Translations under genes and position numbers: made by a program
Assembly: GCF_016864015.1 (NCBI RefSeq)
Contig: NZ_CP045067.1
Span: 3,854,001 to 3,918,000 of the forward strand
Direction of reading: 5' to 3'
DNA: 64,000 bases
From: Lacinutrix sp. WUR7
Lineage (GTDB): Bacteria; Bacteroidota; Bacteroidia; Flavobacteriales; Flavobacteriaceae
The notes under the pieces: generated by a model
Told to the model about the DNA's origin: nothing
Databases searched by the model: none
The model's input: the letters and a program-made list of their open reading frames with translations, nothing else
In this document: piece by piece, positions 1-64,000 of the stretch
Position numbering within the stretch: position 1 is the first letter of the stretch
Layout: every line of letters starts with the position of its first letter

Positions 1-1800
1 TTTGCCGATTGCGAAAAAACGAAAGAAAATCAAATTGTAGAGTACTCACTTACCATTATGGGCAAGTTGACACATTTTGAATCCCGAATAGTAAAAACAG
101 ACACCAATAATTTTTTATGCATCATACGAGATATTACTGAAAGTGAAAATGCAGAAAAAAAGATTCTAGACAACGAACAAAGACTCCGATTAGCTTTAGA
201 AGCAGGCGAGTTTGGTTCTTGGGATTGGAATTTACTTTCCGATACAATAGTAAGAGACAAATATCAAAACTCTTTATTTGGAATGGAAGCAGAAGAAAAT
301 ATAATTAACTATTCCGATTTTTTAAATAAAATACATCCCGAAGATAGAGATAAGGTACAATTAGCAATAACGCAAGCAATAAAAAAAACCAGTAATTATA
401 ACGTACAATACAGAATAACACATCCTGATTTATCGATACATTGGCTTCAAGAAAAAGGAAAGGTTTTTAAAAACCAAAAAGGCAAACCAGAACGTATAAT
501 AGGCGTAACTAATAGTATTACAAAGCAAAAGTTAGCAGAAGAAAAATTAAAAGAAAGTGAAGAAAAACTGCGGGAGTACACTTTTGTATTAGAAGAAAAA
601 GTAGCAGAACGAACCAAAGAATTGACTACGGTTGTTCAAAAATTAGTAGAATCTAATTTAAGCCTTGAAGACCAAATAAATGAAACTAAGGAGGCAGAGA
701 ACAAAGCTTTAAGTAGTATGTCATTACTTCATGATATTTCTCATAATTTTCCAAAGGGATTTGTTGCTGTTTGTAATTCAGATTTTAATCTTCTATTAGT
801 TGAAGGAGAAGAAGTAGATGAATTAGGTTTTAAAGGTCTAGCAAGTGCAAAAACCTTAATTAATGATGTCATAGGTGTTCCCGATGATGTAAAGGAGAAG
901 GTAAAACGAAATGTTCTAAAAACGTTTCAAGGCGAACATTGCTCTTTCGAGGTAGAATATCAAAACAGAACGTATTTAATAAATTCTACACCACTTTACG
1001 ATGCCGAAAACAAAATAAATCAAGTGTTGATGGTACATCACAATATCACACATCAAAAAGAGACCGAACTTGAAATGTTAAATACGCTTAAAAAAGAACG
1101 AGAGTTAAGCGAATTAAAATCGCGGTTTATCTCTATGGCTTCACATGAATTTAGAACGCCTTTAAGTGCTATTCTGTCTTCAGCGATACTCATTGAGAAA
1201 CAAAATGAGCCTGGAAAAGAAGATAAAAGAATAGGTTATGTAACTAAAATTAGATCGAATGTAAAAAACCTCGTCGTGATACTAAATGACTTTCTTTCTT
1301 TAGGCAAACTACAAGAAGGTAAAGTCATTGCGCATCCAGAGTCCTTCAATCTTATTGATTTTTCTAAATCGTTAATTGAAGAAATGGAGGACATCAAAAA
1401 AGAGGACCAGATCATCAATTTACAATGTGAGCATTCTTCTATTAAAGTGTTTTTAGATTCAAAACTTCTAAAACACATCCTTTACAATTTAGTATCGAAT
1501 GCTATAAAGTATTCCGAAGAACAACAAGAAATCAACATTAAAATAGCAATTAAAAACCAGTTGGTGTGCATAGACATAAAAGATAAAGGTATTGGTATTC
1601 CAGCCGAAGATCAAGACCATTTGTTTCAACGTTTTTATCGTGCGAATAATGCTTCCAATATTCAAGGCACTGGTTTAGGATTAAATATAGTAAAACAATA
1701 TACCGAATTAATGGGTGGTACCATTACCTTTAAAAGTGAAATAAATAAAGGATCTACCTTTTCTATAACCTTTCCTTTAAATGAAACAAAAGATGAATAA
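1..1800 (+). CDS. PAS-domain sensor histidine kinase (5' end outside window)
   Basis: The reading frame is open to the first base, so the true start lies upstream; 599 residues are visible. In order they show the tail of a PAS/PAC domain (ending IRDITESE, residues 1-45), a full PAS/PAC domain (about 50-160), a coiled coil (165-225), a third PAS-like domain (230-345), a HisKA domain with phospho-acceptor His382 in SHEFRTP, and a HATPase domain with N box (NLVSNAIKYS) and G boxes (DKGIGIP, GTGLGLNIV). No membrane segment is visible, so the visible part looks cytosolic. It overlaps the following response regulator by 8-20 bases, which strongly suggests a cognate pair. The ligand is unknown; no haem-ligand or Cys cluster is evident. 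Confidence 0.93.
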   Translation, partial: FADCEKTKENQIVEYSLTIMGKLTHFESRIVKTDTNNFLCIIRDITESENAEKKILDNEQRLRLALEAGEFGSWDWNLLSDTIVRDKYQNSLFGMEAEENIINYSDFLNKIHPEDRDKVQLAITQAIKKTSNYNVQYRITHPDLSIHWLQEKGKVFKNQKGKPERIIGVTNSITKQKLAEEKLKESEEKLREYTFVLEEKVAERTKELTTVVQKLVESNLSLEDQINETKEAENKALSSMSLLHDISHNFPKGFVAVCNSDFNLLLVEGEEVDELGFKGLASAKTLINDVIGVPDDVKEKVKRNVLKTFQGEHCSFEVEYQNRTYLINSTPLYDAENKINQVLMVHHNITHQKETELEMLNTLKKERELSELKSRFISMASHEFRTPLSAILSSAILIEKQNEPGKEDKRIGYVTKIRSNVKNLVVILNDFLSLGKLQEGKVIAHPESFNLIDFSKSLIEEMEDIKKEDQIINLQCEHSSIKVFLDSKLLKHILYNLVSNAIKYSEEQQEINIKIAIKNQLVCIDIKDKGIGIPAEDQDHLFQRFYRANNASNIQGTGLGLNIVKQYTELMGGTITFKSEINKGSTFSITFPLNETKDE

Positions 1801-2863
1801 AATACTATTAATTGAGGACAATCAAGACGTACGAGAAAATACCGCGGATATTCTTGAATTAAATAATTATGCCGTCATTACTGCAGAAAATGGTGAAATA
1901 GGTGTTAAAAAAGCCCTAAAACATCATCCTGATATTATTATATGCGATATAATGATGCCTATTTTAGATGGCTATGGTGTTTTTGAAAGCTTAAGTAAAA
2001 ACCATAAAACAGCACGGATTCCTTTTATTTTTCTAAGTGCTAAATCGGAAAAATCAGATATAAGAAAAGGAATGAATATTGGCGTGGATGATTATCTAAC
2101 CAAACCATTTGAAGAGGAGGAATTATTAGACGCTATAGTGTGCCGTATAAAAAAGAGTGATTTTTTAAAAAAAGAATTCTCTAAAAACATAGAAGGTATT
2201 AGTGAATTTATCAACGAAGCTTCAGACTTTCTAAAGTTAGAAGAACTATCTAAAGATCGCAATCTAGAAAAGTATAAAACGAAAGATTGTATTTTTAATG
2301 AAGGTACTGCTGCCCATCAATTATATTTTATACAAAGCGGAAATGTAAAAACATATAGAACTACCGAATCTGGAAAAGAATTTGTTACCGGCTTATATGG
2401 ACCTGGAGATTTTATTGGTCAGTTATCACTTCTTGGCGATAAAGGTTTATACGTAGAAACGGCAAGTGTACTAGAAGATGCAGAGATTTGCGGAATCCCA
2501 AAAGCAGATTTCACCAAACTCCTGTACGGCAACAAAGAGGTTTCTAATAAATTTATAGATATTATCTCTAATAATTTAATAGACATGCAGGAACATTTAG
2601 TAGATATGGCCTACGCTACAGTACGAAAAAGAACAGCCAAAGCATTGTTAGAACTAGATGAAAAAGGACTAATTAAAGATAATAAACATACGGGTATAAG
2701 TATTCCTAGAGAAGATTTTGCAGGATTAATTGGTACAGCAACAGAAACGGCTATACGTATGTTAACCGAATTTAAACATGAAGGTTTAATTGACGTAGAA
2801 ACAAACAGAAGGCTTGTTATATTAGACAAAGAAAGTCTAAAACAAATTTCAGAATTTGGATAA
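1793..2863 (+). CDS. Response regulator with receiver fused to CRP/FNR-type effector
   Basis: The protein has 356 residues from ATG 1793; an ATG at 1781 would add four. Receiver domain 1-120 has phospho-acceptor Asp52 (CDIMMP), acidic Glu8/Asp9, Ser82 and Lys104. A cyclic-nucleotide-binding fold follows (about 150-265), then a Crp-type winged helix (270-345). The phosphate cassette reads FIGQLSLLGD...VETASV, without the Arg-Ser pair of true cAMP receptors, and there is no FNR iron-sulfur Cys cluster, so phosphorylation probably replaces the small ligand. The recognition helix (TATETAIRMLTEF) keeps Glu318 and Arg322, spaced as the TGA-reading Glu and Arg of CRP and FNR. It is translationally coupled to the kinase gene. 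I infer that it controls the TGA-N6-TCA promoters found across this window. Confidence 0.92.
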   Translation: MNKILLIEDNQDVRENTADILELNNYAVITAENGEIGVKKALKHHPDIIICDIMMPILDGYGVFESLSKNHKTARIPFIFLSAKSEKSDIRKGMNIGVDDYLTKPFEEEELLDAIVCRIKKSDFLKKEFSKNIEGISEFINEASDFLKLEELSKDRNLEKYKTKDCIFNEGTAAHQLYFIQSGNVKTYRTTESGKEFVTGLYGPGDFIGQLSLLGDKGLYVETASVLEDAEICGIPKADFTKLLYGNKEVSNKFIDIISNNLIDMQEHLVDMAYATVRKRTAKALLELDEKGLIKDNKHTGISIPREDFAGLIGTATETAIRMLTEFKHEGLIDVETNRRLVILDKESLKQISEFG

Positions 2864-2880
2864 TAGTTATAAAATAAAAA

Positions 2881-2914
2881 AAGAGTTTTACTATAATCAC
2901 AAAGTAAAACTCTT
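2881..2914. terminator. Bidirectional rho-independent terminator
   Basis: A perfect 12-bp stem (AAGAGTTTTACT at 2881-2892 with 2903-2914) with a 10-base loop is flanked by A and T runs. It separates the regulator gene from the convergent YtxH operon and can serve both. Confidence 0.88.
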
Positions 2915-2919
2915 TTTTA

Positions 2920-3135
2920 TTATCTAAACTTTTTAATCAAACTATTCATTATAAATGTTAGCAGTTGTTCTTGCAAAGCTACTTTAACCTCATTTTTAAT
3001 AGTAGTTGCGCTAAGGCTATCTTTAGAGCTTTTTAAATTCAGTTTTATATGTTGTTTATAAATCTGTTTTTGCAGACTTAAAATTTTTAACTGATTATCT
3101 ATTTCGTCAAACGAATTGTAGCTATTTGGTATCAT
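2920..3135 (-). CDS. Small hypothetical protein, last gene of the YtxH operon
   Basis: A 71-residue soluble, Lys-rich, probably helical protein with no signal peptide or membrane segment. I do not recognise the family. Its start overlaps the end of the holin-like gene by 14 bases, typical of translational coupling, so it is probably real and acts with the YtxH and holin-like proteins. It ends just before the bidirectional terminator. Expression should come from the activator-type promoter in front of the YtxH gene. Confidence 0.65.
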   Translation of the reverse strand: MIPNSYNSFDEIDNQLKILSLQKQIYKQHIKLNLKSSKDSLSATTIKNEVKVALQEQLLTFIMNSLIKKFR

Positions 3136-3481
3136 CTTTTATAAAATAACATTTAGAAAATTTTCTTAATAATGGTCCGTTAAACCTATCTCTTAAAAAA
3201 TAAACAACCATTACAACTAACACATAAAACAATCCAACAATTAAAAAACCATAAAACGTATCATCTAAAATTTGCGCTAACCTAAAAGCTACTGCAAAAG
3301 ATAATATTAATAAAGTAATACAGGCCAAAGAACCTATCACAATAACTTTTGTGATATAAGTAACGCCTAGCATAAGCACTTTAAAGCTTTTAAGCTTCAT
3401 GTAATCTTCACTGCTTTTTAAATAAGCGTGAATATGGACATCTGTGTCTAATACGTTTTCTTTTAATTTTTCAAAAGCCAT
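3122..3481 (-). CDS. Holin-superfamily-like (DUF1469-type) membrane protein
   Basis: This 119-residue protein has a polar N-terminal third (1-40), two long hydrophobic segments (about 43-70 and 78-98) and a basic tail. The layout resembles the Phage_holin_3_6/DUF1469 family, which is common in chromosomal stress operons next to YtxH genes and need not be phage-derived. It lies 5 bases after the YtxH gene and overlaps the next small gene. The role is unknown; an inner-membrane envelope stress role is inferred from context. Confidence 0.7.
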   Translation of the reverse strand: MAFEKLKENVLDTDVHIHAYLKSSEDYMKLKSFKVLMLGVTYITKVIVIGSLACITLLILSFAVAFRLAQILDDTFYGFLIVGLFYVLVVMVVYFLRDRFNGPLLRKFSKCYFIKDDTK

Positions 3482-3486
3482 AATTA

Positions 3487-3810
3487 TTATTTTTGAGGCT
3501 CCATATTTTTAAGCTCTTCTAACTTACGTTCTAAGCTAGAAATAATGTCTTCTGCCTTACCATTCATATGAGAAATAGTTTCATCTAACTTTTCTTTCAT
3601 TTCTTGTTTTTTCTCATGTACAGATCTTGTAAGGTCTGCTTTAGCATGCGATACACGTTCCGAAATATCATGTTTTGTTTCGTCTGCTTTTTGTTTAATT
3701 TTTTTTCTAGTTTTAATCCCTTTATCCGGCGCATATAAAACTCCGATTCCTGCTCCTATTGCAGCTCCAGCTAATAAAGCTAACAGTGTATTTTCTTTAG
3801 TACTTGACAT
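3487..3810 (-). CDS. YtxH-domain general stress protein
   Basis: This 107-residue protein has a Gly/Ala-rich hydrophobic N-terminal segment (LLALLAGAAIGAGIGVLYAP, residues 9-28) followed by a Lys/Glu-rich coiled-coil tail. That is the YtxH domain (formerly DUF948-associated), membrane-anchored proteins linked to general stress in Bacillus and widespread in Bacteroidetes. It is the first gene of a three-gene operon. Its promoter has a perfect TACTTTTG -7 element and a perfect TGACCTAGGTCA activator palindrome. Confidence 0.85.
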   Translation of the reverse strand: MSSTKENTLLALLAGAAIGAGIGVLYAPDKGIKTRKKIKQKADETKHDISERVSHAKADLTRSVHEKKQEMKEKLDETISHMNGKAEDIISSLERKLEELKNMEPQK

Positions 3811-3851
3811 AATTCTATAATTTTAAGATTAGTAAATTAATTTCTATACCT

Positions 3852-3894
3852 CAAAAGTAGGGCAACAAACTAGAAATTAGAATGACCTAGGTCA
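3852..3894 (-). promoter_or_regulatory. Activator-type promoter of the YtxH operon
   Basis: On the minus strand TGACCTAGGTCA (3883-3894) is followed after exactly 23 bases by TACTTTTG (3852-3859), a perfect Bacteroidetes -7 element. The palindrome centre falls near -41. It lies back to back with the promoter of the gene at 4000. Confidence 0.82.
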
Positions 3895-3936
3895 CTCTGA
3901 CAAAAATTAATAACAGGATAAAAAAAAATAGCCAAA

Positions 3937-3979
3937 TGATGTAAGTCATTCCTTTTTGAGACAAATCATCTTACTTTAG
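3937..3979 (+). promoter_or_regulatory. Activator-type promoter of the gene at 4000
   Basis: TGATGTAAGTCA (3937-3948) is followed after 23 bases by TACTTTAG (3972-3979), 5 of 6 fixed positions of TAnnTTTG. It is divergent from the YtxH promoter; the two palindromes are 42 bases apart. Confidence 0.78.
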
Positions 3980-3999
3980 ACCTACAATAAGTAATTACC

Positions 4000-4470
4000 A
4001 TGGAATCTAAAATAAGAGAAACAACCCAAAAGCGCATTTTTATAAAATCATATCCAAAATTTCAGCAAATAGAAGCACTAATAAAAGGGATGAACCTACC
4101 TGAGAATAAAAATCAACAAATCTCTATTATTGGTAAGTTTGATGAAGAACATTTGGATGCTACTAAAAATTTAACTGCTTTAGAAGAGGAAATGGAAACA
4201 AAATGCAAAGCGTTATTTCCATACCCGATAGACTTTGGCATTCTTTCCAATCCTGATATTGGTACCATTTTCATTACAGGATTTCTTGTATCCACATTTT
4301 TACAAGAAATAGAACGCAAAGAAATTGGCGCCATGCTAACGGGGCCTTATGGAATTTTAAGAGGCTTAGGAATATACCCTGAAAGTGCTGCATTAAATTT
4401 AAAAGCATTACAACTTGGACGCTACTTATTAATAATTAGAGGCACCAAAAAGGAGTTAAAAGTGTTATAA
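4000..4470 (+). CDS. Hypothetical stress protein with glycine-rich hydrophobic core
   Basis: A 156-residue protein. Residues 1-70 are polar with an alternating pattern (ISIIGKF), and about 80-130 hold a Gly-rich hydrophobic stretch (IGTIFITGFLVSTF, then GAMLTGPYGILRGLGI). The pattern recalls YflT/DUF1269-type general stress proteins, in which a small alpha/beta domain precedes a Gly-rich hairpin, but the similarity is weak and I do not claim the family. It is a single-gene unit with its own activator promoter and no cotranscribed downstream gene. Confidence 0.7.
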   Translation: MESKIRETTQKRIFIKSYPKFQQIEALIKGMNLPENKNQQISIIGKFDEEHLDATKNLTALEEEMETKCKALFPYPIDFGILSNPDIGTIFITGFLVSTFLQEIERKEIGAMLTGPYGILRGLGIYPESAALNLKALQLGRYLLIIRGTKKELKVL

Positions 4471-4836
4471 AAAAAATATAAGATAAGTACTAAATACGTT
4501 CTAGCTTTAAGTCGCAAAACCCCAAACATATTGGTTGTTTTACAAGTATTATACATGCTTTATTTTCTACTTATAGCAGTTTGTATCCATCGATTCCGTG
4601 ATACCTTGATACCTTGATGCCTTGATGCCTTGATACCTTGATACCTTGATACCTTGATACCTTGATAAGGTATAAAATGTATAACATACTTTTCATACCA
4701 TCTCGATTTTAAATGCATTACCACCATAAAAAATCATACTTCTATTTTTTTTAAAGAACGATATGGCATTAATGATATAACTAAATTAATGGATATTTGA
4801 TTGCTGTAAAATGACTTCCAATTGGATTTTTTTTTT
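4471..4836. other. Convergent intergenic region with an octamer tandem repeat
   Basis: This 366-base gap between two convergent genes holds no convincing ORF longer than 50 codons and no TGA-N6-TCA site. Its only notable structure is the octamer repeat listed separately. A short TCCAATTGGA palindrome at 4818-4827 followed by a T run could end plus-strand transcripts. Confidence 0.6.
4601..4664. repeat. Tandem octamer repeat, eight copies
   Basis: Eight head-to-tail copies of an 8-base unit run from 4601: units 1-2 and 5-8 read ATACCTTG, units 3-4 read ATGCCTTG. The array is preceded by a degenerate unit (ATTCCGTG) and followed by ATAAGGTAT, which could fold back on the last units. It lies outside any gene. 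Confidence 0.95.
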
Positions 4837-7233
4837 CTAATTAGGCATTGGCTTTTTATCCAAAATACTTTTTTCTGATTTATTCATATTTTCGATACCT
4901 TGTAATAAAGCATCTGGATTAAAAGAAATACTATCTATACCTTCGTTAATCAAAAAAGTTGCAAATTCTGGAAAGTCACTAGGTGCTTGACCACACAAAC
5001 CAATTTTAGTTTTTGTTGTTTTCGCGGAATGGATTGCCATGGAAATCATCTTTTTTGCTGCTTGATCATTTTCGTCAAATAGCTTACCCATTAATTGCGA
5101 ATCTCTATCAATACCTAATGTTAGTTGGGTAAGATCATTAGAACCTATGGAGAATCCATCAAATATTTCAGCAAATTGTTCCGCCAAAATCACATTACTA
5201 GGAATCTCTACCATAGTATACACTTCCAGTCCATTTTTACCTCGTTTCAACCCATTATTCTCTAAACTGACCAATACTTTTTCACCTTCTTTTATTGTTC
5301 TACAAAACGGCACCATTACTTTTAGGTTAGTAAGTCCCATAACCTCACGTACTTTTTTAATCGCCCTACATTCCAATGCAAATCCATCTTTATACAGATC
5401 ACTATAGTAGCGTGACGCTCCTCTAAAACCTAACATTGGATTCTCTTCTTTAGGTTCAAATTGAGCTCCACCAATTAAATTGGCATATTCATTGGTTTTA
5501 AAATCACTTAGTCGTACAATGACTTCTTTAGGATAAAAAGCAGCTGCAATAGTTGCAATACCTTGTGATAACTTATCTACAAAATATTCCGTTTTCTCAG
5601 AATAGGTTTTAGTAATTTCGATTATCTCTTTTTGAATGGCAACATCCTCTATAGTATTAAACTTTACCAAAGCCATAGGATGCACTTTTACCAAGTGTGT
5701 GATAATGAATTCCATGCGTAACAATCCTACTCCATTATTTGGATAAAACGATAGTTGGAATGCATTTTCTGGATCGGCAAGTATCATTTTCACTTCGGTC
5801 TTGGGTAGTTTAATATTTGAAAAATCAATTTCTTTTTTTTCAAAAGCACACTTTCCTTGGTAGATATATCCCGTTTTTCCTTGGGAACAAGTAACCGTTA
5901 TTATTTCACCATTCTGGATAATATCTGTAGCATTATCGCATCCAACAATTGCTGGAACACCTAATTCTCTAGCTACAATAGCAGCATGACTTGTTCTACC
6001 TCCTTTGTTAGTTATTATACCTGCTACTTGTTTTAATAATGGATCCCAATCTGGCGTAATCGTATCTGTCACAATAATAGTATCTGACGATAGTTGATCT
6101 GCATCTTTTGGAGATTTTAGAAGGCGTGCTTTTCCTACTGCTATTTTAGATCCTACCGCATTTCCTTGCGATAATAATTCCCCTTTTTCTAATAAATTAT
6201 ATTCAATATGGATATTTTTATTTCTTGTTTGATGCACCGTTTCTGGTCGCGCTTGTGTAACAAACAACTCTCCAGACAAACCGTCTTTTGCCCATTCAAT
6301 ATCCATTGCTTTTTGATAATGGTCTTCTATACATTTTGCCCACTTTGCCATAATAACTACCTCTGCATCTGTTAATACAAATTGTTGTTGTTTTTCTTCA
6401 GGGGTTTCTATATTTATGGTTGCAATGTCATTAGAAGATTCTGAATAAATCATGGTTAACTTCTTATCTCCTAATTTTTTTTGAATGATGGGATACTTAT
6501 TCGTTTTCAAACTTGGTTTAAAGACATAATATTCGTCTGGACTTACAACACCTTGCACAATGTTTTCCCCTAAACCCCAAACACCAGAAAGGTGAATTAT
6601 ATTATTAAAACCAGACTCTGGCTCTATGGTAAAACCCACTCCAGAACATCCTTTATCAGAACGAACCATAAGTTGCACGCCAACAGATAAAGCTATGGTA
6701 TCATGCTTAAAACCTTTGTCTTCCCGATATTTTATAGCACGATTGGTATATAAAGATGCCATGCACTTTTTAATTGCCTTTAGTAATTCTTGTTCGCCTT
6801 TTATATTTAAAAAGGTTTCGTGTTGTCCTGCAAAACTAGCATCTGGTAAGTCTTCGGCTGTGGCACTACTTCTTACAGCAACCGCACAATTACTTTCTTT
6901 ACATAAATTTTTATAAGCGGATTTTATTTCATCTGAAAAAACGGCTGAAAAAGTTCCATTTAAAATATAGTTACGAGCTTGTTCTCCAATAGCTTCTAAA
7001 TTAGAATAGGACGCTCTGTCGAGTTGAGTTAAAAGTACTTTTAAAGATTCTTGAATCTCATTCCCCTCTAAAAACTCCCAAAAAGCTGCAGAAGTTGTTG
7101 CAAATCCGTTTGGAACACGAACTCCTTTTGAGGTTAACTTATTATACATCTCTCCTAGAGAAGCATTCTTCCCTCCTACAAGACTTATATCACTAATAGC
7201 AATTTCACTAAACTTTTTGATACGCGATTCCAT
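4837..7233 (-). CDS. ppsA: Phosphoenolpyruvate synthase
   Basis: This 798-residue protein makes PEP from pyruvate and ATP, giving AMP and phosphate, at the entry to gluconeogenesis. The N-terminal ATP-grasp-type domain (1-340) contains GGKNASLGEM and VRSSATAEDLPDASFAGQ. The central phosphohistidine domain has GGRTSHAAIVARELG. The C-terminal PEP/pyruvate barrel holds FSIGSNDLTQLTLGIDRD and GLCGQAPSD. Length and motif order are normal for PpsA. It is monocistronic with its own TGA-N6-TCA promoter. The other PEP-forming enzyme in the window, PEP carboxykinase, lies behind the same promoter type, so the regulon appears to command PEP supply. Confidence 0.96.
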   Translation of the reverse strand: MESRIKKFSEIAISDISLVGGKNASLGEMYNKLTSKGVRVPNGFATTSAAFWEFLEGNEIQESLKVLLTQLDRASYSNLEAIGEQARNYILNGTFSAVFSDEIKSAYKNLCKESNCAVAVRSSATAEDLPDASFAGQHETFLNIKGEQELLKAIKKCMASLYTNRAIKYREDKGFKHDTIALSVGVQLMVRSDKGCSGVGFTIEPESGFNNIIHLSGVWGLGENIVQGVVSPDEYYVFKPSLKTNKYPIIQKKLGDKKLTMIYSESSNDIATINIETPEEKQQQFVLTDAEVVIMAKWAKCIEDHYQKAMDIEWAKDGLSGELFVTQARPETVHQTRNKNIHIEYNLLEKGELLSQGNAVGSKIAVGKARLLKSPKDADQLSSDTIIVTDTITPDWDPLLKQVAGIITNKGGRTSHAAIVARELGVPAIVGCDNATDIIQNGEIITVTCSQGKTGYIYQGKCAFEKKEIDFSNIKLPKTEVKMILADPENAFQLSFYPNNGVGLLRMEFIITHLVKVHPMALVKFNTIEDVAIQKEIIEITKTYSEKTEYFVDKLSQGIATIAAAFYPKEVIVRLSDFKTNEYANLIGGAQFEPKEENPMLGFRGASRYYSDLYKDGFALECRAIKKVREVMGLTNLKVMVPFCRTIKEGEKVLVSLENNGLKRGKNGLEVYTMVEIPSNVILAEQFAEIFDGFSIGSNDLTQLTLGIDRDSQLMGKLFDENDQAAKKMISMAIHSAKTTKTKIGLCGQAPSDFPEFATFLINEGIDSISFNPDALLQGIENMNKSEKSILDKKPMPN

Positions 7234-7257
7234 ATTTTCATTTATTTAATTTCATCC

Positions 7258-7300
7258 TAAAAATACTCATTCTGTTTTCTATTCTAAATGACTAAAGTCA
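7258..7300 (-). promoter_or_regulatory. Activator-type promoter of ppsA
   Basis: On the minus strand the palindrome at 7289-7300 (TGACTTTAGTCA) is followed after 23 bases by TATTTTTA (7258-7265), 5 of 6 positions of TAnnTTTG. The predicted leader is about 20 bases. Confidence 0.75.
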
Positions 7301-7472
7301 TTTTGCTCTTTTTTTATTGCAATCTCAGGATTGTTGCTTCTATAACGAAATAGTAAATGGATTGTATTTTGCGAATTTTCAAAAAAATCGATGTGATAAA
7401 TATTTTTTTAAAAAAAATTAAAACATTTCATAGTCGTAATCGTTATTCATTAATGTAAAAGGATATTGCATA

Positions 7473-7508
7473 AAAAAAGGAAGCCAACCAATGAAGACTT
7501 CCTTTTTT
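7473..7508 (-). terminator. Terminator after the secreted PepSY-like gene
   Basis: An 11-bp stem (AAAAAAGGAAG at 7473-7483 with CTTCCTTTTTT at 7498-7508) with T runs on the minus strand lies downstream of the gene ending at 7570. Confidence 0.82.
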
Positions 7509-7569
7509 ACTTACAACAAAACACAAGGCTTGTTGTTAAAATATTTAGCAATGATATTTAGTATTTATA

Positions 7570-8124
7570 TCATTTTTTTTTCAATTCTAGGTTTAATTTT
7601 TTTTGGACTTTTAAGATTTCTCCTTTTCCATCCATAAAGACCACCTTTTTTTCTTTTCCTTTTGTTATAATAAATTTAAATCGTTCTTTTTTCTGTTTGC
7701 CAGAATAGTGTGTTAATTTATAATGATCCTTTGTTATTAACCAACCAGGAAATGCTTTTGCCATAGCGTTTCTAACCTCTAAATTTGGTGCCGTATTTTT
7801 AAAGTGCTCTACGGTACTTAATAACTCCCCTTCCTTATTGTAAGTGGTCACTATTTTACTGTTTTTTCCTTTCAAAATTACTTGATACGTTTCATAGTCT
7901 TCCTCAGCATCCATGTTTCTATTTACATATACCTCTTCTTCAATGAATTCGATAGGAATTGCATAAAATTCCGTCATTTCAAAATCACCAAAGTCAGTAT
8001 CGATGGCTTCAATAATGACTCCTGGAACTTTGTCTTTTTTAATTTTTGCTTGAAAAAGCACGCCTTGGCCATAAGATTGCATTGTCAACCCTATTAAAAT
8101 TAGGCCTAAAATAAATTTTTTCAT
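7570..8124 (-). CDS. Secreted PepSY/BLIP-like protein
   Basis: This 184-residue protein has a classical signal peptide (MKKFILGLILIGLTMQSYGQ, cleaved after about residue 20). The mature part is rich in Lys and Glu, with repeated beta-type segments (YQVILKGKNSKIVTTYNKEG; RFKFIITKGKEKKVVFMDGKGEI) that resemble the PepSY-like/BLIP fold of periplasmic Bacteroidetes proteins; the fold assignment is tentative. It has its own promoter with a perfect -7 element about 95 bases upstream and its own terminator, so it is a single-gene unit of the regulon. Confidence 0.78.
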   Translation of the reverse strand: MKKFILGLILIGLTMQSYGQGVLFQAKIKKDKVPGVIIEAIDTDFGDFEMTEFYAIPIEFIEEEVYVNRNMDAEEDYETYQVILKGKNSKIVTTYNKEGELLSTVEHFKNTAPNLEVRNAMAKAFPGWLITKDHYKLTHYSGKQKKERFKFIITKGKEKKVVFMDGKGEILKVQKKLNLELKKK

Positions 8125-8219
8125 TTTTTTAAATTTTAGATATTAATTAATTTGAAAACTATAGATAGAAATACCTAACTATGGATTTTAGAAAAGCTTC
8201 TAATCTATTAATTATACAA

Positions 8220-8262
8220 CAAATTTAAAATGAATAGTCTTGAGACGAAATGACTTGAATCA
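8220..8262 (-). promoter_or_regulatory. Activator-type promoter of the secreted PepSY-like gene
   Basis: On the minus strand the palindrome at 8251-8262 (TGATTCAAGTCA) is followed after exactly 23 bases by TAAATTTG (8220-8227), a perfect -7 element. I found this site by searching for the pattern after defining it elsewhere, which makes it a useful test case. Confidence 0.8.
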
Positions 8263-8537
8263 GTTGATGAAGTTTTGTTGAATTGAGTAAACATGTCTTT
8301 AAATACAGACAGTGAATAAGAGCACCATAGAGGAATCTTTTAAAAAAGAAAACTGGGATTTGTAAACACCTTAGTTTTCTTAAAAACGCAAAATTAATTT
8401 TACAACAATCCAAACTAATAGTATTTACATTTTATGAGCCTTACTAACTACTTCAAGCTTTTTATATAAATATATAAAAGAATGCCTTCATTGAGCTTTA
8501 TGAAATAATATAGATTCATGTAATATTATTTTCGGGC
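8263..8537. other. Intergenic spacer between two divergent regulon promoters
   Basis: Between the palindromes of two divergent activator promoters I see no supported gene, repeat or hairpin. A short minus-strand frame at 8225-8413 overlaps the promoter and lacks gene-like features. Confidence 0.5.
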
Positions 8538-8580
8538 TGACTCAAATCATTTGACATGGCGTGAATTCCAATTATTTTTG
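8538..8580 (+). promoter_or_regulatory. Activator-type promoter of the dodecin gene
   Basis: TGACTCAAATCA (8538-8549) is followed directly by TTTG, a perfect -33 element, and after 23 bases by TATTTTTG (8573-8580), a perfect -7 element. It shows how the palindrome abuts the -33 box. Confidence 0.85.
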
Positions 8581-8609
8581 TTTTATATTAATAATTAAAT
8601 CAATATATT

Positions 8610-8813
8610 ATGTCTGTTTTAAAAGTAATTGAAGTATTAGGTAATTCTACCGTAAGTTTTGATGATGCGGTTAAAAACGTTGTTGCAGAAGTTTCCAAAA
8701 CAGTAAAAAACATTAAATCTGTTTACGTAAAAGATATGGAGGCAAAAGTTACTAATAATCAAGTAGTTCAATATCGTGTGACCACAAAAGTGTCTTTTGC
8801 TATTATGGATTAG
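8610..8813 (+). CDS. Dodecin
   Basis: This 67-residue protein has the dodecin pattern: KVIEVLGNSTVSFDDAVKNV at the N-terminus, a helix with VSKTVKNIKSVYVKDMEA, and a closing VVQYRVTTKVSFAI strand. Dodecins form hollow dodecamers that store flavins, or coenzyme A in some bacteria, and protect against free flavin photochemistry. A perfect activator-type promoter lies 30 bases upstream. A hairpin after the stop suggests a single-gene unit. Confidence 0.9.
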   Translation: MSVLKVIEVLGNSTVSFDDAVKNVVAEVSKTVKNIKSVYVKDMEAKVTNNQVVQYRVTTKVSFAIMD

Positions 8814-8836
8814 TAGTAATTGAGTATTTATTTATG

Positions 8837-8890
8837 AAAAGGGTTCCTTAAAGGTAATTTGTCACTGCTTTACTTTTTTAGAATCCTTTT
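8837..8890 (+). terminator. Probable terminator after the dodecin gene
   Basis: AAAAGGGTTC (8837-8846) can pair with GAATCCTTTT (8881-8890), with one G-T pair, around a second partly paired stretch, followed by a T run. The long loop lowers confidence. Confidence 0.55.
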
Positions 8891-8960
8891 TTAACGTAAT
8901 ATTTTTCTTTAAATCAAGTATAAAAGAGTTGACTAAAAAAGTAATTGATATATTCTGAAA

Positions 8961-9629
8961 ATGAAAAATACCATTGAAATATCAGAGGTTAAAAGCCCAC
9001 AAACCGAGTTTAAAAACAAGTTCAGTTTACGGGAAATGTATCGCGCTTTTGTTTTCCTGCCTAGAGCAATGATAAAGATGATTGGGAACAGCAAAAGCCA
9101 ATTAGTTGATAATGATTTTGCAAAACGTTTGCAATTGGCAGTAACGGAAGTAAACGGTTGCGCTATCTGCTCCTATGGACATACTAAAATGGCCTTGCGT
9201 CAAGGTATGAGTGGTGAAGAAATAAGTAGCTTTTTAAGTGGCGAAGATCATTTTATAAAACCAGAAGAAGCCAAAGCAATTATGTTTGCCCAACATTTTG
9301 CAGATTCCAGAGGTTTTCCTAAAAAATATGCTTATGATGTGGTTGTAAAAGAATATGGTGAAAAAGAAACACTTGTCATTCTTTCTGTAATCCAAATAAT
9401 AACTGTTGGCAATATGCTAGGTATTCCGTTTAGTGCATTTCAATCCAGACTAAAGGGCAAACCGTACAAAGACAGCTCTATGTTTTTTGAACTTGGAACG
9501 TTAATAACAAGTATCTTTTTATTACCAATTGCAATTATTCATGGTCTTTTAAGAGGTTTGATTGGTCTACCAAATATAAGACTAGATAAAAGTACAACAG
9601 AGGAACAAAACGGATTTCATAACAAATAA
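8961..9629 (+). CDS. AhpD-like carboxymuconolactone decarboxylase family protein
   Basis: This 222-residue protein contains the redox motif of the AhpD/CMD family: NGCAICSYGHTKMALRQG around residues 66-83, with the CxxC Cys pair and the following His. It is followed by helices rich in Ala and Phe (EEAKAIMFAQHFADSRG). The C-terminal 50 residues (about 170-205) are hydrophobic, unusual for AhpD, and may anchor it to the membrane. The family reduces peroxides or thiols through the CxxC pair; the substrate is unknown. No TGA-N6-TCA site lies in front of it, so it may have an independent promoter. Confidence 0.83.
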   Translation: MKNTIEISEVKSPQTEFKNKFSLREMYRAFVFLPRAMIKMIGNSKSQLVDNDFAKRLQLAVTEVNGCAICSYGHTKMALRQGMSGEEISSFLSGEDHFIKPEEAKAIMFAQHFADSRGFPKKYAYDVVVKEYGEKETLVILSVIQIITVGNMLGIPFSAFQSRLKGKPYKDSSMFFELGTLITSIFLLPIAIIHGLLRGLIGLPNIRLDKSTTEEQNGFHNK

Positions 9630-9673
9630 GGTTCTACATTAAATTGCAGATTTACCTCTATAGATTTTTTTTT

Positions 9674-10582
9674 TTACAAGCTTGACTTCACCAATAACTC
9701 CAATTTCTTTCTAGCATTTTTAATGCGTTTTCCAGAAGTTGAAAAATCTTTCCAAGGATCTTCGATTTGTTCTAGTCTTTTAAAGATATTTTGAATATTA
9801 CAAAACTGTGCATGCAACTTTTCATCCTCTAATTCCTTCCAAAATATAGGTGTAGCCACAGGAGCCTTTTCTATAGCTCTTACTGAATATGGTGCAACAC
9901 TTGTTTGCCCATAAGAATTTCTTAGATAGTCTATATACAAACGTCCCTCGCGTTTATTCTTGCGTATTGCAGTTGTGAATTTAGCTGGGTTTTGCATGGC
10001 AATATAATTGGATATATCCTTTGCAAAAGCATGTACTTTATTGAAGTCTTCTTTTTGTTTTAAGGGAACATTAACGTGCAATCCTTTAGAACCTGTAGTC
10101 ATTAAAAAGGTTGTAAAACCTAAATCCTTTTCTAGTAACAATCGTAAAGCCTTAGCGCCTTCAACTGCTAATGCAAAGTTTTCTTTTGGAGGATCTAAAT
10201 CAAAAATAAGTGTATCTGGATACTCCATATTATCTATGTTACTTAATGAAATATGAAAAGTAACCACATACTGATTCACTAAATAAAGGAGTGTCTCTTT
10301 ATTGTCACAAATCACTTGATTCACCCAACCTCCAACTTTCCTAACTTCTTCCGTTTTTATCCAATCAGGAAAATAGGCAGATGCATTTTTTTGAAAGAAT
10401 CCATCTTCAGCAATACCATTGGGGAATCGTTGCATGGTTAAAGGATGATTCTTTAAATAAGGAAGGATATAATCGGCTATCTTTTCGTAATAAGCCATTA
10501 CGTCTTGTTTTAGTATTCCAGAATTAGGGAATAGAATTTTATCTTTATGAGTAATTTGTATATGGTGATTATCTGTCTTCAT
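9674..10582 (-). CDS. Stand-alone LigD-type (archaeo-eukaryotic primase) polymerase
   Basis: This 302-residue protein matches the polymerase domain of LigD, which fills ends during non-homologous end joining. Visible motifs are LTMQRFPNGI near the N-terminus, the catalytic DLDPP (metal-binding Asp pair), TTGSKGLHVNVPL (the SxGxH motif) and YIDYLRN. Length equals a single Pol domain; there is no ligase or phosphoesterase domain, and no Ku gene in this window. It is divergent from a sigma-like gene and has its own activator promoter, placing a DNA-repair enzyme in the stress regulon. Confidence 0.9.
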   Translation of the reverse strand: MKTDNHHIQITHKDKILFPNSGILKQDVMAYYEKIADYILPYLKNHPLTMQRFPNGIAEDGFFQKNASAYFPDWIKTEEVRKVGGWVNQVICDNKETLLYLVNQYVVTFHISLSNIDNMEYPDTLIFDLDPPKENFALAVEGAKALRLLLEKDLGFTTFLMTTGSKGLHVNVPLKQKEDFNKVHAFAKDISNYIAMQNPAKFTTAIRKNKREGRLYIDYLRNSYGQTSVAPYSVRAIEKAPVATPIFWKELEDEKLHAQFCNIQNIFKRLEQIEDPWKDFSTSGKRIKNARKKLELLVKSSL

Positions 10583-10666
10583 AAGGTTCTATTTTTAGGC
10601 TTAAAAAAAATGAATATCAAGTTGTTGTTGTTTTTTAATTAAACACTACACCTCTAATAATTTATA

Positions 10667-10709
10667 TAAATATACTTCTGCTTATCGAAGTTTAAAATGA
10701 TACAAGTCA
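10667..10709 (-). promoter_or_regulatory. Activator-type promoter of the LigD-type polymerase gene
   Basis: On the minus strand the palindrome at 10698-10709 (TGACTTGTATCA) is followed after 23 bases by TATATTTA (10667-10674), 5 of 6 positions. It is divergent from the promoter at 10734. Confidence 0.76.
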
Positions 10710-10733
10710 GCCAACTATCTTTTTTTTATTAAC

Positions 10734-10776
10734 TGATCTAAGTCATTTTACATCTAATGTTAAGTTACCACCTTTA
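10734..10776 (+). promoter_or_regulatory. Activator-type promoter of the sigma-like gene
   Basis: TGATCTAAGTCA (10734-10745) is followed after 23 bases by CACCTTTA (10769-10776), only 4 of 6 fixed -7 positions, the weakest of the set. The predicted leader is about 20 bases. Confidence 0.62.
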
Positions 10777-10801
10777 CATATAACTTTTTAAGACCTATAC
10801 C

Positions 10802-11578
10802 ATGGAAACAAATGTTTCATATTTCGAAAATAAAAAGGAGTTCCGATTATTCGTAACAAAATCCTTTCCGAATCTAATTAAACTAAAAAAAGAAGGAGAT
10901 CAAACCTCCTTTAATGCATTAGTGCTAAAAATAATGCCTCAAATAAGACAGTATGTGAATACACAATTAAATGCTGCTATTAGAAAAGGGGATTTCTCCA
11001 AAAACAAGTATAAAGCTGACGATATAATAGATCAACTATTTATTGAAATTTACGACCATATTGAAGAGGTTGAAAAAGAAGAACACTTTTATCTATGGCT
11101 ATTTAAAAAAACCAATGCATTGTTGGATGATATTATTGTAGAAGAAGAGTTTGATGATTTTTTCTTTAAAAACATTGATGACTATTCTAGACCAGAATGG
11201 GATGCTATGCAAGAAAAGTATAGCTCGGATGCAGAAGGAGATGGACACTTACGATTGATTGAAGAATTTGATGACAGGTCTTACAATCACAATGATTACA
11301 CTTTAAATCATGTATTTATTGAGAATAAAGAAAAAGGCTGGATTGAAAAAATAGATGCAGATTTAAGCGATGAAGAAATTAAAAATCACATCGAAATGGT
11401 ATTACACAACTTACCATATGCTATGCGAAATGTGTTTGAACTATCTACCATCCAAAAACTAGAGCTGGAAGAAATTGCCGAAATACGAAAAAATACAGTG
11501 GAAGAAGTAACACAACTTTTAAAAGATGCGAAGAAAGCTTTACAGCTAAGTTTTTTCAATAGATATCCAAACGATTAA
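10802..11578 (+). CDS. Sigma-70-like protein with a long acidic linker
   Basis: This 258-residue protein has a region-2-like N-terminal half (FNALVLKIMPQIRQYVNTQL; DDIIDQLFIEIYDHIEE; LWLFKKTNALLDDII) and a region-4-like C-terminal half (LHNLPYAMRNVFELSTIQKL; LEEIAEIRKNTVEEVTQLLK). A very acidic linker of about 75 residues separates them, longer than in usual ECF sigma factors. Region 4 has Glu/Val where a basic recognition helix is expected (NTVEEVTQLLKDAKKAL), so promoter recognition may be altered or lost. It precedes a FWKDE-type coiled-coil gene by 31 bases and is divergent from the LigD-type polymerase. Confidence 0.7.
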   Translation: METNVSYFENKKEFRLFVTKSFPNLIKLKKEGDQTSFNALVLKIMPQIRQYVNTQLNAAIRKGDFSKNKYKADDIIDQLFIEIYDHIEEVEKEEHFYLWLFKKTNALLDDIIVEEEFDDFFFKNIDDYSRPEWDAMQEKYSSDAEGDGHLRLIEEFDDRSYNHNDYTLNHVFIENKEKGWIEKIDADLSDEEIKNHIEMVLHNLPYAMRNVFELSTIQKLELEEIAEIRKNTVEEVTQLLKDAKKALQLSFFNRYPND

Positions 11579-11609
11579 TATAAAATAATACAACTTAATA
11601 CATACCATT

Positions 11610-12017
11610 ATGAATACAGCAACTTCAAATCCAAAAACACAATATTTACTTGGTGCAGGACTAGATGTTTTACACTTTGAAAGTAGAGAATGGCTAGAAA
11701 CTATTGACTTCTGGAAAGATGAAATTAGATTTTTTAATGATTTATTAAAGAAAAAAGAAGGGTCAGAAAAAAACAATTCAGAATATGAAAACATGCTAAA
11801 AAACTTAGACAAGGTACATGCTGATTTGTTTGATGATTTAAAAGAAAGCGTTATGGAACACGAGCAATTATTATCGAAAATTGAATTGGGCGAAAAAGGA
11901 TTATCCGATTATAATTACAGAGAAAAACACGCGCAACTTTTAGCAAGGATGAACACGTTTACAAAAGATTTTAAAACGTTTAAAAGAATTGTTTTTGATT
12001 ACGCAAAAGGTCTATAA
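11610..12017 (+). CDS. FWKDE-type coiled-coil protein, paralogue 1
   Basis: A 135-residue soluble helical protein. Residues 28-47 read EWLETIDFWKDEIRFFNDLL, the signature shared with the proteins at 33130-33516 and 39139-39597, followed by charged helices with heptad spacing. I know no characterised family for it. It is cotranscribed with the sigma-like gene (31-base gap) and ends at a strong terminator, so it lies downstream of an activator promoter, as do its two paralogues. Confidence 0.75.
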   Translation: MNTATSNPKTQYLLGAGLDVLHFESREWLETIDFWKDEIRFFNDLLKKKEGSEKNNSEYENMLKNLDKVHADLFDDLKESVMEHEQLLSKIELGEKGLSDYNYREKHAQLLARMNTFTKDFKTFKRIVFDYAKGL

Positions 12018-12022
12018 TTATC

Positions 12023-12078
12023 ATAACTACTGAAGAAATTAGCATTGTAGTTTACAACCCAATTTCTTCAGTAGTTAT
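12023..12078 (+). terminator. Strong rho-independent terminator
   Basis: An 18-bp perfect stem (12023-12040 with 12061-12078) with a 20-base loop is followed by a T run. It ends the operon of the sigma-like and FWKDE-type genes. Confidence 0.9.
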
Positions 12079-12110
12079 TTTTTAACATAAAATACTAAAG
12101 CACAACAACT

Positions 12111-12467
12111 ATGGAATTATTACTATATACTAAAACATATAATGAGGCAGATACTATTCATAATTTTATGGATTTATACTACAGTTTACATATGACACAT
12201 TTGGCCAGTGATCTTTTACAAAAAGGATTATCTCCTGACCAAATCACAGATGCCGTTGCAACAGCCATTAGCATTGCAAAAACATCTGGTATGGAGACAA
12301 ACAAACATTTTATGCCAGTATATAGTGGAATAAATGAACAAATTATTCAGGATTGCAAACTTTCCCATTTAGGATATGGATTGGTAATATTGAATGCCGA
12401 TAAAAGTTTACCTCTTGTAGGAAGCTTTCAAGTAGATGTTTTAAAAGAATTCCTTAATGAGCATTAA
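12111..12467 (+). CDS. Hypothetical protein
   Basis: A 118-residue soluble protein, not recognised. It has an Ala-rich middle segment (SPDQITDAVATAISIAKTSG) and an apparent C-terminal domain (LGYGLVILNADKSLPLVGSF). There is no signal peptide, membrane segment or Cys cluster. It follows a strong terminator, so it needs read-through or an unrecognised promoter. It converges with the exonuclease III gene, 14 bases away. Confidence 0.65.
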   Translation: MELLLYTKTYNEADTIHNFMDLYYSLHMTHLASDLLQKGLSPDQITDAVATAISIAKTSGMETNKHFMPVYSGINEQIIQDCKLSHLGYGLVILNADKSLPLVGSFQVDVLKEFLNEH

Positions 12468-12481
12468 ATAAGTAAAGCGTT

Positions 12482-13246
12482 TTACAAATTGATTTCCAGG
12501 CTAATTGGACAATGATCAGAACCATAGTATTCGGATAATATATTTGTAGCTTCTATTTTTTCAACTAGTAAATTACTTACCAAAAAGTAATCAATTCGCC
12601 ATCCGGTGTTACGCTCTCTAGACTTAAAGCGATAGCTCCAAAAAGTATATGCAATCGTATTGGGATGTAAATATCTATAGCTATCTACAAATCCAGATTG
12701 GATAAAATGATCCATTCCGTCTATTTCAATTTGTGTATAACCTGCTGTTTTATTGTAATTAGATGCATCGTTTTTTAAATCGATAGCTTTATGTGCAACA
12801 TTAAAATCACCACAAACAATAACCGGTTTTGTCTTTTCCAAATTTTTTAAATATTTCAAAAAATCGGCATCCCATTGTTGCCTATAGTCTAAACGATCTA
12901 ATTTTTGACCAGAATTAGGCACATAAACGTTTACTAAATAAAAATCTTCGTATTCTGCACATTGTATTCTACCTTCTGTATCATGCTCTGAAATGTTCAT
13001 ATCATTACTAACAGACAGTGGTTTCGTTTTACTTAAAATGGCCGTTCCAGAATACCCTTTTTTATCTGCAGAATTATAATACTGTTCATAACCATGCATC
13101 GACAACAGCGCTTTTTCCACTTCATTATCCTGCGCTTTTGTTTCCTGCAAACACAAAATATCTGGGTTTAAAATCCCTATAGATTCAAAAAAATCCTTTT
13201 TCACTATAGCTCGTATTCCATTTACATTCCAAGACACAATTTTCAT
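12482..13246 (-). CDS. xth: Exodeoxyribonuclease III
   Basis: This 254-residue protein is a DNase-I-fold AP endonuclease/3'-5' exonuclease of base excision repair. The motifs appear in order: VSWNVNGIRAI, LCLQETKAQ (catalytic Glu), VNVYVPNSGQ, VCGDFNVAH (Asp-Asn pair), GWRIDYFLVS and YGSDHCPISLEI (catalytic Asp-His). Length is normal for ExoA/Xth. It is a single gene with no regulon-type site upstream, so it is probably housekeeping. Confidence 0.96.
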   Translation of the reverse strand: MKIVSWNVNGIRAIVKKDFFESIGILNPDILCLQETKAQDNEVEKALLSMHGYEQYYNSADKKGYSGTAILSKTKPLSVSNDMNISEHDTEGRIQCAEYEDFYLVNVYVPNSGQKLDRLDYRQQWDADFLKYLKNLEKTKPVIVCGDFNVAHKAIDLKNDASNYNKTAGYTQIEIDGMDHFIQSGFVDSYRYLHPNTIAYTFWSYRFKSRERNTGWRIDYFLVSNLLVEKIEATNILSEYYGSDHCPISLEINL

Positions 13247-13372
13247 AAAATCTATTTTTTTTTAGTGTAATCGACTACCTCTAATTTGTTTTTATATAAA
13301 ATATATTTAAATTATTTAAACCTAAAAAATATCGTTTTAATTAATAAATAAACACCATAGAAATCGCATTTA

Positions 13373-15874
13373 CTATTGTGCTTTTTTACGTTTATACCAC
13401 TTGACAGCTTCGTACCAAATCACAGCTAAAAAACCAGTTCCCACGCTAATTAATAGTTGAAAAAGGTTTAACGTTTCAAAAGTGAAAAAGTTTGCGAATG
13501 GTGTTATAAAAAGCAACGATACTGTAATAACAATGGTGATACCAATTATTAATGGAACTAGCTTATTCTTATATTTTAAGGTCGTTAAAACGGAATAATA
13601 AAAAGAACGATTAACCAAGGTTAGAAATATATTCGCGGAAATTAATGTGGTAAAAACCATACTTCGTGTTAGCGCTTCGCTATAACCATTTTGAATGCCA
13701 TATTGATATACAATAAGCACACCCAAGGTAATTATTAAACCTTGCACGATACTCGTGGCTAATTCTTTTCCGTTAAAAAAAGTAACCGTAAACGGACGCG
13801 GTTTTTGAAGCATGCTATTTTTTTCTATCGGTTCATTTTCATAAATAATAGAACATGTTGGCCCCATAATTAATTCTAAAAAAATAATATGTACCGGATA
13901 AAATATATTTGGAAATTCCCAACCCAAGGCTAAAGGAATAAAAACGGTTAAAATAATTGGGATATGAATAGAGATAATATACTGAATGGCTTTTTTTAGA
14001 TTCGCATAAATCCGTCTGCCCATAGCAATAGCATCTACCATTTTGGATAGATCATCTTCCAATAGAATCAAGGAAGCTGCTTGTTTCGCTATTTCAGTTC
14101 CTTTTTTACCCATCGCAATACCAATATGTGCCGCTTTTAGCGCAGGTCCGTCATTAACACCATCTCCAGTCATGGCAACAATTTCATTATTCGCTTTTAA
14201 AGCGTTGATAATTTTTAATTTTGCCTGCGGAAACATTCTTGTAAATATAGTAGTGTCTGCTACTTTTTGCTGTAATTCGGTGGCATTTAGCTGCATTAAT
14301 TCATCGCCAGTAATACTTTTTTCATAGCCTTTGAATCCAATTTCTTTGGCAATAGCTTTAGTCGTTAATGCATTATCACCAGTAATAATTTTAACCTTTA
14401 TTCCTGCTAAATTAAAATCTTCGAATACCGATGCTATATTTTTCTTTGGCGGATCGTAAAAAGCAACTATTCCTTTAAAATGAAATGGAAAATCTTGCTG
14501 TTTCTCTGGATAATCATTCCCTTCAAAATGCGTTTCCGCCACTCCCAACACACGATATCCTTCTGATGTTATTATTTTAATCGCATTATTTATTTGTTCC
14601 TTTTCTAAAGTGGAAAGATTTGAAATCGCCATTAAGGCTTCTGGAGCTCCTTTTGCTGCAATAATCCTTTTTCCTTGCTTGTTTTCAAAGACATGTGTCA
14701 TCATTGGTGGTTTTCCACCTAAAGGATATTCGTGTACCAATTGGAATTGGGAACGTTCGTCTATCTCGCTAGTATTTTTATATGCAGCATGCAAGGCTAT
14801 TTCCATAGCATCAAAAGGAATAGGTTCACTTGCCCACATGGATATTCGAATTAGTTCTTTTTCAGCAACACCAAAACTATCCTCTATTTTGAATATTTTG
14901 TTAGAAGACAAAGTGTAAAGTCTCGCAAGACTCATTTTATTTTCGGTTATAGTACCCGTTTTATCTGTACAAATAACAGTGGCACTACCTAAAGTTTCCA
15001 CCGTTTTTATTTGTTTCACAATAACTCCCAATTTCATTAATCGCCATGCTCCCATTGCCATAAAGGTGGCGAAAGCGACAGGAATCTCCTCAGGCAAAAT
15101 ACTCATCGCTAAGGTTAAAGCTTTCAGTAAACTATCTAAAATATTATGAGAATGGTAGAAGTTAATTCCCCAAACAATTATAAAAACAACAGCACCAATA
15201 ATAGCCATTTTTTTTACAAAATTGTTAATCTGTAATTCTAATGGCGTTTTTTCTTTTTGTATTCCTTCTAAGCTTTTTCCTATTTTTCCTAATTGCGTTT
15301 CACTACCTATAGCAGTAACCGTAACAATAGCCAATCCGCCGGAAACTAATGTTCCTTGATATACTTGATGATCTTCTTTTGTTTTGTCTTTATAAACGGA
15401 TAGAGATTCTCCGGTTAGGATAGATTCATTTACTGAAAAGTCATTGGAATGGACAATAATTCCATCTGCAGCGATAGTTCCTCCTTCTTCCAGGATAAGG
15501 CTGTCACCTACAACTAATAATTCACTTTTTATTTCCTCGGTTTCGCCATTACGAATGACTTTACATTTAGGTTCTGAAAAGGTTTTAAGTTTCTCTAAAG
15601 CATTCCGACTTCTAGAATCTTGATATAAGGAAATGGCGGCGACAAGAACTGTAGCTGCCGTAAGAAATATACCGTCTCCTATATTCCCACTAATAAAGTA
15701 AATGGAAGAAGCTACCAACAGTAAAATAACCATGGGCTCCTTTACTAAACTTTTAATAGCATCCAAAAAAGGATACTCTTTTTTTGCTTCTAGCTTGTTA
15801 TAACCGTATTTAGTTCGTGCAGCCAATACTTCTTCATTGGTCAGCCCTTTTATGTTAAAATTATTTGTTTGCAT
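13373..15874 (-). CDS. Calcium-type cation-transporting P-type ATPase
   Basis: This 833-residue membrane pump has the P2-type layout: N-terminal cytosolic cation domain, TGES actuator motif (ILTGESLSVYKDK), PEE motif in TM4 (LPEEIPVAF, typical of Ca2+ pumps), phosphorylation site DKTGTITEN, hinge MTGDGVNDGPALKAA and six C-terminal TM segments. Substrate is probably Ca2+ or another divalent cation. It follows the APC permease by 83 bases on the same strand with no terminator between, so it may belong to a long unit starting at the BON promoter near 19449. Confidence 0.93.
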   Translation of the reverse strand: MQTNNFNIKGLTNEEVLAARTKYGYNKLEAKKEYPFLDAIKSLVKEPMVILLLVASSIYFISGNIGDGIFLTAATVLVAAISLYQDSRSRNALEKLKTFSEPKCKVIRNGETEEIKSELLVVGDSLILEEGGTIAADGIIVHSNDFSVNESILTGESLSVYKDKTKEDHQVYQGTLVSGGLAIVTVTAIGSETQLGKIGKSLEGIQKEKTPLELQINNFVKKMAIIGAVVFIIVWGINFYHSHNILDSLLKALTLAMSILPEEIPVAFATFMAMGAWRLMKLGVIVKQIKTVETLGSATVICTDKTGTITENKMSLARLYTLSSNKIFKIEDSFGVAEKELIRISMWASEPIPFDAMEIALHAAYKNTSEIDERSQFQLVHEYPLGGKPPMMTHVFENKQGKRIIAAKGAPEALMAISNLSTLEKEQINNAIKIITSEGYRVLGVAETHFEGNDYPEKQQDFPFHFKGIVAFYDPPKKNIASVFEDFNLAGIKVKIITGDNALTTKAIAKEIGFKGYEKSITGDELMQLNATELQQKVADTTIFTRMFPQAKLKIINALKANNEIVAMTGDGVNDGPALKAAHIGIAMGKKGTEIAKQAASLILLEDDLSKMVDAIAMGRRIYANLKKAIQYIISIHIPIILTVFIPLALGWEFPNIFYPVHIIFLELIMGPTCSIIYENEPIEKNSMLQKPRPFTVTFFNGKELATSIVQGLIITLGVLIVYQYGIQNGYSEALTRSMVFTTLISANIFLTLVNRSFYYSVLTTLKYKNKLVPLIIGITIVITVSLLFITPFANFFTFETLNLFQLLISVGTGFLAVIWYEAVKWYKRKKAQ

Positions 15875-15957
15875 TAAAAAATTATGGGAAAGTGGTTTTT
15901 TTATAAATTTAATACATTCGTTTTAAAATTTGGACTTTCTAATGGAAAAACCTTCCA

Positions 15958-17718
15958 TCAAATGATTAATCGTACACCACCTAATTCTTCAATTTTATAC
16001 GGAAAATGGTCTCCTGGCGAACCGATAAACATAAAGTTGATTGGAATGTTCCATTCTTTGGATAATTTAGTGATTAGTTCTGGTCCAAAATTAGCATCTA
16101 GTTCTATAAACTCGATTTCAATTAAGGGGTATTCTCTATCCACGACATCAATATCATTTCTAAATTGTTCTGTAATCGGGTTACCATTTTTAGTTGCCGT
16201 AACGACTTTTAATTTTTTGGTATGTTCATTTCTTTGAATATATAGCAACACTTTATTTAGTGTCTCCACATCGTCATCCTTTGTAAAATAGACAAATTCC
16301 TGAGAGTTAATCGTATCAATTACTGCCAGTATTTTACTATCTGTTTTCATCACAAAACTACGAACAGGATCAAAAATGGTATGGATTACTTTTAATAGCA
16401 CTTTTAGCAATAAAGTTCTATTCAGCATTATCGTTGTAAAAACAATAGCAGGAATAAAATAATCTAAAAAGACAGCTACATTACTAGCACCACCTTCTAT
16501 TGGAGGCATAACTACATTACCTATTAACGCTATAATCACAGCCGTAATTGCAATAAGTATTGCAATCCAACTTGCTTTTTCAGGACGTGGCAAACTGTTT
16601 CTTTTTACTTTAAGAAGTACATTCCCTATTCCGAATAATGTCATTACAGATAAGAAGGAAATGGTATAAACACCAGCCAACAGTTTTACATTTCCTTTGG
16701 TAATAAGTAAAACAGAAATGGTTAAAATTAAGAAAACTAGGATAATGCGATACGAGCTTCCTCTACTATTTTTCTTAAGAAAAAACTGAGGTAAAACTCT
16801 ATCTAAAGCCATTCTTTCTAACAATCCAGAAACACCAACAAAACTTGTTAATACCGCTCCACTAAGTACTAAAAAGGCATCTATACTTATTAAAATCGCT
16901 AACCAATTACCACCAACATGTGATGCCATTTCGATTAAAAGTGTATTTTGATATGCATCACTTTGTAATAAAGGTATTGCAAATAAAGACAGTGCAAACA
17001 ATGCGGTTAACGGATTGAGTACACTTACTACAATCCACATATTCTTTAGTGTTTTTGGAAATACGCCTTTCTGTTGTTCTTCTACAAAATTTGCAGAACT
17101 TTCAAATCCTGAAACCCCTAACATAGAAGCTGCAAAACCAAGAAAAATGGCTTTGGTTATACTCCCTGAAGTGGTTGGGAAATGCCAATTTTCAAGAAAT
17201 AAACCAATGCCATTATTAATCAAGAAGAAAATAATAAAACCACTTAATATAGCAAAAGACAGTAAGTGAAAAAGAAAAATACCAATAGCGACTTTGGAAG
17301 ATTCTGAAACACCTACAATAGTGAGCGCTCCAAAAAAACTAAGCAGTATGATGGTCGCAATTATTACAGAAATGGAAGGCACCAAATGATGTAAATAATG
17401 AATGGCTTCATTTGCTGAAATAACTGCAGTAGCCATATAAGACAACAGGGTTAGTGTGGCTGCAAAAGAGGCCATAAATTTACTTGTTGTATTTAATAGT
17501 GCATTATAAGCTCCTCCATTTAATGGTAATGCACCAACGACTTCTCCGTAAATTTTTCGAAACAAAAAAAGCACCAAAGACACGATAAGCAACGTAATCC
17601 AGGCATACTGTCCAGCAAAAGCAATAGCCAAAGCAGACACGTATAATACGGAAGAACTAATATCATTTCCACAAATAGCAGTTGCTGCCAACTCGCTTAA
17701 TTTTTTATGCTTTTTCAT
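15958..17718 (-). CDS. APC-family amino acid/polyamine permease with cytosolic tail
   Basis: This 586-residue protein has about 12 TM segments (residues 10-430) and an N-terminal substrate motif region (AATAICGNDISSSVLY) of the APC superfamily. A C-terminal soluble domain of some 140 residues (after about 445) carries beta-type segments (TKKLKVVTATKNG; YPLIEIEFIELD). The tail may be regulatory, as in other APC proteins with USP-like tails. It sits between the dehydrogenase and the P-type ATPase on the same strand. Substrate unknown. Confidence 0.87.
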   Translation of the reverse strand: MKKHKKLSELAATAICGNDISSSVLYVSALAIAFAGQYAWITLLIVSLVLFLFRKIYGEVVGALPLNGGAYNALLNTTSKFMASFAATLTLLSYMATAVISANEAIHYLHHLVPSISVIIATIILLSFFGALTIVGVSESSKVAIGIFLFHLLSFAILSGFIIFFLINNGIGLFLENWHFPTTSGSITKAIFLGFAASMLGVSGFESSANFVEEQQKGVFPKTLKNMWIVVSVLNPLTALFALSLFAIPLLQSDAYQNTLLIEMASHVGGNWLAILISIDAFLVLSGAVLTSFVGVSGLLERMALDRVLPQFFLKKNSRGSSYRIILVFLILTISVLLITKGNVKLLAGVYTISFLSVMTLFGIGNVLLKVKRNSLPRPEKASWIAILIAITAVIIALIGNVVMPPIEGGASNVAVFLDYFIPAIVFTTIMLNRTLLLKVLLKVIHTIFDPVRSFVMKTDSKILAVIDTINSQEFVYFTKDDDVETLNKVLLYIQRNEHTKKLKVVTATKNGNPITEQFRNDIDVVDREYPLIEIEFIELDANFGPELITKLSKEWNIPINFMFIGSPGDHFPYKIEELGGVRLII

Positions 17719-17779
17719 AAATACACGTGCCTAAAACTTCTATTCCTTATGTTTATTAATAAGTAAAATGACTTACTAT

Positions 17780-18676
17780 TTATTTTAAAAAATCGGGATT
17801 CTTAAACGCAGGATTTGGATATTTATAAAAACCTTCTCCTGTAGAGATTCCTAATTTGTTTTTATCTATAAAATTCTCTTTTAGATATTTTACCGTTTTA
17901 ATGGTTATTGGATTATTGGTTTTCTCTGCTGCTATTTGATTAATATTATACGCAGTGGTAATCCCAACGATATCGAGAATTCCAAAAGGTCCTACAGGTG
18001 CTCCTGTTGCCTTAATCCACGTTTTATCTATAGTTTGCACATCTGCAACGTCGTTTACCAATAAGTTAGTCGCTGCACTTAATAACGGCACTAGCAAAGA
18101 GTTAAGAATATATCCTGGCTGCTCTTTATGAAGTGGTAAAGCCAACATACCAATAGCCTTTGCAAAAGCTACAACATCTTTAAAATTCTGTGGATCTGTA
18201 GTAGCATGCCCCATAACTTCTGCTGTATTATGTAACCAAATATTATTTGCAAAATGTAGCGCTAAGAACTTGGCTGGTCGTCCTGTGGCTTCTGCAAACT
18301 GACTTGGTAAAAGTGTAGAAGAGTTTGTTGCAAACACGGTTTTCTCTGGAGCGACTTTCGCTAATTTATGGTAAAACTCTATTTTAATTTTTGGATTTTC
18401 TGGTACTGCTTCAATTAATAAATCTGCATCTTTTACAGCATCTGCTAAATTAGAAGTATAACTTAAATTTTGACGTGTTTTATCTAGTTGTTCTTGTGTT
18501 GCGTTTAAATCTCTTTTAAAAGCTTCACTCATGGTTTCAAATTTTGCTTTTGCTTTATCTAAAACTGCATCATTAATATCGTAAACCGTTACTTTAAATC
18601 CGTGAAACGCTGTTTGAAATGCTATTTGATATCCTAAAACACCGCTTCCTGCTATGGTTACATTTTTATAATTCAT
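17780..18676 (-). CDS. 3-hydroxyacyl-CoA dehydrogenase (NAD-dependent)
   Basis: This 298-residue protein has an N-terminal Rossmann fold (VTIAGSGVLGYQIAFQTAFH, residues 6-25), the dehydrogenase signature FATNSSTLLPSQFAEATGRP with the following ALHFANN containing the catalytic-type His, and a C-terminal helical domain (GPFGILDIVGI). It resembles 3-hydroxybutyryl-CoA dehydrogenase, which oxidises 3-hydroxyacyl-CoA in fatty acid or butanoate metabolism. It follows the first BON gene by 22 bases and should be cotranscribed from that gene's activator promoter. Such stand-alone enzymes can also act in butyrate-type fermentation. Confidence 0.9.
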   Translation of the reverse strand: MNYKNVTIAGSGVLGYQIAFQTAFHGFKVTVYDINDAVLDKAKAKFETMSEAFKRDLNATQEQLDKTRQNLSYTSNLADAVKDADLLIEAVPENPKIKIEFYHKLAKVAPEKTVFATNSSTLLPSQFAEATGRPAKFLALHFANNIWLHNTAEVMGHATTDPQNFKDVVAFAKAIGMLALPLHKEQPGYILNSLLVPLLSAATNLLVNDVADVQTIDKTWIKATGAPVGPFGILDIVGITTAYNINQIAAEKTNNPITIKTVKYLKENFIDKNKLGISTGEGFYKYPNPAFKNPDFLK

Positions 18677-18698
18677 GGCACTATTTTTTAATTTGTTT

Positions 18699-19367
18699 TT
18701 ATAAATATATTGGAGAATATTCGACTTCCAATTGATTGATCACATTCGCAATTCCTGGAGCATGATACGCCGCGATTTCGGCATCCTCTTTTTCTTTCAT
18801 AGAACGCACAGTTCCGCTTAATGTTAACTCTTGATTATGAATAGCCACTTTAATGTTTTTGGCATCCATATTTGCCGAACGTTCAAATGCTTTTTTAATT
18901 TGACTTTCCACATTCTGTGGCGTTACTTTCGGCTTTACATCAATATTATTGATTACTTCTTTAACACCATATAAATGCTCGATGGTTCTTTTTGCAAAAC
19001 TCTTTTGGTACTCCCATTCTAGTTCTCCAGTTAAATAAATTATTCCATCTTCTACTGTAACAATAATATCTTCGGAAGGTACAGAGGCATTCCACTCTAA
19101 AGCACTTATTGCTGCTTTTGCTATTTCTATATCCGATTTTTTATCGCTATCTGTGTATTTCACTTTAATCTCTTCAGCCACAGCTTTTACGCCAGAGATA
19201 CGCTTAACAGCATTTTCAATTGCTGTTTTTTTTGGTAAGTTACTTACCATTCCAGTAAGTGTTACAATACCATTGTTTACGGTTACACCAATCTCGGTTT
19301 CCTCAATATTGGGTTGCCATTTTAATTCGGTTAAAACGTCATTTTTAATTTCTAAATCTGTTTTCAT
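18699..19367 (-). CDS. Triple-BON-domain protein, paralogue A
   Basis: This 222-residue protein without signal peptide has three consecutive BON domains (about 4-72, 77-145, 150-220), each with the pattern of an IVTLTGMVSN-like strand followed by a GVKAV- or GVKEV-type helix start. BON domains bind phospholipid membranes or, in OsmY-like proteins, protect the envelope during osmotic stress. It is 30-50 per cent similar by eye to the two upstream paralogues. It heads an operon with the dehydrogenase and probably the permease and ATPase. Confidence 0.9.
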   Translation of the reverse strand: MKTDLEIKNDVLTELKWQPNIEETEIGVTVNNGIVTLTGMVSNLPKKTAIENAVKRISGVKAVAEEIKVKYTDSDKKSDIEIAKAAISALEWNASVPSEDIIVTVEDGIIYLTGELEWEYQKSFAKRTIEHLYGVKEVINNIDVKPKVTPQNVESQIKKAFERSANMDAKNIKVAIHNQELTLSGTVRSMKEKEDAEIAAYHAPGIANVINQLEVEYSPIYL

Positions 19368-19406
19368 AATTCATATACTTTAAATATTTTGATATCTAAT
19401 TTAGTA

Positions 19407-19449
19407 TAAAGTTACTGCGGTAAATAATATTATATGCTGACCTATGTCA
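19407..19449 (-). promoter_or_regulatory. Activator-type promoter of BON paralogue A
   Basis: On the minus strand the palindrome at 19438-19449 (TGACATAGGTCA) is followed after 23 bases by TAACTTTA (19407-19414), 5 of 6 positions of TAnnTTTG. Confidence 0.78.
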
Positions 19450-19458
19450 GTACAAAAA

Positions 19459-19496
19459 AAATCACCCTAGCACCATGAAATGTGTTAGGGTGATTT
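19459..19496 (-). terminator. Terminator of BON paralogue B
   Basis: An 11-bp stem (AAATCACCCTA at 19459-19469 with 19486-19496), extended by CAC/GTG, is followed on the minus strand by a T run (19453-19458). Confidence 0.87.
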
Positions 19497-19539
19497 CTTA
19501 TAAGGCAACACTATTATTGTTTCTTATAAATTTAGAAAA

Positions 19540-20187
19540 TTAATACTCCACTTCCAACTCGTTTTCCACATTCCATACTCCTGGTGCGTAAAAAGCAGTT
19601 CGTCTTGCATCTTCTTTTTCTTTTAACGAATGTACTTTACCTGTTAACGTTACAGTATGACCATCTATTTTTACAGTAATGTTATTTGCATCAATATCTG
19701 CTGAACGTTCGAACGCTTTTTTGATTTTTTGTTCTATATTTATAGGTATTTCTTCATCATTTATAATAATATCATTAGTTATGCTTTTTATACCATCAAT
19801 ATATTCTAAGCTTTCTATTGCTTCTCTTTTTTGATAGGCCCATTTTACTGTACCTGATAAGAAAACATAACCATCTTTAACTTTTACACTAATCTTTTCT
19901 TGTGGTACAGAGGTATTCCATTCTAAATCGAAAAGGATTTTTTTGGCAATGTCTGTATCATTAAAGTTTGCTCTGCATTTAACTTCAATACCATCCACAA
20001 CAGCTTTAACTCCTTTTACTTTTTTCGCAGCGTTTATAGTCATTATTTTCTCCGCTAAATTGCTAACTATACCAGTAAGCGTAACAATACGATTTTTAAC
20101 TTCTACTCCTATTTCCGCTTTTCTGAGAATTGGCTGCCATATTAATTCTTCTAGGATGTTATTTTTAATTTCTAAATCTATTTTCAT
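19540..20187 (-). CDS. Triple-BON-domain protein, paralogue B
   Basis: This 215-residue protein has three BON domains in tandem (about 4-70, 74-140, 145-213) and no signal peptide, so it is probably cytosolic or peripheral to the inner membrane. Its last 45 residues are nearly identical to paralogue C (KVHSLKEKEDARRTAFYAPG, then VWNVENELEVEY against VWSVENELEVEY), showing recent duplication or gene conversion. It has its own activator promoter and terminator and so is an independent unit. Confidence 0.9.
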   Translation of the reverse strand: MKIDLEIKNNILEELIWQPILRKAEIGVEVKNRIVTLTGIVSNLAEKIMTINAAKKVKGVKAVVDGIEVKCRANFNDTDIAKKILFDLEWNTSVPQEKISVKVKDGYVFLSGTVKWAYQKREAIESLEYIDGIKSITNDIIINDEEIPINIEQKIKKAFERSADIDANNITVKIDGHTVTLTGKVHSLKEKEDARRTAFYAPGVWNVENELEVEY

Positions 20188-20225
20188 GGTCTCTACTTTT
20201 TATTCTTGTATCAAATAATTCATTA

Positions 20226-20268
20226 CAAAATTACCAAAGTAAATTGTACGAATTATTGACCTAGGTCA
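20226..20268 (-). promoter_or_regulatory. Activator-type promoter of BON paralogue B
   Basis: The perfect palindrome TGACCTAGGTCA (20257-20268) is followed on the minus strand after 23 bases by TAATTTTG (20226-20233), a perfect -7 element. Confidence 0.86.
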
Positions 20269-20275
20269 GTGTAAA

Positions 20276-20314
20276 AAAATAGTCCTAATCCAATAAATAA
20301 ATTAGGACTATTTT
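20276..20314 (-). terminator. Terminator of BON paralogue C
   Basis: A 14-bp perfect stem (AAAATAGTCCTAAT at 20276-20289 with 20301-20314) is followed by a T run on the minus strand. It sits 8 bases upstream of the palindrome of the next promoter. Confidence 0.88.
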
Positions 20315-20360
20315 CTATAAAAAACAATCATATTGACTTCCTATATGTTTTCGAAAAAAA

Positions 20361-21014
20361 TTAATACTCAACTTCTAACTCATTTTCAACGCTCCATACT
20401 CCTGGTGCGTAAAAAGCAGTTCGTCTTGCATCTTCTTTTTCTTTTAACGAATGTACTTTACCCGTCAATTTAATGTTATGACCATCGGCTTTTACAGTAA
20501 TCCCTTTAGAGTCAATATCTGCAGAACGTTCAAATGCTTTTTTAATTTTTTCTTTAATATCTTGTGCTCTTACCGGGTTTTTTAATGCAATATTATTTAC
20601 CACATATTTTACACCTTGTAAGTTTTCAACCGCTTTTTTAGCTGCAGTTTTTTCAAAATCCCACATCACTTCACCGGTTAGATACACCCAACCATCTTCC
20701 ACTTTGACGTCAATTTTATTGGAAGGTACCGAAATATTCCATTTTAAAGCATTCACTGCCGCTTTGGCTATTTCTGTATCCGATTTTTGTGAAGAAGCAC
20801 TATACTGTACTTCAATCTCTTCGGCTACAGCCTTCACTCCCACTACACTCATAGCTGCTTTTTCGGCCTCACGCTTTTTAACATAACTATCTACAGTTCC
20901 TGTTAGCGTTACAATACCATCTTTTACAACAACACCAATTTGGGTTTCATCAATACTTGGTTGCCATTCTAATTCATCTAAGATGTCTTCTTTAATACTT
21001 AAATCTGATCTCAT
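20361..21014 (-). CDS. Triple-BON-domain protein, paralogue C
   Basis: This 217-residue protein has three BON domains (about 4-70, 75-143, 148-215). The first reads GIVTLTGTVDSYVKKREAEK, close to the canonical OsmY-type BON pattern. Like its paralogues it lacks a signal peptide. It has a perfect-scoring activator promoter and its own terminator. The three BON genes are adjacent, on one strand, each separately promoted, so dosage rather than operon structure sets their levels. Confidence 0.9.
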   Translation of the reverse strand: MRSDLSIKEDILDELEWQPSIDETQIGVVVKDGIVTLTGTVDSYVKKREAEKAAMSVVGVKAVAEEIEVQYSASSQKSDTEIAKAAVNALKWNISVPSNKIDVKVEDGWVYLTGEVMWDFEKTAAKKAVENLQGVKYVVNNIALKNPVRAQDIKEKIKKAFERSADIDSKGITVKADGHNIKLTGKVHSLKEKEDARRTAFYAPGVWSVENELEVEY

Positions 21015-21061
21015 AATTTCTATGTTTTAAATTAAACAATTATTATACAATTATTATACAC

Positions 21062-21104
21062 CAAAGATATAAGGAACCTAAAACACTGACGCTGACCTAC
21101 ATCA
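21062..21104 (-). promoter_or_regulatory. Activator-type promoter of BON paralogue C
   Basis: On the minus strand the palindrome at 21093-21104 (TGATGTAGGTCA) is followed after 23 bases by TATCTTTG (21062-21069), a perfect -7 element. Confidence 0.85.
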
Positions 21105-21172
21105 GTATGGTTCTTTTTTCTGAAAACTTTAACAAAGCAATCTTCTATTAGTAGGCATTAATCTCTCTAACA

Positions 21173-21208
21173 AAAAACCCAAACAGTATATCTACTATTT
21201 GGGTTTTT
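21173..21208 (-). terminator. Terminator of dps
   Basis: An 11-bp perfect stem (AAAAACCCAAA at 21173-21183 with TTTGGGTTTTT at 21198-21208) gives a T run on the minus strand, 30 bases after the dps stop. Confidence 0.88.
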
Positions 21209-21237
21209 AATGGAGATGCATTTATAAATTATAATGC

Positions 21238-21714
21238 TTATTGTAAATGGGATCGTAACATCCATGCTGTTTTTTCATGCTGTTCCATAAGTCCAGTAAT
21301 ATAGTCACTAATACCATCTGCTTGCCATTTTTCGACAATAGGTTTTATTTCTTCTCTAATAAAAACGATAATACTTTCGTGGTCTTCTAACAATTCTGCA
21401 AAGATACTTTGACTATCATTTTTACCTTTTGTTTTTTCAGTAAGATGTGTCAATTCTGAATACTTTGCTAAAGTTGCAGGCACATAATGACCTAACATAC
21501 GTATTTTTTCTGCTACCGTATCTACAACTTCTTGTTGCTCTTCATATAAGGTTTCTAAATAAACATGCACCGAATGAAAATCTGGACCTTCAATATTCCA
21601 ATGAAAGTTTAAAGTCTTAGAATACAATACAAATTCATCTGCTAGTATTTTGGATAATTGATCTGCTATGGCTTGTCTGTTTTCTGCTGAAATTCCTATG
21701 TTTGGTTTTTTCAT
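21238..21714 (-). CDS. dps: DNA-binding ferritin-like protein Dps
   Basis: This 158-residue protein carries the Dps ferroxidase signature LNFHWNIEGPDFHSVHVYLE with both His residues and the following acidic residues of the inter-subunit site, then a helix with EEQQEVVDTVAEKIRMLG. Dps dodecamers oxidise Fe2+ with hydrogen peroxide and shield DNA in starved cells. It has its own activator promoter and terminator. Together with ferritin, BON proteins and LigD-type polymerase it supports a survival role for the island. Confidence 0.95.
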   Translation of the reverse strand: MKKPNIGISAENRQAIADQLSKILADEFVLYSKTLNFHWNIEGPDFHSVHVYLETLYEEQQEVVDTVAEKIRMLGHYVPATLAKYSELTHLTEKTKGKNDSQSIFAELLEDHESIIVFIREEIKPIVEKWQADGISDYITGLMEQHEKTAWMLRSHLQ

Positions 21715-21741
21715 CTTTATGATTTTTAATTAATTATGAAG

Positions 21742-21784
21742 TAAAGATATTCGATGCTTTAAACAATTATCATGACCTAGGTCA
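21742..21784 (-). promoter_or_regulatory. Activator-type promoter of dps
   Basis: The perfect palindrome TGACCTAGGTCA (21773-21784) is followed on the minus strand after 23 bases by TATCTTTA (21742-21749), 5 of 6 positions. Confidence 0.82.
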
Positions 21785-21797
21785 GTAGACACTATTT

Positions 21798-22409
21798 TTA
21801 AGATTTTTTTAATACCGAATAGATATGATATCCCACGGAAGCAAATACAACACCTAAAAATGCTACTGCCATATCCTTTTGCGAATCCCAGACATCACCT
21901 TGTGTACCTAAATAAGAAAGTCCTTCTTCTACAAAAAATACAGTTGCTACAAGCCATTCTATAATTTCATATAAAGCACTTGCAGATAGAATAACTAAAA
22001 TGGGAAGTTTTAAAGCTATTTTTTTGGGGATTTTAATCCAATTGGAAAGGCATTCTTGCAATGGGTAATACAATAGAAGGCCAAAACTAAAATGGACTAA
22101 TCTGTCATAATGATTTCTTGAAGAATGAAAAACCTCTTGCAACCAATAGCCAAACAAGTTTTGCGCATAGGTGTATTTAGAACCATACACGTGAAGGCAA
22201 AGAAAGATACAAATTAAAAAATAACTAAAATTACTAAAGCGATACTTTGCGTAGGTAAGTATTAAAAAAAGCAGTGCAATAACCGTTAATGTATTTTCGA
22301 TACCCCAATTTTTAATGTCTGTAGTACCAAAGAATGAATTTAGCCAAACTGCTACAAATAAAAAAACAAACCAAACCTTTTTTGAGGTTATTATACCGCT
22401 GATTTTCAT
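21798..22409 (-). CDS. DUF2238 (YjdF-like) integral membrane protein
   Basis: This 203-residue protein has about six TM segments and the DUF2238 landmarks: YDRLVHFSFGLLLYYPLQE (about 100-118), ALYEIIEWLVA and GTQGDVWDSQKDMAVAFLG near the C-terminus. Homologues such as YjdF of E. coli have no settled function. It ends just downstream of the dps promoter and follows a terminator-like hairpin, so it probably has its own unrecognised promoter. Confidence 0.85.
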   Translation of the reverse strand: MKISGIITSKKVWFVFLFVAVWLNSFFGTTDIKNWGIENTLTVIALLFLILTYAKYRFSNFSYFLICIFLCLHVYGSKYTYAQNLFGYWLQEVFHSSRNHYDRLVHFSFGLLLYYPLQECLSNWIKIPKKIALKLPILVILSASALYEIIEWLVATVFFVEEGLSYLGTQGDVWDSQKDMAVAFLGVVFASVGYHIYSVLKKS

Positions 22410-22428
22410 ATAATACTAATTTAAAATT

Positions 22429-22459
22429 ACCCTTTATATTTTTTATAAATATAAAGGGT
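22429..22459 (-). terminator. Probable terminator after the SQR-like gene
   Basis: An 11-bp stem (ACCCTTTATAT at 22429-22439 with ATATAAAGGGT at 22449-22459), continuing into TAATTTTAAATT on the minus strand, lies between the SQR-like gene and the DUF2238 gene. The U tract is interrupted. Confidence 0.6.
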
Positions 22460-22528
22460 AAGGTATAATATGTTAGCAATAGTTAAAAAAAAACAAGATT
22501 ACTAGCATAAATTACTAGCGGTTATGTC

Positions 22529-23794
22529 TTATATTATGGAATGATCACCCACTATTTCAGATAATGGTAATCCCCAACTTGGTACTTTTCCACCTAATGT
22601 TTGATACATAGTTTTAAACCCCATTTTTAAAATGTATGGAGTGTATCCCATTTTCAAGATACTTGTTTTTCCGCCCCACCATTCATCGGTATGCATATAA
22701 AACCCTTTATGATTCCCCATATCACCATAACACAAAAGCATTGGGTGCAGTGGATCTATTTGTTCCTCTTTACCAAGAATTTCATTCGCTATAACCTTCG
22801 ATACAATTTCACATTCCATATGTCCTAAAGAACCCAGCTTAGGTATGGTAACAGCGGCTGCATCACCAACTGCTAAAATTTCAGGATAATCTGGATTTCT
22901 CATAAATAAATCGGTAATAACAAATCCTTGATCATCTACAAATGGAAGTCCCTTCATAAAAGCATGTGGTTCCCAATTTGGAAAAACGATTTTCATTTCC
23001 GCATCTAAGCTAGTTCCATCTTTAAATTCTATTCCTTCTTTATAGAGTCTTTTAATCCCAATTGTATTGGTTTTATAACCATAGCCCATTTCTGATACCA
23101 TTGGAAGTAATTGATCGAGTATGGTTTTACCAGCATCCTCAGCAATAACATCTCCAGGAGTAAATAACGTTATATTGGTAGCATCTCCTTTTTTATTATT
23201 TTTTAACCAATCTGCCATAGAAAAAGCCAGTTCTACAGGAGGACCTTCACAAGCAGCTAATGCCATTGGAATTTTAGGAAGCTTTGGACTTTGACCTTGA
23301 ATAAAGCGATCTGATCCTATTACAATATGCCCTCCTTTGTAATCGTTATTTAAATAATGACGAACCTCATTACCATAAAAAGTATCCGAAAAAGTATGTC
23401 CGAACTCTGCAAACCCTTCAATTTTATCATAAGCAAGTTTACAACCTAAAGCAATGACCAAATAATCATACACAATATGTTCTTGCGCAGAACCTTTTCT
23501 TTCGTTAGGAGTATAATAAACCTGTTTAGTAATTGCGTCTATATGCTCCACTTCTCCTTGAATGAATTCACTTCCATCTGATTTTAAAAATTTCTGAAAC
23601 TGAAATTCTAAAGTATCTGCTGGGTTGTGATTATTAAAAACTTCAATAGGAATATTAGGAATAAAATTAATATAGTTTTTACGGTCAATAACCGTAATTT
23701 TTATTTGGTCACCTGCTTCTCTATGCAGATAACGTGCTACAGTAAGTCCTGCGAAATTACATCCTAGAACTAAAATTTTTTTCTTGTTTTTCAT
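22529..23794 (-). CDS. Sulfide:quinone reductase/NDH-2-like flavoprotein
   Basis: This 421-residue FAD/NAD(P)-binding protein has an N-terminal FAD site (KKILVLGCNFAGLTVARYL), a second FAD motif (PEILAVGDAAAVTIPK) and the SQR-type segment ACEGPPVELAFSMADWL with its conserved Cys near residue 190. Another Cys lies in LLCYGDMG near 350. These features fit the sulfide:quinone reductase branch, which passes electrons from sulfide or sulfane sulfur to the quinone pool, but substrate choice cannot be read with confidence. It sits downstream of two oleate hydratase genes on the same strand. Confidence 0.82.
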   Translation of the reverse strand: MKNKKKILVLGCNFAGLTVARYLHREAGDQIKITVIDRKNYINFIPNIPIEVFNNHNPADTLEFQFQKFLKSDGSEFIQGEVEHIDAITKQVYYTPNERKGSAQEHIVYDYLVIALGCKLAYDKIEGFAEFGHTFSDTFYGNEVRHYLNNDYKGGHIVIGSDRFIQGQSPKLPKIPMALAACEGPPVELAFSMADWLKNNKKGDATNITLFTPGDVIAEDAGKTILDQLLPMVSEMGYGYKTNTIGIKRLYKEGIEFKDGTSLDAEMKIVFPNWEPHAFMKGLPFVDDQGFVITDLFMRNPDYPEILAVGDAAAVTIPKLGSLGHMECEIVSKVIANEILGKEEQIDPLHPMLLCYGDMGNHKGFYMHTDEWWGGKTSILKMGYTPYILKMGFKTMYQTLGGKVPSWGLPLSEIVGDHSII

Positions 23795-23884
23795 ATTATA
23801 AGCTTGTATTTAATTTAGATATCCTAAACTAAAGACACTTTGTGTTTTAATACTTTTTCACATAGCAGCAATAGCGATTTTAGT

Positions 23885-25477
23885 CTATCTACTAATAGAT
23901 TTAGCAGCTTTAATAAGCGATTTTGCTTCATGAATTGAAGGATAAACAGGAATTACTTTTTTTCCTGTTTCGAACAATCCGTAAACTGCCATTTGTGCTG
24001 TTCTTACTGAATATTCTACAGTAAACACAATATCTTTTGGTACCTCAGCAAACTGACCTAAAAAGGCAAAATTAGTTGCACCTTCAACTAAAACTTCTGG
24101 TCTATCTTCATACGCTCTTGGCATAAATAAGCTATCAATAAAAGGCATTGCTGTTGGAATACAGTTTACTTTTCCTTCAGCTACAATAGGCTTCATTAAA
24201 TTCTGAATTTTTAAATGATACCAAAGTTCCTCCAGGATTTCCTCACCTGTACATTCTGCCATTGTTTTATTGACATAATTTCCTTTTCTATCTGGATATA
24301 AACCATAACCCCAAAATACCTTAACATCTTTGGGTTGATTAGGAAAATGTGGCTGACGTGCAATCACAATAGACATGAGCCAATTAGAATCGGTCATGGT
24401 TACTAAACCACCTGTACCATCTACATTGCCTGAAAAATTTTCCATATAATCATGGAAGGTACTATCTTTCAACGTAGCTGTAAATGAATACCATTTTTGT
24501 AAATCTATATTATCGCAGAAAACGCCAGGATTACCAAAAGCTTTATCTTTTTTAGCAATATTTTTCCAAAGTTTCCAAGATCCTGATTCTGCTAGTCCTT
24601 TTAACTTTGCAGGTCTATCCCAAGCTCCATTGTCTGTACTATCGGTAATAGAACCATTAGTAATAAACACGTAATCGTTTTTACCAAGCACAATTTCATT
24701 CTTATCTTTTAGATGTATGACAGATGCTGTTTTTTTATCTGAAGATAAATCAAAATCTATATCAACAACCTCACATTTCATATCAAATACAACGCCTCTT
24801 TCTTCTAGGTGTTTTTTCATAGGGCGCACTACTGAATCGTACTGATTATATTTTGTGCGCATTACACCTCCTAATCGGTAAAGTCCATCCACTAAATGAA
24901 TTAAACGTCTCATGTATCTACGCATTTCTGCAACACTGCTCCATTTTTGAAAAGCAAACATCGTTGACCATATATACCAGAAATTAGTTTCAAAAAAATC
25001 ATGATCATACCAATCTTCAATTCTTTTGTTTTCTAGTAACTTTTCAGATGTCATTAATAGCTTTAAAAAATCTGCTTGCTGTTTTAATGATAAACCGTAG
25101 GAAGATACATCTAGTTTTTTACCCTCTTTTAACAGCCTCGCTTTACCGTTTGAAACAAACCTTTCATTAAATTCAAACGATTCATCTCGAATTGAAACAT
25201 TAGGGTCTTCCAAAGATGGAATATAAGATAGTAAATCCCAGTAGCACTCATAATGTTTTTCGTGCATCCTTCCACCTCTAACCACATAACCGTCGTCTTT
25301 ATTGCCTGCTCCATCCAAGGCACCACCAAGGATATTATCTTTTTCTAAAATATGTATATTCTTTCCTTGTACCCCTGCATCTTTAACTAAAAAAACGGCA
25401 CTTGCAAGAGAAGCTATTCCACTTCCTATAAGATATACTTTAGCTTCTTCTGAGTTTTTATTTTTTGCTCTTTTCAT
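23885..25477 (-). CDS. Oleate hydratase family protein, paralogue 1
   Basis: A 530-residue member of the oleate hydratase (myosin-cross-reactive antigen) family; FAD-dependent enzymes that add water to unsaturated fatty acids, typically oleate to 10-hydroxystearate. It shows the FAD site VYLIGSGIASLASAVFLVKD, the GGALDGAGN and RGGRMHEKHYECYWDL segments and the C-terminal FLGQFAEVPKDIVFTVEYSV. Start chosen at 25477 (MKRAKNK) because homology begins there; an ATG at 25513 adds 12 unrelated residues. It is the most divergent of three paralogues. No TGA-N6-TCA site lies directly upstream. Confidence 0.92.
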   Translation of the reverse strand: MKRAKNKNSEEAKVYLIGSGIASLASAVFLVKDAGVQGKNIHILEKDNILGGALDGAGNKDDGYVVRGGRMHEKHYECYWDLLSYIPSLEDPNVSIRDESFEFNERFVSNGKARLLKEGKKLDVSSYGLSLKQQADFLKLLMTSEKLLENKRIEDWYDHDFFETNFWYIWSTMFAFQKWSSVAEMRRYMRRLIHLVDGLYRLGGVMRTKYNQYDSVVRPMKKHLEERGVVFDMKCEVVDIDFDLSSDKKTASVIHLKDKNEIVLGKNDYVFITNGSITDSTDNGAWDRPAKLKGLAESGSWKLWKNIAKKDKAFGNPGVFCDNIDLQKWYSFTATLKDSTFHDYMENFSGNVDGTGGLVTMTDSNWLMSIVIARQPHFPNQPKDVKVFWGYGLYPDRKGNYVNKTMAECTGEEILEELWYHLKIQNLMKPIVAEGKVNCIPTAMPFIDSLFMPRAYEDRPEVLVEGATNFAFLGQFAEVPKDIVFTVEYSVRTAQMAVYGLFETGKKVIPVYPSIHEAKSLIKAAKSISR

Positions 25478-25622
25478 GATTTTATAGGTAATAATTACAA
25501 AGCAAAGCAGCAACTGTTACGTTTTTTGTTCCATTAGTTTTAATACTTGGACCTATCCACAAATAAAAAACGAACTCGCGTATACAGTTACAGCAATGCT
25601 TCATAACTTTTGTTTATTTATC

Positions 25623-25649
25623 TTCAAGAAAAGTCTTTACTTTCCTTGA
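25623..25649 (-). terminator. Possible terminator after oleate hydratase paralogue 2
   Basis: TCAAGAAAAGT (25623-25633) pairs with ACTTTCCTTGA (25639-25649) with one mismatch, just past the stop at 25662. There is no long T run. Confidence 0.45.
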
Positions 25650-25661
25650 GGACTTGTTTAC

Positions 25662-27254
25662 TTAATTTTTTAACGTTCTTAGCGCAGCATCAAGGTTTAC
25701 TTTTAAATCTTTGTCATGACGTGTGATCGGTGGAATTTTCTTATGGATATCCAGTAATTCATAAACTGCCATTTGTGCTGCTCGAACAGAATATTCTACT
25801 GTAAAAACAGTATCATGTGGTATTTCTACAAACTGACTTACAAAGGCCAAGTTTCTTGAGTTTTTTGGCACTGGCAATGGTCGATCTGTATTGGTACGTG
25901 GCATAAACATACTAGTGATATATGGCATTTTGCAAGGAATACAGGTTGCATTTGAAAACACCTCATCCATATCAAAACGAAGATGCCCACAAATTTCTTT
26001 AAGGATATCTTGACCGTTACATTCTGTCATGGACTTGCTAACAAAATCACCAATACGATCTGGACGTAAAGAATAACCCCAAAAGACCTGTACACCATCT
26101 GGTTGTTGTGGATAACGTCTTTGATGTTTTAATACAACTGACAATAACCAATTGGAATCTTTAAAAGTCACTAGAGCTCCTGTACCATGTTTATTCCCTG
26201 TCAATTCTTCCATTTTATCAAAAAACACGGGATCTTTTAACGTTACAATAAATGACTCCCAATTAGATTCTGGGATGCTAGAATTAAATACAGCAGGATT
26301 ACCAAATTCTGGACGTCCTTTTGCTAGTTTCTCCCATAAATCCCAACCTTTACTATCTGCTTTTGTTAAACGCTTAGGCGGACTTGTCATTGATCCAATA
26401 CTAGTTGCATCTCCCATAGAGCCATTTTGGAAAAACACCAAATCATTCTTACTTATTGGAATCGTTTCTGTCTTACCTTCAACCACATATTCAATCTTGT
26501 TTACAGCCCATTTACCATCTTCATCATCAAAATCAAGATTTAGATCTGTAACCGTATGTCCTTTTAAAATCTTAACTCCTTTTTCGACTAACCAAGCTTC
26601 AAGAGGACGCACAAGAGAATCATATTCATTATAAACCGTACGTGAAATTCCACCCATGGTTGCAATTTGTGTAAACTGTTTTAAGAAACGGTGCATATAA
26701 CGTTTGAACTCAACAGCACTATGCCAAGGTTCAAAAGCAAATGAAGTAATCCACATGTACCAAAAATTAGATTCTAGCAATTCTGGAGACAACCAATCTG
26801 TAATCCTATCATTACCAAGTTTTTCTTCACTGGTTTCTAATAGTCTAAGCAATTCAAATCGATTGTGCATGGATAAACCCAATGAAGAAAGATCTGGAAC
26901 CGCACGGTTTTTGTTGATAATACGTGCATGAGCATCCGTTTTAACCACTTTATTGAATTCTACAGTTTCGTCATAAACTGATTTATTAGGATCTGTTAAT
27001 GAAGGAATCGTTTTCATTAGAGACCACATACACTCGTAGATGTCTGCGCATAACATTCGTCCTCCACGCATAGAGTAACCACTTTCTGCATTTCCAGCAG
27101 CATCTAAAACGCCACCTAATACAGGTAGTGCTTCATAAATTGTAATATTTTCTCCTGGTATTCCTCCATCTCTGATCATAAATGAAGCAGCAGCCATATT
27201 CCCAATACCTCCACCTACTAAATAGGCTTTAGTATCTTTTATATTAGTTTTCAT
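25662..27254 (-). CDS. Oleate hydratase family protein, paralogue 2
   Basis: This 530-residue FAD-dependent fatty acid hydratase shows KAYLVGGGIGNMAAASFMIRD, GGVLDAAGN, RGGRMLCADIYECMWSL, FEPWHSAVEFKRYMHRF and the C-terminal FVSQFVEIPHDTVFTVEYSV. It is closer to paralogue 3 (39819-41393) than to its neighbour paralogue 1. Start chosen at 27254 (MKTNIKDTK), which matches the start of paralogue 3; an upstream ATG at 27293 adds a hydrophobic stub. It may be transcribed from the ferritin operon by read-through, since no terminator is seen between 27254 and 27431. Confidence 0.92.
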   Translation of the reverse strand: MKTNIKDTKAYLVGGGIGNMAAASFMIRDGGIPGENITIYEALPVLGGVLDAAGNAESGYSMRGGRMLCADIYECMWSLMKTIPSLTDPNKSVYDETVEFNKVVKTDAHARIINKNRAVPDLSSLGLSMHNRFELLRLLETSEEKLGNDRITDWLSPELLESNFWYMWITSFAFEPWHSAVEFKRYMHRFLKQFTQIATMGGISRTVYNEYDSLVRPLEAWLVEKGVKILKGHTVTDLNLDFDDEDGKWAVNKIEYVVEGKTETIPISKNDLVFFQNGSMGDATSIGSMTSPPKRLTKADSKGWDLWEKLAKGRPEFGNPAVFNSSIPESNWESFIVTLKDPVFFDKMEELTGNKHGTGALVTFKDSNWLLSVVLKHQRRYPQQPDGVQVFWGYSLRPDRIGDFVSKSMTECNGQDILKEICGHLRFDMDEVFSNATCIPCKMPYITSMFMPRTNTDRPLPVPKNSRNLAFVSQFVEIPHDTVFTVEYSVRAAQMAVYELLDIHKKIPPITRHDKDLKVNLDAALRTLKN

Positions 27255-27430
27255 TATTTGTATAATTTTTTGATAAGAATAATTAAAAAACAATGAGATA
27301 ACCGTTTATGTATTTTCTATAAGCAAATTGGCAACAGCTGTTTTACCAACTAGTGAGTTTGCAAATAATAAAAGACCAAGCCCTAACTTATGACCACTCA
27401 CGGTTATAACATTGCTTTAAATTGTTGTTG

Positions 27431-28000
27431 TTAACTAAATTCTTTTTTAATTTTTTTCAAATCAAACGCTAGAAATATTCTAAAAACGCCTGCGCTTACA
27501 AATGCCATAGCTGTCATGTAAACAATACTTAAACCTGCAAAAACAGGATTTGCCAATAGCAAAAATGCAAACACTAAAGTGAGTAATCCTAAAAATAACA
27601 ACCATCCCCAATTTGGAACATCAGCAGCTTTAAACTGAAACGATAATCCAATGGCCATAAAACCTTGAAACAAAAGCCAAAATCCAACATAGAAAGGTAG
27701 AATTGCCATAGTCATTAATGGATGTGTTATTAATAATAGACCTATTATAAGATCTAGAATACCACCTGCCAAATACCAGCCCCAACCTTGGACCTCATTT
27801 CTACTCGATAAGGAAAAAAAGATTTGAGATATACCGGAAACAAAAATGAACACACTAAAAACAATGCTTAATGAAACATAACTTGCCAAGGGTGTTTGAA
27901 ACACCCAAACTCCTGCAATGATGTATAGAATCCCTATTAAAAGTGATACCCACCAATTTTTTACTGCAGATTGTGCGGAACTTAAAATTGTAGTTGCCAT
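27431..28000 (-). CDS. HdeD/DUF308 family membrane protein
   Basis: This 189-residue protein has six TM segments arranged as three hairpins with the DUF308 repeat pattern (WWVSLLIGILYIIAGVWVFQ; GWGWYLAGGILDLIIGLLLI; GWLLFLGLLTLVFAFLLLA). HdeD in E. coli supports acid resistance at high cell density. It is the last gene of the ferritin operon as judged by 20-65-base gaps between six genes on one strand. Confidence 0.88.
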   Translation of the reverse strand: MATTILSSAQSAVKNWWVSLLIGILYIIAGVWVFQTPLASYVSLSIVFSVFIFVSGISQIFFSLSSRNEVQGWGWYLAGGILDLIIGLLLITHPLMTMAILPFYVGFWLLFQGFMAIGLSFQFKAADVPNWGWLLFLGLLTLVFAFLLLANPVFAGLSIVYMTAMAFVSAGVFRIFLAFDLKKIKKEFS

Positions 28001-28020
28001 AACGTTTTTATTTAAAATTA

Positions 28021-28521
28021 TTAATCGACATTATTTTTAAAAAGATCTTTTAAAGCAGTCCCTAGCTCACTCATATCATGATTAAACTCACGCTCGAATT
28101 TCAGCTCACTTGCTACAGTAGCAGCATTAAAAGAAATCACACCGTCTTCAAACGCTTTAGCTCTTTTTGCTAATTTCTCTTTAAGTTCTTTATTTTTTTG
28201 TTCTAGCTTATCTAGTTCTTTTGTCAATTTTTCTTTTTCCTTTTTATTTGCTACTGCAATTTTTTCTCGAAGCTCTTTAATCTTATGCTCTGTATTTTCA
28301 ATGGCAGTTTCTGATGATGTTTTAAATTTCTGCCAATCGGAAGTCACACTAGTTTTAATTTCTTCACTAGTGTCTTTTGCTCCTTGTTTTAGATCATTAT
28401 TAAGTTCTTTTACGTCTTCTTTAACCGATTTAGCATCTTGTTTAGATGACTGTCCACAACTAGTTAAAACTGCTCCTGCCATAAATACGATTACGGTTAA
28501 GGATAAAATATTTTTTTTCAT
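28021..28521 (-). CDS. Coiled-coil lipoprotein, paralogue 1
   Basis: This 166-residue protein has a lipoprotein signal peptide with lipobox LTSC (Cys22) and a long Lys/Glu coiled coil (residues 35-130) ending in a conserved-looking SELKFEREFNHDMSELGTAL segment. It is clearly paralogous to the lipoprotein encoded just upstream: both have W..FK, LEQK and DM.EL at matching positions. The role is unknown; anchored periplasmic coiled coils often act in envelope stress. The gaps to its neighbours are 25 and 20 bases. Confidence 0.82.
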   Translation of the reverse strand: MKKNILSLTVIVFMAGAVLTSCGQSSKQDAKSVKEDVKELNNDLKQGAKDTSEEIKTSVTSDWQKFKTSSETAIENTEHKIKELREKIAVANKKEKEKLTKELDKLEQKNKELKEKLAKRAKAFEDGVISFNAATVASELKFEREFNHDMSELGTALKDLFKNNVD

Positions 28522-28546
28522 AATTGATTGTTTTATTTGTTAATAA

Positions 28547-29023
28547 TTAATACTCTTCTTTTTTACAAAATTCTCTAAGGCCTATTATAAGTTCATTCAT
28601 ATCACGGACAAACGACTTTTCAAAGGTTGCTTTTATGGCTTCATCATTTTCATTAAAATGTTCCATATCTGTGGTAATCTTTTTATTAATCTGAGCCAAT
28701 CTCTCTTGGAGACCGTTCTTTTTTTGTTCTAAGGTATCCAGTGCTGTCCTGCATTTTTGTTCTTCTTTATTTATCTCGGAAAATTCTCGTTTTAAATCTT
28801 CAATTTGACGCTCTCTTGCTTTAACAGCTATTTCCGCATCTTTTTTAAATGTCTCCCAATCTACTTTTAAGGAATCTTTTCTTTCTTGATTTACCTGCAG
28901 ATTAGCTTCCTTACTGTTTTCATTAGCTAATTTTAAACTTTTATTTGTCGCAGAACTGCAACCAATGCATCCAATTCCTAAGAGAATTACTAGTACAACC
29001 GATGCAAATATTTTAGCTTTCAT
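28547..29023 (-). CDS. Coiled-coil lipoprotein, paralogue 2
   Basis: A 158-residue lipoprotein with lipobox IGCIGC (probable acylated Cys22), then a polar linker, a coiled coil containing DWETFKKDAEIAVKARERQI and LDTLEQKKNGLQERLAQ, and a C-terminal FEKSFVRDMNELIIGL segment. It is a tandem duplicate of the following gene with strong drift. It lies in the ferritin operon between phosphoglycerate mutase and the second lipoprotein gene. Confidence 0.82.
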   Translation of the reverse strand: MKAKIFASVVLVILLGIGCIGCSSATNKSLKLANENSKEANLQVNQERKDSLKVDWETFKKDAEIAVKARERQIEDLKREFSEINKEEQKCRTALDTLEQKKNGLQERLAQINKKITTDMEHFNENDEAIKATFEKSFVRDMNELIIGLREFCKKEEY

Positions 29024-29045
29024 ATCTCATTATTTAAATTGCGAA

Positions 29046-29744
29046 TTACTTTTCATGCTCTAAAACATATTTATCTTTTAATCTCATTTCGGTATCAAAC
29101 TCATAAATATTTAACACTCCAGTTTTCACCTCCACATTAGAAATTTCAATGGGAGAAATTTTTTCAATATGTCCCATTAATGCTCGAATAGAATTCCCGT
29201 GTGCCGAAACTAAAACGGTCTTACCTTCTACTAATTCTGGGACTATCGCTTCAAAGAAGTATTGAACAGCTCTATGCCTAGTTTCCTCTAAGGATTCACC
29301 TAATGGTAATTCTTCGGTAGGAAGCTTAGCATACTTCGGATCAAATTTCGGATTCCTTTCGTCTTCCATAGATAAGCTTGGAGGCGGCGTACTAAAACCT
29401 CTTCTAACCTTTAAAAAAAGATCATCTCCCACTTCTTTTCTTACCGCTTCTTTTTTTCGACCTTGCCAAGCGCCATAATTTCGTTCATTAAGTTTCCAAC
29501 TTTTTAGGAAGTCTATGTGCATTAAATTGGCAGTATCTAAAATAATCCATGCGGTTCGTATCGCTCTTTTTAGATAAGATGAAAAACAGATATCTATAGC
29601 TAATTTATTATCCCTTATAATTTGACCAGCTACCTTAGCTTCCTGGATTCCTTGAGGAGCAAGATCGATATCTGTCCATCCCGTAAATATGTTTTCTATA
29701 TTCCAAAGGCTTTTTCCGTGTCTTACTAATATGAGCTTTCCCAC
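29046..29744 (-). CDS. gpmA: 2,3-bisphosphoglycerate-dependent phosphoglycerate mutase
   Basis: This 232-residue enzyme interconverts 3- and 2-phosphoglycerate. The active-site segment LVRHGKSLWNIENIFTGWTD holds the phospho-accepting His; the usual RHGES reads RHGKS here. Also present are LKRAIRTAW, LNERNYGAWQGR and LVSAHGNSIRALMGH with the second His. Length is normal for dPGM. In the ferritin operon it fits, with PEP synthase and PEP carboxykinase, a regulon that steers the lower glycolytic and gluconeogenic steps. Confidence 0.94.
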   Translation of the reverse strand: MGKLILVRHGKSLWNIENIFTGWTDIDLAPQGIQEAKVAGQIIRDNKLAIDICFSSYLKRAIRTAWIILDTANLMHIDFLKSWKLNERNYGAWQGRKKEAVRKEVGDDLFLKVRRGFSTPPPSLSMEDERNPKFDPKYAKLPTEELPLGESLEETRHRAVQYFFEAIVPELVEGKTVLVSAHGNSIRALMGHIEKISPIEISNVEVKTGVLNIYEFDTEMRLKDKYVLEHEK

Positions 29745-29789
29745 TTCTATTTTATTTTTGAAATATTACTAACGCTATATTCTTCTTTG

Positions 29790-30608
29790 TTAATCCTCAA
29801 TATCTTCTCCTAAAGCACTATGCAGTTGATATAACTTTTCTTCTTCCTTTTTGATTCTCTTATTCAGTCTATTTTTTCTTGCTTTAGCAAAAGCATCTGT
29901 AATATCATGTTCCACATCATCCAAACGAGATTCTAATTTGTTAATTCTAGATTTCGTTTCGTTTTTAATCTTATTTAAAGTGGCTTTTCTCTTTACTTCT
30001 AATGCTGCCATTTCGGCTTTTCTTTTTGCTTTTAGATCTGCAATCTTTGCTTTAATTTTAATTTTTTCTTCAGCTGTAGCTTTTCTAAGTTTTTGACGTT
30101 GGTCTTCAATACTATCTTCAATGTCTTCTACTTTTTCATCTACATAATCATCGAATTCTATTCCTGCTTCACTTCTAATAATTTCTGAGCTTAATCCTTT
30201 AAGAGCCTCATCAATAAAAATAGAACTATCTTCTGCTACTTCTGCCACAATAGCTATAGTTCCTGGAGTCATTTTATTACTCACTCTTTTAATAAATGCA
30301 TCTTCAAAATCATAGCGACTAATATCCCAAACGGCTCCTGCGACTACACCTGTATATAGTCCGATAATTAATCCTAAAGGCCCTGCTAAAGCTCCTACAA
30401 TACCACCAAGAGCCATACCTGTAAAGGTTCTCCAACCTTCTCCATCGGTTTGATCATTTAATACTTCGTATTGATTGTTATCTTTTTTACGAATCATCAT
30501 ATGTTCATAGAGCGTAATATCTCCATATACATCTAGTTCTTTCATTTTGTGTAAAGCTTCTATTGCTTTTTTCTCTTCCTTAAAAGGAATAACGATAATA
30601 TTTGCCAT
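29790..30608 (-). CDS. DUF1269-family protein with long coiled-coil tail
   Basis: In this 272-residue protein residues 1-150 match the DUF1269 predicted membrane-protein pattern: an alpha/beta N-terminus (IIVIPFKEEKKAIEALHKMK), a Gly-rich hairpin (GMALGGIVGALAGPLGLIIG) and an acidic helix with IAIVAEVAEDSSIFIDEAL. Residues 165-270 form a highly charged coiled coil that is not part of the usual domain. It is second in the ferritin operon. A stress or membrane-scaffold role is inferred from context only. Confidence 0.85.
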   Translation of the reverse strand: MANIIVIPFKEEKKAIEALHKMKELDVYGDITLYEHMMIRKKDNNQYEVLNDQTDGEGWRTFTGMALGGIVGALAGPLGLIIGLYTGVVAGAVWDISRYDFEDAFIKRVSNKMTPGTIAIVAEVAEDSSIFIDEALKGLSSEIIRSEAGIEFDDYVDEKVEDIEDSIEDQRQKLRKATAEEKIKIKAKIADLKAKRKAEMAALEVKRKATLNKIKNETKSRINKLESRLDDVEHDITDAFAKARKNRLNKRIKKEEEKLYQLHSALGEDIED

Positions 30609-30672
30609 TTTTTCTAGTTTTTAACTATTAATACTTGTTTTAATTGATCTTGATTTTAATCACACGAATGTG

Positions 30673-31182
30673 TTAATCGGCTAATTCTCCCATCTCTTCA
30701 TCCAACTCTCTTAGCATGATAGACTCTTCTCCAAAAGCTTCTAATCGTCCTATTAAATATTGCACTTTGCTTAACTCTTCTGCTTGCTCTTTGCAAAACC
30801 ATAAACCCAATTCTACAACCATAAAGTTTTCTTCGGTATGTGCTGCTTTGGTAAGTGCATAGCATTGTGTGGTAATTTCTTTTTCATGTTCTAATGCTGC
30901 CAGAATAACATCTGGAAGGCTAATAAAATCTTGTTTTGGTTGTTTTAAAGCTGGAGTGATTGGTTGGATACCATTTGCTAAAAGCATTTTTTTTGCTTTA
31001 GCTGCATGCACCAACTCTTCATCACTATATTGTTTAAATAATTTTGCTGCTCCTACAAACCCTTTATCATCTAACCAAGTAGACATGGCTAAATATATTC
31101 TTGAAGAATATTCTTCTTGTTCTACTCTATAATTTAGCAACTTCACCATTGCTTCGCTTAAAAATTCTGATTTTGTTTTCAT
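30673..31182 (-). CDS. ftnA: Ferritin
   Basis: A 169-residue non-haem ferritin. The ferroxidase ligands are visible in YRVEQEEYSSRIYLAMSTW (Glu) and YSDEELVHAAKAKKML (ExxH), with a second metal Glu in LEHEKEITTQCYALTKAA and a Gln in CKEQAEELSK. It stores iron as a mineral core and limits Fenton chemistry. It is the first gene of a six-gene operon behind an activator promoter with a perfect -7 element and two tandem palindromes. Confidence 0.94.
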   Translation of the reverse strand: MKTKSEFLSEAMVKLLNYRVEQEEYSSRIYLAMSTWLDDKGFVGAAKLFKQYSDEELVHAAKAKKMLLANGIQPITPALKQPKQDFISLPDVILAALEHEKEITTQCYALTKAAHTEENFMVVELGLWFCKEQAEELSKVQYLIGRLEAFGEESIMLRELDEEMGELAD

Positions 31183-31249
31183 GTTCTTTCTATTTAAAAT
31201 ATTTATTTTTTGTTTTGAAGTATCTAATTTTTGATATCTGTTTACACTT

Positions 31250-31292
31250 CAAAATTATATTGTTATGAGGAGAGACACACTGACCTACGTCA
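31250..31292 (-). promoter_or_regulatory. Activator-type promoter of the ferritin operon
   Basis: On the minus strand the palindrome at 31281-31292 (TGACGTAGGTCA) is followed after 23 bases by TAATTTTG (31250-31257), a perfect -7 element. A second palindrome lies 24 bases further upstream. Confidence 0.87.
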
Positions 31293-31300
31293 GCACTAGT

Positions 31301-31320
31301 AAACTGATTTAAATCAGTTT
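31301..31320. promoter_or_regulatory. Second upstream activator palindrome
   Basis: A perfect 20-base palindrome (AAACTGATTTAAATCAGTTT) contains TGATTTAAATCA at 31305-31316. Its centre is 24 bases upstream of the ferritin operon's main site, near -65, the place of a tandem upstream activator site. It overlaps the stop codon of the DUF5661 gene. Confidence 0.6.
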
Positions 31321-31585
31321 ACTCCTTTTTGTTCCAAAATTCTTCCGCTTCATTTTCCATTTTTTCTAAGCGTGTATAGTAATCTGGAAACTCTTTTAAA
31401 TGCGCCCAAGCTATTTTTCCGGTGATGCTTTTATCGTCGTTAGTAACATTAGTTTCTGGATATCTTGAACCGTGTTCAAATTCTACATTTATTCCTTTTG
31501 TGAACTCATCTAATGGAACATCTGTCCATAGAATACCAAGATTATCCCCAATTTCTTTTGCTTCTTGTGCATTTAATTTTTTCAT
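31319..31585 (-). CDS. DUF5661-type small protein
   Basis: This 88-residue protein has the DUF5661 pattern: FTKGINVEFEHGSRYPETNV followed by TGKIAWAHLKEFPDYYTRLE. Function unknown. Start chosen at ATG 31585, because the promoter's -7 element (31642-31649) would place the transcript start near 31637, downstream of the longer in-frame ATG at 31672 that lies within the palindrome region. Single gene with its own activator promoter. Confidence 0.8.
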   Translation of the reverse strand: MKKLNAQEAKEIGDNLGILWTDVPLDEFTKGINVEFEHGSRYPETNVTNDDKSITGKIAWAHLKEFPDYYTRLEKMENEAEEFWNKKE

Positions 31586-31641
31586 TGTCTTGTAATTTAT
31601 TGGACAGAAAATTGATAAAACCAATGTCTTAATTTCTAGTA

Positions 31642-31684
31642 TAAAAGTACTTGTATTGAAGCACACAAACACTGACCTACGTCA
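31642..31684 (-). promoter_or_regulatory. Activator-type promoter of the DUF5661 gene
   Basis: On the minus strand the palindrome at 31673-31684 (TGACGTAGGTCA) is followed after 23 bases by TACTTTTA (31642-31649), 5 of 6 positions. Confidence 0.8.
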
Positions 31685-31729
31685 GCGTGATAAAAAAAGA
31701 ATCTGTTTTTTTGAAGGGTGTTTTGTTTT

Positions 31730-31827
31730 GCGAATTTGCGTGAAGGATTGCAGTGAAAATCCCGCAGCTCGACGCAGGAGATGCGAGGAATTGTAGTGTA
31801 AAGCCTGACCCTTGTGGTCACGCCCAA
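31730..31827. repeat. Probable interspersed flavobacterial intergenic element, copy 1
   Basis: A GC-richer stretch in an AT-rich gap contains GCGAGGAATTGTAGTG and CCTGACCCTTGTGG and ends in CACGCCC. I recall very similar intergenic sequences from other flavobacterial genomes, and the element at 53293-53396, read on the other strand, follows the same plan. No ORF of note. Confidence 0.5.
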
Positions 31828-31848
31828 CTTTTAAAAACAGAAATACAA

Positions 31849-33123
31849 TTAGCTACGAATAATAAGAATATAAAGAATACCAACCAGAATAACGCTTCCA
31901 AAAGCATAGCCAACAAGTTTACCTGCTGCTTTAGAACCTTTGAATACGGTGATACCCAGTTTTACTAGCATATTACTAATGGTCGCTGCAATAATTACGG
32001 AAGATGCGAGGGTTAATTTGTCGCCATCTAAAGAGAATTTAGACATGCTAATGGTAATGGCATCAGTATCTGCCAGACCTGCAATTAACGCGGAATAATA
32101 CAAACCACTTTCGCCAAAAAACAGATTGCTATAAAAAACGGCGAAAAGAATAATGACATATACTGCTCCGAATTTTATGGCATTTAAGATATTTAATGGA
32201 TTGCCTAATTTAATATTGGTGTCAGGAATTGCATCGTCTTTGCGCATTAAAAACAACGTTGCTGCCACGCAAATGCAGGTTAATATACCAAAGGGTAATG
32301 CTAAATGGGTTAATATATTACTATTAAAAATGTATGCTAGTAAGGCTAATCTAGGAAACATAATTGCGGATGCTACTATGATTCCTGCACTATACTTTTT
32401 GGAAAGCTCTGGAGATTCTTTACTACTGGATGCATAATTCCAAGCTACTGCTGTGCTTGAGATAAGTCCGCCAAGGATTGCCGTTAGTATAATTCCTTTT
32501 TTCGAGCCAATAAATTTGACAAGAAAGTAACCTATAAAGTTTAAGAAAGAAACAATAACGATAATGGATCCAATTTCGAATGGATTTAATAGATTGTCTG
32601 GGCCATAGGTTTTGTTGGGTAAAAAAGGAAGAATTAATAAGGCTATGATTACGAATTTTATGAAAGCGAAAAGCTCTTCGGAAGTAATATTTTGAATTAC
32701 AGAACGAAACCTCGTTTTTAGAGATAATAAGGTTACTATAATTACAGCAGTTGCTACGGCATCTCGGTAATATGCTACCGAAACCATGACTCCTAAAACA
32801 AAGGTTGCTATTAAGGCTAAATTGGTAGTTAGGTCTTGACCAAGTGTGTCTTGTTTTTGAGAATAGGTATTAAATGCCAAAAAGAGAATAAAAGTGCCCA
32901 AACTGATAATTAATAGCCAAGGCGTAAATATTTCGGTAAGATTACCTAATGAGAATCCAAGAATGGTAACAATAGGGAAAGTTCTTATACCTGCTATACC
33001 TTTGTCTTCCTTGAGTTTGTCGTACTCTCTTTCTAGACCAAGTATAAGACCTATCCCTAAACTGATTAGAACTCCTAGCATATAAGACCCTACGAGCTCA
33101 CTAATTTCCTGATACCATTGCAT
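31849..33123 (-). CDS. MgtC/DUF4010 family membrane protein
   Basis: A 424-residue protein with about 12 TM segments. The N-terminal MgtC-like domain reads LISLGIGLILGLEREYDKLK (about 18-37) and GIRTFPIVTILG, and the C-terminal half is DUF4010 (GLISSTAVAWNYASSS; ALIAGLADTDAITISMSKFS). MgtC-type proteins modulate ATP synthase or Mg2+ homeostasis and aid survival under stress; the role of the DUF4010 half is unknown. It begins 6 bases after a FWKDE-type gene and shares its promoter. Confidence 0.88.
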   Translation of the reverse strand: MQWYQEISELVGSYMLGVLISLGIGLILGLEREYDKLKEDKGIAGIRTFPIVTILGFSLGNLTEIFTPWLLIISLGTFILFLAFNTYSQKQDTLGQDLTTNLALIATFVLGVMVSVAYYRDAVATAVIIVTLLSLKTRFRSVIQNITSEELFAFIKFVIIALLILPFLPNKTYGPDNLLNPFEIGSIIVIVSFLNFIGYFLVKFIGSKKGIILTAILGGLISSTAVAWNYASSSKESPELSKKYSAGIIVASAIMFPRLALLAYIFNSNILTHLALPFGILTCICVAATLFLMRKDDAIPDTNIKLGNPLNILNAIKFGAVYVIILFAVFYSNLFFGESGLYYSALIAGLADTDAITISMSKFSLDGDKLTLASSVIIAATISNMLVKLGITVFKGSKAAGKLVGYAFGSVILVGILYILIIRS

Positions 33124-33129
33124 TTAATA

Positions 33130-33516
33130 TTACATATATTTTTCTAAAAATCTGAAAAATTCTTTTTTAAGATCTGCGTAAATCTCACGTTGTGTTTCCA
33201 TTTTATTTCTAAATTCTACATGCTCTTTTGCTAATTGCACATCGATTGCGTCTTCGCCTTCTATGCTTTGTCCTGCAATACGCTCTTCATGTTTTTCTAT
33301 GGTTTCTTGTAAATCTTCAATAACACCTCCATGAAGAATAAATTCGTTTTGATAATGCTCTAATTGCGCAAGCACATCTTTGTTAGTCCATCGTGTTACT
33401 AGTTCACTTAATCTGTTATTAAAGAACATTAATTCGTCTTTCCAAAATGCCAATTCCCCTTTCCATTGTTCGTGTTCAAAATGCATATTAGAGTTATATA
33501 AAACTTCTTTTTCCAT
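33130..33516 (-). CDS. FWKDE-type coiled-coil protein, paralogue 2
   Basis: A 128-residue soluble helical protein. Residues 18-37 read WKGELAFWKDELMFFNNRLS, matching the proteins at 11610-12017 and 39139-39597. The rest is charged helix (EDLQETIEKHEERI; RNKMETQREIYADLKKEFFR). It is the first gene of a two-gene unit with the MgtC/DUF4010 gene and has its own activator promoter. Unknown function; possibly a partner or regulator of the membrane protein. Confidence 0.75.
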   Translation of the reverse strand: MEKEVLYNSNMHFEHEQWKGELAFWKDELMFFNNRLSELVTRWTNKDVLAQLEHYQNEFILHGGVIEDLQETIEKHEERIAGQSIEGEDAIDVQLAKEHVEFRNKMETQREIYADLKKEFFRFLEKYM

Positions 33517-33544
33517 GATTGTTTATTATTTATAATTAGTAAAA

Positions 33545-33587
33545 CAAAGATTACCTTTTTGTACGGCATTAAAAATGACATAGGTCA
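33545..33587 (-). promoter_or_regulatory. Activator-type promoter of the FWKDE 2-MgtC unit
   Basis: On the minus strand the palindrome at 33576-33587 (TGACCTATGTCA) is followed after 23 bases by AATCTTTG (33545-33552), 5 of 6 positions. Confidence 0.78.
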
Positions 33588-33604
33588 GTCTTTTAAATAA
33601 TTTA

Positions 33605-34435
33605 TTAGTAGCTTTTTATTTTTTGATGACGAATAGAGTCTTTTTGAAAATTGGTCCAATTATACTTTCCTTCTAAAACACCTTTGGTTTCCCAATCCCC
33701 ATAGGTTGGATTGGGTAATACGATGAATTTTTTTCCAAAAAAAGCTTTCAAACTATCTACACTTCTATTTCTTTCTATGGTAGATCTATTCTCGAATATG
33801 GCAGAAAAATCGGATAAATTATCACCAATTAGCAATACAATATCATATTCTTTTTGCACCAGAAGCCTTCTAGGTTTCTTTTCGCTAGTGCTGTCTTTTA
33901 ATAAGACGTGAGCTTGATCAGCATAAGGGAAACCAATTCTTTGCAGATTTTCAATAGTCTCTTCTTTCTGATTTGTAGATCGATTAGAAATGTAAAAAAC
34001 GACTACATCTTTACTTTTTGCGTAATTGAAAAAATCAAGAGCTCCAGGAATTGCATTTGCCTTTTTTTCCTTTACCCATTCTGTCCATCTTGATGTAGAA
34101 TACGTTTCATCTAATTCAATCTGCTTACCACTATAAGGACTATTATCCAATACCGTTTCATCAATATCTGTTACAATAGCAATAGGCTTTTTATAGTCTG
34201 ATTTTCTATCTAAAATAGTATGCAACTGCATTTGAGCAAGATTAAATGCTTGATACGATAAAGCACGATATTCTGCTGCTTGCTGCTGCCATAAAACGGC
34301 CTGAATAGTATATTCACGAATAGGAATATCTGTCTTTTCTATTCTTGAAGATTCGTGTTTTTGTTGCACTATTTGTGATTTACATCCTAGAAGAATTAAA
34401 AATGCAACAAAAGGAATTAAGGTACTTTTTTTCAT
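33605..34435 (-). CDS. e(P4)-family lipoprotein acid phosphatase / 5'-nucleotidase
   Basis: This 276-residue protein is a class C acid phosphatase of the HAD superfamily. It has a lipoprotein signal with lipobox LLGC (Cys18), nucleophile motif VTDIDETVLDNSPYSG (DIDET, where the first Asp is the nucleophile), YISNRSTNQKEETIENLQ and LLIGDNLSDFSAIF with the metal-binding Asp residues. In Haemophilus such proteins dephosphorylate NMN and nucleotides at the outer membrane. Single gene; the possible activator site upstream (34535-34546) lacks a good -7 element. Confidence 0.92.
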   Translation of the reverse strand: MKKSTLIPFVAFLILLGCKSQIVQQKHESSRIEKTDIPIREYTIQAVLWQQQAAEYRALSYQAFNLAQMQLHTILDRKSDYKKPIAIVTDIDETVLDNSPYSGKQIELDETYSTSRWTEWVKEKKANAIPGALDFFNYAKSKDVVVFYISNRSTNQKEETIENLQRIGFPYADQAHVLLKDSTSEKKPRRLLVQKEYDIVLLIGDNLSDFSAIFENRSTIERNRSVDSLKAFFGKKFIVLPNPTYGDWETKGVLEGKYNWTNFQKDSIRHQKIKSY

Positions 34436-34534
34436 AATAAGAAATGGAATAACAGGTTTTTAATGCATTAAGAATTAAATCGTTTATTACACAAATAATT
34501 TTAGTAATTTAAAAAAAACCAATGCTATTTACTA

Positions 34535-34546
34535 TGATTTTTATCA
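34535..34546. promoter_or_regulatory. Weak candidate activator palindrome between divergent genes
   Basis: TGATTTTTATCA lies midway between the divergent phosphatase and DinB genes. At the 23-base spacing the sequence matches only 4 of 6 -7 positions on either side (TAAAATTA plus, TAAATTAC minus), so direction and function are unclear. Confidence 0.4.
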
Positions 34547-34606
34547 GTGTTCTATTTATTAAATTATTGTAAAATTAGATAATGATTTAAAAAAGACATT
34601 AGCATT

Positions 34607-35089
34607 ATGGATACTAAAGAAAACATACACCGTTTAGCTTCTTTTTCTTCAAAAATAAGAGAAGTCACACTTAAAAGACTACAAGAAGTTCCTGAAGATT
34701 TTACCCATTGGCGTTTGAACAATACCGCGATGAGTTTTGCGCAAATTGTACAACACCTAATCCATGTTGATGAATTGTTTTTTAGTTTAGCAGAATCTAA
34801 AGAAAATGAGTTTCAATGGACTTTAGGATCTGAAGAACCACATGTTGCAATTGACAAAACAACTTATGAATCCATGCTAGAAAAACTAAGAAATTTTCAA
34901 CAAAAACGTTACACTGTTATTTGCTCGCTGGATACTTTAAAAATAAACGCAGTAATAACTGGAGATAATAATGAAAAAACAACTTTGTGGTGGTTTATAA
35001 TGCGAAAGGTTTTAGAACATGAAATTTATCATAGAGGACAAATTGCAGCATATCTAAAAGTACTCCGCGGAGAACAGCTAGAATTTTAA
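34607..35089 (+). CDS. DinB-family protein
   Basis: This 160-residue four-helix bundle protein has the DinB metal triad pattern: FAQIVQHLIHVDELFF (His about 52) and LEHEIYHRGQIAAYLKVLRG (HxxxH, about 142-146). Most DinB/YfiT-like proteins are metal-dependent thiol transferases, often bacillithiol-linked, which would suit the BshB1 gene in this window. Divergent from the acid phosphatase gene. Substrate unknown. Confidence 0.87.
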   Translation: MDTKENIHRLASFSSKIREVTLKRLQEVPEDFTHWRLNNTAMSFAQIVQHLIHVDELFFSLAESKENEFQWTLGSEEPHVAIDKTTYESMLEKLRNFQQKRYTVICSLDTLKINAVITGDNNEKTTLWWFIMRKVLEHEIYHRGQIAAYLKVLRGEQLEF

Positions 35090-35158
35090 TTAATTCGACT
35101 ATTTTCTTTCAGTAACGCTATCCAAACCCTATCTTTTAAGAAGGGATGACCTTATATA

Positions 35159-35524
35159 TTAGATCTTTAGAATATCTGTAGGTGTCTCCACCAAAATAGT
35201 TTTATTGCCACGTAAAGCTATTGGCTGCTTCATAATTTCCGGATTGTGTTGTATCATTTTTATCCAATCATCTGTAGATAGATTATGAGGTTCAAAAACA
35301 GAGGTATACGCCGGACTATTTTGGTTTATAAGATCTGCGACTTCTAGGTGTAATCTTTCTGCAAGTTCTACAAGTTGCGTTCCTGTAATTTTTGTTTTTA
35401 ATACATCTATTTCTTGCACCTTAAAACCATCTGCTTTAGCATAGGCTAAGGTTTGTTTTGCTATATCCGATTTTGAATTATAGTATACTGTTATTTGTCT
35501 TTTTGATGTTGCAATTTCTCCCAT
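35159..35524 (-). CDS. ArsC/Spx-like protein lacking the catalytic cysteine
   Basis: In this 121-residue protein the ArsC/Spx fold is recognisable: an N-terminal ITVYYNSKSDIAKQTLAYAK and a C-terminal NPEIMKQPIALRGNKTILVE. The catalytic Cys normally in YYNPxC is absent (YYNSKSD), and the whole protein has no Cys at all, so it cannot act as an arsenate reductase or thiol switch. It is the last gene of the MacAB-type operon. A protein-interaction role like that of Spx is possible. Confidence 0.83.
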   Translation of the reverse strand: MGEIATSKRQITVYYNSKSDIAKQTLAYAKADGFKVQEIDVLKTKITGTQLVELAERLHLEVADLINQNSPAYTSVFEPHNLSTDDWIKMIQHNPEIMKQPIALRGNKTILVETPTDILKI

Positions 35525-35542
35525 AATTTAAAGATTAAAAGT

Positions 35543-35761
35543 CTATTGATTTTTTATTTTTTCTTCCTCGATATAATGCCCTAAAAGTTGCTTTAAACTT
35601 TCTAGATATTCGACCATTACTTTTTTATCCATGTGCGGACTTTTACTAACAGGTAACGTTAATGGATTTTCATCAAGAGACCGATAGAGTTCCGGGTAAT
35701 TAGTTTCTATTTTATTGGTTAACTGTGTAATTTCTGTAAGAATGTTGTGTAAATCTTTCAT
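35543..35761 (-). CDS. Small hypothetical protein in the exporter operon
   Basis: A 72-residue soluble protein without recognisable domains, acidic at the start and end with a Lys/Pro-rich middle (SLDENPLTLPVSKSPHMDKK). It is placed between the MacB-type permease (39-base gap) and the Cys-less ArsC-like gene (18-base gap), so it is cotranscribed. Confidence 0.65.
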   Translation of the reverse strand: MKDLHNILTEITQLTNKIETNYPELYRSLDENPLTLPVSKSPHMDKKVMVEYLESLKQLLGHYIEEEKIKNQ

Positions 35762-35800
35762 TATTTATAGTTTTAATTATTGTGTATAATAATTTGTTTT

Positions 35801-37015
35801 TCATTCATAACGTAAGGCATCAATTGGGTTCAATTTTGCTGCTTTTCGAGCGGGAAAGTATCCAAAAGTAACACCAACAAGTGCTGCAAATCCAAAACCT
35901 ATCAATATAGAATACATTGCTGTTGGAATATAAAAACTGGTAGCTTTATAAATTATTTGATTCCCAATAATCCCAAATAAAACACCCAAAAGACCACCAA
36001 CGAGACTCAATACAATGGCTTCTATTAAAAATTGAGTAAGAATATCACTTTCCCTTGCACCAATAGCAAGCCTTGTTCCTATTTCACGAGTTCGTTCTGT
36101 GACGGAAACCAACATAATATTCATGATACCAATACCACCAACAAGCAATGAAATACTAGCTACAGCTCCTAATAATATAGTTAAAATCCCCGTAATATTT
36201 CCTGTTATTTCTTGAAGTTCGATTTGCGTCATAATCTCGAAATCGTCTTCATCTTCATCTTTTATTTTATGAGACTCTCGTAACAATTCTGTAGCCTCCA
36301 TTTCGGCGTCCGCAATATGGTCTTCGCTCAACGCACTTGCCATAATCATGGTATAACCTCTTTGGTGACCATACAATCTATTTTGTACCGTTGTATAAGG
36401 AGCTATTATAATATCATCCATATCTTGCATTCCTCCTGAGCCTTCTTCTGTTAACAAACCTATCACAGTAAAAGGCACTTTATCAATTCGTATTTGATGA
36501 CCAATAGGGTCTTCACCAGGAAAAAGTTCTTCTCGTATGGTTTGACCAATAACACAATACTTTTTAGCAGTTCTTACATCGTCTTCCGTAAAAAAGCTAC
36601 CAGACTGTATATCTCTACTGGTAATAAAAAAATAATCATAGGACACACCATAAACCATTGTGGATTTATAACCACTTGGACCAATAGCTTGTGCTCCAAT
36701 AGCTACTAAAGGTGATAATTTAGGCATCCATACAGAATTTTTCTGGAGCATATCAAAATCTTTCTCATCTATAGGTCGTCCCATTCTCACGTTTATACCA
36801 GCCTTATGTTCCGACTTGGTTTGAATCATCAATAGATTAGTTCCTAAACCTGAGATCTGATTTTCCACCTGCAATGTTGCTCCTTCTCCTGCAGAAATAG
36901 TCATAATAACTGCAGCAACTCCTATAATAATTCCAAGCATGGTCAATAAGCTCCGTGTTCGGTTCTTATTTATGGATTTAAAAGCGACTTTGAATATTTT
37001 AAAAAACCTTCTCAT
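35801..37015 (-). CDS. MacB-type ABC transporter permease
   Basis: This 404-residue protein has an N-terminal TM segment (RSLLTMLGIIIGVAAVIMTI), a periplasmic MacB_PCD domain of about 200 residues, and three C-terminal TM segments with the FtsX-type motif (SISLLVGGIGIMNIMLVSVT; ERTREIGTRLAIGA; FGYFPARKAAKLNPIDALRYE). With the separate ATPase and adaptor encoded upstream it should form a tripartite exporter for a peptide, lipid or siderophore-like substrate, which cannot be read from sequence. Confidence 0.93.
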   Translation of the reverse strand: MRRFFKIFKVAFKSINKNRTRSLLTMLGIIIGVAAVIMTISAGEGATLQVENQISGLGTNLLMIQTKSEHKAGINVRMGRPIDEKDFDMLQKNSVWMPKLSPLVAIGAQAIGPSGYKSTMVYGVSYDYFFITSRDIQSGSFFTEDDVRTAKKYCVIGQTIREELFPGEDPIGHQIRIDKVPFTVIGLLTEEGSGGMQDMDDIIIAPYTTVQNRLYGHQRGYTMIMASALSEDHIADAEMEATELLRESHKIKDEDEDDFEIMTQIELQEITGNITGILTILLGAVASISLLVGGIGIMNIMLVSVTERTREIGTRLAIGARESDILTQFLIEAIVLSLVGGLLGVLFGIIGNQIIYKATSFYIPTAMYSILIGFGFAALVGVTFGYFPARKAAKLNPIDALRYE

Positions 37016-37025
37016 AATTATGTTT

Positions 37026-37775
37026 TTAAGGAGTTACAGGTTTTTCTAATTCTTTAATAGCAAATGCTTTGGTACTTCTGTTTTCAATAATTTTATCCGA
37101 TATAATTCGTCCATCTCTTAAATAAAGCATTCGTTTAGCAAATTGAGCAATATCTGGTTCGTGCGTAATCATTACAATCGTCTTTCCTTGATTATTCAAT
37201 TGAACAAAAAGGTCTGCAATATCTATACTCGCTTTGCTATCTAGATTCCCTGTAGGTTCATCTGCCAAAATAAGCGCTGGATTATTAACCAAGGCTCTAG
37301 CAATTGCAACGCGTTGTTGTTGCCCCCCAGAAAGCTCATTGGTTTTATGATAAATACGATCTGCCAAACCAACTTGTTCTAGTGCTTTTTTTGCAAGTTC
37401 TTTTGAGTTTGAAAATTGCCCTGTTCTATCATAAATAAGAGGTAATTCTACATTTTCTAAAGCGGTGGTTCTAGACAATAGATTATAACTTTGAAAAATG
37501 AAACCTATTTTTTGATTTCTAACATCTGCTAATTGATTTTTGTCTAATGAATTTACGCGTACACCATCTAAATCATATTCACCAGATGTTGCTCTATCTA
37601 AACAACCAATGATGTGCAATAATGTAGACTTACCAGATCCTGATGCTCCCATAATAGCTACAAATTCTCCTTCTTCAATAACCATATCGATATCTGTAAG
37701 TGCGTGCACTTCAATCTCACCGTTTTTGAATACACGACTTAGCTTTTTTGTCTCTATGACTTTTTTTACGGGCAT
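37026..37775 (-). CDS. MacB-type ABC transporter ATPase
   Basis: A 249-residue ATPase with Walker [17 protein letters not shown]-loop [18 protein letters not shown], signature [15 protein letters not shown], Walker [14 protein letters not shown] and switch [12 protein letters not shown]. It is a LolD/MacB-class subunit. It lies between the adaptor (5-base gap) and permease (10-base gap) genes. Confidence 0.95.
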
Positions 37776-37780
37776 ATTGT

Positions 37781-39001
37781 TTATTTTTCTGCTTTAATTC
37801 CGTTGATTGCTTTGATGCTTTCAGATATTTCTGAACCATCTAAAAACTTTATAATTTCAGATTGTAAGCCTGTTTTAATACCTGTCTCTATAAATTTAAA
37901 ATCTAAGTTTCCGCTTTCATTTTTAAAAAAGAAGCCATTTATATTTGTGGGCAAATTTTTCTTAAAATTAGTAGGAGTAAATAACTCTTCATTGTTTATA
38001 TCCTTGTTAAATTTCACTTGAAGCGAATCTGGAAGCATTGTTTTTGCTCTTTCCTCTAATATAGGTTTAATGTCTTGTAGCATTGCTTCGGTAGGTCTAA
38101 AACGCAGAGCCGAATTATTAATAAGCCATACATTTTTTGCCTTTGCAGTAATAAACTCAATATTTGCCGTCATACCAGGAATTAATAATCCACCCTCATT
38201 ATCGATATCAATAACGACTTGGTAATTAACCACATTATTGATTTCTATAGGCTGTAATCTAATCTGACTCACTTTTCCGTAAAATTCTTTTTCAGGATAA
38301 GTTTGTATGGTAAAACGAACTTGCATACTATCTTTTATATAACCAATATCACTTTCATCAACATCTGCTAAAATTTGCATTTTAGATAAATCTTCGGCAA
38401 TAATAAACATGGTTGGTGTAGAGAAACTAGCCGCAACTGTTTGTCCTTCATCTACTGTTTTTTCAATAATAATTCCATTAATAGGTGATGAAATTTTAGC
38501 ATAACTAATATTAACCAGAGCATTCGTTAATGAAGCTTGCGCTGCTTTTTTTGAGCTTTCGGCTTGCTCATAACTAAATTTTAACGTGTTATATTCTTGC
38601 TGAGAGATAACCCCTTTTTCAAACAATACTTTATTTCTATTGTATTTATCTTCCGCCTCATTTAGTTGCGCTTGGCTTACTGCTAAATTTGCTCTAGCAG
38701 ATTCCAAAGACGTATTTAACATTTTCATATCCATTTCGGCAAGTAATTGTCCTGCAGTAACCCTGTCATTATAGTCCACATAGATTTTTGCAATCGTACC
38801 AGATATTTGAGTACCAACATCAACGGTATTAATAGCTTCTAATGTACCAGTACTAGAAACATCGGACTCCACATCTCCTTTTTGTATGGAGGTATACGTA
38901 TAATCTAATTTTTTAGATTCCAATTTTGGTTTTAAATAGAAATAGCCTACTACTGCAACTACAATAATTAGTATTATAATTAACCATTTGTATTTTTTCA
39001 T
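37781..39001 (-). CDS. MacA-type periplasmic adaptor (HlyD family)
   Basis: A 406-residue adaptor with an N-terminal membrane anchor (WLIIILIIVVAVVGYFYLKP), biotinyl-lipoyl-like segments (TVDVGTQISGTIAKIYVDYN; ISSPINGIIIEKTVDEGQTV), an alpha-hairpin coiled coil (SARANLAVSQAQLNEAEDKY) and a beta-barrel domain. It links the inner-membrane ABC exporter to an outer-membrane channel; no TolC-like gene is in the window. First gene of a five-gene unit behind an activator promoter. Confidence 0.93.
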   Translation of the reverse strand: MKKYKWLIIILIIVVAVVGYFYLKPKLESKKLDYTYTSIQKGDVESDVSSTGTLEAINTVDVGTQISGTIAKIYVDYNDRVTAGQLLAEMDMKMLNTSLESARANLAVSQAQLNEAEDKYNRNKVLFEKGVISQQEYNTLKFSYEQAESSKKAAQASLTNALVNISYAKISSPINGIIIEKTVDEGQTVAASFSTPTMFIIAEDLSKMQILADVDESDIGYIKDSMQVRFTIQTYPEKEFYGKVSQIRLQPIEINNVVNYQVVIDIDNEGGLLIPGMTANIEFITAKAKNVWLINNSALRFRPTEAMLQDIKPILEERAKTMLPDSLQVKFNKDINNEELFTPTNFKKNLPTNINGFFFKNESGNLDFKFIETGIKTGLQSEIIKFLDGSEISESIKAINGIKAEK

Positions 39002-39022
39002 ATCCTAATCATTTTATGATTA

Positions 39023-39065
39023 TAAAATTAGCTTGAACTATTCAAAGTTTTAATGATATAAATCA
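39023..39065 (-). promoter_or_regulatory. Activator-type promoter of the MacAB operon
   Basis: On the minus strand the palindrome at 39054-39065 (TGATTTATATCA) is followed after 23 bases by TAATTTTA (39023-39030), 5 of 6 positions. Confidence 0.76.
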
Positions 39066-39138
39066 GTATGAAAAATTGCTGTAATTAAGGACCATATGCC
39101 ATATTTACTGCAATTGGTAAAACTAAATTTTAAACCAA

Positions 39139-39597
39139 CTATTTATGTAAAACATTAAGTTGCTTAATCAATTCTTCTCCTCCAATCATGTGCTCTGTTA
39201 TTGTAAAAATTTCTTTTCTATTTTTCCGGTAGTCTTTTACAAATAGAGAAAGATCATCTTCCAATTGTTCGTGTTCCGTTCTAAATTTATCGGAAACATA
39301 AGTAAAAGGATCGTCTACCAACTCCGCTAAATGATGAAAATGTTTATTAATACGATCTACTAATGAATTACATTGTTTTTCCACTTGAAGCAGGTTTACT
39401 TCCATTTCAAGCACCAAATCTATATTCTCTTTTTTGGATAGATATAAGAAATATTTATCAATAAGATGATGCAGAAAATTTAAATCGCCTTTATAAAATT
39501 GCATATCCGATTTCCAGTGCTCGGTAAGCGCATACAACTGTGTCCAAGTTGCTTCATGAATAAAGTTGTCTTTGGGTCTGATTCTATAATCATTCAT
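39139..39597 (-). CDS. FWKDE-type coiled-coil protein, paralogue 3
   Basis: A 152-residue helical protein with the most divergent copy of the signature: WKSDMQFYKGDLNFLHHLID at residues 28-47, aligning without gaps to WKGELAFWKDELMFF in paralogue 2. The remainder is charged helix with Leu/Val heptads. Single gene with its own activator promoter, divergent from the third oleate hydratase gene. Function unknown. Confidence 0.72.
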   Translation of the reverse strand: MNDYRIRPKDNFIHEATWTQLYALTEHWKSDMQFYKGDLNFLHHLIDKYFLYLSKKENIDLVLEMEVNLLQVEKQCNSLVDRINKHFHHLAELVDDPFTYVSDKFRTEHEQLEDDLSLFVKDYRKNRKEIFTITEHMIGGEELIKQLNVLHK

Positions 39598-39617
39598 AAC
39601 TAGTATTATTTAAAGTA

Positions 39618-39660
39618 TAAAGATAAAGATGAAATTCCCCCAAAGAAATGACTTTGGTCA
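39618..39660 (-). promoter_or_regulatory. Activator-type promoter of FWKDE paralogue 3
   Basis: On the minus strand the palindrome at 39649-39660 (TGACCAAAGTCA) is followed after 23 bases by TATCTTTA (39618-39625), 5 of 6 positions. Confidence 0.78.
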
Positions 39661-39738
39661 GTTTAAAATTATGAAACACCAGATCGGTAAAATTTCGCAA
39701 ATAATATATCTCTTCAATTTTAAAAGGAATAGGACCAC

Positions 39739-39781
39739 TGACCTATATCATTTCTGTAAACCATTGCCAACTCTAATTTTG
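39739..39781 (+). promoter_or_regulatory. Activator-type promoter of oleate hydratase paralogue 3
   Basis: TGACCTATATCA (39739-39750) is followed after 23 bases by TAATTTTG (39774-39781), a perfect -7 element, giving a leader of about 33 bases. Confidence 0.87.
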
Positions 39782-39818
39782 TAGAACACACAATATTTAA
39801 TATAAAAAAATTAAAAAT

Positions 39819-41393
39819 ATGAGAACTAAAAATTTTAAAGCATATTGTTTAGGTGGTGGACTTGGCTCCCTATCTGCAGCTGTATTTATGATTCGTGATG
39901 GCGGAATTTCAGGAAATCAAATTACTGTTTTCGAAAAACTACCAACACTAGGAGGCTGCTTAGATGGTGCACGTCTTGAAGATGGCAGTTATTCCCTTCG
40001 TGGTGGCAGAATGCTTACCACAGATGCTTATGAATGTTTTTGGGGGTTGTTTAAAGACATCCCATCCATTAACAATAAAGGTATGTCTGTAAAAGACGAA
40101 ACAATTGCCTTTAATAAAAAACACATCGCACACTCTCAAGGTCGTTTAGTAGATAAAAACTGTCATATTGTAGACACTTCTACTATGGGTTTTGATATGC
40201 ATGATAGATTAGAATTTGTTAAACTTCTTGAAGCTTCAGAAGAAAAATTAGGCACCTCAAAAATTACCGATTGGTTATCTCCTGGTTTTTTTAAAACAAA
40301 CTTTTGGTATATGTGGCAAACAACATTTGCTTTTGAACCTTGGCATAGTGCCGTAGAGTTTAAGCGTTATTTACACCGTTTCATGAATGAATTTCCAAGA
40401 ATCAACACACTTGGTGGTGTTAAAAGAACTATTTATAACCAGTACGACTCTTTAGTACTTCCTCTTATAGCTTGGCTTCAAGATAAAGGAGTTCATTTTG
40501 AATTAGCTACTACTGTAGACGATATAAACGTGGAAGATATCGATGGAAAAGTTACTGTTACTTCACTTACAGTAATTAATAAAAAAGGCACTAAACAAGT
40601 TGCAGTTAACCCTGACGATATTGTTATTTTCCAAAATGGCTCTATGGTGGATGCTTCAAGTATTGGTTCTATGGACCATCCTCCTATTAAAAAAACAAAA
40701 GCAGATAGTAAAGGTTGGACGCTTTGGGAAAAACTTGCAAAAGGAAGACCTGACTTTGGAAATCCTGCATCATTTAACAGCAGTATTCCCGAGTCTTTTT
40801 GGGAATCGTTTACAGTAACTTTTAAATCCTCTGATTTTTTTGATAAAATAGAAAAAATGACCGGTAATAAAGCTGGAACTGGAGGACTGGTAACCTTCAA
40901 AGATTCTAATTGGTTAATGTCTGTTGTACTTTATAATCAACCTCATTTTATTGATCAACCGGATGATGTCTATATTCTTTGGGGTTATGCCTTACATGGA
41001 AACCGTGTTGGTGATTTTATACCAAAAACAATGATTGAAAGTAATGGGCAAGACATACTTAAAGAGTTAGCGGGACATTTTAATTTTGATGACAGTGTCT
41101 TTGAAGACGCAGTTTGCGTACCATGCAGAATGCCATATATCACTTCTATGTTTATGCCACGTGCTTACAACGACAGACCAAAACCGGTTCCTGAAAGCTC
41201 CAAAAATCTAGCATTTGTAAGCCAGTTTGTAGAACTTAAAGATGATGTTGTATTTACTGTGGAATATTCTGTTAGAGCTGCGCAAACTGCAGTCTATCAA
41301 TTATTAAATATTGATTTGGAAATACCTAAAATTACAAAACATGATAAATCCCCTAAAGTACTCATAGATTCTTTTTTCAAATCCATTAAATAA
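39819..41393 (+). CDS. Oleate hydratase family protein, paralogue 3
   Basis: A 524-residue FAD-dependent fatty acid hydratase with KAYCLGGGLGSLSAAVFMIRD, GGCLDGARL, RGGRMLTTDAYECFWGL, FEPWHSAVEFKRYLHRF and a C-terminal FVSQFVELKDDVVFTVEYSV. By eye it is close to paralogue 2. The promoter is one of the best of the regulon, so at least this hydratase looks directly activator-controlled. A terminator follows 35 bases after the stop. Confidence 0.93.
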   Translation: MRTKNFKAYCLGGGLGSLSAAVFMIRDGGISGNQITVFEKLPTLGGCLDGARLEDGSYSLRGGRMLTTDAYECFWGLFKDIPSINNKGMSVKDETIAFNKKHIAHSQGRLVDKNCHIVDTSTMGFDMHDRLEFVKLLEASEEKLGTSKITDWLSPGFFKTNFWYMWQTTFAFEPWHSAVEFKRYLHRFMNEFPRINTLGGVKRTIYNQYDSLVLPLIAWLQDKGVHFELATTVDDINVEDIDGKVTVTSLTVINKKGTKQVAVNPDDIVIFQNGSMVDASSIGSMDHPPIKKTKADSKGWTLWEKLAKGRPDFGNPASFNSSIPESFWESFTVTFKSSDFFDKIEKMTGNKAGTGGLVTFKDSNWLMSVVLYNQPHFIDQPDDVYILWGYALHGNRVGDFIPKTMIESNGQDILKELAGHFNFDDSVFEDAVCVPCRMPYITSMFMPRAYNDRPKPVPESSKNLAFVSQFVELKDDVVFTVEYSVRAAQTAVYQLLNIDLEIPKITKHDKSPKVLIDSFFKSIK

Positions 41394-41427
41394 TGGAAAA
41401 AAAAACTTCATTAGGATCTTGTGAATC

Positions 41428-41458
41428 AAAAAACCGAGGCTATTTGCTTCGGTTTTTT
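41428..41458 (+). terminator. Terminator of oleate hydratase paralogue 3
   Basis: A 10-bp perfect stem (AAAAAACCGA at 41428-41437 with TCGGTTTTTT at 41449-41458) ends in a T run, just upstream of the next activator site. Confidence 0.88.
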
Positions 41459-41475
41459 GTTTAAAAACACCATAC

Positions 41476-41518
41476 TGACGAAAATCATTTACTCACAAGT
41501 TAATAGTTTGTAATTTAG
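41476..41518 (+). promoter_or_regulatory. Activator-type promoter of the UspA gene
   Basis: TGACGAAAATCA (41476-41487) is followed after 23 bases by TAATTTAG (41511-41518), 5 of 6 positions. Confidence 0.76.
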
Positions 41519-41544
41519 GTGTCTATAAAAAAACCGATGCAAAA

Positions 41545-42414
41545 ATGAAAACGATATTATATGCTACTGATTATTCAGAAAATTCTGTTCCTGCTTTAAA
41601 ATATGCGTATTCGCTAAGTAAAGCCCTTCGAGCGACATTAAAAGTGATTCATGTTTTTGATTATCCAACCTTGTTAGATCATTTTAGTTTAAAAGCCGAA
41701 GATCCATTTCCAGACTTGGAAGGTGATGCTATTAAAAAACATATTTCAAAACTTTATGCGTTTTGTGAAGAACATTTAGGTTCCGATTTAGATAAAATGC
41801 ACATAAAAGTGGAAGCTATTGAAGATAAATCTGTAGTCCACGGCATTACAAAAAAAGCGACTGAGTTGGATGCTTTTTTTATTATTACAGGAATGAAAGG
41901 TGTTAGTGCTATAAAGGAAATCATTATGGGTAGCACTGCTAAAAACCTCCTTAAAAATTCACCTTGTCCAGTACTCACTATTCCAGAAGATGCGAGCCAT
42001 ACCAAAATTAATACTATTGTATATGCCACAGATTTTGAAGAAGAAGACTTAGGCGCCATAAATAAACTAGCAGAAATTGTAGAACCTCTTCAACCTAAAA
42101 TCAAACTTGTTCATGTTTTCCCATTAAAAGAAAAATTAAACATAGCCGAAAAGAAAGAGGTAGAAGATAAAATTCATGAAAAAATTAAATATACCAACGT
42201 AACACTTGATATTTTATATGCAGACGATATATTTAATACCCTTAAAACATACTTTGGCAATTCCAATGCCGATCTAGTTGGCATGCTAGAACGAGAAAAC
42301 CAAATGCTATCCTCACACGTATTCCATAGAGATTTAGTTAAAAAAATGGAATCTTATGGAAAGATTCCTGTGATAAGTTTTAACGCCAAAAATTATGGCA
42401 TATTCCATTTATAA
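41545..42414 (+). CDS. Tandem universal stress protein
   Basis: This 289-residue protein has two USP domains (1-150 and 152-289). The first keeps an ATP-binding site: ILYATDYSENSVPALKYA and the GMKGVSAIKEIIMGSTAKNL motif (GxxG, nine residues, GST). The second starts NTIVYATDFEEEDLGAINK but lacks the glycine motif, so it is probably structural. Tandem USPs are classic members of FNR- or DosR-type low-oxygen regulons. It is followed by a small membrane-protein gene after 27 bases. Confidence 0.92.
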   Translation: MKTILYATDYSENSVPALKYAYSLSKALRATLKVIHVFDYPTLLDHFSLKAEDPFPDLEGDAIKKHISKLYAFCEEHLGSDLDKMHIKVEAIEDKSVVHGITKKATELDAFFIITGMKGVSAIKEIIMGSTAKNLLKNSPCPVLTIPEDASHTKINTIVYATDFEEEDLGAINKLAEIVEPLQPKIKLVHVFPLKEKLNIAEKKEVEDKIHEKIKYTNVTLDILYADDIFNTLKTYFGNSNADLVGMLERENQMLSSHVFHRDLVKKMESYGKIPVISFNAKNYGIFHL

Positions 42415-42441
42415 AAATTAACCACTAAAACATATAATAAG

Positions 42442-42741
42442 ATGTCCAGAAGAATATTTAGAATCGTTATTTTACTAGCAGTTGCATTAGGAATTTACCT
42501 TTTTATAATAAAAGAATCCCATACCAAAAGTTTTTTAATTATCATTTCTACTCTTGATTTTTTACTATTGAGTTTAGGTATTCATGGGTTAATTGCACAT
42601 TCCTTACGCCCAAAATCAAAAGGGGAATTAATTACTTTCCCGCTTTTAATGTGGGTGCTTTGGGCTGTTTTATTTTTAGTATTTGTATTTTTTATTATCC
42701 CTATTTACTGTCCCGACTTTTTGGTTGATCTCAAAATGTAA
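42442..42741 (+). CDS. Small membrane protein downstream of UspA
   Basis: A 99-residue protein with three hydrophobic segments (about 7-24, 31-50 and 68-92), a basic N-terminus (MSRRIFR) and no recognised domain. It is probably cotranscribed with the USP gene and ends before a bidirectional terminator. Confidence 0.65.
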   Translation: MSRRIFRIVILLAVALGIYLFIIKESHTKSFLIIISTLDFLLLSLGIHGLIAHSLRPKSKGELITFPLLMWVLWAVLFLVFVFFIIPIYCPDFLVDLKM

Positions 42742-42857
42742 TCCTTCATTTATCCTCGAAACACGGAATAAATAAAAGCTACAAGACTCATAACTAGATG
42801 ACTTCACACACGTTCTAGCGAACAAAGTTCTTCTGTAAAAGTAATTTTACGCATAAA

Positions 42858-42895
42858 AAAACTACTTGTTTTCAGTACTAAAAACAAGTAGTTTT
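42858..42895. terminator. Bidirectional rho-independent terminator
   Basis: A 15-bp perfect stem (42858-42872 with 42881-42895), with A/T ends on both sides and an 8-base loop, lies between convergent genes. Confidence 0.9.
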
Positions 42896-42905
42896 ATAAT
42901 CTTTA

Positions 42906-43538
42906 CTATTTTATATTAACAATACCTTCTTCACTTAAAGATTTCATAATAACTTTTACATAATCTTTAACCGTTGTATTAATTTGTTTTGGGTCTACAA
43001 TATCATATGAAGCTACCCAAACTAAAGATTTGTCATTGTTTTCTTTTATATTATATAAAGAAGCTTCAATATGATATACTTTATATTTTTCATAATACCC
43101 ATCATCAAAATAAACATCTTGATATAAGTAATAATATCGGCCAAAACGTTTCCAATAATATCCAGGTCTATATGTCGTACCAGAATATGTTTCTTTTTCA
43201 TCTACCCCTTTTACTGCCGAAATTAAAACAGCGTCAAACCCATCTTTAGAAATTTTTTCTAATTCGGTATTAATGTCGTCTTCTGTTTGTTTTACATTGG
43301 TAAAAGATGGTTCAAATACATCAGAACTGCCCATTGCCTCGATACCACTTTTTTTAAATTCCGAAGTTAATTGTTCTTCAAACTGCTTTCTGGCAGTAAG
43401 ATTATCTGTCATTCCTACAATTAAAACTTTTTTAGGCTTGTAGTTTGTATATTCTTGACTTTTCCAACTATCTCCCATTTTAGTAGATGAACAACCAACC
43501 ATTAGAAATAAAACGATTACTAAATAAACTGCTTTCAT
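42906..43538 (-). CDS. DUF4136-like lipoprotein
   Basis: This 210-residue lipoprotein has a signal with lipobox LMVGC (Cys16), then an alpha/beta domain (KKVLIVGMTDNLTARKQFEE; DGFDAVLISAVKGVDEKET), a Tyr-rich loop (about 125-150: YRPGYYWKRFGRYYYLYQD) and a final SLYNIKENNDKSLVWVASY. The layout resembles periplasmic DUF4136-type lipoproteins; the assignment is moderate. Own activator promoter; shares a bidirectional terminator with the UspA unit. Confidence 0.78.
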   Translation of the reverse strand: MKAVYLVIVLFLMVGCSSTKMGDSWKSQEYTNYKPKKVLIVGMTDNLTARKQFEEQLTSEFKKSGIEAMGSSDVFEPSFTNVKQTEDDINTELEKISKDGFDAVLISAVKGVDEKETYSGTTYRPGYYWKRFGRYYYLYQDVYFDDGYYEKYKVYHIEASLYNIKENNDKSLVWVASYDIVDPKQINTTVKDYVKVIMKSLSEEGIVNIK

Positions 43539-43562
43539 AATATTTTTTTTAAAATTATTATA

Positions 43563-43605
43563 TAAAAATATCTCAATACAAGTTGTATAACAATGATATA
43601 TATCA
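43563..43605 (-). promoter_or_regulatory. Activator-type promoter of the DUF4136-like lipoprotein
   Basis: The palindrome TGATATATATCA (43594-43605) is followed on the minus strand after 23 bases by TATTTTTA (43563-43570), 5 of 6 positions. Confidence 0.74.
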
Positions 43606-43824
43606 GCAGGATATTTAAAATATAGTAAAAATTATTAAATCTCCTATTAGGTAATTATACCACCTAGGCACAAAGACGGAAGCTACTTTTAAAACCCCTA
43701 AACAATTGCTTCCATTCTTTTAATGACGTTTGCTGGTTTTATAATAAGCTGTAAGTTTTTTAACAAAAATGCGTCTAAAAATGTATCTTTAAAACATCTA
43801 TTAATTTAAGAAAGGAACTACAGT

Positions 43825-44286
43825 ATGCTTACTTGGAAACATATTATTAATTACACCGTAAACGGAAACCCTACTCCAGATAAAAGAGTAGAAAAAACCG
43901 AAACCCAATGGAGCGAACTACTTACTCCTGAACAATTTAGAGTTACTAGAAAAAAAGGAACCGAAGCTCCGCATAGTGGCGCGCTTTGCAGTATTTATGA
44001 CGAAGGACAATACAATTGCGTTTGTTGCAATACGCCTTTGTTCGACTCGACTATTAAATTTACCTCAGGATCTGGTTGGCCAAGTTTTACACAACCCATA
44101 AAAGAAAATGCCATTAAGTATGAAAAAGATACTGCTTTTGGTATGGTTCGCGTAGAAGTGATGTGTAATACTTGTGATGCACATTTAGGGCATATTTTTC
44201 CGGACGGACCAGAACCTAGCGGATTGCGTTATTGTATTAATTCTGCATCCATGCAATTAGAGAAAGGGACCGTAAATGAAAACTAA
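43825..44286 (+). CDS. msrB: Peptide-methionine (R)-S-oxide reductase
   Basis: This 153-residue MsrB has two zinc-binding Cys pairs (NCVCCNTPLF; MCNTCDAHLGH), SGSGWPSFTQPI and the catalytic Cys in GLRYCINSASM. It reduces the R-epimer of methionine sulfoxide. The gene overlaps the following msrA by 11 bases. The upstream region shows an ordinary TATCTTTA element and no TGA-N6-TCA site, so the repair operon is outside the activator regulon. Confidence 0.96.
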   Translation: MLTWKHIINYTVNGNPTPDKRVEKTETQWSELLTPEQFRVTRKKGTEAPHSGALCSIYDEGQYNCVCCNTPLFDSTIKFTSGSGWPSFTQPIKENAIKYEKDTAFGMVRVEVMCNTCDAHLGHIFPDGPEPSGLRYCINSASMQLEKGTVNEN

Positions 44287-44815
44287 AAACCTACAATTAG
44301 CCACTATTGGTGGTGGTTGTTTTTGGTGTACAGAAGCTGTATTCCTTGAAGTAAAAGGCGTAGAAAAAGTAATCTCTGGTTATGCTGGCGGAACAGTTCC
44401 CGGACATCCAACCTATCGCGAGATATGTTCTGGATTAACAGGACATGCCGAAGTGATTCAAATTACCTTTGATGCCAATGTAATTTCTTATGAAGATATT
44501 TTAGTTATTTTTATGACTACACATGATCCTACCACTTTAAATCAACAAGGTGCCGATCGCGGAACGCAATATCGTTCGGTTATTTTTTATCATAATGAAA
44601 AGCAAAAAGAAATTGCCAAATTAGTTATTAAAGAGATTGCTCCATTTTATGAAAATACAATTGTAACAGAAATCAGTGCTTTTGATGTCTTTTATGAAGC
44701 AGGAAAAGAGCACCAAGATTTCTACAGAAGTAATCCTGGTTATGGCTATTGTTCTTTTGTAATCGACCCAAAATTAGCAAAGCTTAGAAAGCTACACAGC
44801 GATAAACTAAAATAA
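44276..44815 (+). CDS. msrA: Peptide-methionine (S)-S-oxide reductase
   Basis: A 179-residue MsrA. The catalytic segment GGGCFWCTEAVF is followed by VISGYAGGTVPGHPTYREIC, HAEVIQITFD, FMTTHDPTTLNQQGADRGTQ and EHQDFYRSNPGYG, all typical. It reduces the S-epimer of methionine sulfoxide. Translationally coupled to msrB. Confidence 0.97.
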   Translation: MKTKNLQLATIGGGCFWCTEAVFLEVKGVEKVISGYAGGTVPGHPTYREICSGLTGHAEVIQITFDANVISYEDILVIFMTTHDPTTLNQQGADRGTQYRSVIFYHNEKQKEIAKLVIKEIAPFYENTIVTEISAFDVFYEAGKEHQDFYRSNPGYGYCSFVIDPKLAKLRKLHSDKLK

Positions 44816-44837
44816 GAAGTTTAAGGAAAGGGAAAAA

Positions 44838-46403
44838 ATGAAACTGAATATACAAGATAGATTTAATACCGAATTACCAGCAGATTCTATTCTGGAAAAC
44901 ACAAGACGACAGGTGGAAAACGCTTGTTTTTCTTATGTGACACCTACAAAAACGGCAAATCCGGAACTCGTACATGTTTCACCCGAAATGCTTAGCGAAT
45001 TAGGTATCACAGAAGAAGAAGAAGCAAAAAGCGAAGAATTTTTAAAGATTTTTACTGGAAATGATGTTTTACCAAATACAAAACCCTATGCGATGTGTTA
45101 TGGCGGACATCAATTTGGAAATTGGGCAGGACAATTAGGTGACGGTCGCGCTATTAATTTAACCGAAGTTGCACATAACAACAAACATTGGGCAATCCAA
45201 TTAAAAGGCGCTGGAGCAACACCATATTCGCGTACTGCAGATGGCTTGGCGGTTTTGCGTTCTTCCGTTCGGGAGTATTTATGCAGCGAAGCCATGTACC
45301 ATTTAGGCGTGCCAACCACCAGAGCTTTATCTTTAAGTTTATCTGGCGATCAGGTATTGCGAGATATGTTATATGATGGTAATGCTGCTTATGAAAAAGG
45401 TGCTATTGTTTCGCGTATTGCTCCTAGTTTTTTACGCTTCGGAAGCTATCAAATTTTAGCAGCAAGACAAGATACCAAGACCTTAAAAACACTTGTAGAT
45501 TATACTATAAAACATCATTTTTCGCATTTAGGGGAACCAAGTAAAGAAACGTATTTAGCGTTTTTTGAAACGGTTCTAAACGATACTATAAAAATGATTA
45601 TTCATTGGCAACGTGTTGGTTTTGTACATGGTGTAATGAACACCGATAATATGTCTATTTTAGGATTAACCATCGATTACGGACCATATGGCTGGCTAGA
45701 AGGTTATGATGCCAATTGGACGCCAAATACTACAGACAACCAACATAAACGCTATCGTTTTGGTGCGCAGTTAGAAATTGGTCTTTGGAATTTATTTCAA
45801 CTAGCAAATGCGCTGTATCCTTTAATTGGTGAAGCGGAAGGTTTAGAAAATATTTTAAATCAGTATAACGAAAAGGCTGCAGAACAATACGTAGCTATGA
45901 TGCAAAGCAAATTAGGATTGTTTTTAGAAAGTGAAAATGATGTTTCCTTAATTTTTAGTTTAGACGAAATCCTTCAGCTAACCGAAACGGATATGACTAT
46001 CTTTTTTAGAAACTTAAGTGCTTTTTCTGCGAAAAACCCTTCGGAAGGATTACAAATTATTCAGGATGCTTTTTATACACCAAACGAAATTTCCGAGGTT
46101 ATAAAAGAAAAATGGAATACTTGGTTTACAGATTACGCCAATCGTTTACAAAAGGAAAGTATTTCCGCCGAAGCGCGAAAGGAAAAAATGAATCAGGTCA
46201 ATCCTAAATATGTCCTTCGTAATTATATGTCGCAACTAGCCATTGACGATGCCAACAAAGGCGATTACAAATTGATAGACACCCTATTTCAGCTACTTAA
46301 AAAACCATACGAAGAGCAACCAGAAAATGAAAAATGGTTTGCCAAGCGTCCGGATTGGGCAAGAAATAAAGTCGGCTGTTCTATGTTATCTTGTAGTTCA
46401 TAA
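44838..46403 (+). CDS. selO: SelO/YdiU family protein adenylyltransferase
   Basis: This 521-residue pseudokinase transfers AMP to target proteins under redox control. Visible segments are YGGHQFGNWAGQLGDGRAIN, IQLKGAGATPYSRTADGLAV, LRSSVREYLCSEAMYHLGVP, GVMNTDNMSILGLTIDYGPY and the C-terminal CSMLSCSS, where bacterial SelO has the regulatory Cys. Length is normal. It follows msrA by 22 bases. Confidence 0.95.
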   Translation: MKLNIQDRFNTELPADSILENTRRQVENACFSYVTPTKTANPELVHVSPEMLSELGITEEEEAKSEEFLKIFTGNDVLPNTKPYAMCYGGHQFGNWAGQLGDGRAINLTEVAHNNKHWAIQLKGAGATPYSRTADGLAVLRSSVREYLCSEAMYHLGVPTTRALSLSLSGDQVLRDMLYDGNAAYEKGAIVSRIAPSFLRFGSYQILAARQDTKTLKTLVDYTIKHHFSHLGEPSKETYLAFFETVLNDTIKMIIHWQRVGFVHGVMNTDNMSILGLTIDYGPYGWLEGYDANWTPNTTDNQHKRYRFGAQLEIGLWNLFQLANALYPLIGEAEGLENILNQYNEKAAEQYVAMMQSKLGLFLESENDVSLIFSLDEILQLTETDMTIFFRNLSAFSAKNPSEGLQIIQDAFYTPNEISEVIKEKWNTWFTDYANRLQKESISAEARKEKMNQVNPKYVLRNYMSQLAIDDANKGDYKLIDTLFQLLKKPYEEQPENEKWFAKRPDWARNKVGCSMLSCSS

Positions 46404-46478
46404 TTCGTTAATTAAAATAAAAACACAAATTGTCCGCAGGTTATTCTGAAGGCATTTAAAACACTAAAAACAAATACA

Positions 46479-47420
46479 ATGTTAGGATTAGGTACTGCAG
46501 CATTAGGAAGACCACAATACATTAATATACGAACGGATAAAAATGTAAATCCGCATTTAGAAGCCTTTAAACAGAATAGCTTTAACGTGTTAGAGCACGC
46601 GTACCAATTAGGAATTCGGTATTTTGATACTGCTCCTGGCTACGGATTGGCAGAAGATTTATTATTAGAGTGGCTACAAACCAAAAACGACCCTACAATT
46701 CAAATAGCAACAAAATGGGGTTATACCTATGTCGCAAATTTTGACGCAAATGCAAAAGTGCATGAAGTAAAAGAACACAGTTTAGAAAAACTAAAGGAAC
46801 AATGGGAAGTATCGAATGCATTTCTTCCGAATTTAAAAATATATCAAATACATTCTGCAACCTTAGAAACTGGTATTCTAAATAATACCGACGTCTTAAG
46901 GCATTTAGCTTTTTTAAAAAACGAACATAACACACAAATTGGAATTACAACCACTGGAAGCAACCAATTGGAAGTCATAAAAAAAGCATTAGATGTTTCG
47001 GTGGAAGGAAAACAGCTGTTTGATGGTTTTCAGATTACCTATAATATTTTAGATCAAAGTTTAGAAGCCATAGCGAAGGAACTAGTACAACAAGACAAGA
47101 AAATTATTATTAAAGAAGCCGTTGCAAATGGTAGAATCTTTAGAAACTCTAAGTATCCTGAGTACGCTAAATTATATGATACTTTAGAAACATTAGCAAC
47201 AAAACACCAAGTAGGATTAGATGTAATCGCTTTAAAATTTTGTCAGCAAAACATTAAAAACAGTATTGTTTTAAGTGGCGCAAGTAATACAGAACAATTA
47301 AAATCGAATCTTCAAGTAGATACAATTACCTTATCGGAAGAAGAAATAAATCTGCTAAAAACCTTTAAAGTCAATCCAATGGAATATTGGCAAGAAAGAA
47401 AACAATTAGCGTGGAATTAA
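46479..47420 (+). CDS. Aldo/keto reductase
   Basis: This 313-residue TIM-barrel oxidoreductase has the AKR catalytic set visible: Asp and Tyr in YFDTAPGYGLAEDLLLEWL, Lys in IATKWGYTY and His in IYQIHSAT, with the NADPH-binding region VLSGASNTEQLKSNL. It acts on aldehydes or ketones; substrate unknown. Located between selO and an MsrA-like gene in the redox repair operon. Confidence 0.92.
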   Translation: MLGLGTAALGRPQYINIRTDKNVNPHLEAFKQNSFNVLEHAYQLGIRYFDTAPGYGLAEDLLLEWLQTKNDPTIQIATKWGYTYVANFDANAKVHEVKEHSLEKLKEQWEVSNAFLPNLKIYQIHSATLETGILNNTDVLRHLAFLKNEHNTQIGITTTGSNQLEVIKKALDVSVEGKQLFDGFQITYNILDQSLEAIAKELVQQDKKIIIKEAVANGRIFRNSKYPEYAKLYDTLETLATKHQVGLDVIALKFCQQNIKNSIVLSGASNTEQLKSNLQVDTITLSEEEINLLKTFKVNPMEYWQERKQLAWN

Positions 47421-47439
47421 ATTAATAGGAAAACTTTTT

Positions 47440-47922
47440 ATGATTAAAATAGCATTTGGAGGAGGTTGTCATTGGTGTACCGAAGCTGTTTTTCAGTCTT
47501 TAAAAGGTGTAGAAAAAGTGGAACAAGGTTTTGTTGCTTCCAATGAGGAAAACTCTAGTTTTTCGGAAGCAGTTATTGTGCATTTTAATCCGGAAGAAAT
47601 AACATTAAAAATAGTAACAGAAGTACATTTAAGAACACATAAAAGTACCAGCAATCATTCGATGCGTGAGAAATACCGTTCTGCAATTTATACATTTTCC
47701 GAAGCACAAAAAGAGGAAGCTTCCGATTTAATTAAAAGTTTTCAATCCGCGTTTAATCATCAATTAATTACACAAGTATTGCCTTTTTCGGTATTTAAAG
47801 GGTCGCGTGAAGCGATTCAGAATTACTATATTAAAAATCCTGAAAAGCCCTTTTGCAAAAAATTTATTCATCCGAAATTAGAAATGCTTTCTAAAAAGTT
47901 TTCGGAGTATCTTAAAAAATAA
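47440..47922 (+). CDS. Divergent MsrA-like protein
   Basis: A 160-residue MsrA homologue. The catalytic segment reads [20 protein letters not shown], with His replacing the Phe of GCFW. The YAGG loop is replaced by [10 protein letters not shown], and the usual THDPT segment is RTHKSTSN. The catalytic Cys is kept, so it may act on a different sulfoxide or be regulatory. It lies 19 bases after the reductase gene and 10 before the hydrolase gene. Confidence 0.88.
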
Positions 47923-47932
47923 ATCCAACATT

Positions 47933-49150
47933 ATGAAAAGCACCAAACTAAAAATAGAAAATAAAAACGGACAAGCTTTACAAGCACATCTGGAATTACC
48001 CGCAAATCAGAAACCAAACTACTACGCTATTTTTGCACATTGCTTTACCTGCAGTAGTACTTTAAGTGCTGTAAAAAATATTAGTCGTGCGTTAACTTCT
48101 CATGGTTTTGGGGTACTCCGATTTGATTTTACCGGATTAGGAAAAAGTGAAGGAGAATTTGCCGAGAGTCATTTTTCTGCCAATGTAGACGATTTAATAG
48201 CAGTGAGTAATTATATGCAATTACACTACAAAGCACCATCGTTATTAGTAGGTCATTCGCTTGGTGGTGCAGCAGTTATTGCGGCGGGAGCACAATTAGA
48301 AAATATAAAAGCAATTGCAACTATTGGTGCTCCTTCTTCTGTAGATCATGTGACACATTTATTTTCTCATGGAATAAATGAGGTAAAAGAAAAAGGAGAA
48401 GCGCTAGTAAATATTGGTGGCCGACCTTTTACTATTAATAAAGATTTTATTGAAAACTTTAGCAAAACCGATTTACCTACTATTGTAAAAAACTTGCGCA
48501 AACCAATACTGGTTATGCATTCGCCAACAGATACTATAGTCGGAATTAAAAATGCAGAAGAGATTTATCACAACGCACATCATCCTAAGAGTTTTATCAC
48601 GTTGGATGGCGCCGATCATTTATTAACTAATTCGAAAGATAGCGTGTATGCTGGAAATATGATTGGTACTTGGGTACAACGCTATTTTGAACCCGTAGAA
48701 AATGAAATGCTAGAAACCAAAGGAGAACAATTGGTTGGTCATTTAAATCTATTAGAAGATAATTTCACCACTACTATTCAAACAAAAAATCATAACCTAA
48801 TTGCAGATGAGCCAATAGCTGCTGGTGGTGATGACTTTGGACCATCACCTTACGATTTTTTAAGTGCTGGTTTAGCGGCATGTACGGCAATGACATTAAA
48901 AATGTATGCCCAAAGAAAAAAATGGGATTTACAAGAAGTTTTTGTGTATATCACCTATTCTAAAAAGCATAGCGATGATTTAAGGATGGAAGTAGATAAA
49001 CCAACACGCTTTGATCATTTACAAAAGAAATTAAAATTTGTTGGAAATCTAGACGACAAGCAAAAACAAAGATTAAAAGAAATTGCTTCTAAATGTCCTG
49101 TGCACAGAACCTTGCAAAGTGAGGTTTTAATAGATACGGAATTAGTCTAA
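47933..49150 (+). CDS. Alpha/beta hydrolase fused to OsmC peroxidase domain
   Basis: A 405-residue two-domain protein. Residues 1-260 are an alpha/beta hydrolase with [13 protein letters not shown] (nucleophile Ser) and [14 protein letters not shown] (His). Residues 270-405 are an OsmC/Ohr-type domain with the two reactive Cys residues in [20 protein letters not shown] and [14 protein letters not shown]. OsmC domains reduce organic hydroperoxides. The fusion is known from other bacteria and suits a redox repair operon, of which it is the last gene. Confidence 0.93.
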
Positions 49151-49262
49151 TTAAGAAGTACAAAATAAAAGGAAACTAAAAATTTAAATCCTTTGATTTA
49201 AAATAAAAGGCATAAAAAGAGGTTAAGATATAAGCTTCGGCATAATTAATGTTACAAACTTG

Positions 49263-49270
49263 TATATTTG
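49263..49270 (+). promoter_or_regulatory. -7 promoter element of the DUF3108 gene
   Basis: TATATTTG matches the Bacteroidetes -7 consensus and lies 18 bases before the start codon at 49288. No activator palindrome is present. It argues against the longer in-frame start at 49249. Confidence 0.6.
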
Positions 49271-49287
49271 AAAAATTTTTAGAATTT

Positions 49288-50073
49288 ATGAAAAAAATAA
49301 TCCTACTCCTTTTACTTAGCATAAGTGCTGTTTCGTTTGCTCAAAACAATGCATTTCAAGCTGGTGAAAAATTAAGTTTTACAGCATCATACAATATGTC
49401 TGGTTTATTAACAGACCTTGCAGAAGTACGTATGGAAACTAGTCAAGTTAAAACTTCTTCAGCTACTTTGTTACGTCTTAAATGCACAGCAACAACCTAT
49501 AGCAAATGGGATAACTTTTTTAAAATTCGAGACATCTACGAAAGTTATGTAAATCCAAACACACTTACACCTTACTTATACCAAAGAGATATTGATGAAG
49601 GCGGACATTACAAATTTGTGAAATATACTTTCAATCATAAATCAAATACGGTAAAAAGTTTAAGAAGACAAAAAAGCAAAAATTTTGATTCTGGTTTTTG
49701 GGATAGAAATGATGTAGTAAAAATAAATCCAGGAACGAAAGATTTGGTAACCACCATTTACCATATTAGAAATTTAGACATCCATAAAGCGCCTGTTGGA
49801 GCTTCTGATTCTTTTAAAGTATTATTTGATAATGAAGAAACAAGAATTTCTTTTACCCTTTTAGGAAAAGAAACGATTAGCACCAATATTGGTAAAAAAG
49901 AATGTTACAAACTAGCTATTCGAATAGACGGTAGTGATGTTTTAAGAGGAAATAATGCTAACATACTATGGTTAACAGCAGACGAAAATAAAATACCAGT
50001 ATATGCAAAATTTAGAGTTGCAGTTGGTAGTGGAGAACTTAAAATAAAATCGGCAACAGGTTTAAAAAATTAA
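49288..50073 (+). CDS. DUF3108-family secreted protein
   Basis: This 261-residue protein has a signal peptide (MKKIILLLLLSISAVSFAQ). The mature part starts with FQAGEKLSFTASYNMSGLLT, typical of DUF3108, and ends in AKFRVAVGSGELKI. Such Bacteroidetes proteins are periplasmic and of unknown role. Start chosen at 49288 because the signal peptide begins there and the -7 element lies between it and the upstream ATG. The next gene follows after 7 bases. Confidence 0.87.
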   Translation: MKKIILLLLLSISAVSFAQNNAFQAGEKLSFTASYNMSGLLTDLAEVRMETSQVKTSSATLLRLKCTATTYSKWDNFFKIRDIYESYVNPNTLTPYLYQRDIDEGGHYKFVKYTFNHKSNTVKSLRRQKSKNFDSGFWDRNDVVKINPGTKDLVTTIYHIRNLDIHKAPVGASDSFKVLFDNEETRISFTLLGKETISTNIGKKECYKLAIRIDGSDVLRGNNANILWLTADENKIPVYAKFRVAVGSGELKIKSATGLKN

Positions 50074-50080
50074 AATAGTT

Positions 50081-50491
50081 ATGAGAAAATTATTTATTAT
50101 CTTGGGTTTAATTGCAGCAATAATTGCAGTTGTTTTATCTTCTTTGCCATTATTTAACATGGCATTTATTCCTGCTTTAGCTGCTTTAGCTTTTGGTTTC
50201 GCAGCCTTTTATTCATCTAAAAAGGAAAATGAATCTAAAAAAGTAGTGCAGTTAATATTTTTACTAACGATAGTCTCTTTATGTCTTTCTATATATAAAG
50301 CCGTTTTTAGCGAAACGAAGGTTGGTGATACGAAAGAATTAGAAGTTCGTGAACAAAAAGCAGAAGATAACGCCATTGAAGAATTAGAAGATTTAGATTT
50401 ATCTGATATTAAAATAGATCCAGAAATTCGCATACAAGAAGCAGAAGATAAAGCCATTGAAGAACTAGAAGGTTTAGATTTATCTAAATAA
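50081..50491 (+). CDS. Membrane protein with duplicated acidic tail motif
   Basis: This 136-residue protein has three hydrophobic segments (about 4-22, 29-45 and 57-74) followed by an acidic soluble tail with an internal duplication: residues 86-108 and 115-135 both read AED.AIEELE.LDLS after a short preface. The duplicated motif could be a protein-binding peptide. Not recognised. Cotranscribed with the DUF3108 gene. Confidence 0.72.
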   Translation: MRKLFIILGLIAAIIAVVLSSLPLFNMAFIPALAALAFGFAAFYSSKKENESKKVVQLIFLLTIVSLCLSIYKAVFSETKVGDTKELEVREQKAEDNAIEELEDLDLSDIKIDPEIRIQEAEDKAIEELEGLDLSK

Positions 50492-50539
50492 TCATTACCA
50501 AATTTTGTATATATTTGATGCTCAAAAAATTGACGATTT

Positions 50540-51577
50540 ATGAAGATGTATTTTCTACTTTCTGCTTTTATTCTTATTGGCTCTTGTGCAGAAAAAAAAT
50601 ATGCTACAAAAATTGAAAACCTTAAAGATAGCATAGTTCTTATAGATGGAGATTTAGCTAAAAAATATGCTGCTACAATTACCGCCAAAGCATTAAAAAT
50701 AAAACTATACCAATTTGCTTCCAGTGATTTTCAAGGTCGCGCCACAGGAGAAGAAGGTCAAAAAAAAGCAGCTAACTTTTTATCCGATTTTTATAAATCA
50801 CAAGGCATAGCATCACCAATTGCAGACACTACATATTATCAAAACATACCAAAAGAATTTTTACCAGAAGGCACAAATGCTTCCGAAAACGTATTAGCAT
50901 TTATTAAAGGAAGTGAAAAACCAGAAGAAGTGCTTATTATCTCGGGACATCTAGACCATTTAGGAATAGAGAATGATGAAATACATTTTGGAGCAGATGA
51001 TAATGGCTCTGGTTCGGTTGCTATACTAGAAATTGCGAAAGCATTTAGAAAAGCAGAATTAGATGGTTATAGACCAAAAAGAAGCATCCTTTTTTTACAC
51101 CTAACTGCTGAAGAAATAGGTTTACAAGGATCCCTATTCTATACCAAAAATCCAATTTTTAAATTAGAAAATACGATCGCTAATCTAAATATAGATATGA
51201 TAGGAAGAGTAGATCCGTTTCATATAGAAAACCCGAATTACATATATATTATTGGTGCAGACCGGCTAAGCAAAGAGCTACATTATGTTAGCGAAAAAGT
51301 AAACAACACTACCACCAATTTACATTTAGAATATAAGTATAACAGTGAAGACGATAGTAACAGATACTACTACAGAAGCGATCATTATACCTTTGCAAAA
51401 CACAATATTCCTGTAATTTTTTATTTTAATGGAGAACACAAAGATTACCACAAACCAACAGACACTCCAGATAAAATAAATTATGCTGTCTTAGAAAAAA
51501 GAACAAAACTCATCTTTGCTACTGCTTGGCAACTTGCTAATCAAGAAAATAAGCTTTTAATGAATACCGATTTTTAA
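50540..51577 (+). CDS. M28-family metallopeptidase lipoprotein
   Basis: A 345-residue lipoprotein (lipobox IGSC, Cys16) with the M28 zinc aminopeptidase domain: SGHLDHLG (His), FGADDNGSGSVAILEIA (Asp), LTAEEIGLQGS (catalytic and metal Glu), NIDMIGRVDP (Asp) and FYFNGEHKDYHKPTDT (His). It is paralogous to the next gene but without a PA domain. A TATATTTG element lies 30 bases upstream. Confidence 0.92.
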   Translation: MKMYFLLSAFILIGSCAEKKYATKIENLKDSIVLIDGDLAKKYAATITAKALKIKLYQFASSDFQGRATGEEGQKKAANFLSDFYKSQGIASPIADTTYYQNIPKEFLPEGTNASENVLAFIKGSEKPEEVLIISGHLDHLGIENDEIHFGADDNGSGSVAILEIAKAFRKAELDGYRPKRSILFLHLTAEEIGLQGSLFYTKNPIFKLENTIANLNIDMIGRVDPFHIENPNYIYIIGADRLSKELHYVSEKVNNTTTNLHLEYKYNSEDDSNRYYYRSDHYTFAKHNIPVIFYFNGEHKDYHKPTDTPDKINYAVLEKRTKLIFATAWQLANQENKLLMNTDF

Positions 51578-51708
51578 AATTTAGTTGTTAAAATTTTAAT
51601 AAACCTTTTTAATTATTTCTGCTTTTATTTCGCTTTTTCGTAATATAGTAGATTACTATTCATTATAGTACACAACAAAACCAACTCATTTTATTAAAAC
51701 ACAATCTT

Positions 51709-53259
51709 ATGAAAAAACTGTTATTCCTTTTTGGGATATCTACAATACTCTTTTCTTGTGGGTCTTCGCAAAACAAAACAGCAACAAATAGTACAAAATC
51801 CCAAGATGTTACAACCTTTGGAAACAGTATTACTTCTGCTGAACTTAAAGAAGCACTTTACACCTATGCTTCCGATGAATTTGAAGGTAGAAACACTGGA
51901 GATCCCGGACAAAAGAAAGCAGTAGAATATTTAAAAAATCATTATGTAAACCTAGGAATTCCTTCCGCATTACCTAATAATGATTACTTTCAAGAAGTAC
52001 CATTACAAACATTAAGTACACCAGAAATAGATTTATTAGTAAACGGAAAATCATTTACAAATATTGAAGACTACGTATCTGTGATTTCTAGTCCAGATGG
52101 CACCTTTGATGCTAAAGAAATAATCTATGTTGGCTATGGTATTGATGATGAAAAATTCTCAAGCTATACCAATTTAGATGTAAAAGGTAAAGTCGTTCTT
52201 TTTAAAGCAGGAGAACCTAAAAACAGTGATGGAAACTATACGATTTCCGGAACTGATGAAACTTCAAAATGGTCTAATCTAAGACAAGAATTTGTTGCCA
52301 AACGTGAGGCTGCAGAAAACAAAGGTGCAAAAGCAGTTTTATTCTATAATGCAGATGCTTACAGTTTTGTTGCCAAAAGATTTGGAGGAAGTCATGGTAG
52401 AATGTCTTTAGTAGAACCACCAAAAGACCTATACTACTTCATTATAAATACCGATTTAGCAAAAGCAATTCATAGCACTATTGATACTTCAGACAAAACA
52501 GAAACACTAAATAGCGCTATTGAATTTAATTATAAAAATGCTTCTAATACTTTTGAATCTGAAAATGTGGTAGCTATCATTAAAGGAAGTGAAAAACCTG
52601 AAGAATATATTGTAGTATCTGCACATTTAGATCACGAAGGTATCAAAGACGGTGAAATTTATAATGGTGCAGATGATGACGGTTCTGGTACCGTGGCGAT
52701 TCTAGAAATTGCAGAAGCATTTCAAAAAGCAGTAGAAAACGGACAAGGACCAAAACGTTCTATCGTTTTTTTACACGTAACAGGAGAAGAAAAAGGCTTA
52801 CTAGGTTCTAAATATTACACAGACCAAGATCCAATTTTTCCGTTAGCAAATACGGTTGCCGATTTAAACATAGACATGATTGGGCGTACAGATCCGAAAC
52901 GTGAAAAGACTAACAGAAACTATCTTTACCTAATTGGAAGTGATAAGTTAAGTACCGATTTACACAACATTTCAGAAGAAATGAACACCAAATATTGTAA
53001 CATCGATTTAGATTACACCTTTAATGATGATAATGATCCAAACCGTTTTTACTACAGAAGTGATCATTACAACTTTGCAAAAAACAACATTCCTGTAATC
53101 TTTTATTTTAATGGAACACATGCAGATTATCACAAACCAAGTGATACGCCAGACAAAATTGAATACGATTTATTAGAAAACAGAACACGTTTAATTTTCT
53201 ATACCGCTTGGGAATTAGCAAATCGTAAAGACAGAATTATTGTAGATAAAGCAAATTAG
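51709..53259 (+). CDS. M28-family metallopeptidase lipoprotein with PA domain
   Basis: A 516-residue lipoprotein (lipobox LFSC, Cys17). Residues about 110-260 form a protease-associated insert (VGYGIDDEKFSSYTNLDVKG; AENKGAKAVLFYNAD). The M28 domain has VSAHLDHEG, NGADDDGSGTVAILEIA, VTGEEKGLLGS, NIDMIGRTDP and FNGTHADYHKPSDT. It probably trims peptides at the outer membrane. Tandem duplicate of the preceding gene, 131 bases apart. Confidence 0.94.
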   Translation: MKKLLFLFGISTILFSCGSSQNKTATNSTKSQDVTTFGNSITSAELKEALYTYASDEFEGRNTGDPGQKKAVEYLKNHYVNLGIPSALPNNDYFQEVPLQTLSTPEIDLLVNGKSFTNIEDYVSVISSPDGTFDAKEIIYVGYGIDDEKFSSYTNLDVKGKVVLFKAGEPKNSDGNYTISGTDETSKWSNLRQEFVAKREAAENKGAKAVLFYNADAYSFVAKRFGGSHGRMSLVEPPKDLYYFIINTDLAKAIHSTIDTSDKTETLNSAIEFNYKNASNTFESENVVAIIKGSEKPEEYIVVSAHLDHEGIKDGEIYNGADDDGSGTVAILEIAEAFQKAVENGQGPKRSIVFLHVTGEEKGLLGSKYYTDQDPIFPLANTVADLNIDMIGRTDPKREKTNRNYLYLIGSDKLSTDLHNISEEMNTKYCNIDLDYTFNDDNDPNRFYYRSDHYNFAKNNIPVIFYFNGTHADYHKPSDTPDKIEYDLLENRTRLIFYTAWELANRKDRIIVDKAN

Positions 53260-53292
53260 TATTTGGGCTTGTCCAACGAAGTTTTAGCGAAC

Positions 53293-53396
53293 TTGGGCGT
53301 TCACTACTACGCTAAAAAAAAGCTACGTAGCACCGCGCTATCCACTATATCTTTTTACAAAAAAGCAAAAAAGGATGCCGTTACTATCGCTAACGC
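53293..53396. repeat. Probable interspersed flavobacterial intergenic element, copy 2
   Basis: A GC-richer stretch with GGGCGTTCAC at one end and ATCGCTAACGC at the other, with CGCGCTATCCACTATATC in the middle, resembles on the opposite strand the plan of the element at 31730-31827. A 67-codon frame through it from a TTG has no gene-like content. Confidence 0.5.
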
Positions 53397-53400
53397 AAAA

Positions 53401-53437
53401 AAAAAGAGTTATAAAATTTTATTTTATAACTCTTTTT
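53401..53437. terminator. Bidirectional rho-independent terminator
   Basis: A 17-bp perfect stem (53401-53417 with 53421-53437) with a 3-base loop and A/T flanks lies between the convergent M28 peptidase gene and the small exported-protein gene. Confidence 0.92.
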
Positions 53438-53462
53438 TTTTACCTGTCTCTTTTTACAAAAA

Positions 53463-53942
53463 CTAAAAGCGCATAGCCAAACCAATTCCGGTACCATTGG
53501 CTATAACTTGATATTCTGGTTTAAACGTTTTATAAGACGTGGCATTTAAAGTCGCATTATATAACTCCACCGCTTTATTCGCATCTTTATTAGCACTAGA
53601 CCCAAGAGGAATTGCAACAATAGCCAATCCTGCTCCTATTCCTGCAAGCACCCAATTAGGATCACCTCCACTAATGGCTTCTCCAATTGGCCACCCAATT
53701 AAAGCTCCACCAGAAAAACTAATAACCGTAGCAAAAATACTTTTCGACTTCGCACTTCGTACTAAATGTAAAACTTCGGCATTCGTTTCTACTTTTTCAA
53801 TTAATTCGTTAAGCGCTAATTTATTTCCATCCTCATAAAATGTATATCCAGTAAACGAATGTCTTTTAAAAGTCATTTCCTGCGCGTTACAAAAGGAAGC
53901 GACTATAAGAGTTAGAACTAAGAGTACCGTTGTTTTCTTCAT
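53463..53942 (-). CDS. Exported protein with glycine-rich membrane hairpin
   Basis: This 159-residue protein has a signal peptide (MKKTTVLLVLTLIVASFCNA) and a Gly/Ala-rich hydrophobic hairpin (SFSGGALIGWPIGEAISGGD; WVLAGIGAGLAIVAIPLGSS, about 75-115). The layout suits small Bacteroidetes envelope proteins of unknown function. Start at 53942; a longer open frame running back into the tRNA gene is an artefact. Confidence 0.78.
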   Translation of the reverse strand: MKKTTVLLVLTLIVASFCNAQEMTFKRHSFTGYTFYEDGNKLALNELIEKVETNAEVLHLVRSAKSKSIFATVISFSGGALIGWPIGEAISGGDPNWVLAGIGAGLAIVAIPLGSSANKDANKAVELYNATLNATSYKTFKPEYQVIANGTGIGLAMRF

Positions 53943-54028
53943 GGTATGTAAATTTTTAATAGTTAATAAAAAAAAGGAATCTATATATACAAAAAAAGCT
54001 CCTCTTAAAAAGAGAAGCTTTTGCTTTT

Positions 54029-54104
54029 GGGTGAAAGACGGGATTCGAACCCGCGACCCTCGGTACCACAAACCGATGCTCTAACCAACTGAGCTACAAT
54101 CACC
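54029..54104 (-). tRNA. tRNA-His (GTG)
   Basis: A 76-base cloverleaf on the minus strand with G at position -1, D-arm AGCTCAGTTGGTTAGAGC, anticodon loop TTTGTGG (anticodon GTG), T-arm GCGGGTTCGAATCCCGT and discriminator C; CCA is not fully encoded. In the acceptor stem (5' GTGATTG with 3' CTTTCAC) positions 5-68 and 6-67 are both T-T mismatches, which is odd. Upstream lie decayed repeats related to its own 5' half. Confidence 0.93.
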
Positions 54105-54300
54105 ATGTTGTTTTATTTTAAAACTTTAAAAAAGTTTCTCTAAAGGAACGCTCTAACCAACAAGGGTTAATAAGCAACCGTTTTATTATCCAACTTTAAA
54201 CAGTTTTCTAAAAGGAACACTCTAATCCACAAAGATTAATAAGCAACCATTTTATTTTCAAACTTTAAAAGCTTTCCAAAAGGACGTTCTAACTAACTAG
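54076..54300 (-). repeat. Decayed tandem repeat containing tRNA-His 5'-half remnants
   Basis: Units starting near 54076, 54148, 54217 and 54284 (period 67-72) align throughout. Each begins with a version of GCTCTAACCAAC, the reverse of the tRNA D-arm, followed by a piece like AAGCAACC where the tRNA has ATCACC, an AACTTTAAA tract and an AAAGGA end. The first unit includes the real tRNA 5' half. Confidence 0.8.
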
Positions 54301-54339
54301 TGAAGAACTACCTTAAGACATTCTTTAAGAATGCGAGTG

Positions 54340-54370
54340 CAAATGTAAATTATTTAGTAATTACTGCAAA
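54340..54370 (-). promoter_or_regulatory. Promoter of the tRNA-His transcript
   Basis: On the minus strand TTTG (54367-54370), 19 bases, then TACATTTG (54340-54347) form a textbook Bacteroidetes promoter about 235 bases upstream of the mature tRNA 5' end, so the precursor would run through the repeat array. Confidence 0.72.
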
Positions 54371-54388
54371 GATTTTTTTGCAAAATTT

Positions 54389-55105
54389 TTACTTTAAATC
54401 AAACAAACTTTCTACGGCTGCATAACGCTCTGTAGTAAAGCCTTCTGCATGGGTTACTCCAATCAATCTTCCTAGGTCTCTAGCTCTATAATCTACACTA
54501 TCTGTAAAATTCTTACTCGAAATAGGCGTTTCAGGCTCTTTACTATTCGCATCAAAAAACTGTGTTTGGTAAGCCAGAACAGATGCCATCTTGGTTTCTA
54601 TAGATCCAGAAATATCTACCACAAAGTCAGGTTCAATATTTTTCCATTGTATATAATGGTATACTTGCTTTGGCCTCCACTGCTCTTGCAGGCTTCCTTC
54701 TACTTCGGTTTCAATCTTTATTAATCCGCTTAAAAAGCAAGCATCACTCACTAACTGACTTCCCTTACCGTGATCTATATGCCTATCATCAATAGCATTA
54801 CATAAAATAATTTCTGGCTGATACTTACGTATCATCTTTATAATCTCTAATTGATGTTGTCGGTTATTAATAAAAAAACCATCCGCAAAACCAAGATTTT
54901 CACGTACAGCAACTCCTAAAATCTTAGCCGCATTTGTAGCTTCTTGTTTTCTAGTTGCCGCAGTACCACGAGTTCCTAGTTCGCCTCGCGTTAAATCTAT
55001 AATACCAACCTTTTTTCCGTTTTTAATTTCTTTTACTATAGTACCACCACAACCTAATTCTACATCATCTGGATGTGCACCAAAGGCTAATATATCTAGT
55101 TTCAT
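54389..55105 (-). CDS. bshB1: Bacillithiol biosynthesis deacetylase BshB1
   Basis: A 238-residue LmbE/PIG-L family enzyme that deacetylates GlcNAc-malate in bacillithiol synthesis. It shows the zinc motif AFGAHPDDVELGCGGT, IIDLTRGELGTRGTAATRK (specific for BshB1), NAIDDRHIDHGKGSQLV and a C-terminal AEGF region. Length and motifs match BshB1 of Bacteroidetes. Bacillithiol would support the thiol-linked DinB and OsmC-type proteins in this window. Confidence 0.95.
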   Translation of the reverse strand: MKLDILAFGAHPDDVELGCGGTIVKEIKNGKKVGIIDLTRGELGTRGTAATRKQEATNAAKILGVAVRENLGFADGFFINNRQHQLEIIKMIRKYQPEIILCNAIDDRHIDHGKGSQLVSDACFLSGLIKIETEVEGSLQEQWRPKQVYHYIQWKNIEPDFVVDISGSIETKMASVLAYQTQFFDANSKEPETPISSKNFTDSVDYRARDLGRLIGVTHAEGFTTERYAAVESLFDLK

Positions 55106-55257
55106 ATGTGTTTTTCGTTTTTCTGAATATCAAAAATATTAAAAAGAAGACAGATAACCGCTTTCTTTTTAACTAGCAATCATTATTGTTTGAAATAAAT
55201 TAAAGAATTCTTAATAAAGAATAGTCAAAATTATAAAATTTGCAATACTTCGAAGTA

Positions 55258-55300
55258 TGATAATAGTCATAAATATTACTTCCTAATGACTATACCTTTA
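55258..55300 (+). promoter_or_regulatory. Activator-type promoter of the SLC13-pckA unit
   Basis: TGATAATAGTCA (55258-55269) is followed after 23 bases by TACCTTTA (55293-55300), 5 of 6 positions. It is the only regulon-type promoter found right of 43605. Confidence 0.74.
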
Positions 55301-55334
55301 TTCCATAATTAAATACAATGAATTTTTAGTAATT

Positions 55335-57173
55335 ATGACTTTAATGATAGCAATTCTTATTATCACCATCGCCTTATTTATTTGGGGCAAATTTACACCA
55401 GATATTATCGCATTACTATCAATGTTAAGTTTATTTCTTTTTGGGATTTTAAACTTAACAGAAACACTAAGCGGTTTTAGTAATCCAACTGTTATTATGA
55501 TTGCTGCTTTATTTATTATTGGAGAAGGATTATCGCAAACTGGCTGGACAGCTTTGGCTGGTGAAAAATTTATAAAAATGGCTGGTAAAAGTAAAACGAA
55601 ACTTTTACTAATAACCACATTAGGTTCTGGACTACTTTCTGGAGTAGTAAGTAATACAGGAACAGTAGCAACACTAATGCCAGTAACCATCGCTTCTGCT
55701 TGGAGTATTGGAACATTGCCCTCTAAATTATTAATGCCCGTTGCCTTTGGCTCTAATACCGGAGGCTTATTAACACTAACAGGAACGCCTCCTAATATTA
55801 TAGTAAATAACGCCATGATAGAAAGTGGACTTGAAGGTTTCTCTTTCTTTGAATTTAGTTTAATAGGTATTCCGTTATTACTAATAACTCTTCTCTATTT
55901 TAAATTTATCGGACATAGACTTTTACCTGATAACAAAACGAATAATAAACCTGTAGATATAAGTAATACGCTTCATAAATGGATTGAAGCTTATCAAGTA
56001 GATGGTGAATACTATAGATTAAGAGTAAGGTCTGTGTCGCCATTATTAAATACTAAATTAGGAGATTGGGATTTTGAAAATAAATATGGTGTATCTATAC
56101 TTCGTATTAAGAGAAGACACCCTAACCGTCTTAAAGGAAAGGACCCTTATATTGAACTTCCAACAGAGGATACAAAATTCTTGTATCATGATATCATAAC
56201 AGTAAAGGGAGAAACGCAGGCTATAAATGCATTAATGATTAGTTTAAGACTAGGGCTTTTACCTTTAAAACCTATTGCAAATGAGCTAAGAACCAACCTC
56301 ATTAATAGAGAAGTTGGTATGACGGAAATATTGGTAACACCTCAATCTTCTTTAGTTGGAAAACAAATAAAATCTATTCACTTTTTTGATAGATATAATG
56401 TACAATTAATGGCTGCTTCACGCAACTCAAAACCGCTAACAGAACGAGAAATTACAGTAAGAGCGGGGGATTCTTTTTTAATTAGAGGAGAATGGAGTGC
56501 TATTGACGATTTAAAAAAACATCATGAACATATCGTAATTTGTGGCAGTCCGGAAGGCATGGTTAAGACCGTAACTAATATTACCCTTAAATCTTATATC
56601 GCATTATTATCTTTAATATTAATGATTGTTTTATTGGTATTTAAACTTGTACCTGGATCGATTGCGGCATTAATTTCTGCCGGCATTGTATTAATCACTG
56701 GCTGTGTTCCAATGGCTAAAGCATATAAAGGTATTAGTTGGGTGAGTGTTATTATGATTGCTGCTATGATACCTATGGGAGTTGCTTTACAAAAAACAGG
56801 AACGGCAGAGCTAATAGCCAATGGACTTGTTAACACTTTAGGAGCTTTACATCCTATTGTACTACTAGGAGGTATTTTTCTATTAACCACATCCTTTAGT
56901 CAGGTTATTAATAATTCAGCTACAGCTGTATTAATGGCACCTATAGCAATTCTTACCGCAAATTCTCTAAACCTTTCTGCTGCTCCCTTTATGATTATAG
57001 TAGCTATTAGTGCATCCACCGCATTTCTAACTCCTGTTGGCACAACAACAAATGCTATGGTAATGACAGCTGGTGGATATAAATTTATGGATTACTTAAA
57101 AGTAGGAGCTCCATTGCTGCTACTCTTCTTAATAACATCATTAATACTAGTGCCATTATTTTGGCCTTTTTAA
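55335..57173 (+). CDS. SLC13/DASS-family permease with two TrkA-C domains
   Basis: A 612-residue membrane protein. Two DASS-type halves (TM segments about 3-190 and 415-610; GSNTGGLLTLTGTPPNIIVN in the first and STAFLTPVGTTTNAMVM in the second, the paired substrate/Na+ loops) flank two regulatory RCK_C/TrkA-C domains (about 205-290 and 305-390). It imports dicarboxylates, sulfate or similar anions with Na+. The next gene, pckA, starts 39 bases downstream, so C4-dicarboxylate uptake feeding PEP carboxykinase is an attractive inference. Confidence 0.92.
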   Translation: MTLMIAILIITIALFIWGKFTPDIIALLSMLSLFLFGILNLTETLSGFSNPTVIMIAALFIIGEGLSQTGWTALAGEKFIKMAGKSKTKLLLITTLGSGLLSGVVSNTGTVATLMPVTIASAWSIGTLPSKLLMPVAFGSNTGGLLTLTGTPPNIIVNNAMIESGLEGFSFFEFSLIGIPLLLITLLYFKFIGHRLLPDNKTNNKPVDISNTLHKWIEAYQVDGEYYRLRVRSVSPLLNTKLGDWDFENKYGVSILRIKRRHPNRLKGKDPYIELPTEDTKFLYHDIITVKGETQAINALMISLRLGLLPLKPIANELRTNLINREVGMTEILVTPQSSLVGKQIKSIHFFDRYNVQLMAASRNSKPLTEREITVRAGDSFLIRGEWSAIDDLKKHHEHIVICGSPEGMVKTVTNITLKSYIALLSLILMIVLLVFKLVPGSIAALISAGIVLITGCVPMAKAYKGISWVSVIMIAAMIPMGVALQKTGTAELIANGLVNTLGALHPIVLLGGIFLLTTSFSQVINNSATAVLMAPIAILTANSLNLSAAPFMIIVAISASTAFLTPVGTTTNAMVMTAGGYKFMDYLKVGAPLLLLFLITSLILVPLFWPF

Positions 57174-57212
57174 CATTTTTACATCTGGAACAATACATTA
57201 AAACAACCGATT

Positions 57213-58823
57213 ATGAAAACAAGAGATCTAACAAAGTACGGAATTAAAGACACCAATGCACATTGGAATCTTTCCCCTGAAAAATTACAAGCCATTACTA
57301 TTGAAAAAGGAATGGGTAAAGAAACTGCTAACGGGACATTAGCTATTAACACTGGAAAATATACGGGACGCTCACCTCAAGATCGATTTATTGTAAAAGA
57401 TGATTATACAAAAAATCGCGTTTGGTGGGGAAAAACAAACAAACCAATCTCTCCTGAAAATTTTGAATATTTACAATCTGAAATCACAAAATATCTCAGC
57501 GGTAAAGAAATCTATGTAAGAGATGCTTATGTATGTGCAGATCCAGAATACAAAACAAATGTGAGAACCGTTACCGAATATCCTTGGTCAAACATGTTTG
57601 CCTACAATATGTTTTTACGTTCTGAGGAGTCTGAATTAGAAAATTTCAAAGAAGATTGGTTAGTACTTTGTGCTCCTGGTTACGAAGCAAAAGACCCCAA
57701 ATCTGTTGGATTACGTCAAGGTAATTTTTCAGTACTTAATTTTTCAAAAAAAATAGCTTTAATTGGAGGATCTGGATATACTGGAGAAATAAAGAAAGGT
57801 ATTTTCTCTTCTTTAAACTTTATTCTTCCTGTTGAAAAGGACGTTTTACCAATGCACTGTTCTGCTAATGTTGGAGAAGCTGGTGATACTGCTATATTCT
57901 TTGGATTATCTGGCACAGGGAAAACAACGTTATCTGCAGACCCTTATCGTAAACTAATTGGTGATGATGAGCATGGCTGGACAGCAGATAATAACATCTT
58001 TAATTTTGAAGGCGGATGTTATGCTAAAGTTATTGATCTTTCCGAAGAAAAAGAACCAGATATTTTTAGAGCTATTAAACCAGGAGCTATTCTTGAAAAT
58101 GTAGTTTTTAAAGACAATGGTGAAATTGACTATATGGACAGTAGTATTACACAAAATACACGTGTAAGTTACCCTATTTATCATATTGATAATATTCAAA
58201 AACCATCCTACGCTAAGAATCCTACAAATATATTTTTCCTTACAGCGGATGCTTTTGGAGTATTACCTCCAGTATCTAAATTAACTCCAGGCCAAGCAGC
58301 ATATCACTTTATTTCAGGATATACCGCTAAAGTTGCAGGAACAGAAGCTGGTATCACAGAACCTGTACCTTCTTTCTCTGCGTGTTTTGGAGAACCATTT
58401 ATGCCATTACACCCAACAGTATATGCTGAAATGCTAAGCAAAAAAATGCAAGATGCTGGCGTTAACGTTTGGCTAATAAATACAGGCTGGAGTGGCGGTC
58501 CTTACGGCGTTGGTTCTCGTATTAAATTAAAATACACTAGAGCTATGATTACTGCAATCCTAAATGGAGATCTAGATAATGTAGATTATTCTCAACATCC
58601 CATATTTGGATTATTCATGCCAAAATCGTGTCCGAATGTACCTGTAGAATTATTAGACCCAATGAATACTTGGACTGACAAAGGAGCTTATATCAGCAAA
58701 TCGATTCAATTAGCACATTCATTCCATTTAAATTTTGAAAAATTTGCGAGTGAAGCTTCCGAACAAATAATTGAAGGAGGTCCATTAATTGATGAACACC
58801 ATCACTTAAAAGAACATATTTAA
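57213..58823 (+). CDS. pckA: Phosphoenolpyruvate carboxykinase (ATP)
   Basis: A 536-residue enzyme that converts oxaloacetate and ATP to PEP, CO2 and ADP, or fixes CO2 in the reverse direction under fermentation. It shows TGRSPQDRFIV, HCSANVGEAG, the kinase P-loop GLSGTGKTTLSADP, DDEHGW and FEGGCYAK. Length is normal for ATP-type PckA. It appears cotranscribed with the SLC13 permease from an activator promoter and ends at a terminator. Confidence 0.97.
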   Translation: MKTRDLTKYGIKDTNAHWNLSPEKLQAITIEKGMGKETANGTLAINTGKYTGRSPQDRFIVKDDYTKNRVWWGKTNKPISPENFEYLQSEITKYLSGKEIYVRDAYVCADPEYKTNVRTVTEYPWSNMFAYNMFLRSEESELENFKEDWLVLCAPGYEAKDPKSVGLRQGNFSVLNFSKKIALIGGSGYTGEIKKGIFSSLNFILPVEKDVLPMHCSANVGEAGDTAIFFGLSGTGKTTLSADPYRKLIGDDEHGWTADNNIFNFEGGCYAKVIDLSEEKEPDIFRAIKPGAILENVVFKDNGEIDYMDSSITQNTRVSYPIYHIDNIQKPSYAKNPTNIFFLTADAFGVLPPVSKLTPGQAAYHFISGYTAKVAGTEAGITEPVPSFSACFGEPFMPLHPTVYAEMLSKKMQDAGVNVWLINTGWSGGPYGVGSRIKLKYTRAMITAILNGDLDNVDYSQHPIFGLFMPKSCPNVPVELLDPMNTWTDKGAYISKSIQLAHSFHLNFEKFASEASEQIIEGGPLIDEHHHLKEHI

Positions 58824-58838
58824 TATTATGATAACTAA

Positions 58839-58863
58839 AAAGAGCCCAGAAATGGGCTTTTTT
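58839..58863 (+). terminator. Terminator of pckA
   Basis: A GC-cored stem (AGCCC at 58843-58847 with GGGCT at 58854-58858), extended by A-T pairs and followed by a long T run, lies 16 bases after the pckA stop. Confidence 0.88.
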
Positions 58864-58874
58864 ATTTTTTTTCC

Positions 58875-59585
58875 ATGATTATAAAAACCACCCTATTCGT
58901 ACTACTTTTTTCCTTATTCGTTCCAGCACAATTGTTTCCTCAAAAAACTTCTGAAGACTACTTAGGTTCTTGGTATACGCTAGGAATTAACCATAGATTC
59001 ACAGAAAAAATTAGTGTAACCACATATGCCGAGCTACGGTTCTATGAACCTATATCCAATTATAATTTAATTTTCACTAGCCTTTCCGGAAATTACCATC
59101 TTAAACAGAATAAAACCCTTAGTATTGCATATGCGTACTTAGATATTGATAGTGTTTTTGACGAAGACAATCGTCCCAATACAACAGAAAATAGAATCTA
59201 TGAACAATACAATTATAAGCATAAACTTGGTGCTTTTAATGTACAGCATCGCTTTAGACTAGAGCAACGCTTTTTGCAATTAGCTGATAAAAACGAATTG
59301 CAAAATAGATTACGTTATCGATTTAGTTTAAAATATAACATCAATAAAACGCTATTCCTTGGTATAAAAGAAGAACCTTTTATTAATTTTCAGGATCAAG
59401 CTTTTCATGAAAATCGTTTTTTCATTGGAGCTGGTTTTCACCTGTTTAAACACACACAACTACAGATGGATTATTTAAAACATCATATTAGAAAAAAGAA
59501 TTTTAATCGTATTCAAATAGGAATTAGTATCCTAACCGATTACAGAAAATCTAAATCTCACGTTAATCAACAAAAGCTTCATTAA
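58875..59585 (+). CDS. DUF2490-family outer membrane protein
   Basis: A 236-residue exported beta-barrel-like protein: signal peptide about 1-22, then alternating aromatic strands (LGSWYTLGINHRFTEKISVT; VQHRFRLEQRFLQL; FFIGAGFHLFKHTQLQMDYL). These are DUF2490 hallmarks. It starts 12 bases past the pckA terminator's T run, so its promoter is unclear. Function unknown. Confidence 0.87.
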   Translation: MIIKTTLFVLLFSLFVPAQLFPQKTSEDYLGSWYTLGINHRFTEKISVTTYAELRFYEPISNYNLIFTSLSGNYHLKQNKTLSIAYAYLDIDSVFDEDNRPNTTENRIYEQYNYKHKLGAFNVQHRFRLEQRFLQLADKNELQNRLRYRFSLKYNINKTLFLGIKEEPFINFQDQAFHENRFFIGAGFHLFKHTQLQMDYLKHHIRKKNFNRIQIGISILTDYRKSKSHVNQQKLH

Positions 59586-59598
59586 CTTGTTGTTCTAA

Positions 59599-60489
59599 CT
59601 ACAACAACCAGTCTTTTTTATCTTCTTCCGTTAAAAAAGTCCAAGCCACTACTCTACTTATTTTATTACCAAGCTGCATATTAATCACCTTTACTTCTGT
59701 TGCTCCTAATTTCTTAAGTGATTTCTGCATCGATTTCACCAAGGATTTATTAGAAACTAAACTTGTAAACCAAAAGCAATTGTTTTTATGCAAAGAACTT
59801 TCATACAAATAGGTATGTAAAAAAGCTTTTTCGCCTCCTGTAAACCAAAGTTCACTTGCTGTTCCACTAAAATTTCTAACTAGTTGTTTTCCTTCATTCC
59901 CTAAGCCTTTCAACTTACGTTGTGTTGCTTCCAAAGCCTCTTCTTCGTCTTTATAAAAAGGAGGATTACACATACTAACCATAAAAGTGTCTTTGGAATT
60001 TACTATTCCATTTAAGACGTGAGCCTTTTCCTTTTGTAAACGCAAGGAGATGTCATCCTGCAACTTATTTTTGTCTATAATTTTTTGTGCGTTTTTCAAG
60101 GAAGCGCTTTCTACATCTGTTCCAACAAAATGCCAATTATATTCCGCAAAACCGAGCAAAGGATAAATACAAGTTGCTCCTGTACCAATATCTAACGCCT
60201 GAATTTTATTTTTAAAAGAATATGGTTTTAAAAGGGTTGCTAAATGATGTATATAATCTACACGACCAGGGATTGGCGGACATAAATGCGCATCTGCAAA
60301 CTCCCAATAATCTATATTATAATAACTTTTAAGTAATGCTTTATTCAGTATTTTTACTCCTTCCGGATTCGCGAAATCAATCGTTTGTGTTCCGTGGGTA
60401 TTAGTAAAGACAAAAGGTTCTAGTTTTGGAAACTCCTTCAATAGTGTTTCAAAATCGTACCCTTTACTATGTTTGTTTTTTTTATGCAT
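59599..60489 (-). CDS. rlmF: 23S rRNA (adenine-N6)-methyltransferase RlmF
   Basis: A 296-residue SAM-dependent methyltransferase for A1618 (E. coli numbering) of 23S rRNA. N-terminal NKHSKGYDFETLLKEFPKLE and HLCPPIPGRVDYIHHLATLL are RlmF-specific; the SAM site is ALDIGTGATCIYPLLG and the catalytic motif is CNPPFYKDEEEAL. It overlaps the upstream trans-sulfuration gene by 8 bases. Confidence 0.95.
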   Translation of the reverse strand: MHKKNKHSKGYDFETLLKEFPKLEPFVFTNTHGTQTIDFANPEGVKILNKALLKSYYNIDYWEFADAHLCPPIPGRVDYIHHLATLLKPYSFKNKIQALDIGTGATCIYPLLGFAEYNWHFVGTDVESASLKNAQKIIDKNKLQDDISLRLQKEKAHVLNGIVNSKDTFMVSMCNPPFYKDEEEALEATQRKLKGLGNEGKQLVRNFSGTASELWFTGGEKAFLHTYLYESSLHKNNCFWFTSLVSNKSLVKSMQKSLKKLGATEVKVINMQLGNKISRVVAWTFLTEEDKKDWLL

Positions 60490-61639
60490 TTTTTGTTTTG
60501 TTTATAGCTTGTTCGATATCCGCTATCAAATCTTTTTTAGATTCGATTCCAACAGAAAAACGAATCAGTCCATCTTTTATTCCTTGTTCTTTTCTAGCTT
60601 CGGCAGTTAATAAAGAATGGGAGGTTTTAGAAGGCAATAGCATGGTACTTTCTATTCCTGCCAAACTCATAGAAGGTTTTATAAGCGATAATGCTTTTAA
60701 AAACGCTTCTGCATCTATGTCTTTTTTTAATTCGAAAGAAAGCATTGCACCAAAACCTTTCATTTGTTTTTTTGCTAACGCATGATTTTCATGGCTCTTT
60801 AAACCTGGATAATATACTTTTTCAATGGCTTTATGTGCATCTAAAAACTTGGCTAATTTTCTTGCATTTCGTTGTTGCGCTTTTACACGAATTGCTAAGG
60901 TTTTCATACTTCGTTCTAGCATCCAAACAGTAAAATCACTCAGACTTCCGCCAAGTGCAATTCCAGTTTGCCAAATGGTATCTATATGCGCTTGGGTACT
61001 TGCAACTGCTCCAGCACAAATATCACTATGACCGCCAAAATACTTGGTTGCACTATGCAAAACAATGTCGATTCCAAAATCAATTGGGTTTTGTATAATA
61101 GGACTAGCAAAAGTATTATCGATTACAGATAATAAATTTTCCGACTTTGCTAAAGTTGCTACTGCTTTCATATCTACTAATTTTAAAAGCGGATTAGAAG
61201 GTGTTTCAATATAAATAAGTTTGGTGTTTGGCTGTATACACGCTGCAAACGAAGTGATTTTTAAATCTTTCGTAAAAGTGAATGCGATATTATAACTCTC
61301 AAAATGCTTTTCAATCAGGTTTCTTGTTCCTCCATAAATATCATTTTGTACCACCACATGATCTCCAGCCTTCAAAAAAGCAAGCAGAACGGTACTAATA
61401 GCAGCCATTCCAGATCCAAAAATCATAGCAGCTTCTGTATGTTCTAAAGCAGCAATTTTCTTGGATAAATAATCTTGATTTGGTGTATTGAAATATCTCG
61501 GATAACGCTTAACATCCACATCCATAAACTCATACGAAGTAGACATAAACATTGGCGAGACAGCTCCTTTAAACTGTTCATCTGGCGTTTCACCAACATG
61601 CGTACAAATGGTATTGATTCCTAACTTTTTATTTTGCAT
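60482..61639 (-). CDS. PLP-dependent trans-sulfuration enzyme (cystathionine gamma-synthase/lyase type)
   Basis: A 385-residue enzyme of the Cys/Met metabolism PLP family. YGGTRNLIEKHF, IETPSNPLLKLVDM and the PLP Lys in HSATKYFGGHSDICAGAV are visible. It could be cystathionine gamma-synthase, beta-lyase or gamma-lyase; sequence by eye does not decide. Cotranscribed with rlmF. A TAACTTTA element upstream fits an ordinary promoter. Confidence 0.92.
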   Translation of the reverse strand: MQNKKLGINTICTHVGETPDEQFKGAVSPMFMSTSYEFMDVDVKRYPRYFNTPNQDYLSKKIAALEHTEAAMIFGSGMAAISTVLLAFLKAGDHVVVQNDIYGGTRNLIEKHFESYNIAFTFTKDLKITSFAACIQPNTKLIYIETPSNPLLKLVDMKAVATLAKSENLLSVIDNTFASPIIQNPIDFGIDIVLHSATKYFGGHSDICAGAVASTQAHIDTIWQTGIALGGSLSDFTVWMLERSMKTLAIRVKAQQRNARKLAKFLDAHKAIEKVYYPGLKSHENHALAKKQMKGFGAMLSFELKKDIDAEAFLKALSLIKPSMSLAGIESTMLLPSKTSHSLLTAEARKEQGIKDGLIRFSVGIESKKDLIADIEQAINKTKNA

Positions 61640-61739
61640 AATAATAGTACTTTTTAGTGCTATAAAGTTATGGAAAAATTGTGTTAAACAACGGGATAAA
61701 ACAACTCCTTATTTATAATGGTATAAACAGAAAAACACT

Positions 61740-61895
61740 TTAATCTGCGTTTCCCTCTTTAGCACGTTGTACTATTTCTTTTAAACGTTCTTTACGTAAA
61801 GCTTTTTCTGCTTTTTGTTTATTCACTTTTCTAGCGATAAGCTTGGAATGCTTCGCTTTATTTTTCGTGTTTTTTTGTCCTTTAGGTTTTGGCAT
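61740..61895 (-). CDS. Small basic conserved-type protein, 51 residues
   Basis: The frame begins MPKPKGQKNTKNKAKHSKLI and ends QRAKEGNAD. It is very rich in Lys and Arg, with a helical tail. I recall small proteins with this MPKPKGQKNxKxK start from other Flavobacteria but know no function; ribosome or nucleic-acid binding would suit the charge. It is the only coding content in the gap between the trans-sulfuration gene and the pseudouridine synthase. Confidence 0.75.
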   Translation of the reverse strand: MPKPKGQKNTKNKAKHSKLIARKVNKQKAEKALRKERLKEIVQRAKEGNAD

Positions 61896-61975
61896 GTGTA
61901 AATTTAAAATAATTTTTAATTTAAGTATTATAAATAAAGTAACTAAATTGCTTTTTATAGAAAACTACTATTATT

Positions 61976-62554
61976 TTGAATGCATTAATCCAACATCACC
62001 ACTTTATACTACATAAACCTTATGGCTATTTAAGTCAGTTAATAAACAACCAAAATAAAAGGAAGAATAAACGCTTACTAGGCGAATTATACGATTTTCC
62101 AGAAGGCACTATGGCCATTGGTAGATTAGACGAAAACTCAGAAGGCTTATTATTTTTAACTACTAACGGAAAAGTAAGTGAAACCATCCGAAGCGCTAAA
62201 GTTGAAAAAGAATATTTCGCTCAAGTAGACGGCATAATTACGGAGCAAGCAATGCAACAGCTACAAGAAGGAGTGAAAATTGGAATAAACGGCACAAAAT
62301 ACACTACCAAACCCTGTAAAGTAAGGGCTGTAATTACTGTAGACGACTTTCCTTTTGCAGATAGAAAAGTTAGAGATGCGCGACACGGACCAATGTCTTG
62401 GGTTTCTATAACGTTAACAGAAGGTAAGTTTAGACAAGTCCGAAAAATGACTGCAGCTGTTGGATATCCAACCTTGCGTTTAGTAAGAGTACGAATTGGT
62501 GATATATTACTAAAATTAAAGTCAGGAGAAATAGAAAAAATAAATGCTTTTTAG
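61976..62554 (+). CDS. RluE/RsuA-family pseudouridine synthase, TTG start
   Basis: A 192-residue enzyme with HKPYGYLSQL at the N-terminus, the catalytic GRLDENSEGLLFLTTNGKVS with the nucleophilic Asp, and KFRQVRKMTAAVGYPTLRLV. It is closest in layout to RluE, which modifies 23S rRNA. The only usable start before the conserved HHHFILHKPYG segment is TTG 61976 (ATT codons precede it, then a stop); the first ATG is 45 codons in, inside the domain. Confidence 0.92.
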   Translation: MNALIQHHHFILHKPYGYLSQLINNQNKRKNKRLLGELYDFPEGTMAIGRLDENSEGLLFLTTNGKVSETIRSAKVEKEYFAQVDGIITEQAMQQLQEGVKIGINGTKYTTKPCKVRAVITVDDFPFADRKVRDARHGPMSWVSITLTEGKFRQVRKMTAAVGYPTLRLVRVRIGDILLKLKSGEIEKINAF

Positions 62555-62767
62555 TCTCTCATTTGCTACTTCGTAACTTTTTAAATCTATTGGAATAATA
62601 AGCACATACTACTCTAAAAATTAAAGTTTTAACCATTATTTTAATTGTTTTCACTTTCATTTCCGACAAAAAACAAAACCTTAAACACCTGTTTACTAAT
62701 AGTTTACATTTTAATATTTTTATTATACATTAGGTATTATTTATTATTTTTTTGTATCTTGCACGTT

Positions 62768-63148
62768 ATGACAGCAGCAGACAAACAAGTAAATTTAGAA
62801 TTTTTAAAAGAGAGTATTTTATATCTAGAAAACAAAGGCTTTGATAATATTCAAGCAGATGTTGAAGGTTATGAAACACCAAAATCTTATACTAAAAAAA
62901 GTAAAGGTGTTGATTCTTCCATAACTCCTGACATTGTAGCAGAAAAAGCCGGAAGAAAGCACTATTTTGAAATTGGTTTAAAAAGTGAAGAACCTACACT
63001 TTTAAAATCTAAATGGCGTTTCTTAGATGTTTTATCTAGAATGAAAGACGATAGATTTAAAGTAATTACACGTCGTGGTCATTACAAGTTTACACAAGAT
63101 ATGCTTGATGATCTTAACTTAGACAAAGAGCCAATTAAATTACCTTAA
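62768..63148 (+). CDS. Hypothetical protein
   Basis: A 126-residue soluble protein with an N-terminal helix (DKQVNLEFLKESILYLENKG), a loop rich in Lys/Ser (PKSYTKKSKGVDSS) and an alpha/beta core (PDIVAEKAGRKHYFEIGLKS; DRFKVITRRGHYKFTQDML). The core recalls restriction-endonuclease-like or Vsr-type nuclease folds, but no metal motif is clear, so I make no claim. Start taken at ATG 62768; a longer frame from 62645 adds an implausible hydrophobic stub. It overlaps the convergent mscL by 4 bases. Confidence 0.78.
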   Translation: MTAADKQVNLEFLKESILYLENKGFDNIQADVEGYETPKSYTKKSKGVDSSITPDIVAEKAGRKHYFEIGLKSEEPTLLKSKWRFLDVLSRMKDDRFKVITRRGHYKFTQDMLDDLNLDKEPIKLP

Positions 63149-63591
63149 TTTTTAGTAGCTTTTAGTAATTTATTTTGTTCCTCCATTAAATCATTGAGCT
63201 TTGCTAAAAGCTCAATATCTTTGGGAGTAGCCACAGTTGTGTCTTTTTCATCGTGCGCCTTTGTGCGCAATCGATTCATTGCTTTTACAACCAAGAACAC
63301 CGTTAATCCAACGATTAAAAAATCAAGAGAGACTTCTAAGAAAGTTCCGTACTCTATAACAACTTCTTTGGTAGTCGCCACACCTTCACTATTATTTACA
63401 GCATCACGAAGTATATATTTTTTATCCTGAAAATTTAAGCCATCGGTCATTAAAGACAAAGGTGGCATCATTACCTTTTTTACTAATACATCTATTACCT
63501 TATTAAAAGATGCACCAATAATGATACCGATTGCCATATCCATCATATTTCCTTTTACAGCAAACTCCTTAAACTCTTTTAAAAATTTCAT
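63145..63591 (-). CDS. mscL: Large-conductance mechanosensitive channel
   Basis: A 148-residue MscL. It has the N-terminal amphipathic helix and TM1 (KEFKEFAVKGNMMDMAIGII then IGASFNKVIDVLV), a periplasmic loop, TM2 (DFLIVGLTVFLVVKAMNRL) and a cytosolic helix bundle (LLAKLNDLMEEQNKLL). It opens under high membrane tension. Start at 63591: an upstream ATG (63624) precedes the -7 element TATATTTG at 63612-63619, so it cannot be on the transcript. Confidence 0.95.
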   Translation of the reverse strand: MKFLKEFKEFAVKGNMMDMAIGIIIGASFNKVIDVLVKKVMMPPLSLMTDGLNFQDKKYILRDAVNNSEGVATTKEVVIEYGTFLEVSLDFLIVGLTVFLVVKAMNRLRTKAHDEKDTTVATPKDIELLAKLNDLMEEQNKLLKATKN

Positions 63592-63611
63592 CTTTCTATT
63601 ATTTAAAGCTG

Positions 63612-63619
63612 CAAATATA
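63612..63619 (-). promoter_or_regulatory. -7 promoter element of mscL
   Basis: On the minus strand TATATTTG matches the Bacteroidetes -7 element and implies a leader of roughly 15 bases before ATG 63591. Confidence 0.62.
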
Positions 63620-63624
63620 TTCAT

Positions 63625-64000
63625 TTAGAACAGAAACAAATCCATTCCTTTTAAATAAAAAAAACAGAACTCCCCTATACCAAACCATTCTGTGGTTTCA
63701 TAAAGCGATTTATTAAGACATAAAAACTATTGAAAAATCACAGAATCGGATCTCATATTAAAAAGACATTATAGACCGTTGTTATACCTTCACCGATGCT
63801 AAATTAAAGATATGCGCATAACTATTAATACGCTAGCAACCAATCTATTAACATTTTAACGAACACTTCTTATTTCTACAAATAAAGTAAAAACTTAAAA
63901 TCAACTATCCAAATATGGGGTAGTACAGCAAGCCATACTACCCCATATTTAAATGAAATAAACCGAAGAAAGGCAAGTCCTTAACTACACTTAACGCTAT
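63625..64000. other. Right-edge intergenic region with a long hairpin
   Basis: No convincing gene is seen. The region contains a 15-bp perfect inverted repeat (AAATATGGGGTAGTA at 63911-63925 with 63936-63950) with a 10-base loop. It has only a weak T tract and could be a terminator for a minus-strand gene to the right or a structured RNA. Confidence 0.5.

Follow-up and report, generated by a model that had tools for sequence, protein, structure and literature searches.

A multi-PAS sensor histidine kinase and a response regulator fused to a CRP-like DNA-binding module (a REC-CRP fusion) quite probably drive a regulon of stress-survival genes in the marine bacterium Lacinutrix sp. WUR7, and regulon and regulator appear to be inherited as a block. 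Both genes reach into the window, by which we mean the whole 64,000-nt stretch analysed (contig NZ_CP045067.1, positions 3,854,001 to 3,918,000). As judged from the sequence, the data support a CRP/FNR-type regulon with a rigid class II promoter geometry, and they support a real target set of the stress, storage and survival type.

The candidate regulator and its kinase

The proposed activator joins a receiver domain (PF00072, 95.1 bits) to cNMP_binding (PF00027, 77.6 bits) and then HTH_Crp (PF13545, 53.2 bits), the latter two both over cut-off and in the order typical of the CRP/FNR superfamily. An earlier reading of the window gave no regulator; the fusion is identified here as the likely one. 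Receiver residues D13, D56, D104 and K108, which include the phospho-acceptor aspartate and the lysine, are invariant in 11 aligned sequences. The kinase has several PAS domains, HisKA and HATPase_c. Its gene overlaps the fusion gene by 20 bp, and in 23 of 24 relatives (the exception is G529) a kinase gene likewise lies directly upstream on the same strand, the arrangement of an adjacent cognate pair.

With a receiver at the N-terminus, where FNR has its Fe-S cysteine region, the fusion is not FNR proper, and it scores 64.1 bits against the cut-off of 228 of the Fnr model NF008365. The FixK model (NF050806) gives 74.8 bits against 300, and the CRP model gives 75.5 bits, far under its cut-off of 266. 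Nor is the protein of the DosR/NarL type, since its output domain is HTH_Crp_2 and its Pfam table contains no LuxR-type domain. When a structure model of the fusion (pLDDT 78.1, pTM 0.59) was used in Foldseek, the 50 matches listed were CRP/FNR-type structures, corresponding to the CRP/FNR half, and none of the best 60 PDB sequences covers both halves. As judged by titles and the starts of abstracts, and with few subscription papers covered, the literature contains nothing on a REC-CRP regulator or on the present regulon.

The regulator may control its own synthesis, because a site at 3851054 heads the patatin-MscS-kinase-regulator gene row and in 13 of 23 relatives the kinase gene has a site immediately in front of it. 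No site occupies that place in the other 10 or in the WUR7 genome.

Sites and target genes in the window

A pattern scan found 42 TGA-N6-TCA palindromes in the window. At 20 of them a TAnnTTTG-like element directed into a gene follows after exactly 23 bp (Table 1). The element is perfect at seven sites, matches five of six positions at 12 and four at one, exactly the tally of the initial annotation; 10734 is the sole counted site of the last kind, further 4/6 palindromes at this spacing (e.g. 7883, 28079, 34535 and 46189) being left uncounted. When at least five matches are demanded, 19 sites fall at spacing 23 and three or fewer at every other spacing from 0 to 60. One-mismatch palindromes in the window have no such peak (8 at spacing 23, 2 to 15 at others), so the full half-sites matter. 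The sites do occupy 3852-55300, the extent first given for the feature, and other features lie outside these limits.

Table 1. Promoter sites, regulatory genes and synteny border, in window coordinates; sites are designated by palindrome position, with matches to the -7 element in brackets.
Feature	Coordinates	Strand	Site (-7 match)	Gene or remark
Sensor histidine kinase gene, 3' part	1..1800	+		924 aa; first ATG upstream of window at -974
REC-cNMP_binding-HTH_Crp fusion, proposed regulon activator	1781..2863	+		360 aa
TGACCTAGGTCA-N23-TACTTTTG	3852..3894	-	3883 (6/6)	ytxH (3487-3810)
TGATGTAAGTCA-N23-TACTTTAG	3937..3979	+	3937 (5/6)	conserved 156-aa protein (4000-4470)
TGACTTTAGTCA	7258..7300	-	7289 (5/6)	ppsA-like (4837-7233)
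TGATTCAAGTCA	8220..8262	-	8251 (6/6)	184-aa protein (7570-8124)
TGACTCAAATCA	8538..8580	+	8538 (6/6)	dodecin (8610-8813)
TGACTTGTATCA	10667..10709	-	10698 (5/6)	LigD-type primase-polymerase (9674-10582)
TGATCTAAGTCA, weak -7 CACCTTTA	10734..10776	+	10734 (4/6)	sigma-like gene (10802-11578)
TGACATAGGTCA	19407..19449	-	19438 (5/6)	BON gene (18699-19367)
TGACCTAGGTCA	20226..20268	-	20257 (6/6)	BON gene (19540-20187)
TGATGTAGGTCA	21062..21104	-	21093 (6/6)	BON gene (20361-21014)
TGACCTAGGTCA	21742..21784	-	21773 (5/6)	Dps-like ferritin-fold gene (21238-21714)
TGACGTAGGTCA	31250..31292	-	31281 (6/6)	ferritin gene (30673-31182) and genes downstream
TGACGTAGGTCA	31642..31684	-	31673 (5/6)	DUF5661 gene (88 aa, ATG 56 bp downstream)
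TGACCTATGTCA	33545..33587	-	33576 (5/6)	128-aa gene (33130-33516), then MgtC/DUF4010 (31849-33123)
TGATTTATATCA	39023..39065	-	39054 (5/6)	MacAB-type efflux genes (35801-39001)
TGACCAAAGTCA	39618..39660	-	39649 (5/6)	152-aa protein (39139-39597)
TGACCTATATCA	39739..39781	+	39739 (6/6)	MCRA/oleate hydratase (39819-41393)
TGACGAAAATCA	41476..41518	+	41476 (5/6)	Usp (41545-42414)
TGATATATATCA	43563..43605	-	43594 (5/6)	210-aa gene (42906-43538), lipoprotein-like start read from sequence; final gene before synteny border
TGATAATAGTCA	55258..55300	+	55258 (5/6)	SLC13-pckA genes; core genome
Right border of sibling-absent DNA	43539..43824	.		synteny

The target genes first named from the window are backed by Pfam, with matches to YtxH, PPDK/PEP-utilizer, LigD_Prim-Pol, three BON, two Ferritin-fold, DUF4010/MgtC, MacB/ABC/HlyD, MCRA, Usp, CitMHS, PEPCK and Dodecin; 'Dps', 'ppsA' and 'oleate hydratase' are names in use for such families. 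For the sigma-like gene the Pfam match is weak, at 20.3 bits against a cut-off of 24.1, and its NCBIfam resemblance to ECF sigma factors likewise stays under the cut-offs. Genes for Hsp20, YtxH and Usp recur as targets across relatives, as does the kinase gene.

Co-occurrence and inheritance

Of 397 genomes of the family, 27 have a close orthologue of the fusion. The refined motif TGACCYANRTCA is found in 21 of these holders, being missing from six, compared with 26 of 370 non-holders, a test that is partly fitted because the motif was tightened from TGACNYANGTCA after inspection of sites, the genomes informing it being WUR7 itself, G119, G087, G133 and G138. With WUR7, G087, G133 and G138 set aside, these being the ones among them that belong to the sample, it is still present in 17 of 23 holders. 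The loose motif TGACNYANGTCA separates worse (20 of 27 holders, 105 of 370 others) and was rejected as an unambiguous indicator of the regulator.

Proximity gives a similar picture: 32 of 50 TGACCYANRTCA sites in holders lie within 50 kb of the regulator. In 24 other genomes (G119 and 23 of the 26 other holders, with G330, G479 and G631 left out), the DNA up to 20 kb from the regulator's orthologue has 159 sites at spacing 23, at least one in every genome, against 1.44 (max 5) at other spacings; the holders may share descent, and Fisher tests on these data ignore phylogeny. The loci of 19 named relatives, at least three of them from genomes already in that sample, have 64 sites at spacing 23 against 0.69, and 61 more distant loci have 31 against 0.75, significant as a pool alone (none in 33 loci, one in 25, two in 3). 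In G150, whose fusion is 49% identical, there is no site in 23.8 kb. Twofold TGA-N6-TCA-type operators at a fixed promoter distance are thus tied to the fusion by co-occurrence and proximity, and we infer that it is their regulator.

Except for 55258, every window site is on DNA that two sibling species lack at the syntenic position. The left border of this DNA is at a tRNA-Ser, where the siblings have different DNA; in the stretch searched, no second copy of 12 or more bases of the tRNA 3' end was found, and we claim no defined mobile element. Regulator and targets are neighbours in a part of the genome that differs among related species, and so the regulon appears to be gained or lost as a block. 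The redox-repair genes do lack sites, as the initial annotation had said of them; the simple reading is that they belong to the core genome, from 43.8 kb onward, across a sharp synteny border.

The sites probably do not all form one regulon, as had first been supposed. Three CRP/FNR-family proteins are encoded in the genome in or beside their own site clusters: the fusion, a second REC-CRP protein and an FNR-like one-component regulator (C1:2698643...). Their recognition helices are alike (GTATETAIR, GIATETLIR and GTATESAIR), and by sequence inspection none of the genome's other seven cNMP genes has the GxATExxIR helix. With three such similar helices, cross-binding is likely and single sites are unassignable. 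The site at 55258 is retained in both siblings, which lack the window's fusion, and therefore is probably another regulator's. These site clusters, together with the survival of 55258, led us to reject the single-regulon reading; we propose that for other gene sets the second REC-CRP and the FNR-like protein rely on this geometry too, at sites richer in A/T.

Could the window sites instead be a single oxygen regulon of the FNR-like protein, with the REC-CRP fusion controlling something else? In that protein's own cluster, spacing-23 sites head radical-SAM (hemN-like), FixS, copper-ATPase-like, cytochrome c and Cu-oxidase/cytochrome genes, its helix resembles that of the fusion, and 55258 may well be its site. 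The siblings, moreover, retain the FNR-like gene at 75-86% together with 14 spacing-23 sites in G448 (no REC-CRP) and 16 in G617 (second type only), compared with 41 in WUR7. However, the presence of the window's C/G-rich type of site goes with the fusion and not with the FNR-like gene, both siblings having 0 refined TGACCYANRTCA sites, and all 24 relatives sampled have sites in the neighbourhood of the fusion gene. We consider this alternative unlikely, and control of most window sites by the fusion the better reading.

Promoter geometry

Class II activation by CRP/FNR proteins occurs from a site centred at -41.5. When the -7 element is numbered T-12...G-5, as in Flavobacterium johnsoniae (PMC6847099), the palindrome runs from -47 to -36 and its centre is calculated at -41.5, in accord with the class II-like position near -41 that was first suggested. 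At the fourth -7 base, 1.0% of 209 sites have G, compared with 13.1% of the 4151 TAnnTTTR elements that this DNA contains; this agrees with the avoidance of G reported in F. johnsoniae (PMC6847099) and argues that the sites are real promoters. G at the third base is only mildly depleted (12.9% against 18.5%). Palindrome centres are intergenic in 169 of 180 cases, though ORFs make up 84% of the DNA, and 138 of the 180 have a start codon within 100 bp.

CRP/FNR proteins are also able to repress, and the fusion might be a repressor or anti-activator at these sites. The fixed centre at -41.5, however, leaves the -7 element free and is the classical activating position, while repressor sites are usually variable in position, which makes repression very improbable. 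A weak -33 element is no proof, since a clear one is generally absent from F. johnsoniae promoters (PMC6847099).

Genome-wide enrichment of spacing 23 over other spacings was the test set in advance by the initial annotation, and the pattern passes it: the strict form occurs 18 times at spacing 23 and on average 1.4 times (max 4) at 30 others, TGAY-N4-RTCA with TAnnTTTR 41 times against 1.27 (max 4). At least one strict site occurs in 169 of 296 genomes of the order, so the geometry is general there and not peculiar to one regulon. A chance or base-composition artefact of A/T-rich intergenic DNA, where TAnnTTTR alone is indeed common, is refuted to the point of being negligible by the spacing control, as spacing 23 stands at least fourfold above the highest other spacing and more than tenfold above the mean in window, genome and relatives, and the pattern read backwards is rare.

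Proposed mechanism

In the mechanism that we favour, the multi-PAS kinase would sense a signal, which may be the redox, oxygen or energy state, and phosphorylate the receiver domain of the fusion. The CRP-like dimer would then bind (A/C)TGAY-N-YA-N-RTCAT centred at -41.5 and contact primary-sigma RNA polymerase at TAhhTTTG promoters, as in class II activation. Hsp20, YtxH, Usp, BON proteins, ferritin-fold proteins, dodecin and others would be induced, as would the regulator's own patatin-MscS-kinase-regulator row. Sites, geometry, domain architecture, synteny and co-occurrence are read directly from sequence; DNA binding by the fusion, activation as opposed to repression, control by phosphorylation, and the signal are inferred.

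Comparison with known systems

Bacteroidota are not known to use the usual alternative sigma factors, and how they coordinate the survival of stress is poorly understood. The analysis puts forward a candidate regulator with its site and promoter position and a core set of conserved targets, which can be tested directly in relatives of the genera Lacinutrix, Polaribacter, Zobellia and Winogradskyella. Two textbook systems, the two-component response regulator and the CRP-like activator, are united in one protein, and the findings suggest a regulon that travels with its regulator. More tentatively, and with the balance tipped slightly towards doubt, REC-CRP fusions may serve in the class Bacteroidia as master switches, for a general stress response or for dormancy, in the role of sigma-S, sigma-B or DosR, with kinase, activator and promoter-matched targets forming a portable block that moves between genera; such a block would need no rewiring on arrival, since any host of the group could read the 23-bp geometry.

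One close counterpart is class II activation by E. coli CRP and FNR, with which the system shares the twofold TGA-N6-TCA core, the cNMP fold with HTH_Crp, and the centre at -41.5. It differs in its N-terminal receiver, its Bacteroidota-type TAnnTTTG promoter and its low scores in the CRP and Fnr models. The rhizobial FixL-FixJ-FixK cascade also links a PAS histidine kinase, a response regulator and a CRP/FNR-type activator, there of a low-oxygen regulon; here receiver and activator are one polypeptide, and the FixJ step would be skipped. In gene content (Usp, Hsp20, sensor-kinase genes) the system resembles the mycobacterial DosS/DosT-DosR dormancy regulon, but DosR belongs to the LuxR/NarL type and binds another kind of site, whereas the DNA-binding half of the fusion is HTH_Crp. 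Target classes overlap as well with the general stress responses of sigma-S and sigma-B, which include Dps, Hsp20 and BON proteins; those responses use an alternative sigma promoter, in contrast to the usual Bacteroidota -7 element with an activator site found here.

A fixed spacing between palindrome and -7 element

The initial annotation described TGA-N6-TCA palindromes lying 23 bp upstream of a TAnnTTTG-like -7 element, and this observation is confirmed and strongly extended here. The window covers bases 3854001-3918000 of a contig of 3.99 Mb, the only one. The annotation's counts are exact: among 42 such palindromes in the window, 20 are sites of this kind, 7 with a perfect -7 element, 12 matching at 5 of 6 positions and 1 at 4 of 6. 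A lack of enrichment at spacing 23 was named there as a result that would refute the proposal; the enrichment is found both in the window and genome-wide. With at least 5 of 6 positions matched, 19 window sites have spacing 23, and no other spacing from 0 to 60 has more than 3. Across the genome, the strict pattern occurs 18 times at spacing 23 versus a mean of 1.4 over 30 other spacings, and TGAY-N4-RTCA with TAnnTTTR occurs 41 times versus a mean of 1.27. The region from 3.84 to 3.94 Mb has 21 of these 41, 16 of them inside the window; the others form clusters at 2.05-2.075 Mb (7), 2.66-2.70 Mb (5) and 3.64-3.655 Mb (3), with 5 elsewhere. Outside the clusters, there is a perfect spacing-23 site at an S30AE gene (ribosome hibernation factor-type).

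The -7 element, as described in PMC6847099, comprises T-12, A-11, T-8, T-7, T-6 and G-5; transcripts start 4-5 nt further downstream, and G is virtually absent from the two N positions. Calculated with that numbering, the palindrome occupies -47 to -36 and is centred at -41.5, which upholds the proposed class II position. G content at the N positions played no part in site selection; G occupies the fourth -7 position in 1.0% of 209 sites versus 13.1% of 4151 TAnnTTTR in the same DNA, with a mild depletion at the third (12.9% versus 18.5%). Although ORFs of at least 100 aa take up 84% of this DNA, the palindrome centres of 169 out of 180 sites are intergenic; for 138 of the 180, a start codon is no more than 100 bp away. 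Control palindromes, with the element at another spacing, have a start codon that close in 22 of 57 cases; because they too are mostly intergenic (54 of 57), the intergenic control is conservative.

Coordinates of the main features (window positions unless a contig is named; negative values lie left of the window start)
Feature	Position	Remark
Left synteny resumes	-48904	beside tRNA-Ser
tRNA-Ser	-48725 to -48640	
Variable DNA, tRNA-Ser to msrB	-48640 to 43538 (G000:C1:3805360-3897538)	about 92 kb
Left-part gene	-40169	76% match in sibling G448
REC-CRP fusion	1781-2863	
156-aa protein	4000-4470	no Pfam or NCBIfam match
Sigma-like protein	10802-11578	
Second sigma-like protein	L053:9832-10599	
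Second REC-CRP	C1:2070867-2071919	inside 2.05-2.075 Mb cluster
FNR-like protein	C1:2698643-2699320	edge of 2.66-2.70 Mb cluster
S30AE gene (L045)	G000:C1:2790726	
55258 site counterparts	G617 C25:105272; G448 C23:310125	one in each sibling

The regulator and its link to the sites

Only one of the ten cNMP-domain genes in the genome lies in the window. Its product, the REC-CRP fusion, has Response_reg (95.1 bits), cNMP_binding (77.6) and HTH_Crp_2 (53.2) domains, all above cut-off. The preceding gene, cut by the window edge, overlaps it by 20 bp; its product is a kinase of 924 aa that combines several PAS domains with HisKA and HATPase_c. A kinase lies immediately upstream on the same strand in 23 of 24 relatives. 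Receiver residues D13, D56, D104 and K108 and the helix G-x-A-x-E-T-A-I-R are invariant in 11 aligned fusion sequences, and the 50 structures listed as matches to an AlphaFold2 model (pLDDT 78.1, pTM 0.59) are of the CRP/FNR type. Both halves together are spanned by none of the best 60 PDB sequences, and none of the best 25 NCBIfam matches listed is a model named for the fusion. The closest named relative among the regulator matches listed, which may omit entries from the window's own genome, is Lacinutrix himadriensis (96% identity). In five other genomes (L077, L078, L084, L116, L119) the REC-CRP query match contains one stop codon, which may be the gene's own stop near its end.

Of 397 family genomes, 27 hold an orthologue of the fusion (E <= 1e-100). 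Searching for the refined motif, TGACCYANRTCA-N23-TAnnTTTR, gave 50 sites in 21 of these 27 holders versus 31 sites in 26 of 370 non-holders, and 32 of the 50 holder sites are no more than 50 kb from the regulator, against an expectation of about 1. The motif was chosen after inspection of five genomes, the own one and those of four relatives; three of these relatives are in the sample. With the own genome and these three left out, it is present in 17 of 23 holders. In DNA around the regulator from 24 other genomes, all 24 have spacing-23 sites, 159 in total versus 1.44 per other spacing. G150, a genome outside these 24 whose fusion is 49% identical, has none in 23.8 kb.

In the phylum sample, 32 of 198 genomes hold the fusion (E <= 1e-60), none of the 32 outside class Bacteroidia; named holders among the best 80 matches listed include Flavobacteriaceae and extend as far as Pontibacter, Rufibacter, Dyadobacter and Runella. 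Pooling 61 distant loci again gives a peak at spacing 23 (31 versus 0.75), with no site at 33 loci, one at 25 and two at 3.

A block of variable DNA

To the right of 43825, as far as the window reaches, gene order is largely shared with both sibling species, G448 and G617, mostly at 75-98% identity. From -20 kb to 43538, no convincing gene match was found at the syntenic place in 100-120 kb of each sibling, the one match (G617) being 26% identical. On the left, synteny begins again at -48904 beside a tRNA-Ser, next to which the siblings carry other DNA. In G618, from another genus, 28 of the 57 genes from -19412 to 43538 lie in one region at 55-94% identity (two of the 28 matching a single G618 gene), the fusion at 89%. 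From this comparison of gene content, the regulator and 19 of the 20 window sites lie on DNA that appears to be gained or lost together. Since no repeat of the tRNA 3' end of at least 12 bases was found in the stretch searched, we do not term the block a defined element. Judged from sequence, its left part has genes reading like imuA, dnaE2 and imuB and like restriction-modification genes.

Probably more than one regulon

The suggestion of a single regulon was not borne out: a second REC-CRP and an FNR-like protein sit at their own site clusters, and the 55258 site is kept in siblings that lack the window's fusion. In the 2.05-2.075 Mb cluster, the sites precede two Usp genes, the gene for an MlaE permease and that for a sigma-like paralogue; in the 2.66-2.70 Mb cluster they precede radical-SAM (hemN-like), FixS, cytochrome and Cu-oxidase genes. 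Sites near the second REC-CRP type (n=35) have T at position 4 in 80% and A at position 5 in 57%, and are more A/T-rich than those near the first (n=244), with C in 54% and 41%, respectively. G448 has neither fusion and G617 only the second type; both have the FNR-like gene. Counted by eye from listed matches, spacing 23 accounts for 14 of 42 in G448 and 16 of 57 in G617 (own genome, 41 of 79), and neither sibling has a refined-motif site.

Targets and self-regulation

Across 25 genomes, the own included, the most frequent targets are Hsp20 (20), YtxH (15) and the 156-aa protein (14), which is a core regulon member. They are followed by the kinase (13, without the own genome), Usp (12) and patatin (8); a carboxymuconolactone-decarboxylase-like protein, so named from its sequence, and a 128-aa protein are targets in 7 genomes each. 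When checked directly, 13 of 23 relatives have a site immediately ahead of the kinase gene. In the own genome, a site stands ahead of a tightly packed row of genes, which has a patatin-like gene at its head, includes an MscS-like gene and ends with the kinase-regulator pair. The circuit is therefore probably self-regulated in many holders, as judged from site placement.

In the two sigma-like proteins, a long acidic insert lies between a region-2-like and a region-4-like part, and both proteins score below family cut-offs. Because each of the two REC-CRP clusters contains one sigma-like gene with a site, each regulator may have a sigma factor of its own under its control.

Proposed mechanism and comparison with known systems

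The system is probably one in which a response-regulator fusion exerts class II CRP/FNR control, with its regulon in one variable block. The simplest reading of the site position (class II), of how the genes are arranged and of the protein family is that the kinase would receive a signal and phosphorylate the fusion protein, which would bind the sites and activate transcription. We found no description of such a regulator or regulon in the part of the literature covered. In function the target gene set resembles that of the mycobacterial DosR regulon, although the DNA-binding domain differs. The nearest relative in regulatory logic is the FixL-FixJ-FixK chain, two parts of which are here a single protein.
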